Source: Clostridia bacterium
GTDB taxonomy: Bacteria; Bacillota; Clostridia; Oscillospirales; CAG-272
NCBI GenBank assembly: GCA_017502875.1
Contig: JAFVUF010000020.1
Span: 1-40,677, forward strand
Length of the DNA: 40,677 nt
Reading direction: 5' to 3'
Part shown: positions 1 to 40,677 of the stretch, in pieces
Layout of the letters: each line of letters begins with the position of its first letter
How positions within the stretch are numbered: the first letter of the stretch is position 1
Notes under the pieces: model-generated
The model's database searches: none
Seen by the model: the letters and a program-made list of their open reading frames with translations, nothing else
Told to the model about the DNA's origin: nothing
Translations under genes and position numbers: made by a program

Positions 1-2
1 AT

Positions 3-131
3 CCAAACGATATTATGCTATGGCAATATGATGACATCGAGGACAATCTGATCGGAGATTGTACTGCCTTCTCGGTTGGCTGGACAAATGTTCCACCTGA
101 CGTTTGCTTTGATCCTCGATGGTGGCAATAG
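3..131 (+). CDS. C-terminal fragment of an unknown protein (5' partial)
   Basis: An open frame enters from the window edge and gives 42 residues ending at a TAG (129-131). The other two forward frames hit stops within the first 51 bases. The tail is rich in Trp, Asp and Cys (for example WQYDDIEDNLIGDC and FDPRWWQ), which is unlike random translation of AT-rich DNA. A rho-independent terminator follows about 38 bases after the stop, which supports a real gene end. I do not recognise the family and cannot say more without the upstream sequence. Confidence 0.55.
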   Translation, partial: PNDIMLWQYDDIEDNLIGDCTAFSVGWTNVPPDVCFDPRWWQ

Positions 132-169
132 CATAGGATTCTATGTCATCTAAAACGGTCGCCAAACAC

Positions 170-206
170 AAAAAATTCCGTACACGCAAGTGTGCGGAAT
201 TTTTTA
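170..206 (+). terminator. Rho-independent terminator after the 5' partial gene
   Basis: A 15-bp stem (AAAAATTCCGTACAC with GTGTGCGGAATTTTT, one wobble pair) closes a GCAA tetraloop and is followed by a T-run. It could also act on the minus strand, because the left arm begins with an A-run. Confidence 0.8.
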
Positions 207-214
207 CTTTTTCT

Positions 215-232
215 GCATTTACTTGTAAATGC
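215..232. repeat. Perfect 8-bp inverted repeat, possible operator
   Basis: GCATTTAC-TT-GTAAATGC is a perfect inverted repeat with a 2-base spacer. It lies about 95 bases upstream of the -35 box of the membrane-protein gene at 379. It could bind a dimeric regulator, but no partner is identifiable. Confidence 0.3.
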
Positions 233-326
233 TGTTCACATCTTCACTTTTCACTAACTCTGCATGTACGGATTTTTTGGAAAGTAATAGGTAAGAGTGA
301 ATAGTGAACAAGTTAATTAGTTGGTA

Positions 327-355
327 TTGAAAAACGCCCCAAAGTATGCTATAAT
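327..355 (+). promoter_or_regulatory. Sigma-A-type promoter for the membrane-protein gene
   Basis: TTGAAA at 327-332 and TATAAT at 350-355 are separated by 17 bases. The start codon at 379 lies 23 bases downstream of the -10 box, so the leader is very short. Confidence 0.75.
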
Positions 356-378
356 AAAACCAGAAAGGCGGTGGGGAT

Positions 379-960
379 ATGAAAAAGGAAACACTAACCA
401 TGGAGGCAATTAAATCCGATCTGATTAAAATTGTAAATTATCAAGTAAGCAATAAAGCAGATTGGCGATTTTCTTACATCGTTCCACTTACTGCTTTGGC
501 AATATTGTTAGGATTGTTCACGAAAAATATTCTTATTGGCATAGCTGTATTTTGCATTGCCGCTTATCATATTGTTCGTTTCATTATGGAATATAAAGCG
601 TATAAAATTCAAAAAGCGGCGATCTTGTCGGTTATTGCTCGTGGCGAAATTTCGGTTTCAACCGAAACCTTTAGTCATATAGCAAATGACGTTATATATG
701 AACCACACAGAGTGGGAAGAAGAGCAAAATCAACAAAGACTATAACGCAATATCATTTCAATGGCGGTTCTTCTTGGAGAGCACCGCTTTTTGCAAAGCA
801 TTATGAATGGAGCAAAGAATACTATATCAGCCCCAAGGGACTCGAAAACCTCTCGATTAAGGGCGACGAATTCTATTTTGTTTCATTGCAATCGCATCAC
901 GATATTTCGTACATATACCCATGTAAGAATTTTGAACTTGATAAAAGCTTGAATAAATAA
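379..960 (+). CDS. Unknown two-helix membrane protein
   Basis: The 193-residue product starts at an ATG preceded by GGTGGGGAT. Residues about 31-50 and 52-70 form two adjacent hydrophobic helices (for example YIVPLTALAILLGLF). A basic segment follows (EYKAYKIQKAA), then a soluble C-terminal domain of about 120 residues, probably cytoplasmic, that contains RVGRRAKSTKTITQYHF. The arrangement resembles small membrane-anchored sensor-like or PH-like proteins, but I recognise no family. It stands alone, with its own promoter and a strong terminator at 988-1026. Its codon use is more AT-rich than that of the housekeeping genes downstream. Confidence 0.8.
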   Translation: MKKETLTMEAIKSDLIKIVNYQVSNKADWRFSYIVPLTALAILLGLFTKNILIGIAVFCIAAYHIVRFIMEYKAYKIQKAAILSVIARGEISVSTETFSHIANDVIYEPHRVGRRAKSTKTITQYHFNGGSSWRAPLFAKHYEWSKEYYISPKGLENLSIKGDEFYFVSLQSHHDISYIYPCKNFELDKSLNK

Positions 961-987
961 TTGGCATCTTTTTTGTCAACACGTCGC

Positions 988-1026
988 AAAAATAACAGGG
1001 TAGCAATCGCTACCCTGTTATTTTTT
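988..1026 (+). terminator. Strong rho-independent terminator
   Basis: An AT-AACAGGGTAGC arm pairs perfectly with GCTACCCTGTTAT across an AATC loop and is followed by TTTTTT. It ends the 379-960 transcription unit. Confidence 0.9.
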
Positions 1027-1370
1027 GTTACAGTTTTCGGTTCGAACATCGCAAATGTGATGAGGTGAATTTTATTTCACATCGAACAAAATGAGATATT
1101 TCACAATTTCTCAAAGGGAAAATCCCCCTGTTTTAAAGCAGTTTATATCTAAAGCCAAATTAAAAAACTCAAAAAATATCTTTTGTCTGTATCTTTACGT
1201 TTTTTTGCAAAATGTTTTTTAATTCTTTATAAAAAGAAAAACGTCTGCTATAATGCAAACGTTTTTCCTTCTATTCAAATTTATACGTCTTTTTGTGTAC
1301 TCTGATATTGCCTTTCGGCAACAACATTTTTTAAGTACTGTTTAACAGCCACGAATTAATTTAGAGAAAA
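1027..1370. other. Intergenic stretch between two convergent units
   Basis: These 344 bases hold no plausible gene. The only structures visible are the minus-strand hairpin at 1236-1267 and a small TTGCC/GGCAA hairpin at about 1308-1321 followed by T-rich sequence on the plus strand. Confidence 0.6.
1236..1267 (-). terminator. Probable terminator of the minus-strand sugar operon
   Basis: GAAAAACGT (1236-1244) pairs with ACGTTTTTC (1259-1267). An inner TGC/GCA pair extends the stem, and read on the minus strand it is followed by TTTTT. It lies 104 bases beyond the stop codon at 1371, which is farther than usual. Confidence 0.5.
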
Positions 1371-2435
1371 TTACAGCACAACTTCCGCTTTTTTCTCAGC
1401 CGAAAGATAGATAGCGTCAAGTATTTTCATAAGCTGTAAGCCGTCTTCGGCAATAGAAGAAAGGTCTTTATCCGTCATCACGGCATCGACAAAATAATTG
1501 ATTTCGCTTTGGAAGCTTCCGTCAAAATCAAATTTCGTCGACCTTTTGAGAGTTGCGTCGGCAAGATAACCGTTGAGCTGTGTATACAGTTCAACTTCGG
1601 GGTCTAACTTCATACCGCCTTTCGTGCCAAACAAATCGACACTACCCGTATCAGATTTTAAGTTCAAGCTAAAGCTTGCTTCTACGGAAAGCACCGCGCC
1701 GTTGTCATAGCGAATAAGCGCCGTCGCCATATCTTCTACGTCGCAAATGTCGTCCGCGCTCTTTCCTATGGAAGTGTACGAAAGCACCTTATCCTTAAGC
1801 TCTCTTCTATCTCCAAGCTTATGGAAGGTTGCTCCGTATACCGATACGGGCTTCGGGTTACCCATAAGATATCTCGTTAAGTCAATAACGTGTACGCCTA
1901 AATCAATGAGAGGTCCGCCACCTGAACGCTTTTTATCTCCAAACCAACCGCCCGGGTTACCGTTTCTTCTGAGATAGGACGCTTTGGCGTAATAGATATC
2001 TCCCAGCGCGTCGTTATCGATAAAGTCTTTTACTACTTTGGCGTCCGAGCCGAAACGGCGGACAAAACCTATCATGAGCTTTCTACCGTTGCGCTTTGCC
2101 GCGGCAATCATTTCTTCTGCTTCCTGCGCATTCATCGCCATAGGCTTTTCACAAAGGACGTCTTTGCCTGCGTTAAGCGCCATAATCGAACACTTTGCGT
2201 GCGCGCAGTTCCATGTGCAAACACTAACGATGTCAATTTCGGGAAGCTCGTCAAGCATTTTTTGTTCGTCGGTATACAGACGGGTAACTCCGTACTCTTC
2301 GCCCTTTTTCTGCAAGGTATTCTCGTTGATATCGCAAAATGCGTATAATTCAACGTTAGGGTTATTTTTATATGATTTAATATGCATACGGGAAATACTT
2401 CCCACACCAACTACAGCAACTTTTAATTTTTTCAT
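1371..2435 (-). CDS. Gfo/Idh/MocA-family NAD(P)-dependent oxidoreductase
   Basis: The 354-residue product starts at the ATG at 2435, which has AAGGAGAT seven bases upstream; an upstream in-frame start has no such site. The N-terminal Rossmann fold begins VAVVGVGSISRMHI. The family hallmark CEKPMAMN supplies the EKP lysine. The C-terminal GFO_IDH_MocA domain contains GGGPLIDLGVHVIDLTRYL, whose Asp/His pair is the usual catalytic site. Members oxidise or reduce cyclic sugars, inositols or sugar acids; the substrate is not readable here. It is the second gene of a two-gene operon, 13 bases after a TIM-barrel isomerase. This pairing is typical of inositol or unusual-sugar catabolism. No transporter is linked. 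Confidence 0.92.
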   Translation of the reverse strand: MKKLKVAVVGVGSISRMHIKSYKNNPNVELYAFCDINENTLQKKGEEYGVTRLYTDEQKMLDELPEIDIVSVCTWNCAHAKCSIMALNAGKDVLCEKPMAMNAQEAEEMIAAAKRNGRKLMIGFVRRFGSDAKVVKDFIDNDALGDIYYAKASYLRRNGNPGGWFGDKKRSGGGPLIDLGVHVIDLTRYLMGNPKPVSVYGATFHKLGDRRELKDKVLSYTSIGKSADDICDVEDMATALIRYDNGAVLSVEASFSLNLKSDTGSVDLFGTKGGMKLDPEVELYTQLNGYLADATLKRSTKFDFDGSFQSEINYFVDAVMTDKDLSSIAEDGLQLMKILDAIYLSAEKKAEVVL

Positions 2436-2448
2436 TGTATTTATCTCC

Positions 2449-3285
2449 TTATTTTCTAACGTTAAACGCATCTAAAAATCTTACTGCATCGCCGATATCT
2501 TTACAAGGATCGTCTCCGCATTCTCTTTCGATGGTCAAATAACCGTCATAGCCGATATCACGCAATGCCTTGAGATAGTTTTCCCAGTCTACATTACCCT
2601 TTCCAAGCGGCGTTTCTTCGATAACGTCCCAGCCGCAGAATTCCAAGCCGTAATATCTCGGCGCGTACAGTGCTTTCGTGTCGAACTTTTTCAGCTGCTT
2701 TCCGTCTTTTGCATGCGTATGTATGATATAGTCCTTCAAAGTATATACCGCCTGTACGGGGTCGTCTCCCGCGCACATGACTAAATTGGCAGGATCGAGA
2801 TTAACCGCCACGCCGTCGCTGCCTAAATCATCGAGAAATTCCTTCAAAAGTGTCGCTTTTTCGGGACCTGTTTCCACAGCAAAGTGTCCGTCTACACTCT
2901 TAGCAAAGTCGGCAAGCTCTTTACATACCTTATGCATTGTTTCGTACTGCACGCAATTTTTCGTTTCCGGTACAACACCGATATGCGTGGTTACTATGTT
3001 TGTACCAAGCTCCTTCGCCATTTCCAAAATGCGCTTTTCCCTGTCGATAAGATCTCTTAGCTGCTCGTAATACATTTGGTTGCCAAAATCTCCGCAAATG
3101 GCGGAAAAGACAAGCCCCTCGCCATTGACTTGCGCCTTGATTTCTCTGAGCTGCTGCGCCGTAGCGTCAAAGGGAATAAAGTTCCCCGCATATGCCTGAA
3201 TACCGTCTGCGCCAACTCTCTTCGCCTCTTTCAGAGAAGCCGCAAAATCTTTAGAAAAGCTTTCTACTATTGCTCCAATTTTCAT
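2449..3285 (-). CDS. Sugar phosphate isomerase/epimerase family protein (TIM barrel, IolE-like)
   Basis: The 278-residue product starts at an ATG preceded by GAAAGGAGATACTAAC. It matches the xylose-isomerase-like TIM barrel (AP_endonuc_2) fold. Likely metal-binding residues occur in order: ETGPE, then [10 protein letters not shown], then HTHAKDG, and TIERECGDD near the C-terminus. These positions match the Glu/Asp/His/Glu metal site of the fold. The family includes epimerases, dehydratases and isomerases acting on sugars and inositol derivatives. It is first in an operon with the Gfo/Idh/MocA oxidoreductase and is probably controlled by the AraC-type regulator encoded just upstream. Confidence 0.9.
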
Positions 3286-3332
3286 GTTAGTATCTCCTTT
3301 CTCTGTGGCTTATGCCTTTTTACTACTTTTAT

Positions 3333-3399
3333 AGTATCATAAATTCACATATATAGAAATACCTACACTTACGAACACATTGTCAAAAATTACGATATT
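3333..3399 (-). promoter_or_regulatory. Operon promoter region with AraC-regulator box
   Basis: Read on the minus strand, a TATGAT/GATACT -10 region lies at 3341-3333 with a poor -35. About 40 bases upstream sits a 21-bp box (3379-3399) that is nearly identical (19 of 21) to a box upstream of the AraC-type gene at 4267-4287. A weak -35 with an upstream box suits an activator-dependent promoter. The box itself contains a TTGACA on the minus strand, so direct use as a -35 element cannot be excluded. Confidence 0.5.
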
Positions 3400-3407
3400 A
3401 AGCTCTG

Positions 3408-4190
3408 CTATTTTTCCTTGACAACGTCGGCGTACTTTTTATAAGCCCTATAAAATGTGTTTTGACTTTGAAATCCGCACGCCTGCGCAGCCTTATATAT
3501 AGGCATATCGGGAGAAGAATTACGTAACTTCATAAATTCTATCACCCGTCTGCGATTGAGATATTCACGTATGTCCATACCTGCGAAGTGGTTGAACAGG
3601 TTAGAAAAATAATTTTTGGAATACCCAAACGCAAAAGCCAAGCTCTCCAAGGTGATTTCTTCAAAAAAATGCTCGTTGATATATCTGAGGGCGGCAACCA
3701 TAGTTTCCGCTGCCTTTCCCTTTTCCTTCTCTTTAAGGGGATATAGCCTTGTCATAAGACCTAACAGCATCTGCACAAAGCCCAACCTGAAATTGTCCTC
3801 CGCGCCTTTCCAAATGGGGTATATCATATCCAAAAAGGCGCGAATTTGCTCAAAACCGTCGGTTTTTTCTATAAACGGCGCAAACGTATACGCTTGAAAA
3901 TCATAGGAAGAAAGAAACTTAGAGCTAATTAAAACAACGTAATATTGCGCTCCTTTTTCGGGCTTATAGTCGTGAGTATCAAAGCAGTTGGAAAAACCGA
4001 TTTCTCCTTTGGTAAGTCTTTTTTCTTCCGAATTGATACGCACAAGGCTTTCTCCTTGTAGCATAAAGATAAATTCAATGCTGTCGTGAAAATGCATTGT
4101 AGCGGACTGTGCTGGAGAGTTTTTTACCTCATATTTATGAAAGTAAATATACCCGCTGTCGTCCGCTGCCTTTTCGTAAAATGATAACAT
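3408..4190 (-). CDS. AraC-family transcriptional regulator with N-terminal cupin
   Basis: The product has 260 residues. Residues about 20-110 form a cupin-like ligand-binding domain (SATMHFHDSIEFIFMLQGES, then RLTKGEIGF). The C-terminal 100 residues carry two helix-turn-helix motifs (ITLESLAFAFGYSKNYFSNL and the last HTH, AAQACGFQSQNTFYRAYKKY). It lies upstream of, and in the same direction as, the isomerase/oxidoreductase operon. A gap of 122 bases separates them and contains an operon promoter and a 21-bp box that also occurs upstream of this gene. It is therefore the likely local and autogenous regulator. The inducer is unknown. Confidence 0.92.
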   Translation of the reverse strand: MLSFYEKAADDSGYIYFHKYEVKNSPAQSATMHFHDSIEFIFMLQGESLVRINSEEKRLTKGEIGFSNCFDTHDYKPEKGAQYYVVLISSKFLSSYDFQAYTFAPFIEKTDGFEQIRAFLDMIYPIWKGAEDNFRLGFVQMLLGLMTRLYPLKEKEKGKAAETMVAALRYINEHFFEEITLESLAFAFGYSKNYFSNLFNHFAGMDIREYLNRRRVIEFMKLRNSSPDMPIYKAAQACGFQSQNTFYRAYKKYADVVKEK

Positions 4191-4266
4191 ACGCTAACGC
4201 TCCTTTACTCTTATTACGACACAGTGCGCTTCTTTATTAAAAGACAAGCTGTTTTTTGAGAAAATT

Positions 4267-4287
4267 ATTGTCAAAAAATACGATTTT
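4267..4287 (-). promoter_or_regulatory. Second copy of the 21-bp AraC-regulator box
   Basis: ATTGTCAAAAAATACGATTT(T) matches the box at 3379-3399 at 19 of 21 positions. It lies 77 bases upstream of the AraC-type start codon, which is consistent with autoregulation. A weaker third copy (TGTCAAATGAATGAT) begins near 4313. Confidence 0.5.
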
Positions 4288-4481
4288 GCTTATTTCACTC
4301 GGACTGTCCTTCTGTCAAATGAATGATAATTTGTAATTTCAATAAAACTTGACGGATATTGCCACCGTGGAAGTTACTTACGGGAAGCTTGACGGCAGTG
4401 TGGCTATCAGTCGCAAAAGTATATTAAAATTAAATTATCTGTCAGCGAAAAGGTTTCCTAAAATTATGCAAAGTAAAAAAT

Positions 4482-4513
4482 TAGGCAGGTGCACACGTTT
4501 GTACACTTGCCTA
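4482..4513 (-). terminator. Terminator-like hairpin downstream of the tRNA region
   Basis: TAGGCAGGTGCAC (4482-4494) pairs with GTACACTTGCCTA (4501-4513) through two wobble pairs. On the minus strand it is followed by AATTTTTT. It may be a second terminator for the tRNA transcript, or may end an unrecognised minus-strand RNA from the stretch 4514-4659. Confidence 0.5.
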
Positions 4514-4659
4514 TTGACCTTTATTTTTTTGCGTGATAAAACAGAATTACATACGCAAGCATACGCCTAGAATAGGTTTTGCGTGGATAATAAGCCGTCG
4601 CGCTCACGGCAAAAGCTTTGAACTGAAAAGGGTTAGCTATTCAAGCCTGTGGCTTGGAT

Positions 4660-4700
4660 AAAAATTCGACAATCTTCTGTCTGAACTTGTCGAATTTTTT
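4660..4700 (-). terminator. Terminator of tRNA-Leu
   Basis: AAAAATTCGACAA pairs with TTGTCGAATTTTT and starts directly after the encoded CCA end of the tRNA on the minus strand. A T-run follows. Confidence 0.85.
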
Positions 4701-4785
4701 TGGTGCGGGCGAAGGGACTTGAACCCCCACGTCGATTGACACCAGATCCTAAGTCTGGCGCGTCTGCCAATTCCGCCACGCCCGC
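4701..4785 (-). tRNA. tRNA-Leu (anticodon UAG)
   Basis: This 85-base gene includes the encoded 3' CCA (complement of 4701-4703). The acceptor stem is GCGGGCG paired with CGCCCGC, with discriminator A. The anticodon stem CCAGA/TCTGG encloses the loop CTTAGGA, giving anticodon TAG, which reads CUN leucine codons. A long variable arm typical of leucine tRNAs follows, then the T-loop GGTTCAAGTCC. The gene has a consensus promoter at 4879-4907 and its own terminator. Confidence 0.97.
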
Positions 4786-4878
4786 AAGTTTTATGAGCGG
4801 TTGTGTGGCGGAATTATCTGCACACATCCGCTATTTTACGGAGCGCGTTAGATATGTTTACGTCCCGTAAGCCTTGTT

Positions 4879-4907
4879 ATTATAACACATAACTTGACAA
4901 TTGTCAA
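4879..4907 (-). promoter_or_regulatory. Consensus promoter of tRNA-Leu
   Basis: On the minus strand, TTGACA (4907-4902) and TATAAT (4884-4879) are exactly 17 bases apart. The -35 lies inside a perfect 16-bp palindrome, CTTGACAATTGTCAAG (4893-4908), so a second TTGACA faces the plus strand. Confidence 0.88.
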
Positions 4908-4942
4908 GAAAAAGAAGAAAAGTTTTCATAAATAAAATATCA

Positions 4943-4972
4943 CCGCCCAAGGTCAAAAGAGACCTTAGGCGG
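4943..4972 (-). terminator. Terminator of the small Cys-rich gene
   Basis: A 12-bp stem (CCGCCCAAGGTC with GACCTTAGGCGG, one wobble pair) encloses a six-base loop, and on the minus strand it is followed by T-rich sequence. It begins 11 bases after the stop codon. Confidence 0.8.
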
Positions 4973-4983
4973 CTTTAGGTTAA

Positions 4984-5184
4984 TTATTTGTTATGGCAGC
5001 AGCGGTTACCGTCGTTCCCTCTCTGTCGCTCCCGGTAGCAATCGCCGTTATTTCTTTCTGCCACGTAGTCGTCGTTACACTGATGGCGGTAAGCGTTACG
5101 TGAGCAGCATGAACGGTTAACCCTGAAGAGATCGAACAGTCCCCAGCTCTGATACGGGTAGTTTCTGTTACAGTTATTTTTCAC
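4984..5184 (-). CDS. Small Cys/Asn/Arg-rich protein of unknown function
   Basis: The 66-residue product starts at a GTG, with AAAGGAT nine bases upstream. It contains seven cysteines (C5, C26, C27, C36, C49, C62, C63), many Asn and Arg, and one hydrophobic patch, WGLFDLF. A dedicated terminator right after the stop supports a real, separately transcribed gene. It has no signal peptide or membrane helix. The composition suggests a metal-binding, disulfide-linked or spore-coat-like protein, but I recognise no family and assign no function. Confidence 0.65.
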   Translation of the reverse strand: MKNNCNRNYPYQSWGLFDLFRVNRSCCSRNAYRHQCNDDYVAERNNGDCYRERQRGNDGNRCCHNK

Positions 5185-5347
5185 TTGTGTTTATCCTTTC
5201 TTTTACCTTATTTCCTTGGAGCTTACTTGCTCCTGCTTATAATGTATGCTAACAGTGATTTAAATGTTCAAGCCAAGCTTTACAGTTAGTTACAGTAGGC
5301 TCACGAATACGGTTACTCATATTTGTAAGTGAGTTTCAAAAAATCAC

Positions 5348-5376
5348 TTGATTTTTGCGCGTACGTGTGATATAAT
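5348..5376 (+). promoter_or_regulatory. Sigma-A-type promoter of the MATE-nadE operon
   Basis: TTGATT at 5348-5353 and TATAAT at 5371-5376 are 17 bases apart. The leader is about 85 bases and contains a hairpin at 5409-5437 (GCGGTCG with CGACCGC, extended by GAAGA/TCTTT), 30 bases before the start codon. Confidence 0.78.
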
Positions 5377-5467
5377 TTATAAAATGGCGTAATTGTATGC
5401 TTTTACGCGCGGTCGGGAAGATTAGTCTTTCGACCGCTTTAAAAAGGTTTGTTTGGGATAGTAAATT

Positions 5468-6805
5468 ATGAGAATTCAGCTTTCCGAGCATTTCGGGTAC
5501 GGTAAGCTTATTCGCTTTGTTTTTCCGTCTATCGCTATGATGGTGTTCACCTCGATATACGGCGTGGTTGACGGACTGTTCGTTTCCAACTTTGTCGGTA
5601 AGGTATCGTTTGCGGCGATAAATCTGATGATGCCGCTATTTATGATACTTGGTGCGGTTGGATTTATGGTTGGAGCCGGCGGAACCGCGATAGTAGGTAA
5701 GACCATAGGTCAGGGCAAAAGGGAAAAGGCGAATGAGTATTTTTCGATGCTCATATATATAACGGCAATTATCGGAGTATTTACGGTAATTGCAGGACAG
5801 GTTTTTCTCCCCTCGGTAGCGAGGCTTTTCGGCGCGGAAGGCGAAATGCTCGAAGCCTGCGTGCTTTACGGCAGGATAGTAATAAGTGCTATGCCGTTTT
5901 TTATGCTTCAAAACGTATTCCAGAGCTTTTTCGTTACCGCTGAAAAGCCCAAGCTCGGACTTTACGTTATCGTTATTGCGGGAGTTATGAATATGGTGCT
6001 TGACGCACTGCTTGTCGCGGTAATTCCGCTTGGACTTGCGGGCGCTGCGATTGCTACCTCGATAAGTCAGTTTTTCGGCGGCGTTATACCGATAATTTAC
6101 TTTTTGCGTAAAAACGATAGCCTGCTCCGCCTTACTAAAACGCGCTTTTACGGAAATGTGCTTTTAAAAACCGTAACCAACGGATCAAGCGAGCTTATGA
6201 GCAATATTTCCGCATCGATTGTAACGATACTCTTTAATTATCAGCTGATGCGCTTTGCGGGAGATAACGGGGTGGCGGCTTACGGAGTAGTAATGTACGT
6301 CAGCTTTATTCTGGCGGCGATTTTTATCGGATATTCGATAGGCAGCGCGCCGATAGTAAGCTTTAATTTCGGCGCGGAGAATAAAGCTGAGATGAAGAAC
6401 GTGTTTACAAAAAGCTCTGTTATGATACTTTTATCAAGCCTTATAATGACAGCGCTTTCGTTCATTCTCGCAAAGCCCCTTTCGGCAGTTTTCGTGGGTT
6501 ATGACGAGGCTCTGCTTAGCATAACTGTAAGAGGCTTCAAAATATTCTCGTTTTCATTCCTTTTCTGCGGTATGAATATTTTCGGCTCGGCATTTTTCAC
6601 GGCGCTCAATAACGGAGTTGTGTCCGCTGTTATTTCATTTCTCCGTACCTTCGTTTTTCAGTGCGCGGGAGTTCTAATACTTCCTATGCTGTTTAAAAGC
6701 GGACTTGACGGAGTTTGGGTGTCGATAATAGTAGCGGAGGGGCTGGCATTTATACTAACCTTGGCTCTGCTCGTTAAGAATAAAAAGAAATACGGATATA
6801 TGTAA
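5468..6805 (+). CDS. MATE-family multidrug/cation efflux transporter
   Basis: The 445-residue product has about 12 hydrophobic helices in two similar halves, the MatE fold. The first half opens with LIRFVFPSIAMMVFTSIYGV and VDGLFVSNFVGKVSFAAIN, and the second with SELMSNISASIVTILFNY. MATE proteins use a Na+ or H+ gradient to export small organic molecules, often cationic ones. The gene leads an operon, with the NAD synthetase gene starting 26 bases after its stop. A hairpin in the leader may add post-initiation control. The substrate cannot be read from sequence. Confidence 0.93.
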   Translation: MRIQLSEHFGYGKLIRFVFPSIAMMVFTSIYGVVDGLFVSNFVGKVSFAAINLMMPLFMILGAVGFMVGAGGTAIVGKTIGQGKREKANEYFSMLIYITAIIGVFTVIAGQVFLPSVARLFGAEGEMLEACVLYGRIVISAMPFFMLQNVFQSFFVTAEKPKLGLYVIVIAGVMNMVLDALLVAVIPLGLAGAAIATSISQFFGGVIPIIYFLRKNDSLLRLTKTRFYGNVLLKTVTNGSSELMSNISASIVTILFNYQLMRFAGDNGVAAYGVVMYVSFILAAIFIGYSIGSAPIVSFNFGAENKAEMKNVFTKSSVMILLSSLIMTALSFILAKPLSAVFVGYDEALLSITVRGFKIFSFSFLFCGMNIFGSAFFTALNNGVVSAVISFLRTFVFQCAGVLILPMLFKSGLDGVWVSIIVAEGLAFILTLALLVKNKKKYGYM

Positions 6806-6831
6806 ATTTTTGAAAGGAACGGTAAATATCA

Positions 6832-8718
6832 GTGAAAGACGGTTTTGTTAAGGTCGCGGCGGTCAGCCCTTTTCTAAGAGTTGCCGACTGTGAAAACAAT
6901 GCGCTTGTAATCACTAAGGAGTACGAAAAGGCAGCGAATACGGGAGTAAAGCTTATTGTGTTTCCCGAAATGTCCGTTACCGCCTACACGGTAGGGGAGC
7001 TTGTACGTCAAAGAGCCCTGCTTAAAAGCGCCGAGAATGCTGTGCTTAGCATCAGAAACGCAACTAAGGGCTACGATACGGTAGCCGTTATCGGCTTTCC
7101 GTTTGTAATGAACGGCTCCGTATATAACTGCGCGGCTGTCATTCAAAACGGCTCGGTGCTCGGAATTGTGCCTAAGACGACGGTTGGCTGCTATGGCGAT
7201 AATTACGACGCGCGTTATTTTGCCGAGGCGCCGGCTGAGAATACCGACGTTTTCTTCGGCGGCGAGATAGTGCCGTTTGGAGCAAAGCAGATATTCGTTT
7301 GCGAGGAAAACGAGGAGATAGCGATAGGCGTTGAGTTTGAAAGCGACCTGCTATCCGTCAAGACTCCGTCCTGCGACCTTGCGCTTAACGGCGCTACGGT
7401 TATAGCCTGTCTTGCCGCTTCAAGCGAGCTTGTCGGCAGAGCAGAGAGGGTGAAGGCGTCGGTTAAGGCTCATTCGGACAGAATAATCTCCGCGTATATC
7501 TACGCAAATGCCGGAATGGGAGAATCAAGCTCGGACGGCGTGTATTCGGGACATTCGCTTATAGCGGAGAACGGAAGTATTTTGGCGGAGGGTAAGCCGT
7601 TTACAGACGGAATAACGGTTACTGATATCGACGTTCAGCGACTTACTCACGACAGAATGAAAAATACGGCGTTCAAGTCCGAAAACGATTATGAAACCGT
7701 GTATTTTTCGATGGAGCAGACGGAAACGGCTCTTGTAAGAAGCATAGCTAAAAACCCCTTTATGCCCTGTGAAAATCAGAAGAACGAGCGCTGCGCGGCT
7801 ATACTCGATATTCAGGCGCAGGCGCTTGCGAGAAGAGTATCGCACGTCAGGGCGAAAAAGATAGTGGTAGGCATTTCGGGCGGTCTTGATTCCTGTCTTG
7901 CGCTTCTCGTTATGGTCAGGGCTATGGACTTGCTCGGACGGGATAGAAAGGATATCCTCGCCGTTACAATGCCCTGCTTTGGAACCACCGAGAGAACAAA
8001 ATCAAACGCCGAAAAGCTGTGCGAGGAGCTCGGAGTTACCTTCAAGGAGGTAAATATAGCAAAGGCGGTAACTCAGCATTTTGAGGATATCGGTCAGGAT
8101 AAAAGTAATTACGACGTTGCGTATGAAAACGCTCAGGCAAGAGAGAGAACGCAGGTTCTTATGGATATAGCCAATCAAGAAGGCGGTATAGTAATCGGTA
8201 CGGGAGACCTGTCCGAGCTTGCTCTCGGTTGGGCGACCTATAACGGCGACCATATGTCGATGTATAGCGTGAACTGCTCCGTACCTAAGACACTCGTGCG
8301 TCTGCTTGTCCGTTACTACGCGGATAACTGCGGAAGCGAAGCGCTTAAAGCGTCGCTTTGCGATATATTAGGCACACCCGTCAGCCCTGAGCTTATACCC
8401 CCGAAGAAAAGCGGCGAGATATCGCAGATAACCGAGGACCTGGTAGGGCCTTATGAGCTTCACGATTTCTTTATTTATTATTTTGTCCGCTACGGCTTTA
8501 CGGCGGAAAAGATTTTCCGTCTCGCGATTAAGGCGTTTGATGGAGCTTACGACGGGAATACGGTAAGAAAGTGGCTTTCGAGCTTCTTCCGCCGTTTTGT
8601 AACCCAGCAGTTTAAGCGCTCCTGCTCGCCCGACGGTCCCCGTGTAGGAAGCGTAGCGCTCACCCCGAACGTCTGGAAAATGCCCAGCGACGCGGAGTAT
8701 AATGTCTGGAAGGACTAA
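6832..8718 (+). CDS. nadE: NAD synthetase, two-domain form with altered glutaminase site
   Basis: The 628-residue product has a GTG start with GAAAGGA 13 bases upstream. Residues about 1-290 form the nitrilase-like glutaminase domain and 320-628 the NAD synthetase domain, with the ATP pyrophosphatase loop ISGGLDSCLALL and downstream GTGDLSELALGW. The enzyme amidates deamido-NAD. In the glutaminase domain, Glu46 (VFPEMS) and Lys115 (VPKTT) of the triad are present, but the expected nucleophile motif GVEICEDLW reads GVEFESDLL, placing Glu170 where Cys belongs. The three sites keep the spacing of the M. tuberculosis enzyme (E52/K121/C176, each offset by 6). I infer loss of glutamine use and dependence on free ammonia. 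It is co-operonic with a MATE exporter and a HEPN-like membrane protein. Confidence 0.94.
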   Translation: MKDGFVKVAAVSPFLRVADCENNALVITKEYEKAANTGVKLIVFPEMSVTAYTVGELVRQRALLKSAENAVLSIRNATKGYDTVAVIGFPFVMNGSVYNCAAVIQNGSVLGIVPKTTVGCYGDNYDARYFAEAPAENTDVFFGGEIVPFGAKQIFVCEENEEIAIGVEFESDLLSVKTPSCDLALNGATVIACLAASSELVGRAERVKASVKAHSDRIISAYIYANAGMGESSSDGVYSGHSLIAENGSILAEGKPFTDGITVTDIDVQRLTHDRMKNTAFKSENDYETVYFSMEQTETALVRSIAKNPFMPCENQKNERCAAILDIQAQALARRVSHVRAKKIVVGISGGLDSCLALLVMVRAMDLLGRDRKDILAVTMPCFGTTERTKSNAEKLCEELGVTFKEVNIAKAVTQHFEDIGQDKSNYDVAYENAQARERTQVLMDIANQEGGIVIGTGDLSELALGWATYNGDHMSMYSVNCSVPKTLVRLLVRYYADNCGSEALKASLCDILGTPVSPELIPPKKSGEISQITEDLVGPYELHDFFIYYFVRYGFTAEKIFRLAIKAFDGAYDGNTVRKWLSSFFRRFVTQQFKRSCSPDGPRVGSVALTPNVWKMPSDAEYNVWKD

Positions 8719-8741
8719 AAAAGATAATTGAGGGAAATTGC

Positions 8742-9992
8742 TTGTTTAACTATTTAAAAGAACTTGACCAAAGGCTTTATGAGCGTTATTTAACGCTTGA
8801 AAGGAACGTGAAAGCGCAAAGCGATTCCTTTTTCGACTCGTATATTGATATGCTTGAGCATTTTCTTCGGTACTTGTGCTGTGAGCTGAGCATAGACGCG
8901 CAGAGTCATGAGAGCAGCGGAAATTTGCTTGGAAAAGGTGTTCTTAAGGCTTATATGCTTTCAATCGGAGTTGAAGAGGCGACGTATGAAAAGCTTAAGG
9001 ATTACTCCCTTAAAGTCAATAAACATAAGCATAAAAACCAAAAGACCGTAACGGTTGAGCAGGTCATTGGCTATATTACTGTGTTTTACGATTTTTCAAG
9101 TGCGTATGCGGTAACGAAGGGTATTAGCGTTTCTCCGCTTCAAAATGAGTATTTTCTTTCTCTTTTTGGCGTCCTTGAACGTGAAAACGCGGCGCTAAGA
9201 AGTGAAATAAAAAGTGTGGACGAAAACGTTTACGCTCGGCTTGACGCTATTGAGCAGGGACAGGCGCAGATTTTAAACGAGCTTTTATTGGCTCGCGAGC
9301 AGACTAAAACGAAACAAGCCCCGAATCCTCAGCAGGAGCAGGCGGCAGCGCTACAAGGCATAATTGATTTCGCTCGACGCTCAAAGCAATATTTCCATTT
9401 TTTTGGAGATCACAAGTGGTTCACATCAGATAAGAGGACTTTGTTTATAGTTCTCATAATAAATACAATCCTGTTTTTGATTTCGTTGTTTATGAGCTGG
9501 TTCAGTATAAAGGTATTTGATGTAGGCGTGTGTATAAAGCTTTTGTGGATTGTCCTGGGCTACGCTATGCTGATAGGGCTAAACAAGTCATCGCTAAAAA
9601 TCGAGTGTGAGAGCTTTGCGAAGAATACGTATGTAAAAACCGAATACGACCAATATGGTTTTTTACAGAAAAAGAATTCAAAAAAGTGGAAGTTCAGATG
9701 GATTCCAAGGCTTATATGTATAGGAAGTATATGCAATGTTTTTATCATGCTTGTAAATTTTGATACTGCTCCTGCCGCAATAGTATCGATAATCTTTGAG
9801 GTTTTGTTCATTACATCTATGTATGTTAGTAGAACGCTGTATTACGATTTTTATGACAGTTATATGGTGTATTGCTTTACAGGAAAGAATTCGAGTGGCG
9901 ATGAGGTAACAGTGATTTACGATCAGCTAACAAATAAGTGGTATCTTGAGGACGATTTCGCCGCTAAATTTAATCAATTTTATGAAAAGTGA
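8742..9992 (+). CDS. Unknown membrane protein with HEPN/DUF4145-like N-terminus
   Basis: The 416-residue product has a TTG start with GAGGGA upstream and begins 23 bases after nadE. Residues 1-125 are helical and contain LKDYSLKVNKHKHKNQ, resembling the HEPN-like domains called DUF4145. Residues about 135-180 are a predicted coiled coil (LERENAALRSEIKSVDENVY). Four membrane helices follow in two pairs, near 233-253, 258-280, 320-338 and 342-362, ending in a short soluble tail. I cannot name a family. The arrangement could be a membrane-anchored sensor or a defence-type effector, but nothing in the sequence proves this. Confidence 0.8.
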   Translation: MFNYLKELDQRLYERYLTLERNVKAQSDSFFDSYIDMLEHFLRYLCCELSIDAQSHESSGNLLGKGVLKAYMLSIGVEEATYEKLKDYSLKVNKHKHKNQKTVTVEQVIGYITVFYDFSSAYAVTKGISVSPLQNEYFLSLFGVLERENAALRSEIKSVDENVYARLDAIEQGQAQILNELLLAREQTKTKQAPNPQQEQAAALQGIIDFARRSKQYFHFFGDHKWFTSDKRTLFIVLIINTILFLISLFMSWFSIKVFDVGVCIKLLWIVLGYAMLIGLNKSSLKIECESFAKNTYVKTEYDQYGFLQKKNSKKWKFRWIPRLICIGSICNVFIMLVNFDTAPAAIVSIIFEVLFITSMYVSRTLYYDFYDSYMVYCFTGKNSSGDEVTVIYDQLTNKWYLEDDFAAKFNQFYEK

Positions 9993-10012
9993 CTGCGCTG
10001 CGGTCACTTTTT
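9984..10012 (+). terminator. Terminator of the MATE-nadE operon
   Basis: AAAGTGAC and GTCACTTT pair across a GC-rich loop and are followed by a T-run. The stem overlaps the last codons of the preceding gene. Confidence 0.7.
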
Positions 10013-10014
10013 TC

Positions 10015-10043
10015 TTGACAAAAATACGTGAAAGTGTTATAAT
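10015..10043 (+). promoter_or_regulatory. Perfect-consensus promoter for the small XRE gene
   Basis: TTGACA (10015-10020) and TATAAT (10038-10043) with a 17-base spacer match the sigma-A consensus at all 12 positions. Confidence 0.88.
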
Positions 10044-10104
10044 AAATCAGGTTTTATATGCCCTCGGAGCATTATGGCGTAAGCTGAGCAAAGGGGGTAT
10101 AAAT

Positions 10105-10320
10105 ATGAAACCGAAAAAGCTCAGTGTAGCCGTAGGAAGTAATCTGAAAAGAATTATCAAAAAATCGGAGTATAAAACCCAGGAGTCGTTTGCGGAGGGC
10201 TTCGGTATCGAGGTACGCACAGTGAACCGATGGGTGAATGATGGCATACGTGATATTGATGCCGTTGAGGATATTGCTTCGTTTTTGAAGATAGATGTTT
10301 TCGAGCTTCTTCGCTATTAG
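10105..10320 (+). CDS. Small XRE-family helix-turn-helix protein
   Basis: The 71-residue product starts at the ATG after AAAGGGGG. An in-frame open stretch extends upstream through the promoter and is not coding. The whole chain is one Cro/CI-type domain: SNLKRIIKKSEYKTQESFAE, then FGIEVRTVNRWVNDGIRDID. It ends with FLKIDVFELLRY, typical of such domains. It has no effector domain and its target is unknown. It is bracketed by a perfect promoter and a strong terminator, so it is expressed as its own short transcript. Confidence 0.85.
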   Translation: MKPKKLSVAVGSNLKRIIKKSEYKTQESFAEGFGIEVRTVNRWVNDGIRDIDAVEDIASFLKIDVFELLRY

Positions 10321-10327
10321 AGCAATC

Positions 10328-10359
10328 AAAAAACAGGACAAATGTTGTCCTGTTTTTTT
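10328..10359 (+). terminator. Strong terminator after the small XRE gene
   Basis: AAAAACAGGACAA pairs with TTGTCCTGTTTTT across a 3-base ATG loop, and a T-run follows. Confidence 0.88.
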
Positions 10360-10399
10360 CTTTAAAAATATGTTATACTGTGTTTGCTGAGAATCGGAA

Positions 10400-10684
10400 T
10401 TATTTTCCGAAATCCTTAACTAATAGGCGGATGTGAGCTATTTGTTCATCGGAAAGCTCGGAAACGTCGATAGCTTTAGATTCACTTCGTCCTAAAAGAA
10501 AATCTGTTGATACCTTGAAAAAGTCCGCAAGCTTGGTTAACATTTCTATTGACGGCTGTACGTTATCATTTTCCCAATTTGAAACGCATTGCTTTGTTAC
10601 GTTCATTTTACGGGCAAACTCAACCTGATTAAGACCCATTCCGAGCCTCAGCTGTCTTATATTGACGTTAAGGGAATTTTTCAT
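10400..10684 (-). CDS. XRE-family transcriptional regulator
   Basis: The 94-residue product is an N-terminal Cro/CI helix-turn-helix (IRQLRLGMGLNQVEFARKMN, then VTKQCVSNWENDNVQPSIEM) followed by KLADFFKVSTDFLLGR, the usual end of such domains. A short helical tail (SDEQIAHIRLLVKDFGK) may dimerise. It is divergent from the PH-domain gene at 10844. The shared 160-base region carries an inverted pair of TATTATAG elements (10748-10755 and 10786-10793), one of which abuts that gene's -10. The protein is therefore a candidate repressor of the PH gene. Confidence 0.88.
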   Translation of the reverse strand: MKNSLNVNIRQLRLGMGLNQVEFARKMNVTKQCVSNWENDNVQPSIEMLTKLADFFKVSTDFLLGRSESKAIDVSELSDEQIAHIRLLVKDFGK

Positions 10685-10770
10685 AATTATCCGTAGCCTT
10701 TCAAGATATTCTGTACCTAATTATTATACCTTGTTTTATTCGAATATCTATAATAATTATAAAAAAACAC

Positions 10771-10799
10771 TTGACATTATAAAAATATTATAGTATACT
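10771..10799 (+). promoter_or_regulatory. Promoter of the PH-domain gene, with possible operator
   Basis: TTGACA (10771-10776) and TATACT (10794-10799) have a 17-base spacer. A TATTATAG element at 10786-10793 lies inside the spacer, and an inverted copy sits at 10748-10755. The region is very AT-rich, so the repeat could be chance. Confidence 0.78.
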
Positions 10800-10843
10800 A
10801 ATAATTGACCACAGGGTTAAAAAATAAAAAAGGAGACATACAT

Positions 10844-11251
10844 ATGCAACCTCAGTTCGTAGCAAAAAAATCCAAGGCAAAGGCATTTACAGGCTGGACT
10901 ATTTTGGCGCTTGTCCTATTATTCTGGACTCTTATTCCGATTATTTACGTAGTTATCAAGATGATTCAGCTTGATCACGACGTTATTGAGTTTTATGAAG
11001 ACTCGATAATAATTAAAAAAGGCTGGATAGCGAAGAGTGAAAGAAAAACAAAGTTTACGGGTATAGTTTCCGTTGCGATAAGCCAGAGCGTTATGGGAGC
11101 TATCTTCAATTACGGAGATCTTCAGGTAGACGTATACGGCAAGTGGGATATAGATACAGAAGGTATTGCCAATCCCCGTGCGCTTAAAGACTATCTTGAA
11201 AGCCGTATAGGTGGAGGCACACCTTCTCCGGCTTATATGGAAGTGGTTTAA
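10844..11251 (+). CDS. Membrane-anchored bacterial PH-domain protein
   Basis: The 135-residue product starts at the ATG after AAGGAGACATACAT. An in-frame upstream start lacks such a site. One membrane helix spans about residues 15-38 (GWTILALVLLFWTLIPIIYV). The remainder resembles a bPH_2/DUF304-type pleckstrin fold (YEDSIIIKKGWIAKSERKTK, then GIVSVAISQS and YGDLQVDVYGKW). The role of such proteins in Firmicutes is mostly unknown; some relate to membrane stress. It is divergent from an XRE regulator that may control it. Confidence 0.83.
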   Translation: MQPQFVAKKSKAKAFTGWTILALVLLFWTLIPIIYVVIKMIQLDHDVIEFYEDSIIIKKGWIAKSERKTKFTGIVSVAISQSVMGAIFNYGDLQVDVYGKWDIDTEGIANPRALKDYLESRIGGGTPSPAYMEVV

Positions 11252-11261
11252 GTAATGATAC

Positions 11262-11287
11262 AAAAAGGTTGCGAATGCAACCTTTTT
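11262..11287 (+). terminator. Terminator after the PH-domain gene
   Basis: AAAAAGGTTGC pairs perfectly with GCAACCTTTTT across a GAAT loop. Confidence 0.85.
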
Positions 11288-11321
11288 GATGTTTTTATAA
11301 CTTTTAAAAGGAGAAGTGAGT

Positions 11322-13142
11322 ATGAATAGAATAGTAAGATTACTTTGTGTTGTTCTTGCGTTGCTGATGTGCTGCTCGGTATTCATGATCGCGTGTGATG
11401 ATGAAACCGATAAAGACGGAGGCAAGCAAGATGGCGGCGACCAAGGTGGTGGAGACAATCCTAAACCGGAAGTATATACTGTTTCCTATGAGAATACCGA
11501 TATTCAAGATCAATCTGTAGAAAAAGGTACTTCTCTTCCGAAACCTAATGATCCCAATAAAAATGATCATGTTTTTGTCGGTTGGTATACGGATGCTGAT
11601 TACACCCAAAAAGCAGTTTTTCCGATCACTGTTAATTCCGACATTAAGTTGTATGCTCGATTTTATACATATCAAGAAGCATTCCAAATAGCTCGCGAGA
11701 ACACGATAGGCGACGATGTACCTGGTTTCGAATACAGTTATGCTACGAATATCAGTGCATCCATTGTTGGACTTTCTGTTACTGGTAATACAACCGGTAA
11801 CGCAAAGTACAGTACAATTGGCGAGGTGAGCTATTATGATGAAAGCACCAATTCCGGTGCGCTTCTTCCTGATGGCTCAAAATACAAAATTCGCCGCGGA
11901 ACTACACTCCAAAATATTTCAGTTGATGAAGCCGGAGAAATGAAGAATTACTCAGTGGAGCAAGTAGATTCAAGCTATAAATATGATTCGTCATCCTTGG
12001 CAAAAGCAGTATTCGCCTACACTGATGATCAGATCACATCTATTTCTCCCACGAATCAAAAGAATGTTTATAAGTTAAATACATCAACAAGCGCTAGCTC
12101 GGTTATTTCATTAATTATTAATTGTATCAATCATCCTGTTATTGAAAAATTGCTTTTCGAGTTACCCGAGACCTCAGCTGATACAAATCTTTATGTCTCT
12201 TTTAACAACGACAAGTTGGATTCTTATACATATGTATTTAAAGTATCAGTTAGTGCGTTGGAATTTGAACTCAGATATAACCTGATATTTACCGACATAG
12301 GAACAGCTAAAAATATTGAAACAAAGAGTTTTGAAAACGTGGCGTTTTCATCATCTGAGATAAACCTCATTAAGAATGAAGCGTCTGCGATTGTAAATGC
12401 TTTCAAGAACCAAGAGAATTCAGGATATGATTTCAAGGTCGATACCGGTGTTGATTTTGGCGCAACGACAGGGGAAATAAACTCCACCTTTAAGGGCTCG
12501 GCGTTTAGGAAAAACTTGAATAATTCCGTATTTTTCCACAATGATATTGAAATAGACAGCGATTATAAAAACAGCGATCTTTACAAAGACAAGAAAGTAG
12601 AAGATGTACATATCAAATTGAGTAAGCTTTCTAACGGCGAGGTACACATCATCGAAAAGAAACTTTTGGCAGATAGCACTCAAGAAGTTGAAAACTTTGT
12701 TGATAGTGATTTGACCTCCTTCTATTTATTTGATGTTTTGACGCATAGTGGAAATTACTCGTTTGCAGAAAAAACAACTGAAAATGATGAAACTATTTAC
12801 ACCTTGGGATTGACAAATAGCGGTGTTGTAACTTTAATTACTTGGCTCAACAATTCTCTTGATTTGGATCCTCTTGACAAGGCAACTGTAGATGTATTAG
12901 TATACGGTGATTTTAACGCCTCATCTGTTTTGATTAATACCGGAAGGGTTTCCGTTGTAGTCAAGAATGGTATGCTTGAAAAAATCAGTGTTGAGGTAGA
13001 GGGCGACTTTATCACTTCCTTTGAGGATTCTGTCGATTTCACCAATGCAAGCAATGCCCAAATTAAACTTGACATGCAAATCACTGTAAATGAAGACGGA
13101 AACACATTTGTGCCTTTTGATTCCGTTCAGGATGCTAAATAA
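11322..13142 (+). CDS. Large secreted lipoprotein with one InlB-type repeat
   Basis: The 606-residue product starts at the ATG eight bases after AAAAGGAGA; a GTG six bases earlier is too close to that site. A type II signal peptide (IVRLLCVVLALLMCCSVFMI) ends in a lipobox with the lipidated Cys just after MIA. A Gly/Asp/Lys-rich spacer follows, then one Listeria-Bacteroides (InlB) repeat: VSYENTDIQDQSVEKGTSLP and FVGWYTDADYTQKA. The remaining 450 residues are beta-rich, lack cysteine and match no family I recognise, although they resemble outer-surface lipoproteins of Clostridia in composition. It probably sits on the outer face of the membrane. Confidence 0.85.
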   Translation: MNRIVRLLCVVLALLMCCSVFMIACDDETDKDGGKQDGGDQGGGDNPKPEVYTVSYENTDIQDQSVEKGTSLPKPNDPNKNDHVFVGWYTDADYTQKAVFPITVNSDIKLYARFYTYQEAFQIARENTIGDDVPGFEYSYATNISASIVGLSVTGNTTGNAKYSTIGEVSYYDESTNSGALLPDGSKYKIRRGTTLQNISVDEAGEMKNYSVEQVDSSYKYDSSSLAKAVFAYTDDQITSISPTNQKNVYKLNTSTSASSVISLIINCINHPVIEKLLFELPETSADTNLYVSFNNDKLDSYTYVFKVSVSALEFELRYNLIFTDIGTAKNIETKSFENVAFSSSEINLIKNEASAIVNAFKNQENSGYDFKVDTGVDFGATTGEINSTFKGSAFRKNLNNSVFFHNDIEIDSDYKNSDLYKDKKVEDVHIKLSKLSNGEVHIIEKKLLADSTQEVENFVDSDLTSFYLFDVLTHSGNYSFAEKTTENDETIYTLGLTNSGVVTLITWLNNSLDLDPLDKATVDVLVYGDFNASSVLINTGRVSVVVKNGMLEKISVEVEGDFITSFEDSVDFTNASNAQIKLDMQITVNEDGNTFVPFDSVQDAK

Positions 13143-13171
13143 AAAGTAACAGGTTAAAAATTGCTCCCCAC

Positions 13172-13199
13172 AAAAACGCCTCAAACGAGGCGTTTTTTT
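13172..13199 (+). terminator. Strong terminator after the lipoprotein gene
   Basis: AAAAACGCCTC pairs with GAGGCGTTTTT across an AAAC loop, with extra Ts after it. Confidence 0.92.
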
Positions 13200-13265
13200 A
13201 TTGACTAATTTATCGTTTGCTTTACTCAGTCTGTATACTTTTTTACGTTTTCTTCCAAAAGGTAC

Positions 13266-13294
13266 TTGTAATTATTTATATTATATGTTATAAT
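13266..13294 (+). promoter_or_regulatory. Promoter of the HD-hydrolase gene
   Basis: TTGTAA (13266-13271) and TATAAT (13289-13294) have a 17-base spacer. The likely start codon lies at 13327. Confidence 0.7.
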
Positions 13295-13326
13295 AAATAT
13301 CAATAATTGTGTATATGGGGGTATTT

Positions 13327-13929
13327 ATGACCGAGCTTGAAAAGGATAGAGAAGAATTTCTCGAAATATATAATAGCCTTATAAAGAGGGAAGGCGCCAA
13401 AGCTCTTCTTGACTATTTGTTATCATCAAGCTGTGATTTTTTCAGTGCGCCCGCAAGCACTAAATACCATCTTGCTTTCGAGGGAGGACTTGTTCGACAT
13501 AGCCTGAACGTTTACCGTTGCCTTAAAGACTATCTTTCAAGAGAACGGGTAAAAAACGAATACGGTCTTGAATATAGCGAGGAGAGCGTAGCTATCGTTG
13601 CGCTTCTGCACGACCTCTGTAAGACTAATTTTTATAAAATCGGCTTCCGCAACGTCAAGGACGATAACGGAATATGGCAGCGGGTGCCGACCTATGAAAT
13701 AAACGACACTCTCCCATACGGACACGGTGAAAAGTCGGTTTACATCATTTCGGGTTACATGAAGCTTACCCGCGAGGAAGCTTTTGCTATCCGTTACCAC
13801 ATGGGCTTTTCAAACGGCGACGACGAAAGAAACGTAGGCAAGGCATTCGAGATGTTCCCGCTTGCGGTAGCGCTCTCGTTTGCGGATATGGAAGCAACGT
13901 TCTTTATGGAGAAGGATAAAAAAATATAA
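13327..13929 (+). CDS. HD-domain phosphohydrolase
   Basis: The 200-residue product starts at the ATG five bases after a GGGGG ribosome site; a GTG at 13309 has none. The metal site reads RHSLNVYRCLKDYL, then ALLHDLCKTNFY (the HD dyad), then the later His residues of YGHGEKS and IRYHMG. HD enzymes cleave phosphate esters of nucleotides or nucleic acids. This short stand-alone form is common in gut Firmicutes and its substrate is not known. It has its own promoter. The MoxR gene follows after 93 bases in the same direction. Confidence 0.88.
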   Translation: MTELEKDREEFLEIYNSLIKREGAKALLDYLLSSSCDFFSAPASTKYHLAFEGGLVRHSLNVYRCLKDYLSRERVKNEYGLEYSEESVAIVALLHDLCKTNFYKIGFRNVKDDNGIWQRVPTYEINDTLPYGHGEKSVYIISGYMKLTREEAFAIRYHMGFSNGDDERNVGKAFEMFPLAVALSFADMEATFFMEKDKKI

Positions 13930-14022
13930 TGTGTAAGTGCTTAACTTGATTTGGGCGCTTGTATACGTTAGGTAAAAATTATTTTGAATATATAAATTCG
14001 CAGAAAGGTCGGTCAAAAAACT

Positions 14023-14988
14023 ATGGCAAACAGCATTTATCCCATCTATGAAAAAGTAAAAGGCAACATTCAGAAGGTAATAGTAGGAAAGAGCAACGTA
14101 ATTGACCTTATGCTCATATCTCTTTTCTGTCGCGGACATATGCTTGTCGAGGACGTTCCCGGAACGGGAAAGACTATGCTCGTCAAGTCCCTTGCGGCGT
14201 CTATCGACTGTGAGAGCAAGAGAGTTCAGTTTACCCCTGACCTGCTTCCTTCCGACATTACGGGTATAAACTTCTTCAATATGAAGACGTCTGAGTTCGA
14301 GTTTGTTCCCGGTCCCGTTTTCTCCAATATACTTATTGCGGACGAGATCAACCGCGCTACTCCTAAGACTCAGTCAGGACTTCTTGAATGTATGGAGGAG
14401 CTCCAGACCACCATTGACGGTAAAACCTATAAGCTTGCCGAGCCTTTCATGGTCGTCGCTACTCAGAACCCCGTTGAAAATATGGGTGTTTTCCCGCTTC
14501 CCGAGGCTCAGCTTGACCGTTTCCTCATTAAGATGAGCATGGATTATCCAACTCACGAGGAGGGCGTAAATATTCTTGAACGATTCAGCGTTACGAGTCC
14601 TCTTGATACGCTAAAGCCCGTTGTTACGGCGGCGGATATCAAGGCAGCTCAGGAAGCGCTTCCCAAGGTTTTTGTGCATAAGGATATTATGAGCTACATA
14701 GTTTCTCTTGTTGAAGCAACCAGAAGCTTTGAAAGCGTAGTTCTCGGAGTAAGCCCCAGAGGCGCACAGGCTCTTATGAAGGTCGCCAAGGGCTTTGCGG
14801 CGATAGATAACCGCGATTACGTAATGCCCGACGACGTAAAGAAGGCGGCGCTCCCCGTCCTTACTCACCGCATTATGCTTACCAGCTCCGCAAAGATCAA
14901 GCTCAATGCGGCTAAGAACGTTATTACCGAGATAGTCGAGCAGGTAGCGGTTCCTACCGAAAGCTCTCTCGGCTGGTCTGCAAGATAA
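14023..14988 (+). CDS. MoxR-family AAA+ ATPase
   Basis: The 321-residue product carries Walker A PGTGKT (residues 46-51), Walker B LIADEINRATPKTQSGLLE and the sensor-type VVATQNPVENMG. The C-terminal AAA lid contains GVSPRGAQALMKVAKGFA. MoxR ATPases act as chaperones that mature metal- or complex-containing partners and are nearly always encoded next to DUF58 proteins, as here. It heads a three-gene set with DUF58 and a DUF4129-like protein. The transglutaminase often found in such sets is absent. Confidence 0.95.
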   Translation: MANSIYPIYEKVKGNIQKVIVGKSNVIDLMLISLFCRGHMLVEDVPGTGKTMLVKSLAASIDCESKRVQFTPDLLPSDITGINFFNMKTSEFEFVPGPVFSNILIADEINRATPKTQSGLLECMEELQTTIDGKTYKLAEPFMVVATQNPVENMGVFPLPEAQLDRFLIKMSMDYPTHEEGVNILERFSVTSPLDTLKPVVTAADIKAAQEALPKVFVHKDIMSYIVSLVEATRSFESVVLGVSPRGAQALMKVAKGFAAIDNRDYVMPDDVKKAALPVLTHRIMLTSSAKIKLNAAKNVITEIVEQVAVPTESSLGWSAR

Positions 14989-15034
14989 AATTCATAATTA
15001 AAGCTAATTATTTCAGAAGGTACACGGTCAAAAT

Positions 15035-16183
15035 ATGAATTTAATGATGTTAGGACGGTATCTTGCCGCTGAAGGAGCAGAGGTGAAAAATCCTCTTGTT
15101 TCTAAGCTGACTCTTATCGTTTGTATAGCTGCCGCGTTAGTTATACTGGTGGTTGTTTATATATTTTTGAGCGTAAAGTATATCGATAGGATAACCTACA
15201 AGCGAGAGTTTTCCGAAAAAGGCTCTTACGAGGGTGATGAGCTTCAGCTTATTGAAACTATTACCAACCGAAGCTTTCTTCCGTTTTTCTTTATAGATAT
15301 CGAGTACTATATTTTTAACGAGCTTCAGTATGACGACTACGAGCAGGAGCGAGACAGAAATATGCAGTATACGCGGAGCCGATTTTATATCGTGCTTCCG
15401 TATATGCAGATAAAGAGAAAGCATACCGTCAAGCTCAAAAAAAGAGGCTTTTATCAGCTGGATACGGTAACGTTCTGGTACGGACGTAAGCAGAGAAGAA
15501 TATCAGCGCCCGCGCAGGTGTACGTTTACCCGAAGCTTACGGGTATAGACGATCTGCCTATTCCGTCAAGCTCTATGCAGGGGGACGCGTTTTCAAAGCA
15601 ATGGCTTATAAAAGACCCGTTTTCCGTCAGCGGTATAAGAGAATACCGATTCGGAGACCCGTTTAACAGTATAAACTTCAAGGCAACCGCCAAAAGCGGT
15701 AAGCTTGGCTTTGAGGGGATAAGAGTAAATAACCGAGATTTCTGCTCAAACAGGAACTTTATGGTATATCTGAATTTCCAGACACCGCCCGAAATGGCTA
15801 TGCAGGATAGGATATACGAAAGGTTTATGGAGAGAGGACTGTCGTACGCGGCGGCGCTACTAAGGGAAGCCTTTACCTTTGGCTACCGCGCGGGATTTGC
15901 GGCGAACTGTACGCTCGTTTCGGGAGAGAAGTTTATTCGTTTCCCGATGACTCAGGGCGTTCTGCACTACGAGGAAATTCTTCAGCATATGTCGCTTGTC
16001 AGCATGAGTGAGGGAATATCCTTTGCGGCGCTACTCCAAAACGATATTCTCGGCGGACTTTTCGATTCCGAGGTATTTCTGCTAACGAACTATATGAATG
16101 AGGCGCTGGATTCCGTGGTAGATAATTTCCATAGATTCGGCAACAACGTAAGCGTAATAATGTTAGGAGATCTGAAAGATTGA
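15035..16183 (+). CDS. DUF58-domain protein (MoxR partner)
   Basis: The 382-residue product has one clear N-terminal membrane helix at about residues 24-47 (TLIVCIAAALVILVVVYIFL), then a beta-rich region. The DUF58 signature follows: IREYRFGDPFNSINFKATAK. The C-terminal half resembles a vWA-like fold (NFMVYLNFQ). DUF58 proteins work with MoxR ATPases, probably at the membrane. It lies 46 bases after moxR, and its stop overlaps the TTG start of the next gene, implying translational coupling. Confidence 0.92.
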   Translation: MNLMMLGRYLAAEGAEVKNPLVSKLTLIVCIAAALVILVVVYIFLSVKYIDRITYKREFSEKGSYEGDELQLIETITNRSFLPFFFIDIEYYIFNELQYDDYEQERDRNMQYTRSRFYIVLPYMQIKRKHTVKLKKRGFYQLDTVTFWYGRKQRRISAPAQVYVYPKLTGIDDLPIPSSSMQGDAFSKQWLIKDPFSVSGIREYRFGDPFNSINFKATAKSGKLGFEGIRVNNRDFCSNRNFMVYLNFQTPPEMAMQDRIYERFMERGLSYAAALLREAFTFGYRAGFAANCTLVSGEKFIRFPMTQGVLHYEEILQHMSLVSMSEGISFAALLQNDILGGLFDSEVFLLTNYMNEALDSVVDNFHRFGNNVSVIMLGDLKD

Positions 16184-16851
16184 AGCACGTAATAGATAAA
16201 AACAGGATTGCGGAAAGCTCCTCCAAGCTCTCTGTCACCTTCATACTGCTTGAAATATCCGTATGGCTCACACCGCTTACGAAGCAGTATGAGACTGTAA
16301 GGTATATCCAGCAGTTTACCGTTATCTTCACGGTAATATTCGGTGTGATAGCGCTGAGGTCTCTGCGTAAGCTTATACCAAAGACACTTCGCAGAGCGAT
16401 ACTTGATAAGTTTCTTTTCGCTGTGCGAAAGGCGGCGTCGGGCTTTGCGGGATTTTCAAGAAGGATACTCGGCTTTCTTGGTGTCAAGTTTGACAGATAC
16501 AAGAAGCGTAAGGACGAAAAGACCTTTATATTCGGAGACGATGATGAGCTCGGCAGAAGAAAGCGTCATTCCATAAAGAGCACGTCAAAATGGCGTGATA
16601 TGACTGAAAATTCCGAAAAGATACGCTTCCTCTACATTAAATACATAGTCAAGCTTATCAAGGGCGGATATAAATTCCAAAAGGCTCTTACGCCAAACGA
16701 GGTTCGCGGTGATCTTGCGCTTGAGCCTGAAAACGAGGATAATATGCTGTTTGACCTCTATAACGGAGCCCGTTATTCGGGCGGCTCGACGTATATAACC
16801 GACGAGCAGGTCGAGGCGGCGGTGGCGCTGGTAAACGGCAAAAAGAAATAA
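16180..16851 (+). CDS. Membrane protein with DUF4129-like C-terminus
   Basis: The 223-residue product uses a TTG start overlapping the DUF58 stop (TTGA), with AGGAGA nine bases upstream. One or two hydrophobic helices lie at about residues 18-60. A highly basic middle (FDRYKKRKDEKT and RRKRHSIK) follows. The C-terminal segment (IRFLYIKYIVKLIKGGYKFQ and KALTPNEV) resembles DUF4129, a domain usually fused to transglutaminases in MoxR/DUF58 clusters. Coupling to DUF58 suggests a shared complex. The assignment to DUF4129 is by resemblance only. Confidence 0.75.
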   Translation: MKHVIDKNRIAESSSKLSVTFILLEISVWLTPLTKQYETVRYIQQFTVIFTVIFGVIALRSLRKLIPKTLRRAILDKFLFAVRKAASGFAGFSRRILGFLGVKFDRYKKRKDEKTFIFGDDDELGRRKRHSIKSTSKWRDMTENSEKIRFLYIKYIVKLIKGGYKFQKALTPNEVRGDLALEPENEDNMLFDLYNGARYSGGSTYITDEQVEAAVALVNGKKK

Positions 16852-16854
16852 AAA

Positions 16855-16886
16855 ATGGCTGAGTCAAATTAATTAGACTCAGCCAT
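16855..16886. terminator. Bidirectional terminator between DUF4129-like gene and glyQS
   Basis: ATGGCTGAGTC pairs perfectly with GACTCAGCCAT across a 10-base AT loop. T-rich sequence follows on the plus strand, and a T-run follows on the minus strand, so it can serve both convergent genes. Confidence 0.9.
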
Positions 16887-16906
16887 CTTTGTTTTTATTA
16901 TCAATA

Positions 16907-18304
16907 TTAGAACTGCAATTTTTCCTCAATGTAAGCTCTGATTTCGCCTATGGGAAGTCTTACCTGCTCCATAGTGTCTCTGTCACGGACGGTTACGCAG
17001 CCGTCGGTTTCGCTCTCGAAGTCGTAAGTGATGCAGAATGGAGTACCTATCTCGTCCTGACGGCGATAACGCTTACCGATAGAGCCTGCCTCATCGTAAT
17101 CAACACTGAAATACTTAGCAAGCTCGGTGTAAACCTTATCCGCACCCTCGGAAAGCTTCTTGGAGAGGGGGAGAACGGCAGCCTTAAAGGGAGCAAGCGC
17201 GGGATGGAGATGGAGAACGACACGGGTGTCGTTCTTTTCGGCGTCAATGACCTCCTCATCGTAAGCTTCGATAAGGAAAGCAAGCGCAACACGGTCAGCT
17301 CCAAGCGAGGGCTCAACAACGTAAGGCACGTAATGCTCGTTTGTTTCTGGATCGAAGTAGGTGAGGTCCTTTCCGCTATGCTCTGCGTGCTGAGAAAGGT
17401 CGTAGTTGGTTCTGTCAGCGATGCCCCAAAGCTCACCCCAACCAAACGGGAAGAGATACTCAAAGTCGGTAGTAGCCTTAGAATAGAAGGAAAGCTCGTC
17501 TGGGTCGTGGTCGCGGAGCTTTAAGTTTTCTTCCTTCATACCGAGAGCGAGAAGCCACTGCTTGCAGTAATCCTTCCAATAAGCGAACCATTCAAGGTCT
17601 GTGTCGGGCTTGCAGAAGAACTCAAGCTCCATTTGCTCAAACTCTCTTGTACGGAAAACGAAGTTACCGGGAGTTATCTCGTTACGGAAGCTCTTACCGA
17701 TCTGACAAACGCCAAAGGGGAGCTTCTTTCTGGTTGTTCTCGCGACGTTAGGGAAGTTAACGAAGATACCCTGAGCCGTCTCGGGACGGAGATAAACGGT
17801 AGAGGAGGAGTCCTCTGTAACACCGATGAAGGTCTTGAACATAAGGTTAAACTTCTTTATGTCGGTGAATTCCTTACCGCCGCAGCCGGGGCAGGCAATA
17901 CCCTTGTCCTTTATAAACTGAGCCATCTGCTCAAAGGACCAGCCCGCGGGATTGTCGTCGGTTTTGTTCTCAAATGCGTACTCCTCAATAAGCTTGTCAG
18001 CGCGATGACGCATTTTACAGGTCTTGCAGTCCATAAGAGGGTCGGAAAATCCCCCGACGTGTCCGGACGCAACCCACGTTTCAGGATTCATAATAATAGC
18101 GCTGTCAAGACCTACGTTATATTTTGATTCTTGGACGAACTTTTTCCACCAAGCTTTTTTTACGTTATTCTTGAACTCAACGCCAAGCGGACCGTAATCC
18201 CAGCTGTTAGCAAGGCCGCCGTAAATCTCGGAGCCGGGGAAAATGAAGCCTCTGGTTTTACACAGGGCGACTATTTTGTCCATTGTTTTTTCACTGTTAT
18301 GCAT
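16907..18304 (-). CDS. glyQS: Glycine-tRNA ligase, single-chain (homodimer) type
   Basis: The 465-residue product is placed at the ATG at 18304 ([10 protein letters not shown]), where family homology begins; the open frame upstream is not family-like. It charges tRNA-Gly with glycine. Class II motif 2 reads [20 protein letters not shown] and motif 3 includes [16 protein letters not shown] zinc-binding insert is visible (CKTCKMRH, then CPGCGGKEF). The anticodon-binding domain occupies about the last 100 residues. The leader shows no T-box features. It is divergent from efp and ends at a shared terminator. Confidence 0.96.
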
Positions 18305-18447
18305 AAGAAATGACCTATCCTTTCCGAAACAAACGCTAATAAATCTATACAATACAGTATTATACAATACTTTCCCACTTTTTGCAAGAGCAAATTTCAA
18401 AAAATGTAAAAAAAATTAAAATATTAACTTAAATTTCGAAAAAGGTA

Positions 18448-18476
18448 TTGCAAAAGTTAAGGAAATAGTGTAAAAT
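18448..18476 (+). promoter_or_regulatory. Promoter of efp
   Basis: TTGCAA (18448-18453) and TAAAAT (18471-18476) have a 17-base spacer. The efp start codon is at 18543, with TTGGAGGATATACTAAG just before it. Confidence 0.65.
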
Positions 18477-18542
18477 AAAAGAAACTTGCTTTATGTAAGA
18501 GGAAAATATGTAATTTTTAAAACTTTTGGAGGATATACTAAG

Positions 18543-19109
18543 ATGGCAGGAGCAATTACAGCAGGAGATTTCAGAAACGGCGTAACGTTTGAGATGGACG
18601 GAAACGTTCTTCAGATAGTTGAGTTCCAGCACGTTAAGCCCGGAAAGGGAGCGGCTTTCGTCCGTACTAAGTGCAAGAACGTTATTACCGGTTCCGTAGT
18701 TGAAAGAACCTTCAACCCCACCGATAAGTTCGAGACGGCATACGTCGAGAGAAAGGAAATGCAGTACAGTTATTCCGACGGAGACCTCTATTACTTTATG
18801 GATATGGAGACCTTTGATATGCTTCCTCTTAACTCTGACGTTCTTGGAGACGGCTTCAAGTTCGTTAAGGAAGAGATGATGTGCAAGGTTATGTCCTATA
18901 AGGGTAACGTATTCGCGGTTGAGGCTCCTACCTTTGTTGAGCTTGAGGTAACCGATACCGAGCCCGGCTTTAAGGGAGATACCGCGACTAACGCAACTAA
19001 GCCCGCTACTCTTGAGACCGGCGCGCAGATCAAGGTTCCGCTTTTCATCGATGTCGGAACTGTTATAAGAGTTGACACCAGAACAGGTGAGTATCTCGAA
19101 AGAGCTTAA
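18543..19109 (+). CDS. efp: Translation elongation factor P
   Basis: The 188-residue product starts at the ATG after TTGGAGGAT. It has the three EF-P domains: a KOW-like N-terminus ([20 protein letters not shown]), a central OB fold and a C-terminal OB fold ending RTGEYLERA. The tRNA-contacting loop reads [10 protein letters not shown], with Lys35 at the tip where many bacteria modify a residue. EF-P relieves ribosome stalling at polyproline. No modification enzyme gene is nearby. The next gene follows after 44 bases, so they may be co-transcribed. Confidence 0.97.
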
Positions 19110-19153
19110 TCAAAACAAAAAAATTCCCTTTATCATACGAAAGGAGAAGAACT

Positions 19154-19477
19154 ATGAATACACCCGAAAAAGTAGCATACATCAAGGGACTTATGGACGG
19201 CATGAAGCTTGACGAGTCCAAGGATGAGGTAAAGGTTTTAAAGGAGGTCGTCTCTGTGCTTGAGGAGCTTGCTGCGGCAAACGTCGCTCTTGCTGATGAG
19301 AACGCCAAGCTGAAGGATTACGTAGAGGAGCTTGATTACGACCTTGGAGACCTTGAGGAGTACGTTTACGACCTTGACGGAGATTACGATGACTTCGACG
19401 ACGAGTATGACGATTTTGACGACGACTTTGAGTACGAGGACGAGGATTATTCCGACGGCGAGGACGACGACGAATAA
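19154..19477 (+). CDS. CD1247 N-terminal-domain protein with acidic tail
   Basis: The 107-residue product starts at the ATG after AAAGGAGAAG. The first 70 residues (EKVAYIKGLMDGMKLDESKD, then YVEELDYDLGDLEEYV) match the conserved N-terminal domain of the Clostridia family named after CD1247. In the usual members this domain precedes a zinc ribbon. Here the zinc ribbon is missing and about 35 residues of almost pure Asp/Glu/Tyr/Phe follow, giving a very acidic tail. It lies downstream of efp. The function of the family is unknown. Confidence 0.75.
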   Translation: MNTPEKVAYIKGLMDGMKLDESKDEVKVLKEVVSVLEELAAANVALADENAKLKDYVEELDYDLGDLEEYVYDLDGDYDDFDDEYDDFDDDFEYEDEDYSDGEDDDE

Positions 19478-19489
19478 TTAAGAAAAATA

Positions 19490-19520
19490 AAATGCCTACG
19501 TAAGACCGTAGGCATTTTTA
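19490..19520. terminator. Bidirectional terminator
   Basis: AAATGCCTACG pairs perfectly with CGTAGGCATTT across a 6-base loop. It separates convergent genes ending at 19477 and 19533, with T-rich flanks on both sides. Confidence 0.88.
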
Positions 19521-19532
19521 ATTGAGTAAAAT

Positions 19533-19754
19533 TTAAAGCTCGATTTTGTTGAGAAGGTCACGGAGCTCTTTTGCTTCGTCAGCAGTCAAAGTGATTCCCT
19601 TGCCCATTCTGTCCTTTCCCTCAGACCAGGTGCGAATGTCGTATACAGCGTTACGCTCATTCCAGCTGATAAGGTTTATCTCCTTAGTCCAGCCGTTACC
19701 CGTTTCGGAAAGTACGCCGAGTTCTTTTACTACCTCGTATTTGATTTCCGCCAT
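19533..19754 (-). CDS. YdbC/PC4-like nucleic-acid-binding protein
   Basis: The 73-residue product matches the short bacterial YdbC-like branch of the PC4/p15 coactivator family. Typical stretches are LGVLSETGNGWTKEINLISW, YDIRTW and GKGITLTADEAKEL. Bacterial members fold like eukaryotic PC4 and bind single-stranded DNA; their cellular role is poorly defined. The length is normal for the family. It is a single-gene unit ending at the shared terminator at 19490-19520. Confidence 0.9.
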   Translation of the reverse strand: MAEIKYEVVKELGVLSETGNGWTKEINLISWNERNAVYDIRTWSEGKDRMGKGITLTADEAKELRDLLNKIEL

Positions 19755-19980
19755 GCTCCCTTTTCCCCGATAAATCGGAGTTCCTCACTTTCTTTTTATT
19801 TTAACGGTTTCCCTACCGTATTAAATACGTGATTTGTATGTAAAAATACATACACTGTATCAAGTATATCACAAAATAATATATATGTCAACACATTTTT
19901 GTATAAAAATGAGAAAAAATTGTCAAAAAATCATTTTTTTTCGTTAGAAATGATATAAAATTTTGATAGGAGTATATAAT

Positions 19981-20631
19981 ATGGAAAGTATTTTGACAGA
20001 ATTCCAGGTTCTGCTTGATGTTATTTTAGCGGCTGCGCTCGGTTTTCTGATAGGACTTGAACGCAAGTTCAGGTCTAAGGAGGCGGGAATAAAAACTCAT
20101 ACGGTAGTGGCGATAGGCGCGGCTGTAATGATGGTCGTATCAATGTACGCTTTTAAGGGCGCGGATACGTCAAGAGTTGCGGCGCAGATAGTGTCGGGTG
20201 TCGGATTTCTCGGCGCGGGTATTATAATATATAAAAAACACGAGCTGCACGGGCTTACTACGGCGGCTGGAATATGGGCTACGGCGGGCATCGGTATGGC
20301 GTGCGTCGGCAGACTTTACGTTATAGCGATAGGCACAACTCTTGTAATGATACTTTTGCAGTGCCTTTTCCATTCAGGTGTCGGAATTTTTAGAAGCCGA
20401 AAATATTACTCCATTATGATAACCTTTATTCATAACGACACGGAGCGTGAGATAGTAAAGGACTTGTTTGAGATAACTCGCTTTAACAGACTTGTTATCG
20501 AAAGAACTGACGGAAATATGCGCTATCACGCCGTGTTAAATACAAATATAGAATATTCATCGGCGCACCTCGCCAAGATAATGGCGGAGAATCCGTTTAT
20601 TTTGAGTATTGAAAGAGTAGATGAAAACTGA
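19981..20631 (+). CDS. MgtC/SapB-family membrane protein
   Basis: The 216-residue product starts at the ATG eight bases after TAGGAG. The first 140 residues contain about four membrane helices and the family signatures LGFLIGLERKFRSKEAGIKT, then VSGVGFLGAGIII and GLTTAAGIWATAGIGMA. A soluble ACT-like C-terminal domain of about 75 residues follows (SIMITFIHNDTEREIVKDLF). MgtC-family proteins affect Mg2+ homeostasis and ATP synthase activity in some pathogens, but the general role is unsettled. It has no clear partner. Confidence 0.92.
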   Translation: MESILTEFQVLLDVILAAALGFLIGLERKFRSKEAGIKTHTVVAIGAAVMMVVSMYAFKGADTSRVAAQIVSGVGFLGAGIIIYKKHELHGLTTAAGIWATAGIGMACVGRLYVIAIGTTLVMILLQCLFHSGVGIFRSRKYYSIMITFIHNDTEREIVKDLFEITRFNRLVIERTDGNMRYHAVLNTNIEYSSAHLAKIMAENPFILSIERVDEN

Positions 20632-20641
20632 AAATAAATCA

Positions 20642-20675
20642 AAAAACGCCCTCGGCTGCTGCCGAGGGCGTTTTT
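20642..20675. terminator. Strong bidirectional terminator
   Basis: AAAAACGCCCTCGGC pairs perfectly with GCCGAGGGCGTTTTT across a TGCT loop. It sits between the convergent mgtC-like and antiporter genes. Confidence 0.95.
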
Positions 20676-20690
20676 GGGTTTTAGATTTGA

Positions 20691-22463
20691 TTATTCAGCC
20701 TTATTTTCCTTGCGCTTGTATATTTCATTGATAACAATGACGGTTACGAGCATAAGAATGATTGCGATAGGGAGACAGAAGATAGTGTTCTTTTTAAACT
20801 TGTCAAAGATTCCGGTGATAATGTATGAAACAAACGATACTGCCGCAACGGTAATGGCATATGGTAGCTGAGTGGAAACGTGAGAAACGTGGTTGCACTT
20901 CGCGCCAGCGCTTGCCATGATGGTGGTGTCGGAAATAGGAGAGCAGTGGTCTCCGCAGACCGCGCCCGCAAGACAAGCGGAAATACCGATGATATAAAGG
21001 GGTTCGGTAGGATCGATAAAAATAGCGGTAACTATTGGGATAAGAATACTGAATGTACCCCATGAGGTTCCGGTAGAGAAAGCGAGGAAGCAAGCGACTA
21101 CGAAGATTATAGCGGGCAAGAAGCTATTGAGTCCTGCCGCCGCGCCTTCCATAAGTCCTGCGACAAATACATCTGCGCCGAGGCTTCCGGTTACGCCCTT
21201 AAGAGTGAGAGCGAAGGTGAGAATGAGTATTGCGGGAACCATCGCGATAAATCCCTTCGGAATAGCTTCCATCGCCTGCTTAAAGGTGATAGCCCTGCGC
21301 GCTATAAGATAAACTATTGTAATAATGAGAGCAATGAGAGCGCCGTAGGGGAGACCTACCGAAGCGTCTGTGTTACCGAATGCGTCAACGAGGCTTTCTC
21401 CGTCGAAGAAGCCGCCAACGTAAATCATACCGAGTACGCAGAATACGATAAGAGCGAGTATTGGAATGATAAGGTCAATAACGAGACCCTTTTTATCGTC
21501 CGCTTCGTCATCGTCATCGCCGATAGCACCAAGCTCGCCGTTGACCATTGCGTTCATCTCAGCAAGCTTCATCGGGCCATAGTCAAGCTTGAGCACGATA
21601 ATGGCGATAACGAATACAAACGTAAGAAGCGAATAGAAGTTATAGGGAATAGCGCGAATGAAAAGCTCAATTCCCGAATAAACTCCGTCAGTCTCGGCGG
21701 CAACTGAGGAAACCGCGGCAGCCCAAGAAGAAATTGGAGCAATCATACATATGGGAGCCGCCGTTGCGTCGATAAGGTAGGAAAGCTTCGCTCTTGAAAT
21801 CTTCTGGCGGTCGGTAACGGGCGTCATAACCGATCCGACGGTAAGGCAGTTGAAATAGTCGTCAACGAAGATAAGCACTCCGAGAACGAAGGTTGCAAGC
21901 ATAGCGCCGACACGGCTCTTTATGTTCTTGGTTGCCCAACGTCCAAACGCCGCCGCGCCGCCGGAGCTGTTTATGAGAGCGACCATTATTCCGAGGATAA
22001 CGAGGAAAATAAATATTCCCGCGTTCGAGGAATCAGCAACCGAGGCTATGAAGCCGTCGGTAACTATGGCGTCCCACGCTCCTACGGGGTGGAAGTTTGC
22101 GTAGAACAGACCGCCCGCGACAACACCGATAAAGAGCGAGGAATAAACCTCTTTAGTGATAAGCGCGAGGAAAATAGCGATAACCGGAGGGATAAGAGAC
22201 CAGAACGTTGCGTAGAGGTCGCTGCTTGCGGTAACCGTTCCGGTAGCTCCGCAGGTCTCACAGCTATACACCTTTGCGCCGGCGCAGCTTTCACAAGCCG
22301 TGTCGCCAGAGCAATCGCAGAGTACGTAGCCGAGCGCTCCGCAATCAGAGCAGTCAACGGTTTTGGTCGAAGCTCCGACTACACCCGTCGTAATACCCGC
22401 CGCAATGAGTATCGCCGCTACGACCGCAAATGCGATAATGTACTTCAAATACTTTTTAAGCAT
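20691..22463 (-). CDS. NhaC-family Na+/H+ antiporter with a DnaJ-like Cys-rich insert
   Basis: The 590-residue product has many hydrophobic helices. Family signatures include IFVDDYFNCLTVGSVMTPVT, ATAAPICMIAPISSWAAAVS and STGTSWGTFSILIPIVTAIF. The Na_H_antiporter family exchanges Na+ for H+ or transports amino acids. Unusually, between the first helix (residues 7-31) and the transporter core (from about 85) lies a segment with eight cysteines: C38/C41, C49/C51, C57/C60 and C68/C71. Motifs such as CSDCGALG and CETCGATG resemble the DnaJ zinc-binding repeats. It has its own promoter at 22515-22543. Divergence from the microcompartment operon suggests no shared control. Confidence 0.93.
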   Translation of the reverse strand: MLKKYLKYIIAFAVVAAILIAAGITTGVVGASTKTVDCSDCGALGYVLCDCSGDTACESCAGAKVYSCETCGATGTVTASSDLYATFWSLIPPVIAIFLALITKEVYSSLFIGVVAGGLFYANFHPVGAWDAIVTDGFIASVADSSNAGIFIFLVILGIMVALINSSGGAAAFGRWATKNIKSRVGAMLATFVLGVLIFVDDYFNCLTVGSVMTPVTDRQKISRAKLSYLIDATAAPICMIAPISSWAAAVSSVAAETDGVYSGIELFIRAIPYNFYSLLTFVFVIAIIVLKLDYGPMKLAEMNAMVNGELGAIGDDDDEADDKKGLVIDLIIPILALIVFCVLGMIYVGGFFDGESLVDAFGNTDASVGLPYGALIALIITIVYLIARRAITFKQAMEAIPKGFIAMVPAILILTFALTLKGVTGSLGADVFVAGLMEGAAAGLNSFLPAIIFVVACFLAFSTGTSWGTFSILIPIVTAIFIDPTEPLYIIGISACLAGAVCGDHCSPISDTTIMASAGAKCNHVSHVSTQLPYAITVAAVSFVSYIITGIFDKFKKNTIFCLPIAIILMLVTVIVINEIYKRKENKAE

Positions 22464-22514
22464 TTTGTGGTATCCTTTCTTTTTACAACGAAATAAATCG
22501 TTTAATTACTTAAC

Positions 22515-22543
22515 ATTTTAACACAAATTCGTACAAAAATCAA
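22515..22543 (-). promoter_or_regulatory. Promoter of the antiporter gene
   Basis: On the minus strand, TTGATT (22543-22538) and TAAAAT (22520-22515) are 17 bases apart. The start codon is at 22463, with GAAAGGA before it. Confidence 0.7.
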
Positions 22544-22777
22544 CATTTTTATCTAATTAAAATTATTTTGTGAATATTATACACATTTCCTTGCGTGATT
22601 TTGGACTTTACCAACAAAAAAATATTGCGTTTTTTTCTTAAAAAATCTTTCTGAGTTAAAAAAACAAAAAACAACATTTTTGACTTGGGTTTACCGCAAA
22701 AACAATCTGTTTTTAGTTTGTTTTTGTTGGAATTCAAAATAAAACAACAAAATTCAAAAAAAATAAAAGAAAATCTA

Positions 22778-22806
22778 TTGACAAAGTCTTTTGGGTGTGG
22801 TATACT
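22778..22806 (+). promoter_or_regulatory. Strong promoter of the microcompartment operon
   Basis: TTGACA (22778-22783) and TATACT (22801-22806) have a 17-base spacer. The first start codon is at 22863, with TTTAAGGAGA at 22843-22852. No other strong promoter is visible until 37628, suggesting one long transcript. Confidence 0.87.
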
Positions 22807-22862
22807 GTTACACGGAAGTAACTTACATATAAATATATATCGTTTAAGGAGACTTCGCTCAA

Positions 22863-25388
22863 ATGAAGTTTTACACCAAACCAATAGAAAAATCACCGAG
22901 AATACCTAAGCTAGTAGCGGCGCTTTATGAAAAAATGCCTGAAATCGAGGCGGACAGAGGAGTACTTATAACCGAAGCGTATAAGCGCACTGAGGGTCAG
23001 CCTATCATCACGAGAAGAGCGTACGCCTTTAAGCATATTCTTGAAAACATTCCGATAGTCATAAGGGATAACGAGCTTATAGTCGGCTCAGCCACCAAGG
23101 CGCCCAGAGGCTGTCATATTTTCCCCGAGTATTCGTTTGAATGGCTTGAAAGTGAATTTGATACGTTAGCGACGAGAGCCGCCGACCCCTTCTACATATC
23201 AAATGAAACGAAGGAAACGCTCAGCAAGGTAAATAAATATTGGGCAGGCAAGACCACCAGAGAGCTTGCGGAGGCTTATATGTCCGACGAGGCGAAGGCT
23301 GCGTTTTCTCACGGTGTCTTTACTCCCGGAAACTACTACTATAACGGCATTGGGCACGTAACGGTTGACTACCCCAAAATAATTAGGGTAGGCTACAACG
23401 GAATTATTGAGGAAGCAAATGCTGCGATAGCTAAGCTTAGTCAGGGAGATGAGGATTACGCTAAGCGCCGTCATTTTCTTGACGCTGTTATAACCTGCGC
23501 AGAGGCGGCTATCAAGTACGCTAAGCGCTACTCCGAGCTTGCCTTTAACATGGCTAAGACGACTCAGGACGTAAAGCGCAGAAAAGAGCTTGAGGATATC
23601 GGCAGCGCCTGCCGTCAGGTGCCGCAATACGGAGCCACGAGCTTCAGGGAGGCGTGTCAGTCCTTCTGGTTTGTGCAGATGCTTCTCCAGCTTGAGTCAA
23701 ACGGACATTCAATATCGCCCGGAAGATTTGACCAGTATATGTATCCGTATTTCAAGGCGGACCTTGATGGCGGTAAGATAACCAGAGAGGAAGCGCAGGA
23801 GCTTATCGACTGTATTTGGGTTAAGCTCAATGACTTCAATAAGTGCAGAGACGCGGACAGCGCCGAGGGCTTTGCGGGATATAGCCTGTTCCAGAATCTT
23901 ATTGCGGGCGGACAGGATAAATACGGCATGGACGCAACAAACGACCTGTCGTTTATGTGCATAACGGCTACTGAGCACGTTTTTCTCCCTCAGCCTTCCT
24001 TCTCGGTCAGAGTCTGGAATGGCACTCCTCACGAATTTCTTATCCGCGCGGCAGAGCTTACGAGAACGGGCATAGGATTACCCGCATACTACAATGACGA
24101 GGTGATAATCCCGGCGCTTCAAAGCAGAGGGTTAACCCTTGAGGACGCAAGAGATTACAATATAATAGGTTGTGTTGAGCCGCAGAAGGCGGCAAAAACA
24201 GACGGCTGGCACGACGCGGCGTTCTTCAATATGCTTCGTCCGCTGGAAATGGTATTTTCAAGCGGAATTGATAAGGGCGTTCAGCTTGGTCCAAAAACGA
24301 AAAGGATTGAGGAAATGACGTCGTTTGACGAGTTTAAAGAGGCGTATGAGACTCAGATGAATTACTTCATTGAGCTTATGGTCAACGCCGACAACGCCAT
24401 AGACCTTGCCCACGCAGAGAGATGTCCGCTTCCTTTCCAGTCCTCTATGGTTGAGGATTGCATAGGCAGAGGTAAGAGCATGCAGGAGGGCGGCGCGGTC
24501 TATAACTTCACAGGACCGCAGGGCTTCGGAATAGCGAACGTTACTGACGGACTGTACGCCATAAGAAAGCTTGTTTTCGAGGATAAAAAGTATACGCTCG
24601 CTTTCATAAAGGAAGCGCTTGACAACAACTACGGCAAGGATATGGATGAGCGCAAGGCGGCAAAGCTTACCCAGCAGGTCGTTTCAGCTCTTGCGGAGTC
24701 CGGTAAGACAATAGACGCGGAAACTGTAAAGACGGTCTATTATACCGTAACGAAAAACAGGGCGAGCGACGAAAAGAAAAAGGCGTACGCGCAGCTCCTT
24801 GACGATATAAACGAGCTTTCCAAGTTCGGTAACGACGAGGACGATATTGACCGTTTCGCAAGAGAAATAGCGTATACATACACAAAACCTATTCAAAAAT
24901 ACAAAAATCCCAGAGGCGGAACGTACCAGGCGGGACTTTATCCCGTTTCGGCAAACGTGCCTCTCGGAGCGCAGACAGGCGCAACTCCCGACGGAAGACT
25001 TGCGTACACCCCGATAGCCGACGGCGTTTCACCCGCGGCTGGAAGAGACGTAAACGGTCCGACGGCGGCGGCAAACTCCGTTTCGTCGCTTGACCACTTC
25101 ATCGCTTCAAACGGTACGCTCTTCAATATGAAGTTCCATCCGTCAGCGCTTGAGGGCAGAAGCGGTCTCGAAAGCTTCGTGGCGCTTGTCAGAGGATACT
25201 TTGACAGGAAGGGAAGCCATATGCAGTTCAACGTCGTAAGCCGTGAAACGCTTCGCGACGCTCAGAAGAACCCCGATAAATACCGTTCTCTCGTGGTAAG
25301 AGTCGCAGGCTACTCGGCGCTCTTTACAACACTTTCAAAGGGACTGCAAGAGGATATAATCAACAGAACCGAGCAATCGGGATTTTAA
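22863..25388 (+). CDS. Glycyl-radical diol dehydratase (B12-independent, propanediol type)
   Basis: The 841-residue product is a full-length pyruvate-formate-lyase-family enzyme. The radical site is Gly816 in RVAGYSALF and the thiyl site is Cys437 in NIIGCVEPQ, followed by Glu439. His165 (GIGHV) and the pair His282/Ser283 (SNGHSISPGRFDQY), plus GWHDAAFFN, match glycerol/1,2-propanediol dehydratases rather than choline lyase or pyruvate formate-lyase. It dehydrates 1,2-propanediol to propanal inside the shell. Residue 1 enters the enzyme fold directly, so no N-terminal encapsulation helix is visible. The activase follows after 19 bases. Whether glycerol is also a substrate cannot be told. Confidence 0.95.
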   Translation: MKFYTKPIEKSPRIPKLVAALYEKMPEIEADRGVLITEAYKRTEGQPIITRRAYAFKHILENIPIVIRDNELIVGSATKAPRGCHIFPEYSFEWLESEFDTLATRAADPFYISNETKETLSKVNKYWAGKTTRELAEAYMSDEAKAAFSHGVFTPGNYYYNGIGHVTVDYPKIIRVGYNGIIEEANAAIAKLSQGDEDYAKRRHFLDAVITCAEAAIKYAKRYSELAFNMAKTTQDVKRRKELEDIGSACRQVPQYGATSFREACQSFWFVQMLLQLESNGHSISPGRFDQYMYPYFKADLDGGKITREEAQELIDCIWVKLNDFNKCRDADSAEGFAGYSLFQNLIAGGQDKYGMDATNDLSFMCITATEHVFLPQPSFSVRVWNGTPHEFLIRAAELTRTGIGLPAYYNDEVIIPALQSRGLTLEDARDYNIIGCVEPQKAAKTDGWHDAAFFNMLRPLEMVFSSGIDKGVQLGPKTKRIEEMTSFDEFKEAYETQMNYFIELMVNADNAIDLAHAERCPLPFQSSMVEDCIGRGKSMQEGGAVYNFTGPQGFGIANVTDGLYAIRKLVFEDKKYTLAFIKEALDNNYGKDMDERKAAKLTQQVVSALAESGKTIDAETVKTVYYTVTKNRASDEKKKAYAQLLDDINELSKFGNDEDDIDRFAREIAYTYTKPIQKYKNPRGGTYQAGLYPVSANVPLGAQTGATPDGRLAYTPIADGVSPAAGRDVNGPTAAANSVSSLDHFIASNGTLFNMKFHPSALEGRSGLESFVALVRGYFDRKGSHMQFNVVSRETLRDAQKNPDKYRSLVVRVAGYSALFTTLSKGLQEDIINRTEQSGF

Positions 25389-25407
25389 ATGAAAGTAGGG
25401 AAACGAA

Positions 25408-26199
25408 ATGGAAAAGGACCTGCTTTCAGTAAAGGGTAGAGTCTTTAATATCCAACGGTTTTCAATACACGACGGCCCCGGAGTCAGAACTATAGTGTTT
25501 TTAAAAGGTTGTCCGCTTAGGTGTAAATGGTGCTGTAACCCCGAATCACAGGAATGGGAAATCCAGAAGATGAGAGTAGGGGATAAGGTAAAGACAGTTG
25601 GTAAGGACGTAACTGTCGGAGAGGTAATAGAGCAGGTAGAAAAGGACAGAATCTATTACCGTCGCTCAGGTTTTGGCGGAATGACTCTTTCAGGCGGAGA
25701 ATGTACGTGGCAGCCGGATTTTTCCGAGGCGCTTCTCAAAACCGCTAAGGAAAACGGAATAACGACAGCTATCGAGACAACGGCTTATGCGGAAATCGAC
25801 GTGATACGAAGACTTCTTCCTTATATAGATACCGTGCTTATGGACATTAAGCATATGAATGAAAATAAGCATAGGGAATATACGACAAAAGACAATTCTC
25901 TGATTCTTGATAACGCGAAAATAATCGCAAGAGAAGCAAAAAAGCTCATAATAAGAACTCCCGTAGTACCGACCTTTAACGATACGGAAGAGGAGATAAG
26001 AGAGATAGCGGAATTTGCGGCGAGCATAGGGGTTACGGAAATGCACCTGCTTCCGTATCACAGAATAGGCTCAGATAAATACGCGGGACTCGGAAGAAGA
26101 TACGAGATGGCGCATATAAACGTGCCTGAAAAGGAAAAAATGCAAGCTCTCCTCGATGTAGTCAACGCAGTAGGCTTAAAGGGACAGATCGGGGGATAA
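25408..26199 (+). CDS. Glycyl-radical enzyme activase (radical SAM), short form
   Basis: The 263-residue product has the radical-SAM motif C35-x3-C39-x2-C42 in GCPLRCKWCCNPES and the family stretches IHDGPGVRTIVFLKG and GMTLSGGE. It forms the glycyl radical on the adjacent dehydratase using S-adenosylmethionine. Many activases of diol-dehydratase-type enzymes are about 300 residues and carry two extra ferredoxin-like Fe-S clusters after the SAM motif. Here the segment between Cys43 and GGMTLSGGE has no cysteine, so those clusters are absent, as in the pyruvate formate-lyase activase. It lies directly after the enzyme it serves. Confidence 0.95.
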   Translation: MEKDLLSVKGRVFNIQRFSIHDGPGVRTIVFLKGCPLRCKWCCNPESQEWEIQKMRVGDKVKTVGKDVTVGEVIEQVEKDRIYYRRSGFGGMTLSGGECTWQPDFSEALLKTAKENGITTAIETTAYAEIDVIRRLLPYIDTVLMDIKHMNENKHREYTTKDNSLILDNAKIIAREAKKLIIRTPVVPTFNDTEEEIREIAEFAASIGVTEMHLLPYHRIGSDKYAGLGRRYEMAHINVPEKEKMQALLDVVNAVGLKGQIGG

Positions 26200-26211
26200 G
26201 GAGGTACGGCT

Positions 26212-26574
26212 TTGGAGCAGTACACGGAAAAACAAAGAATAATACAGGAATTGGTTCCGGGTAAGCAGATAACGCTGGCGCATATAATAGCCAACCCCGA
26301 CGAGATACTGTATAAAAAGCTCGGACTTGACCCACAGGTCGAGTATTCGAAATCGGCTATCGGTATTCTAACGGTAAGCCCCGCTGAGACAGCGATAATC
26401 ATGGGTGACATCTCGATAAAGGCTTCGGGAGCGCAGCTCGGATTTGTAGACAGGTTCAGCGGAACGGTGATACTTACCGGAACGTATTCCGAGGTCGAGG
26501 CATCACTTAAAGCGGTTACCGAATACATTGGCGGTACGCTTGGATTTACCGTATGCAAGATAACGAAAACCTAA
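26212..26574 (+). CDS. pduU: PduU-like (circularly permuted) BMC-H shell protein
   Basis: The 120-residue product uses a TTG start seven bases after AAGGAGG. Its N-terminus, RIIQELVPGKQITLAHIIAN, closely resembles S. enterica PduU, which has a permuted BMC fold and a beta-barrel plug over its pore. The core continues KSAIGILTVSPAETAIIMGD and FVDRFSGTVILTG. It should form hexamers in the shell facets. The stop overlaps the next start (TAATG), coupling it to the PduV-like GTPase; PduU and PduV are known partners. Confidence 0.93.
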   Translation: MEQYTEKQRIIQELVPGKQITLAHIIANPDEILYKKLGLDPQVEYSKSAIGILTVSPAETAIIMGDISIKASGAQLGFVDRFSGTVILTGTYSEVEASLKAVTEYIGGTLGFTVCKITKT

Positions 26575-26996
26575 TGAAGAAAACTCTGCTTGTCGGCAGA
26601 CACGGAGTAGGAAAGACAACGTTAAAGCAGGCGCTTCGCGGCGAGGAGATAAGATACGTCAAAACACAGTATATGCTCTATGAGGATTGGCTTATCGATT
26701 CTCCCGGAGAGTATGCCGAGGTACACGGACTCAATGCGGCGATAGCGATATACTCTTATGAGTCTGACGTCGTAGCCCTTCTGATAGCGGCAAACGACGA
26801 TTACTCACTGTTTCCTCCCAACTGTACGCAGATGATAAACAGAGATGTTATCGGTATAGTAACCAAAATAGATAAGGCTCCGCCCGAGAGGGCAGAGAGC
26901 TGGCTCCGTCTTTCAGGCTGTAAGAGAGTCTTTTTTGTGGACTCACATACGGGTAAGGGAGTCGATGAACTCAGATCATATCTGCGAAAGCGGTAA
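26574..26996 (+). CDS. pduV: PduV/EutP-like small GTPase-type protein
   Basis: The 140-residue product starts at the ATG overlapping the preceding stop (TAATG). A seven-codon longer frame would intrude into the shell gene and lacks a site. The P-loop reads LLVGRHGVGKTT, followed by LIDSPGEYAE (G3-like) and the guanine-specificity-like IVTKIDKA. PduV is reported to bind PduU and influence compartment movement; EutP has acetate-kinase-like activity in some species. The role here is inferred from the PduU neighbour. Confidence 0.9.
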   Translation: MKKTLLVGRHGVGKTTLKQALRGEEIRYVKTQYMLYEDWLIDSPGEYAEVHGLNAAIAIYSYESDVVALLIAANDDYSLFPPNCTQMINRDVIGIVTKIDKAPPERAESWLRLSGCKRVFFVDSHTGKGVDELRSYLRKR

Positions 26997-27040
26997 TGAT
27001 ATATAATGTTGAAAAATTATTTTAAAAGGAGACATAAAAA

Positions 27041-27838
27041 ATGGTCAACGAGTACGAAATAAAAAAACAGATATGCGAGATAGGTAAGCGTATCTACAAC
27101 AAGGGAATGGTCGCGTCAAACGACGGTAATATCTCCGTCAAGATAAGCGATAACGAGTTTCTCTGTACTCCTACGGGCGTATCCAAGGGCTTTATGACCC
27201 CTGAGTATATCTGTAAGGTAGATAAGGACGGAAAGGTTATCCAGGCAAACCCCGGATTCAAGCCCTCCTCCGAAATCAAGATGCACATGAGAGTTTATAA
27301 GGAGCGTCCCGACGTTCAGTCCGTCGTTCATGCTCACCCTCTCTACGCAACCTCATTCGCTATCGCCGGAATTCCGCTTACAGAGCCTATCATGCCCGAG
27401 GCGGTTATAGCTCTCGGATGCGTTCCGATAGCGGAGTACGGCACACCCTCCACCGAGGAGATTCCGGATGCGGTCTCAAAGTATCTCCAGCACTATGACG
27501 CGGTTCTTCTTGCTAACCACGGCGCGCTTTCCTTCTCTGATTCGCTCCTCAGCGCTTATCATAAGATGGAGTCGCTTGAGTTCTATGCTCAGCTTCTTTA
27601 TCAGTCGAAGGTTCTCGGTGGTCCTAAGCAGCTCACCGACGCACAGGTACAGAGACTTTACGAGATTCGCCGTCAGTTCGGTCTTAAGGGTAAGCACCCC
27701 GCCGACATCTGTCCCAACGCAAAGGCGGGCAAGCCCAGCTGTCATGGCTGCGGCGGAAGCTGCGGAGGCAACGCGGGAGCTGATGCTGATACAGTCGCTC
27801 TCGTTACCAAGCTTGTTCTTGAGCAGCTCGGTAAGTAA
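27041..27838 (+). CDS. fucA: Class II aldolase (L-fuculose-phosphate type) with C-terminal encapsulation helix
   Basis: The 265-residue product starts at the ATG after AAAAGGAGACATAA. Zinc ligands H97 and H99 (VVHAHPLYATS) and H160 (LLANHGALSF), with acid E78 (SSEIKMH), match the fuculose/rhamnulose phosphate aldolases. These split the sugar phosphate into DHAP and lactaldehyde. After the domain, residues 224-243 form a Cys/Gly-rich linker with four cysteines (C224, C234, C237, C241), followed by an amphipathic helix, DTVALVTKLVLEQLGK, of the encapsulation type. An encapsulated aldolase defines the fucose/rhamnose glycyl-radical compartments. Rhamnulose-phosphate activity cannot be excluded. 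Confidence 0.92.
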   Translation: MVNEYEIKKQICEIGKRIYNKGMVASNDGNISVKISDNEFLCTPTGVSKGFMTPEYICKVDKDGKVIQANPGFKPSSEIKMHMRVYKERPDVQSVVHAHPLYATSFAIAGIPLTEPIMPEAVIALGCVPIAEYGTPSTEEIPDAVSKYLQHYDAVLLANHGALSFSDSLLSAYHKMESLEFYAQLLYQSKVLGGPKQLTDAQVQRLYEIRRQFGLKGKHPADICPNAKAGKPSCHGCGGSCGGNAGADADTVALVTKLVLEQLGK

Positions 27839-27845
27839 TTAAGCT

Positions 27846-28319
27846 ATGACTGAAAACGAGATTAAAGAGATAGTTAAAAAAACTCTTGCCTCGTTTAAAT
27901 TCGATAAAAGCGAGATGACCCTTGCTCTTGCCGAAAAAATCTGCGAAGCTGTTATCGGTTACGCAAGGAAGGCGGGAGTCAATGCGGTGGTCTGCGTTTC
28001 CGATAGCGCGGGAAACCCAAGGCTCGTCAAGAGCATGGACGACGCGTACATAGCAAGCTACGACGTGGCTGTAAATAAGGCGTTCACGGTCGTGGCGCTC
28101 AAAATGTCCACCTCGGATTTAAAGCCGCTTGCCCAGCCGGGTAAGGAGCTTTACGGAATACAGTTCACCAACGGCGGCAGAATAGTGATATTCGGCGGCG
28201 GCGAACCGCTTAAAGTAGACGGTAAGGTAATTGGCGGACTCGGAGTAAGCGGTGGAAGCGAGGCGCAGGATACGCTGCTCGCAAAGCAAGGCAAAGAGTT
28301 TTTTGATAGCTTAAAGTAA
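27846..28319 (+). CDS. GlcG/PduO-C-like protein with N-terminal encapsulation helix
   Basis: The 157-residue product starts with an encapsulation-type helix, MTENEIKEIVKKTLASF. A GlcG/HbpS domain (Pfam PF03928) of about 130 residues follows: ALAEKICEAVIGYARKAG, VCVSDSAGNPRLVKSMDD, KPLAQPGKELYGIQFTNGG and the C-terminal GGLGVSGGSEAQDTLLA. The same domain is the C-terminal half of PduO and can bind heme or cobalamin-like ligands. The cobalamin adenosyltransferase half is absent, in keeping with a B12-independent pathway. Its role in glycyl-radical compartments is not known. Confidence 0.88.
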   Translation: MTENEIKEIVKKTLASFKFDKSEMTLALAEKICEAVIGYARKAGVNAVVCVSDSAGNPRLVKSMDDAYIASYDVAVNKAFTVVALKMSTSDLKPLAQPGKELYGIQFTNGGRIVIFGGGEPLKVDGKVIGGLGVSGGSEAQDTLLAKQGKEFFDSLK

Positions 28320-28353
28320 AGGTAAATATTTATTTTGAAAGGAAATAAAGGAA

Positions 28354-29544
28354 ATGAATTCTTCTGACATTGAAAAGATCGTCAGACAGGTGCTTGAAAG
28401 CATGGGAAGCCCCAAGTCCGCGCCCAAGGCGGCGGCAGGCGTTCCGGCTACGAGCAGAGTCGCGATGCTGACTCAGAAGGAGCGCTTCGACATTCAGGAA
28501 TATCCCATTCCCGAGCTTGGTGATGACGATATACTCGTAAAGGTCGAGGGCTGCGGAGTCTGCGGAACCGACGCGCACGAATTCAAGCGGGACCCATTCT
28601 CGCTTATCCCCGTAGTTCTCGGACACGAGGGAACGGGTGAGATAGTTAAGATGGGTAAGAACGTAACGAAGGACAGCGCGGGTAAGCCTCTTAACGTAGG
28701 CGATAAGGTAGTTACCTGTATGATCTTCAAGGATAATCCCGATATCACGATGTATGACCTCAATAAGCAGAACGTTGGAGGAGCGGACGTTTACGGACTT
28801 CTTCCCGATGACGACAAGCACTTAAACGGCTGGTTTGCCGATTATATTCTTGTTCGCGGCGGCTCTACGGTATTCAACGTAAGCGATCTTGACCTCGATA
28901 GTAGAATACTTATCGAGCCCTGCGCGGTGCTTATTCACGCGGTAGAAAGAGCAAAGACCACGGGAATACTTCGCTTCAACAGCAAAGTGGCGGTTCAGGG
29001 CTGCGGTCCTATCGGTCTTATCTGCATTGCGGTTCTGAGAACGATGGGTATAGAAAACATCGTGGCTATCGACGGAGAAGCGAAGCGTCTTGAATTCGCA
29101 AAGCTTATGGGAGCGACTGAGACGGTAAACTTCAAGGAGCACAAGGGCATTGATGCGCTTACAGAAGCTGTAAAGAACGCCTTCGGCGGCTATCTTGCCG
29201 ATTTTGCGTTCCAGTGCACAGGCTCGCCTGTTGCTCACGCCAACATTTATAAGTTTATAAGAAACGGCGGTGGACTTTGCGAGCTTGGATTCTTCATAAA
29301 CGGCGGAGACGCTACCATAAACCCCCACTTCGATATCTGCTCCAAGGAGATAACGACTGTCGGCTCTTGGGTATATACTTTAAGAGATTACGCCACAACG
29401 TTTGATTTCTTAAAGAGAGCAAAGGGAATAGGTATTCCGCTTGAAAAGCTCATTACTCATAAGTATCCGCTTGATAAGATAAACGAGGCGCTTCAAACCA
29501 ATTTGAAGATGGAAGGCCTTAAAATAGCTATCGTAAACGAATAA
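28354..29544 (+). CDS. Zn-type (MDR) alcohol dehydrogenase with encapsulation helix
   Basis: The 396-residue product begins with an encapsulation-type helix (SSDIEKIVRQVLESMGS) and an Ala/Pro-rich linker. Next comes a GroES-like domain with catalytic-zinc residues C70 (GCGVCGTDAHEF) and H91/E92 (LGHEGTGEIV), then a Rossmann domain with VQGCGPIGLICIAVLRTMG. The lobe after GDKVV, which usually carries four structural-zinc cysteines, has only one. The enzyme probably reduces propanal to propanol, recycling NADH, or lactaldehyde to propanediol; only one such enzyme is encoded here. It replaces the iron-type PduQ of classical Pdu operons. Confidence 0.92.
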   Translation: MNSSDIEKIVRQVLESMGSPKSAPKAAAGVPATSRVAMLTQKERFDIQEYPIPELGDDDILVKVEGCGVCGTDAHEFKRDPFSLIPVVLGHEGTGEIVKMGKNVTKDSAGKPLNVGDKVVTCMIFKDNPDITMYDLNKQNVGGADVYGLLPDDDKHLNGWFADYILVRGGSTVFNVSDLDLDSRILIEPCAVLIHAVERAKTTGILRFNSKVAVQGCGPIGLICIAVLRTMGIENIVAIDGEAKRLEFAKLMGATETVNFKEHKGIDALTEAVKNAFGGYLADFAFQCTGSPVAHANIYKFIRNGGGLCELGFFINGGDATINPHFDICSKEITTVGSWVYTLRDYATTFDFLKRAKGIGIPLEKLITHKYPLDKINEALQTNLKMEGLKIAIVNE

Positions 29545-29563
29545 GCAGGCAGGTAAGTAAGCT

Positions 29564-29878
29564 ATGGGAAAAGCGACAGGATTTATAGAGGTCTACGGAC
29601 TTGCGTGCGCCTTTGCGGCTCTTGACGCGGGCTGTAAGGCGGCGGACGTAACCGTCGAGACCTTTGATAAAAATAAGCCGGCAAACGCCGATAAAATGCC
29701 TGTGCCTCTTATAGTTCTGATAAAATTCAGAGGAACGGTAGAAAACGTTAAGGCGGCGATTGAGGCGGCGGAAAAAACGGCAAACGGACTTACGGGAGTC
29801 GTTTCAAAGCATATAATAGCAAACACAGAGCAGTCCACTGAAAAAATGCTCAAATTAAACGCTTTTGATAAAAAATAA
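29564..29878 (+). CDS. Divergent BMC-H shell protein with enlarged pore loop
   Basis: The 104-residue product is recognisable as a BMC domain by TGFIEVYGLACAFAALDAGC at the start and VENVKAAIEAAEKTANGL in the second half. Between strands, where hexamers normally show a short KIGSG-like pore loop, it has a longer Asn/Pro/Lys-rich stretch (FDKNKPANADKMPVPLIVL). The pore loop faces the hexamer centre, so this insert should alter or cover the pore. It is the first of five BMC-H genes in a row. No Fe-S cysteine motif like that reported for GrpU is present. Confidence 0.85.
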   Translation: MGKATGFIEVYGLACAFAALDAGCKAADVTVETFDKNKPANADKMPVPLIVLIKFRGTVENVKAAIEAAEKTANGLTGVVSKHIIANTEQSTEKMLKLNAFDKK

Positions 29879-29899
29879 ATTGAAAAGAGGAAATAAAAA

Positions 29900-30178
29900 A
29901 TGGCACTTCAGGCACTTGGAATGATAGAGACCAGAGGTCTCGTAGCGGCAATCGAGGCAGCAGACGCAATGGTAAAGGCGGCAGAGGTAACTCTTATCGG
30001 CACCGAGAAGATCGGTAGCGGACTCGTAAGCGTAATGGTAAGAGGCGACGTTGGTGCGGTTAAAGCGGCAACAGAGGCAGGCAGCACCGCTGCAAGCAGA
30101 CTCGGTGAGCTGGTAGCTGTACACGTAATTCCCCGTCCTCACGCAGATGTTGAGAAGATTCTTCCTACTCTTGACTAA
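29900..30178 (+). CDS. PduA/PduJ-like BMC-H shell protein (copy 1)
   Basis: The 92-residue product is a canonical hexamer-forming BMC domain: [20 protein letters not shown], pore loop [20 protein letters not shown], and C-terminus [15 protein letters not shown]. These stretches match PduA/PduJ almost residue for residue. It should be a major facet protein. It differs from the two other PduA-like copies at 30525 and 30839 by nine or ten residues. A divergent hexamer gene separates it from them. Confidence 0.95.
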
Positions 30179-30200
30179 TTGAACAAAATACGGAGGCGCT

Positions 30201-30494
30201 ATGAAATCATTAGGATTTGTCGAGGTAAGCGGAACAGCGGCGGCTATTGACGCGCTCGACATTATGTGTAAAAGCGCAAGCGTAGAGCTTGTCAGCTGGG
30301 AAAGAAAGCTCGGCGGCAGACTCGTAACGTTAATAATTACGGGCGACGTTTCGGCGGTGAAGGCGGCAGTTGAAAATGCATCTCAGCATTGTATAAAGAA
30401 GCCCTGCTCCACTGTGGTTATAGCAAGACCGCATGCCGAGACAGTAAGACTTGCGGAGCTTTCCGCGCAGAGACTTAATAAAAACAAAAAATAA
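30201..30494 (+). CDS. Divergent BMC-H shell protein
   Basis: The 97-residue product starts after CGGAGGCGCT. The BMC domain reads KSLGFVEVSGTAAAIDALDI, then the pore region WERKLGGRLVTLIITGDVSA, and ends VVIARPHAETVRLAELSAQR. The pore loop KLGGR carries an Arg in place of the small residue found in PduA-like proteins. Three cysteines (C23, C64, C69) are unusual for a hexamer protein. It probably makes minor hexamers with a distinct pore charge. Confidence 0.9.
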   Translation: MKSLGFVEVSGTAAAIDALDIMCKSASVELVSWERKLGGRLVTLIITGDVSAVKAAVENASQHCIKKPCSTVVIARPHAETVRLAELSAQRLNKNKK

Positions 30495-30524
30495 TAATAA
30501 AACAAAAAACGGAGGTAACTCAAA

Positions 30525-30803
30525 ATGGCACTCGAAGCACTTGGAATGGTAGAAACCAGAGGACTCGTCGCTGCAATAGAGGCGGCAGACGCAATGGTAA
30601 AGGCGGCAAACGTAGAGCTTATCGGCACCGAGAAGATCGGTAGCGGACTCGTAAGCGTTATGGTAAGAGGCGACGTCGGCGCGGTAAAGGCGGCGGCTGA
30701 GGCAGGTCAGGCGGCAGCGTCCAGACTTGGCGAAATCGTAGCGGTACACGTAATTCCCCGTCCTCATGCGGATGTTGAGAAGATTCTTCCCACCCTTGAC
30801 TAA
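30525..30803 (+). CDS. PduA/PduJ-like BMC-H shell protein (copy 2)
   Basis: The 92-residue product starts after CGGAGGTAACTCAAA. It has the same canonical BMC-H motifs as the copy at 29900 ([20 protein letters not shown] and [20 protein letters not shown]). It differs from the following copy at only two positions (Ala/Thr near residue 59 and Thr/Ser near the end), and the genes are nearly identical at DNA level, which indicates a recent tandem duplication. Confidence 0.95.
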
Positions 30804-30838
30804 TTAAAAAACAAAAACACATACGGAGGTAAACAGAA

Positions 30839-31117
30839 ATGGCACTCGAAGCACTTGGAATGGTAGAAACCAGAGGACTTGTCGCTGCAATAGAGGCGGC
30901 AGACGCAATGGTAAAGGCGGCAAACGTAGAGCTTATCGGTACCGAGAAGATCGGTAGCGGACTCGTAAGCGTTATGGTAAGAGGCGACGTCGGAGCTGTA
31001 AAGGCTGCGACCGAGGCAGGTCAGGCGGCAGCGTCCAGACTTGGCGAGATTGTAGCGGTACACGTAATTCCCCGTCCCCATGCTGACGTTGAGAAGATTC
31101 TCCCCAGCCTTGACTAA
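30839..31117 (+). CDS. PduA/PduJ-like BMC-H shell protein (copy 3)
   Basis: The 92-residue product starts after CGGAGGTAAACAGAA. It is a near-identical tandem copy of 30525-30803. Having three nearly equivalent hexamer genes probably raises dosage, because hexamers greatly outnumber other shell parts. A strong hairpin at 31136-31167 follows the stop and may protect or end part of the transcript before the pentamer gene. Confidence 0.95.
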
Positions 31118-31135
31118 TTAATGCAATCGGCTTAA

Positions 31136-31167
31136 GCGAGGGAACGTTTTTTAACGTTATCCCTCGC
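31136..31167 (+). promoter_or_regulatory. Strong intra-operon hairpin after the shell hexamer genes
   Basis: GCGAGGGAACGTT (31136-31148) pairs with AACGTT plus CCCTCGC (31153-31167) around a TTTT loop and a two-base AT bulge. No T-run follows, so it looks like an mRNA-stabilising or processing element rather than a terminator. Confidence 0.6.
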
Positions 31168-31193
31168 GGAGTCGGGCGCAAAGCAAAGAATAA

Positions 31194-31256
31194 GCTTTTG
31201 TTTTACGCAATACACTCGAAATTTTTTGTTGCGAATGTGTCGCGAAAAACAAAAGC
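31194..31256 (+). promoter_or_regulatory. Long imperfect hairpin before the pentamer gene
   Basis: GCTTTTGTTTTACGC (31194-31208) pairs with a late GCGAAAAACAAAAGC (31242-31256), with additional ACAC/GTGT pairing inside. It ends 22 bases before the pentamer start codon and nine bases before its ribosome site, so it could modulate translation or mark an mRNA processing point. Confidence 0.5.
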
Positions 31257-31278
31257 ACTAAATATAGGAGAAAAAGCT

Positions 31279-31560
31279 ATGTTAATAGGAAAAGTAGTTG
31301 GAAGCGTTGTTTCTACGGATAAGGATGCTAAGCTTATCGGACATAAGTTTATGATAGTTGAGACGATAGCTGATACGTGGTGCGCCAAGCGCATAGTTGC
31401 GGTAGACGACGTTGGGGCGGGAATAGGCGAAAAGGTGCTTGTTTCGCTCGGAAGCGCGGCAAGATTCACCTGCGACGGAGAAAACGACGCAAGCCCTATC
31501 GATGCGGCGATAGTAGGAATAATAGATAACGACTCCGTTATTCCGGATTTTGATAAATAA
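31279..31560 (+). CDS. pduN: PduN/EutN/CcmL-like BMC-P vertex protein
   Basis: The 93-residue product starts at the ATG eight bases after TAGGAG. An in-frame upstream open stretch covers the hairpin region and is not coding. It has the BMC-P fold: MLIGKVVGSVVSTDKDAKLI, then IVAVDDVGAGIGEKVLVSLG and PIDAAIVGIID. Such proteins form pentamers that close the shell vertices and are needed in only a few dozen copies. The unusual structured gap before it may keep its dose below that of the hexamers. Confidence 0.95.
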   Translation: MLIGKVVGSVVSTDKDAKLIGHKFMIVETIADTWCAKRIVAVDDVGAGIGEKVLVSLGSAARFTCDGENDASPIDAAIVGIIDNDSVIPDFDK

Positions 31561-31583
31561 ACTATATAAAAGGAAACTAACTG

Positions 31584-32909
31584 ATGGAACTTAGTGAGCT
31601 TAAAGCTCTGCTTCGTGAAAGCGGTGTAGTCGGCGCGGGAGGCGCGGGCTTTCCTACCTACGCGAAGCTGACAGATAAAGCGGATACAGTTATTCTTAAC
31701 TGCGCTGAATGCGAGCCGCTTCTTAAGCTTCACCGACAGGCGCTGGAGCTTCACGTAAGCGAGATACTGCATGCGTTTAACGAAATACTTACGGCAACGG
31801 GCGCAAATCGCGGTATAGTAGCGGTAAAGAAGCATTATAAGGCGGCGGTGGCGGCGCTTGAAAGTGAAATATCGGATTATGATAAGATATCTGTTTGTAA
31901 GCTTGAGTCCGTATATCCTGCGGGCGATGAGGTAATACTCGTTAAAAGGGTTACGGGCAGAAGCATTAATCCCGGTGAGCTTCCCGGCTCGGTAGGAGTA
32001 ACGGTTTGCAACGTTGAGACGGTGTATAACGTTTATAAAGCGCTGAACGGCATGCCCGTAACGCATAAATACGTTACAGTTGCGGGCGAGGTGAAAAATC
32101 CCATGACCGTATACGCTCCGATTGGTGTAAAAATAGCTGACCTTGTAAGGCTGGCGGGGGGTGAAACGGTAGAAAAACCCGAATACCTGAGTGGCGGACC
32201 TATGATGGGTAAGCTGGTCAGTCCTGCCGACTCGGTAACAAAGACCACAAATGCTATAATCGTGCTTTCGGAAACGCATAGCGTTGTAATGAATAAAAAG
32301 AGAAACGCAAAGATAAATCTCCGCAGAACGATGTCCGTTTGCTGCCAGTGTCATACCTGTACCGACCTGTGCTCAAGACACGTCGCGGGATATCCCGTTG
32401 AGCCGCATATGGTAATGAGAGTGCTTTCAAACGGCGGCAGAGGTGATTCAAGCTCTATAATGGGAGCGATGTTCTGCTCAGGGTGCGGTCTATGCGAAAG
32501 CTATTCCTGCCCACAGGGACTTTCCCCAAGGGCTCTTATCGACGAGATAAAGGCTCAGGCAAGAATGAACGGTGTTATGCCGCCGAGAGGAATCAAGGCG
32601 CTTGAGCATACAGAGCACGAGGACTACCGTAAAATATCGGTTGAAAGACTTACGTTGAGGCTCGGACTCAAAAAGTATGACGTTTCCGCGCCCATAACCG
32701 ATATTCCGGAAATCAAAAGCGTTAAAATCAAGCTTTCTCAGCATATCGGCGTATCTTCAAAGCCTTGCGTTCACGTAGGCGATACCGTAAAGAAGGGCGA
32801 CGTTGTCGCTGTGGCGGCGGAAAAGGGGCTTGGAGTTAATATTCACGCCTCAATAAACGGAACGGTAACCGATATTACCCAGAAATACATAAAAATAGAA
32901 AATATTTGA
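31584..32909 (+). CDS. pduS: PduS-like flavin/Fe-S electron-transfer protein (RnfC family)
   Basis: The 441-residue product starts with the Gly-rich VVGAGGAGFPTYAKL of the RnfC/Complex1_51K NADH/FMN region, followed by an SLBB domain. Two 4Fe-4S motifs follow: C253-x2-C256-x2-C259-x3-C263 and C298-x2-C301-x2-C304-x4-C309-P. A short Rnf barrel-like domain lies at the C-terminus (HIGVSSKPCVHVGDTVKKGD). PduS reduces cobalamin in B12-dependent operons. No B12 enzyme is encoded here, so it more likely moves electrons between NADH and another acceptor, such as the PduT-like shell protein encoded next or the activase. Confidence 0.92.
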   Translation: MELSELKALLRESGVVGAGGAGFPTYAKLTDKADTVILNCAECEPLLKLHRQALELHVSEILHAFNEILTATGANRGIVAVKKHYKAAVAALESEISDYDKISVCKLESVYPAGDEVILVKRVTGRSINPGELPGSVGVTVCNVETVYNVYKALNGMPVTHKYVTVAGEVKNPMTVYAPIGVKIADLVRLAGGETVEKPEYLSGGPMMGKLVSPADSVTKTTNAIIVLSETHSVVMNKKRNAKINLRRTMSVCCQCHTCTDLCSRHVAGYPVEPHMVMRVLSNGGRGDSSSIMGAMFCSGCGLCESYSCPQGLSPRALIDEIKAQARMNGVMPPRGIKALEHTEHEDYRKISVERLTLRLGLKKYDVSAPITDIPEIKSVKIKLSQHIGVSSKPCVHVGDTVKKGDVVAVAAEKGLGVNIHASINGTVTDITQKYIKIENI

Positions 32910-32938
32910 TCTAAAACTTAAAGAAGGAAGATCTGGAG

Positions 32939-33484
32939 ATGAAAAAAGCTCTTGGAATGATTGAATTCAAAACGGTGGCTTCGGGTATAACCGCCACTGA
33001 CGTTATGCTTAAAACCGCGGAGGTAGAGGTTGTAACGGCAGGGCCTGTTTGTCCGGGCAAGTACATAGCCACAATAGCTGGCGAGATAAGCGCGGTTAAG
33101 TCGGCAATCGACGCCGCGGAAAGATATAACAGCGCAATGCTTATCGATAAGTTCCTGCTTGGCGCGCCTCACGAAACGGTTCAGCCCGCAATCTGCGGAG
33201 CGCTTGAGGTTAAAAACAAGGGTGCGGTAGGCATTATCGAAACTTATACCGCCGCATCAGCTGTAGTAGCTGCGGATACTGCGGCGAAAACAGCGCTTGT
33301 TGAGCTTATCGAGGTCAGACTCGCTAAAGGAATGTGCGGTAAATCCTACGTTATCCTTACGGGAAGCGTATCGGCGGTTACCGCGGCGATAGATAAGGCA
33401 AAGGCTGGAGTTGAGGACGGACTTCTTCTCGACACATCGGTTATCGCAGGTCCTGACGAAAGGCTTTGGGAGAGCATACTCTGA
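32939..33484 (+). CDS. pduT: PduT-like tandem-BMC shell protein (BMC-T) with pore Cys
   Basis: The 181-residue product has two BMC domains: KALGMIEFKTVASGITATDV, and the second beginning GAVGIIETYTAASAVVAADT. Cys38 lies in TAGPVCPGKYIATI, at the exact residue number of the PduT cysteine that binds a central 4Fe-4S cluster in the trimer (PduT reads KTICPGKF). The trimer could pass electrons through the shell. It lies 29 bases after the PduS-like gene, matching the reported PduS-PduT partnership. Confidence 0.93.
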   Translation: MKKALGMIEFKTVASGITATDVMLKTAEVEVVTAGPVCPGKYIATIAGEISAVKSAIDAAERYNSAMLIDKFLLGAPHETVQPAICGALEVKNKGAVGIIETYTAASAVVAADTAAKTALVELIEVRLAKGMCGKSYVILTGSVSAVTAAIDKAKAGVEDGLLLDTSVIAGPDERLWESIL

Positions 33485-33506
33485 TAAAAAAACGGGGGTA
33501 GCTTAA

Positions 33507-34289
33507 ATGCTTGCTATTGAAAGAAAACGCGAGATACTTTCAAAACTTAACACAAACGGTAAGGTTATCGTTACTGAGCTTGCGAAGGAGTTTGGCGTTA
33601 CAGAGGAAACGGTCAGACGGGACCTTGAAAAGCTGGATAATGAGGGTCTTGCTTCAAAAATATACGGCGGCGCGGTGTCAAAAAAAGGACCTGTGCTTGA
33701 ACTACCGTATAACGTGCGAGTCAACGTAAACGTAGATGAGAAGGAGATAATCTCCGAGCTTGTAGCTGAGCACGTGCGGGACGGAGATAAGCTTATGCTT
33801 GACTCAAGCTCAACGGATATCTATATTGTAAAAAAGCTTAAGGCAAAGAAAAATCTGACTGTTATCACCAATTCCGTCAAGATTTTGCTTGAGCTGTCCG
33901 ACAAGCCGGACTTCACCGTTCTTTGTACAGGCGGAAGCTTGAAGGAGGGCTCGCTTGCTCTTAGCGGCTCGTCCGCTGAAAAGATGATTAGCTCATATCA
34001 CGTTGACGCGGCAATTGTGTCATGTAAGGGAATAGATATGACACTGGGTGTTACGGACTCAAACGAGGCGGACGGACAGATAAAGCAGGCAATGTTTGCT
34101 TCGGCTGACAAGAAAATTCTTGCTTTGGACGGCGGAAAATTTGATAATAAGTCCTTTGTTAAGTTATGTGATGTAAGTGTTTTGGATATGATAATTACCG
34201 ATAAGGCTCCGAGCGAGGCGTGGCAGAGCTTCTGCCGCGAAAACGGAGTCGAGCTCATCTATAAAAATATACAAGCCGAAGGAAATTAA
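33507..34289 (+). CDS. DeoR-family transcriptional regulator
   Basis: The 260-residue product starts after GGGGGTAGC. The N-terminal helix-turn-helix reads VTELAKEFGVTEETVRRDLE, followed by the wing KIYGGAV. The DeoR sensor domain contains DGDKLMLDSSSTDIYIVKKL and VITNSVKILLEL, a fold that binds sugar phosphates. Regulators of this family control fucose and other sugar genes. It lies inside the operon it probably controls; a direct repeat at 22731-22760 is a candidate operator. Confidence 0.93.
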   Translation: MLAIERKREILSKLNTNGKVIVTELAKEFGVTEETVRRDLEKLDNEGLASKIYGGAVSKKGPVLELPYNVRVNVNVDEKEIISELVAEHVRDGDKLMLDSSSTDIYIVKKLKAKKNLTVITNSVKILLELSDKPDFTVLCTGGSLKEGSLALSGSSAEKMISSYHVDAAIVSCKGIDMTLGVTDSNEADGQIKQAMFASADKKILALDGGKFDNKSFVKLCDVSVLDMIITDKAPSEAWQSFCRENGVELIYKNIQAEGN

Positions 34290-34294
34290 TTTAT

Positions 34295-35494
34295 ATGAAA
34301 ATACTCGTATTGAACGCAGGAAGCTCCTCTCTTAAATATCAGCTTTTTAACATGGAGACAGGAAACGTACTCGCAAAGGGTACCTGTGAAAGAATAGGCG
34401 CGGGCGGAGCTATTACCCACAAGGTTCCGGGTAGAGATAACTTTTATGAGGAGCCGGATTTCAAAAATCACGGAGCGGCGTTAAAGACCGTACTTGAGCT
34501 TCTTGTGTCAAAGGAGCACCGAGTGATAGAGGACGTTAATGAGATAGACGCTGTTGGACACAGAGTTGCTCACGGAGGAGCAAAGTGCCGTCAGTCCACT
34601 AAGGTTACCGAGAGTGTTATCAAATATCTTGAGACCATCGTGCCGATAAATCCTCTCCACGGCCCGCCTGCGATAGCGGGCATAAAGGCATGTACCGAGC
34701 TTATGCCGAGTGTGCCTCAGGTAGCGGTATTCGATACCTCCTTTTACTCAGATATGGAGGACTTCAGATACGTCTATCCGATACCCTATGATTTTTACGA
34801 AAATGATAAAATTCGCCGTTACGGGTTTCACGGAACGTCTCACAGATACGTTAGCGCCGAGGTCGCAAGGGTTATCGGCAGACCGATAGAGGAGCTTAAA
34901 ATAGTTACCTGCCACTTAGGAAACGGCTCGTCCATAACCGCTGTTGACGGCGGAAAGGCGATAGATACGTCAATGGGCTTTACCCCTCAGGAGGGAATTG
35001 CGATGGGTACTCGCTCGGGTACAGTAGACCCGACTGTTGTTACCTATCTCATGAAGACAAAGGGATATACGGCTCAGGAGGTTGAGGATATTTTAAACAA
35101 AAAAAGCGGACTTCTTGGCGTTTCGGGAATATCAAACGATTGCCGTAACATTGCGGAAGCTGCCGCTGAGGGTAATTATCGCGCTCAGCTTGCTATGAAG
35201 ATACTCATAAACGGCATTAAGAAGTATATCGGTTCTTATGTCGCTGAGATGAACGGCATCGACGCTCTCGTCTTTACAGCGGGAATCGGTGAAAACCAGA
35301 TGGATATAAGACGTGAGGTTTGCAAAAATATGTCATATCTCGGAATTGAGATTGACGAAGACAAAAACGCTAACTTCGAGCGAGGTGTCCCATTCAATAT
35401 CACTAAGAGTGGAGCGAGAGTCCAGACTTGGATAATCCCCACCGATGAGGAATATATGATAGCTAACGACACCAAGCGTCTCGCATTTGAATAA
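34295..35494 (+). CDS. ackA: Acetate/propionate kinase
   Basis: The 399-residue product has the ASKHA acetate-kinase signatures LVLNAGSSSLKYQLF at the start and HLGNGSSITAVDGGKAIDTS in the middle. VAVFDTSFYSDM, RYGFHGTSHRYVS and FTAGIGENQMDIRREVCKN also match. It makes ATP from propionyl- or acetyl-phosphate and ADP. It completes the PduP-PduL branch encoded directly after it. It has no encapsulation helix, so it probably acts outside the shell. Its length equals the usual about 400 residues. It starts five bases after the regulator's stop. Confidence 0.97.
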   Translation: MKILVLNAGSSSLKYQLFNMETGNVLAKGTCERIGAGGAITHKVPGRDNFYEEPDFKNHGAALKTVLELLVSKEHRVIEDVNEIDAVGHRVAHGGAKCRQSTKVTESVIKYLETIVPINPLHGPPAIAGIKACTELMPSVPQVAVFDTSFYSDMEDFRYVYPIPYDFYENDKIRRYGFHGTSHRYVSAEVARVIGRPIEELKIVTCHLGNGSSITAVDGGKAIDTSMGFTPQEGIAMGTRSGTVDPTVVTYLMKTKGYTAQEVEDILNKKSGLLGVSGISNDCRNIAEAAAEGNYRAQLAMKILINGIKKYIGSYVAEMNGIDALVFTAGIGENQMDIRREVCKNMSYLGIEIDEDKNANFERGVPFNITKSGARVQTWIIPTDEEYMIANDTKRLAFE

Positions 35495-35515
35495 AAACGG
35501 AAGGATTTAAGCAAC

Positions 35516-36958
35516 ATGGCAAGCATAACAGAAGCCGAAATTAGAGAGATAGTAAAGAAGATAGTCAGCAGTTCGGTAGGCGCGGATTTATTGGGATACA
35601 CCAGCACTCAGTATAACGGCAGAAAGCTTATCGGCGTTTATTCGGATATGAACGAGGCTATTGACGCCGCGGAAAGAGGCTATAAGGCAGTCCGAGCGAT
35701 GACTGTTGAGCAGAGAGAAAAGATTATTGACGAGATACGCCGTCTAACCCGTGAGGAAGCGCCAATAATGGCTAAAATGGGTGTAGAGGAAACAGGAATG
35801 GGCAAGATCGAGCATAAAAGACTTAAGCATATTCTCGTTGCCGATAAGACTCCCGGAACAGAGGATATCGTTTCCGAGGCAAGAACAGGTGATAACGGTC
35901 TGACGCTCACTGAAATGGCTCCATTCGGGGTTGTGGGTGCGATAACTCCCAGTACCAACCCATCTGAGACAGTAATCTGTAACTCCATAGGAATGATAGC
36001 CGCGGGCAACGGAGTGGTGTTCAATCCTCACCCAAACGCTATATGTGTCTCAAACTATGCGGTAGACCTTGTAAACCGCGCGTCAGCTATTGCGGGCGGT
36101 CCTGAGGTTCTCGTTTGCTCAATGGATAAGCCCACTCTTGACAGCGCGGCAATTATGCAATCGCACCCGAAAATAAGACTTCTCGTATGTACGGGCGGTC
36201 CCGGAGTTGTTAAGGCTGTTCTTTCGTCAGGAAAGAAGGCGATAGGAGCAGGCGCGGGCAATCCCCCCGTAATAGTAGACGATACCGCCGACATAAAGAA
36301 GGCGGGTAAGGATATAATCGACGGCTGCACCTTTGATAATAATCTTCCCTGTATAGCGGAAAAAGAGGTATTCGCATTTGATAGCATAGCCGATGAGCTT
36401 ATAGCTGAGATGAAGAAAAACGGTGCTTACCTTATCACAAAGGAGCAGGCGGATAAGCTTGTACCGATAGTTTTGAACGAGAAAACGGGTAAGAACGGAA
36501 AAACCGTTAAGGTGGTAAGCCGCGACTGTGTTGGAAGAGATGCCGACGTTATACTCGCCAAGATAGGCGTAAAGGTCGGTAAGGACGTGCGCTGCATAAT
36601 CTGTGAGACCGATTTTATGCACGATTTCGTTCAGCACGAGCTTATGATGCCCATTCTTCCGATAGTCAGAGTACATAATATCGAGGAGGCTATCGACCTT
36701 GCGGTTAAGGCCGAGCACGGAAACAGACACACCGCGCATATGCACAGCAAGAACATTGACCGCCTCTCCGCGTTTGCCAAGGCGGTTGAGACAACGATTT
36801 TTGTAAAGAACGCGCCTTCGTACGCGGGAATAGGCTTTGGCGGAGAAGGTCATACAACCTTCACCATAGCAGGTCCTACGGGTGAGGGCATAACATCTGC
36901 AAGGTCATTCACAAGAAAACGCAGATGCGTTATGGCTGACAATTTCAGAATAATCTAA
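35516..36958 (+). CDS. pduP: CoA-acylating aldehyde dehydrogenase (PduP-type) with encapsulation helix
   Basis: The 480-residue product starts with an encapsulation-type helix, ITEAEIREIVKKIVSSSVG, then an ALDH domain. The catalytic residue is Cys279 (FDNNLPCIAEKE), and the CoA/NAD regions include TPSTNPSETVICNSIGMI and CTGGPGVVKAVLSSGKKAIG. It oxidises propanal with CoA and NAD to propionyl-CoA inside the shell, consuming the toxic aldehyde made by the glycyl-radical enzyme. It lies between ackA and pduL, and its length and motifs are normal for the family. Confidence 0.96.
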   Translation: MASITEAEIREIVKKIVSSSVGADLLGYTSTQYNGRKLIGVYSDMNEAIDAAERGYKAVRAMTVEQREKIIDEIRRLTREEAPIMAKMGVEETGMGKIEHKRLKHILVADKTPGTEDIVSEARTGDNGLTLTEMAPFGVVGAITPSTNPSETVICNSIGMIAAGNGVVFNPHPNAICVSNYAVDLVNRASAIAGGPEVLVCSMDKPTLDSAAIMQSHPKIRLLVCTGGPGVVKAVLSSGKKAIGAGAGNPPVIVDDTADIKKAGKDIIDGCTFDNNLPCIAEKEVFAFDSIADELIAEMKKNGAYLITKEQADKLVPIVLNEKTGKNGKTVKVVSRDCVGRDADVILAKIGVKVGKDVRCIICETDFMHDFVQHELMMPILPIVRVHNIEEAIDLAVKAEHGNRHTAHMHSKNIDRLSAFAKAVETTIFVKNAPSYAGIGFGGEGHTTFTIAGPTGEGITSARSFTRKRRCVMADNFRII

Positions 36959-36977
36959 TTTTACGGAGTTTAATGTA

Positions 36978-37628
36978 ATGAAATATACCGAAAATGAAAT
37001 CAAGGCGCTTGTCGATAAGGTTATTGAGACCGTAAAGGGCGGAAACGCTCATGAGGGGGACGTTCCCGTAGGAGTGTCCAACAGACATATACATTTAACA
37101 AGAGAGCACGTTGAGATACTTTTTGGTAAGGGCTATCAGCTCACTAAAATCAAAGATTTGTCTCAGCCCGGGCAGTATGCCTGCAAGGAGCAGCTCACTA
37201 TAATCGGTCCTTCCATGAGAAGCATTGAGGGCGTAAGAGTGTTAGGACCCGAAAGAAAACGCTCTCAGGTGGAAATATCAAGAACCGATAGCTTTGTGTT
37301 AAAGGTAAAGCCGCCTGTTCGTGAGTCTGGCGACCTTGATGGCTCAGCTCCCATAACCGTAGTCGGACCTAAGGGCATCGTAACTCTTTCTGAGGGCTGC
37401 ATCATCGCTAACAGACACATACATATGAGCGAGGAAGAGGGTAAGGCGTACGGCGTTACCGACGGCGAATACTGTGATGTTGAGCTTTACGGTGAAAGAA
37501 GAAGCCTGTTCTACGACGTACAGATACGTGTTCACAAGGATTTCCGCCTTGAAATGCACATAGATACTGATGACGCGAATGCCGCGGGAGTTGGAAACGG
37601 CACAAAGGTAAGGCTCATAAAAAGATGA
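36978..37628 (+). CDS. pduL: PduL-type phosphate propanoyltransferase with encapsulation helix
   Basis: The 216-residue product begins with an encapsulation-type helix, YTENEIKALVDKVIETVKGG. Two PduL domains follow with the zinc-binding His residues H37/H39 (VSNRHIHLT) and H147/H149 (ANRHIHMSEEEG). H194 (LEMHID) and the conserved TIIGPSMRSIEGVRVLGP are also present. It converts propionyl-CoA and phosphate to propionyl-phosphate and frees CoA inside the compartment. It is the last gene of the operon; a terminator follows at 37672-37704. Confidence 0.96.
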   Translation: MKYTENEIKALVDKVIETVKGGNAHEGDVPVGVSNRHIHLTREHVEILFGKGYQLTKIKDLSQPGQYACKEQLTIIGPSMRSIEGVRVLGPERKRSQVEISRTDSFVLKVKPPVRESGDLDGSAPITVVGPKGIVTLSEGCIIANRHIHMSEEEGKAYGVTDGEYCDVELYGERRSLFYDVQIRVHKDFRLEMHIDTDDANAAGVGNGTKVRLIKR

Positions 37629-37671
37629 CCTTAAATTGTCTGAATCTTATTTACAGGTTAAATTGAAAACA

Positions 37672-37704
37672 AAAAACGCTGAGTCAAGCAGACTCAGCGT
37701 TTTT
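37672..37704. terminator. Bidirectional terminator after the microcompartment operon
   Basis: AAAAACGCTGAGTC pairs perfectly with GACTCAGCGTTTTT across an AAGCA loop. It separates pduL from the convergent DUF1540 gene. Confidence 0.92.
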
Positions 37705-37715
37705 CTGTTTAGCCG

Positions 37716-37916
37716 TCAGTTTTTAGGCTCAAAGGTAGAGCAGTCGGTGCACTGGCTCATTTTGGGATCAGACTCATGAGTTACGACCTGAATCTTGTCG
37801 AGAGAGCAGTAGTTTTCACTGTCGCAGTGATACTTGCACTGAGTAACGGTGCAGCCGATAGACTTGTTAGCGGTGTCGCACTTCTTGCTTCTGCAAGAGT
37901 TATTAGCTTCGTACAT
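37716..37916 (-). CDS. DUF1540-domain small Cys-rich protein
   Basis: The 66-residue product starts at the ATG after GAAAGGATAACTATT. It matches the Clostridia DUF1540 pattern: SIGCTVTQCKYH, then NYCSLDKIQV and the C-terminal CTDCSTF. Nine cysteines plus His suggest a metal site. The first 18 residues (CRSKKC included) vary more among members. The function of the family is unknown. It is a single-gene unit with a shared terminator. Confidence 0.9.
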   Translation of the reverse strand: MYEANNSCRSKKCDTANKSIGCTVTQCKYHCDSENYCSLDKIQVVTHESDPKMSQCTDCSTFEPKN

Positions 37917-38028
37917 AATAGTTATCCTTTCAGAGTTTGAAATTCTAAACGGAGCTGAAGATTATATTCATACCTGTGCTCCTTTTAGTATTCTTAACGG
38001 TTCGAACGTATTTTATTCGCGTGTATGC

Positions 38029-38057
38029 TTGACAAAAAGTAAAAAAAATGATATATT
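38029..38057 (+). promoter_or_regulatory. Promoter of the nfeD-floA operon
   Basis: TTGACA (38029-38034) and TATATT (38052-38057) have a 17-base spacer. A leader of about 115 bases follows, with a GCCAT/ATGGC hairpin near 38116-38141. Confidence 0.78.
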
Positions 38058-38177
38058 TAAATTAGGAAGCATGGATTTGTTTTTTGGGGAAATATAAGTG
38101 TGGCTGTTAAGCCCGTGCCATAAGCTTATGCTGAGATGGCGTTTACGGATAAATAATAGGTTAGGAGGGGATTTACT

Positions 38178-38699
38178 TTGACGTTTTCTGAGATATTCAG
38201 CGCTATTGGCGCTAACATTGAAATGATTCACATCATACTGTTTGCGATAGGCATAATATGTATGGTGGTTGAAATGCTTGAACCCGGAATGGGAGTATTC
38301 GGAATAGTCGGTATCATTGTAATGGTGATAGACGTGTTCATTTTGGCGGATAGCTTTATACAGGGGCTGGTGCTTTTTGCTTGCCTAGCAATACTAATCG
38401 TAATTTTTATTGTGATTATGGTTGTGCTCTCGTCATACGGTATTCTGCCTAAAAGTCTTGTGCTTAGCGACGCTACCAATAATGATAACGGATACACGGC
38501 ATCTCCCGAGAATAAAGTGAAGGTAGGCGACAGCGGCGTTGCTATCACTGATCTTCGTCCTGCGGGAAAGGCGGAATTTGGCTATGTCGTATCCGACGTC
38601 ATAAGCGACGGTGAGTTTGTGGCAAGGGGAACGCCTGTCTCTGTTATCTCGGTAAACGGAAATAAAATAGTCGTCAGGGAAACCGACGGCGATGAATAA
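38178..38699 (+). CDS. NfeD-family membrane protein
   Basis: The 173-residue product uses a TTG start after TAGGAGGGG. Three or so membrane helices ([20 protein letters not shown] and following) occupy residues about 18-88. A soluble OB-like NfeD domain follows ([20 protein letters not shown], then [20 protein letters not shown]). NfeD proteins pair with flotillin-like proteins, and floA follows 17 bases later. They help organise functional membrane microdomains. Confidence 0.92.
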
Positions 38700-38716
38700 T
38701 AAAGGAGAAACTCGTT

Positions 38717-39721
38717 ATGCAAAATATTTATTTAGCAAGTAACACAACACTTATCGCAGCAGTGGTCGGTATATTTGCCGCCCTTATTCTGCTCGTGCTA
38801 TTTTTCAGCTTTATTCCGATAAGGCTGTGGATAAGCGCTCTTGCCTCAAATACTAAGGTCGGTATTTTGACGCTTGTAGGAATGAAGCTTCGCAGAGTAA
38901 AGCCTGAGCTGATTGTAAATCCACTTATACAAATCACTAAAGCAGGTATTAATCTCCCGATTTCTAAGCTCGAGGCTCATTTCCTCGCGGGAGGTAACGT
39001 AGATAACGTTGTTAAAGCACTTGTAGCGGCTCAAAGAGCTGAAATTCCGCTTAATTTTGAGCGTGCGGCGGCGATTGACCTTGCAGGTAGGGACGTTTTA
39101 CAGGCGGTTCAGATGAGTGTTAATCCTAAAATAATCGAAACACCCGTTGTTGCCGCAATAGCGAGAGACGGTATCGAGCTTAGAGCAAAGGCAAGAGTAA
39201 CGGTACGCGCTAACATAGACAGACTAGTCGGAGGCGCGGGTGAGGCAACAATAATCGCCAGAGTAGGCGAAGGTGTCGTTACAACGATTGGTTCCTCCGA
39301 ATCTCATAAAGATGTTCTTGAAAATCCCGACAGAATTTCGAAGACTGTTCTCAGCAAGGGACTTGAAGCCGGAACGGCGTTTGAGATATTATCAATAGAT
39401 ATAGCAGACGTTGACGTTGGCAGAAATATCGGCGCGCAGCTACAAACCGAGCAGGCAGAGGCGGATAAGCGCATAGCTCAGGCTAAGGCTGAGGAGCGCA
39501 AGGCAATGGCGACAGCGGCAGAGCAGGAGATGAAGGCAAGAGTTCAGGAAATGAGAGCTAAGGTCGTAGAGGCGGAGGCAGAGCTTCCGCAGGCAATGGC
39601 GGCGGCGCTTCGCGAGGGAAGGATGGGCGTAATGGATTATTATAATATGCTCAACGTTCAAGCCGATACCGAAATGAGAAAATCAATAGGTCAGACAGAC
39701 GATAAGCCGAAGGCTAAATAA
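38717..39721 (+). CDS. floA: Flotillin-like protein FloA
   Basis: The 334-residue product starts after AAAGGAG. One N-terminal membrane hairpin or helix ([20 protein letters not shown]) is followed by the FloA-specific region [20 protein letters not shown] and [21 protein letters not shown] long Ala/Glu-rich coiled-coil follows, including [20 protein letters not shown]. It matches the FloA (UPF0365) family of Firmicutes at normal length. It builds lipid-raft-like membrane domains. Confidence 0.97.
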
Positions 39722-39733
39722 GGGGTAGTTACA

Positions 39734-40021
39734 GTGGATAACATAAAGAGGCTTGTATCCGGCTTGCAGTCCAAGCCTAACAAAAAAACTAAACCCATAT
39801 ATCCGAAAATCCCCAAGGAAGACAGAGAAGATGCTGAGCTGAAAAGGGAAGTTAAAAATCAGGCAGTCTCTCGGCCTGAGGGCTGCGAGGAAATCCAACC
39901 TGAATTTTATTCCGAAGGAAGAACGTCTGCGTTCACCGATGATGAAATAAGAAACGGATTCAGAATGAGCGTAATACTTGGTGAGCCGCTTGGAAAAAGA
40001 GGCTTTCGAAACCGACGCTGA
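39734..40021 (+). CDS. Small hypothetical protein downstream of floA
   Basis: The 95-residue product uses a GTG start after AAGGGGTAG and begins 12 bases after floA. It is very basic at both ends (QSKPNKKTKPIYPKIPKED and the end GKRGFRNRR), has no membrane helix and contains one acidic middle patch. Position as third gene after NfeD-FloA resembles the yqeZ-yqfA-yqfB arrangement of Bacillus, but I see no clear resemblance to YqfB. The function is unknown. Confidence 0.75.
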   Translation: MDNIKRLVSGLQSKPNKKTKPIYPKIPKEDREDAELKREVKNQAVSRPEGCEEIQPEFYSEGRTSAFTDDEIRNGFRMSVILGEPLGKRGFRNRR

Positions 40022-40035
40022 TAACTGTTTTTAAA

Positions 40036-40050
40036 TGTGCGATATGCACA
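40036..40050. repeat. Inverted repeat before the terminal lipoprotein gene
   Basis: TGTGC-GATAT-GCACA is a perfect 5-bp inverted repeat flanked by AT-rich sequence, located between the floA operon and the next gene. It may be an operator; no T-run suggests termination. Confidence 0.3.
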
Positions 40051-40182
40051 ATATATTTAAGAGAAAATTGTTAAATAAGTAAAAGAATACAAAGGAACCG
40101 CAAAATTAATATTTAATTAACAAAAGAGCGGACTTTTTATGGTAAAATACTCTTACAAATAATCTCAAAAGGAGAAATATTC

Positions 40183-40677
40183 ATGAAAATGAGAAGACTT
40201 GTCACATGGTTGCTCATCATCGCGACGCTTCTGACATCAGTTATGTTAGTAAGCTGTAAGCCTGAAGACGGACCGGATGACGAAGAATACGAGCTTCCGG
40301 ATGAAGAGCTTTCGCCGGCGTTTGACGGAGAAGCGATTAAATTTTCCGGTAACTACACTGTTTTAACACAGGTTGACCGTAACAAAGGACAGGCGTTCAA
40401 CGTTGTAGACCTCGTAGAAGCTGACAATCTCGGTGATACTACCATCATCAAAGCGGTCAGAGAAAGAAACGAGAAGATCAAATCGAATTTCGGCGTTACT
40501 GTCAAGCGCCGCCAAGAAGCTGATTTGGAAAATTATGCGAAAAATCAGATACAGGCGCAGGAGGCTACCTTTGACGCGTTCAGAATTCCGGTAAGAAGCG
40601 CTCTCAGCATAGCATGCTCAGGCGGTCTTCTTGACTTAAATGAGGACACTCAGTATCTTGATCTCAGCAACAAATGG
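40183..40677 (+). CDS. Lipoprotein resembling an extracellular solute-binding protein (3' partial)
   Basis: An open frame starts at the ATG after AAAAGGAGAAATATTC and continues to the window edge for 165 codons without a stop. A type II signal peptide (TWLLIIATLLTSVMLV) leads to the lipidated Cys in VSCKPE. An acidic spacer follows. The mature part (NVVDLVEADNLGDTTIIKAV and RRQEADLENYAKNQIQAQEA) resembles the start of Clostridia substrate-binding lipoproteins of ABC importers. Transporter subunits would be expected beyond the window. Confidence 0.8.
   Translation, partial: MKMRRLVTWLLIIATLLTSVMLVSCKPEDGPDDEEYELPDEELSPAFDGEAIKFSGNYTVLTQVDRNKGQAFNVVDLVEADNLGDTTIIKAVRERNEKIKSNFGVTVKRRQEADLENYAKNQIQAQEATFDAFRIPVRSALSIACSGGLLDLNEDTQYLDLSNKW

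Follow-up and report, generated by a model that had tools for sequence, protein, structure and literature searches.

The 40,677-nucleotide stretch of Clostridia bacterium contig JAFVUF010000020.1 analyzed here (the window) carries a complete and ordinary GRM5 microcompartment operon, which very probably serves the lower half of the pathway by which L-rhamnose and L-fucose are fermented. Nineteen open, co-directional genes occupy positions 22863 to 37628 of the plus strand, exactly the span originally predicted. Family scans yielded names for all 19, from the dehydratase through PduL, and agreed with the predicted aldolase, dehydratase and activase, alcohol dehydrogenase (ADH), aldehyde dehydrogenase, PduL, and acetate kinase. 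The predicted full shell set was likewise found (six BMC-H proteins including PduU, the BMC-T protein PduT, and one PduN) together with a glycyl radical enzyme, and all eight PF00936 matches in the whole genome lie inside this locus. The genes are as follows, named by family scan with other evidence in parentheses:

22863..25388, plus strand: glycyl radical 1,2-propanediol dehydratase (PF02901, PF01228; tree)
25408..26199, plus strand: radical-SAM activating enzyme without a ferredoxin-like insert (263 aa, 5 Cys)
26212..26574, plus strand: PduU/EutS-like BMC-H shell protein, TTG start
26553..26996, plus strand: PduV/EutP-type GTPase
27041..27838, plus strand: class II fuculose/rhamnulose-phosphate aldolase (PF00596)
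27846..28319, plus strand: GlcG/HbpS-like (DUF336) protein with predicted N-terminal encapsulation peptide (PF03928; N-terminal hydrophobic moment)
28354..29544, plus strand: zinc-type dehydrogenase, probable lactaldehyde reductase (PF00107, PF08240)
29564..29878, plus strand: divergent BMC-H shell protein
29900..30178, plus strand: BMC-H shell protein, EutM-like
30201..30494, plus strand: BMC-H shell protein
30525..30803, plus strand: BMC-H shell protein, its DNA 93% identical to the following copy
30839..31117, plus strand: BMC-H shell protein
31279..31560, plus strand: PduN/EutN pentameric vertex protein (PF03319)
31584..32909, plus strand: PduS-like flavo-iron-sulfur protein (Complex1_51K, RnfC_N, Fer4_17, SLBB)
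32939..33484, plus strand: PduT-like BMC-T shell protein, Cys38 in CPGKY
33507..34289, plus strand: DeoR-family regulator
34295..35494, plus strand: acetate/propionate kinase (AckA)
35516..36958, plus strand: CoA-acylating propionaldehyde dehydrogenase, PduP (tree)
36978..37628, plus strand: PduL phosphate propanoyltransferase with predicted N-terminal encapsulation peptide (N-terminal hydrophobic moment)

Every published GRM5 gene trait that could be tested is present. PduS and PduT, reported in 57 of 57 GRM5 loci (PMC6325248), both occur and GrpU is absent; the GrpU pore motif CPQ was not found in the six BMC-H proteins or PduT, the last of which has CPGKY, the motif given for a pore Fe-S cluster (PMC6325248). 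Also present are the DeoR regulator and DUF336 protein, described as GRM5 ancillary genes (PMC4207490), the PF00596 aldolase, the PF00107 plus PF08240 dehydrogenase, and an insert-less activase. The original prediction considered the co-occurrence of a Zn-type ADH, PduS and PduT homologs, a GlcG-like protein, and a DeoR regulator noteworthy; the combination is not unusual, because it is the gene set already published for GRM5 (PMC4207490, PMC6325248, PMC3557285).

The dehydratase, with Cys437 in GCVEP and Gly816 in RVAGYSAL, bears out the predicted GRM5 class. Its identity to the GRM5 diol dehydratase of Roseburia inulinivorans (PDB 5i2a) is 62.6%, compared with 52 to 53% to three enzymes that we labeled GRM3/GRM4-type in this analysis and about 34% to CutC and HypD. 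Its grouping with another glycyl-radical subclass, named beforehand as an outcome that would speak against GRM5, was rejected: in a quick tree it falls among GRM5 rows, on a branch apart from the GRM3/GRM4-type rows (85% SH-aLRT). The enzyme also contains one feature of note for targeting:

24651..24836, plus strand (limits approximate): intra-domain insertion of the dehydratase, a predicted encapsulation peptide (gapless alignment to 5i2a)

Such an insertion is the predicted encapsulation peptide of GRM3 to GRM5 enzymes (PMC5311937, PMC6325248); when the enzyme is matched to glycerol dehydratase 1r8w, the best-matching segment stops at residue 596.

It is scarcely credible that the locus encodes a chiefly GRM3-like compartment for 1,2-propanediol in which the aldolase is incidental. 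The lower pathway is identical and the dehydratases are related at 52 to 53% identity; the E. coli Grp locus (GRM3-type) shares with the window the lower pathway, a GlcG/HbpS protein, and a propionate kinase. However, the Grp stretch shown lacks an aldolase and a zinc ADH, and its dehydratase is 53% identical to that of the window. An aldolase is present in 76 of 80 related stretches, with its own tail and peptide, and neither a propanediol facilitator nor PduQ occurs in the operon. A ferredoxin-like activase insert of ∼70 residues is reported to be absent from GRM5 only (PMC6325248): the E. coli Grp activase has 305 aa and 13 Cys, whereas that of the window has 263 aa and 5 Cys, with no PF00037 listed at an E value of 1e-5. 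Thus, none of the GRM3 features (no aldolase, ferredoxin-insert activase, GRM3-grouping dehydratase) is found here.

In the pathway that we favor, isomerases and a kinase encoded elsewhere would supply rhamnulose- or fuculose-1-phosphate, which the tailed aldolase would cleave inside the shell to dihydroxyacetone phosphate (DHAP) and L-lactaldehyde. DHAP would exit to glycolysis; the zinc dehydrogenase would reduce lactaldehyde with NADH to 1,2-propanediol, which the activated glycyl radical enzyme would dehydrate to propionaldehyde. PduP would then form propionyl-CoA, regaining NADH, PduL would form propionyl-phosphate, and the kinase would yield propionate and ATP; electron transfer across the shell is probably the task of PduS and PduT. 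In Clostridium (Lachnoclostridium) phytofermentans, fucose and rhamnose induce the corresponding locus, with propanol, propionate, and polyhedra (PMC3557285), and the operon described here may be induced likewise. The prediction that every step to propionate is encoded holds for the genes, all of which are present; beyond that it depends on the single ADH, since papers name that enzyme lactaldehyde reductase or propanol dehydrogenase. We consider it unlikely, though a serious contender, that the zinc dehydrogenase is a propanol dehydrogenase (the PduQ role), with lactaldehyde reduced elsewhere and both propanol and propionate produced: Cphy_1179 was so assigned by Petit 2013, who found propanol in culture (PMC3557285), and the operon has no PduQ-type gene. 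Ferlez 2019 instead assigned lactaldehyde reduction to the zinc-type enzyme (PMC6325248), a role that would close the NADH loop within the shell. One ADH could be both enzymes only by dual use.

As for the substrate, the NCBIfam matches of the aldolase all score below their curated cutoffs, the top one being 3-oxo-tetronate-4-phosphate decarboxylase, and class II aldolases are promiscuous (PMC4207490); both points would suit a different ketose-1-phosphate, such as one derived from pentoses or 5-deoxypentoses. We find that very improbable: the pairing of an aldolase with a propanediol dehydratase is most readily understood if the aldolase releases lactaldehyde, and the genome encodes RhaA and FucI. 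Consistent with the prediction that no sugar kinase or isomerase is linked, none was seen among the window's frames, but other contigs carry RhaA beside RhaB and FucI beside a FucU-like gene. A missing sugar pathway was thus rejected, except for a separate fuculokinase, which was not found (FGGY matches exceeded the Pfam cutoff for two proteins, XylB and RhaB). No rhamnose- or fucose-like permease is among the three PF02653 permeases of the genome, which by reading are branched-chain amino-acid and galactose-type. Among seven genomes of the genus, including the source, the dehydratase occurs in all seven, and the trait is therefore probably old in the genus; FucI occurs in seven and RhaA in six. 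The locus extends a known propionate-forming organelle to a further, probably gut-living, Clostridia-like lineage.

Comparison of gene order with published GRM5 loci, a check suggested with the original prediction, showed a shared gene set but a different place for PduP-PduL. The window and Cphy_1174-1187 have in common the dehydratase, activase, PduU, aldolase, PduP, zinc ADH, BMC-H set, PduL, PduN, PduS, PduT, and DeoR (PMC3557285). Unlike in Cphy_1174-1187, PduP and PduL are the 3′-most genes of the operon here, following DeoR and AckA, and relative to the 14-gene Cphy list given there the window has PduV, GlcG-like, AckA, and two more BMC-H genes (PMC3557285). This order resembles that of 36 of 80 named Clostridia relatives (architecture B, e.g., L018 and L023), in which PduP follows DeoR; AckA occurs in 15 of these 36. 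The order tracks one PduP clade: architecture-B and window PduP group together with 100/98 support (35 of 36 were complete enough to place), and architecture C likewise forms one clade. Window PduP is 60.9% identical to that of C. phytofermentans (4c3s), which is among the GRM5 enzymes with which it groups; relative to architecture A, PduP is 54.8 to 58.7% and ADH 82.6 to 85.9% identical. Replacement by a foreign PduP was rejected because the tree keeps GRM5 PduP in one group (100/99, plus one Acetoanaerobium row). In the dehydratase tree, 5i2a lies amid architecture-A (Lachnospiraceae-type) rows whereas the window lies amid architecture-B rows from gut Clostridia, and architecture B needs three changes. 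A first AU test hugely rejected B as one clade, with near-identical rows of unknown architecture forced outside the group; repeated without those rows, the test did not reject one B clade (p 0.437) and so does not support module exchange between architectures. Incomplete rows (PduP of L060 and L090, dehydratase of L067) and the dehydratase of L020, which has an internal stop codon, were dropped.

Predicted N-terminal encapsulation peptides were evaluated by hydrophobic moment, which is outstanding for ADH (rank 1 of 382), PduL (1 of 202), and GlcG (2 of 143) but unremarkable for PduP (36 of 466) and the aldolase C terminus (46 of 251). A sequence pattern for the aldolase peptide matched 0 of 75. 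The aldolase tail contains the following:

27710..27763, plus strand: Cys-His-Cys motif of Cys224, Cys234, His235, Cys237, and Cys241 (pattern count)
27785..27835, plus strand: predicted C-terminal encapsulation peptide (tail conserved in relatives)

The Cys motif, N-terminal to the peptide, had no description in a brief literature search. Our first pattern, C-x7-12-CHGC, matched 2 of 14 tails of architecture A, 32 of 36 of B (window included), 0 of 11 of C, and 10 of 16 of undetermined architecture. The looser C-x4-10-C[HF]-x1-2-C matches all 77 tails (76 named loci plus the window), the same set to which it was fitted after the tails had been viewed. In an order-level set of 30 aldolases, which contains the window itself and non-BMC aldolases, it matches 11, the window being one. 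The misses retain some Cys (L163, L165-167), have other Cys-rich tails (L169-172) or two Cys (L174-175), or are tailless (L176-183); the tail of L173 is peptide-like and contains a single Cys, and this aldolase has no neighboring BMC genes.

A second less expected part of the operon lies between the BMC-H block and PduN:

31118..31278, plus strand: structured intercistronic stretch (folding energy)

It comprises two hairpins, one GC-rich (31136-31167) and the other long and interrupted (31194-31256), and its folding energy of −57.8 kcal/mol (z −6.48) was matched by 0 of 200 shuffles; among the remaining internal gaps, those for which a fold was computed give −3.0 or weaker, yet are much shorter. 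For PduN, the ribosome-binding site ahead of the ATG at 31279 makes that codon the most likely start, in preference to the longer frame that opens with TTG at 31198. An unbroken stem of at least 10 pairs occurs in 41 of 52 BMC-H-to-PduN gaps, a count in which the window's own interrupted stem is a miss. No Rfam family reached threshold at this gap, and a brief literature search returned no description of the folded RNA. We inspected 11 gaps and built an RNA model (R1) from eight relatives; three gaps that lack the three segments (those of the window, L036, and L041) were kept out of the alignment, and R1 gives no match in the window. It matched at least 1 of 39 genomes, and misses are likely because only up to 116 of 150 to 635 candidates per genome were scored. 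R1 also matches the reverse strand at the same places, since the element is nearly palindromic; it may instead be a palindrome at the DNA level or a mobile repeat of old origin.

In selective RNA processing and stabilization, a stable stem-loop marks the 3′ end of selected operon genes, and the gap hairpin agrees in place and stability. Possibly, though at somewhat less than even chances, the gap RNA sets shell stoichiometry (a 3′ stem-loop stabilizing the major shell transcript, with two mutually exclusive helices switching in close relatives) and the tail of the encapsulated aldolase is a metal (Zn or Fe-S) site, GRM5 being the one GRM class with an activase that has no Fe-S insert of its own; for the alternative helix, one measure (further pair types) gave no improvement over shuffled sequences (467 of 500). 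If so, the hairpin downstream of the shell genes would go some way toward explaining why a single operon yields many hexamers and few pentamers, a ratio of practical interest to shell builders, and the tail motif would be a cargo feature open to testing. These two elements may prove weightier than the rest of the operon.

The operon has one good promoter and one terminator, and intergenic gaps do not exceed 44 bases, with a single exception:

22778..22806, plus strand: sigma-70-type promoter, TTGACA-17-TATACT, its −10 preceded by TG (11 of 12 consensus positions matched)
37671..37705, plus strand: terminator-like hairpin, probably bidirectional (15-pair stem reported on the minus strand)

By eye, the plus strand of the latter shows the same palindrome plus a short T run. 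Upstream regions had a best sigma-70 site of at least 10 of 12 matches in 51 of 66 cases (window included), versus ∼7% of mononucleotide shuffles; the best site lies >100 bases upstream in several of the relatives.

The 19 open frames that run in a single direction from 22863 to 37628 were named by profile scans, and they bear out the coordinates and gene list of the original prediction. Systems of this kind are already known; the operon places one in another genome. As described in the available text of PMC6325248, PMC4207490, and PMC3557285, GRM5 loci encode an aldolase (PF00596) and a zinc-type lactaldehyde reductase (PF00107 and PF08240), have PduS and PduT in all cases, lack GrpU, carry an activase without a ferredoxin insert, and further include a DeoR regulator and a DUF336 protein. 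Every one of these traits applies to the window locus; thus, the combination of a zinc-type dehydrogenase (ADH), PduS and PduT, a GlcG-like protein, and a DeoR regulator in one operon, to which the original prediction drew attention, is present but is the standard GRM5 list rather than a distinctive one. At 263 residues with 5 Cys, the window activase is shorter than that of the E. coli Grp system (305 residues, 13 Cys); for the 67 activases of our set with coverage above 95% (window included), the match spans 256 to 265 residues with 4 to 9 Cys.

Both trees agree with the GRM5 assignment, which was part of the original prediction. The window dehydratase is 62.6% identical to the Roseburia inulinivorans GRM5 enzyme 5i2a, versus 53.2% to E. 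coli GrpM, 52.3% to a Rahnella enzyme and 53.1% to an IncHI2 plasmid enzyme (labeled GRM3 and GRM4-like, respectively, by this analysis itself), and ∼34% to HypD and CutC. Membership in another glycyl-radical subclass would have counted against the assignment; instead, the window enzyme groups with 5i2a and other GRM5 rows, and a quick tree gives 85% support to the branch separating these from GRM3/GRM4-type rows. The window aldehyde dehydrogenase (PduP), 60.9% identical to the Clostridium phytofermentans GRM5 enzyme 4c3s, lies inside the GRM5 group with support of 100/99. The parts of the locus that merit bench work are the structured gap after the shell block and the Cys-containing aldolase tail.

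We compared gene order with other GRM5 loci in the best 80 of 559 confirmed relatives from one genome scan with the dehydrogenase, most of whose titles name gut Clostridia. PduP follows DeoR, as in the window, in 36 of these 80 (architecture B), precedes ADH in 15 (architecture A), and lies between PduT and DeoR in 13 (architecture C); the stretches fetched for the remaining 16 yielded no PduP. In the C. phytofermentans gene list, PduP comes before ADH, unlike in the window. In the PduP tree, the 36 B rows (window included) form one clade, as do the 13 C rows; the 14 A rows form one once 4c3s, nested inside A, is counted in. From these counts and clades, the window order is a common GRM5 variant. 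Many of the 80 stretches end at contig ends; 76 hold the aldolase, 69 GlcG, and 16 AckA. A further GRM5-like order opens with AckA-aldolase-PduP-ADH and has the dehydratase close to its end; among family members, it appears in 5 of 13 fetched stretches, and a sixth, incomplete stretch fits. In the stretches with this order (L184 to L187, L189, and L190), the aldolase and ADH are only ∼50% identical to those of the window, with PduP at 74 to 76% and the EutM-like BMC-H at 84 to 93%. Another relative, L020, has a stop codon within its dehydratase frame (3444 to 5966).

In the proposed pathway, the aldolase would cut rhamnulose- or fuculose-1-phosphate to DHAP and lactaldehyde, the zinc dehydrogenase would reduce lactaldehyde to 1,2-propanediol, from which the glycyl radical enzyme would form propionaldehyde, and PduP, PduL, and the kinase would give propionate and ATP. 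If the lone dehydrogenase is a lactaldehyde reductase, the NADH it uses would equal that formed by PduP, so that no propanol branch would be needed in the lumen. The window PduT keeps the CPGKY cysteine motif, the motif stated for the pore cluster in the available text of PMC6325248.

Isomerase and kinase genes were predicted to be absent from the window, and indeed we saw none there; they are on other contigs of the same genome. An L-rhamnose isomerase gene adjoins a rhamnulokinase gene on contig 16, and an L-fucose isomerase gene is followed by a fucose-mutarotase-like gene on contig 6, with a divergent AraC-type regulator (L015, a stretch of this genome, 9726 to 11979). Both isomerases score above their NCBIfam cutoffs; the rhamnulokinase (518.1 versus 527.95) and mutarotase (140.2 versus 141) fall just below theirs. 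No fuculokinase was found in the genome, whose two FGGY matches above the Pfam cutoff are XylB and RhaB; RhaB may phosphorylate both sugars. Judged from gene neighbors, none of the genome's three PF02653 permeases resembles a rhamnose/fucose system. Among seven genomes of the genus, including this one, the dehydratase and FucI occur in 7 and RhaA in 6; in the family sample, 62 of 246 genomes have a dehydratase match (E value of 1e-200 or better).

The genome comprises 1,645,489 bases in 28 contigs, of which the window is contig 7, and all eight PF00936 matches found in the genome lie within the operon locus. The features discussed below are as follows.

Predicted signals and motifs of the operon
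∼57 bases 5' of the first gene: promoter-like site, 11/12 matches, extended −10
27710 to 27763: Cys-His-Cys motif in the aldolase tail, located between the core and the C-terminal encapsulation peptide
31118 to 31278: highly structured intercistronic gap, 161 bases, from the last BMC-H gene to PduN
43 bases 3' of the last gene: terminator-like palindrome, 15 pairs

The best promoter site reaches at least 10/12 in 51 of 66 upstream regions (window included), compared with only ∼7% of shuffles that preserve mononucleotide composition; several of the relatives have it >100 bases upstream. EutM-like BMC-H copies number two to four in loci that hold ADH as well as PduN. In the window, a BMC-H pair at 30525 to 31117 is 93% identical in DNA and is probably a recent tandem duplication.

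Within the operon, only the gap separating PduN from the last BMC-H gene exceeds 44 bases. Its predicted fold has a free energy of −57.8 kcal/mol (z = −6.48; 0 of 200 shuffles as low); other folded internal gaps reach −3.0 or weaker, though they are also much shorter. In gaps of 45 to 300 bases, we counted unbroken stems of at least 10 pairs. Such stems occur in 41 of the 52 gaps that separate the last BMC-H gene from PduN; the corresponding counts are 5 of 98 for one BMC-H gene to another, 8 of 58 for PduV to the aldolase, 1 of 21 for the divergent BMC-H to the next one, and 4 of 9 for BMC-H to PduL. Few gaps are of any other type. Without the upper length limit, the counts are 42 of 53 for BMC-H to PduN and 5 of 11 for BMC-H to PduL (architecture A). 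The window gap itself is a miss by this measure: its longest unbroken stem has 9 pairs, and its main hairpin has 8 plus 5 pairs with a bulge. Most stems are not ordinary terminators, since only 3 of 47 are followed by a T-rich tail. Because stem sequences vary much from locus to locus, the comparison suggests that selection acts on structure and place.

Three conserved segments are seen in the gaps of eight relatives, all of architecture B and belonging to the smallest starred clade that holds the window in the dehydratase tree; the middle segment can pair with either of the other two. Of the resulting helices, the long one comprises 26 pairs, with 94.1% of cells paired (≤55.2% when slid) and two-sided changes at 13 pairs; the alternative helix has 13 pairs, with 100% of cells paired (≤62.4% when slid) and two-sided changes at 3. 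Three points favor both helices: the alignment is small, its eight rows were picked for showing the segments, and both structures came from one row. Across the genomes of 39 relatives, a covariance model matched once, in a congener, where the site falls between a BMC-H gene and PduN; the window retains only a hairpin like the long helix and does not match the model. In Clostridia, such stems set subunit ratios in a cellulosome operon, according to the available text of PMC4423207. Among the literature listed for such stems in microcompartment operons, the paper examined mentions only predicted terminators; the word microcompartment is missing from the main texts examined on selective RNA processing and stabilization. 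We propose that the candidate stem keeps BMC-H transcript high relative to PduN.

The pattern C-x4-10-C[HF]-x1-2-C occurs in all 77 aldolase tails (76 relatives' loci plus the window), each of which has 3 to 6 Cys. We loosened the pattern once a stricter version had missed many A and C loci, and 77 of 77 therefore describes the set rather than testing it independently. In N-terminal tag regions of the same loci, at least two Cys occur in 1 of 81 ADH, 0 of 59 GlcG, 0 of 61 PduP, and 0 of 47 PduL. In an order-level aldolase set that includes the window, 11 of 30 have the motif, all within the 15 closest; eight aldolases end near residue 221 to 230, with neither tail nor motif, and the five tailless-aldolase neighborhoods fetched (L191 to L195) have no BMC genes. 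The aldolase of L188, another fetched stretch without BMC genes, has a peptide-like tail with one Cys. The motif is not mentioned in the literature searched, including the available text of PMC6325248 and PMC5311937, but Zarzycki 2015, the main bioinformatic paper on GRMs, may already describe it. One might guess that the motif binds a metal.

Upstream of the operon, on the minus strand (20691 to 22463), lies a gene of an antiporter family whose product has an N-terminal stretch rich in Cys. The best match in NCBIfam, a Tet(35)-type family, scores 190.9 bits, far below its cutoff of 750, and we therefore make no resistance call. A small, Cys-rich DUF1540 protein gene (37722 to 37919, minus strand) faces the operon end, and the only Rfam match above threshold in the window is a tRNA gene at 4704 to 4785 (minus strand).
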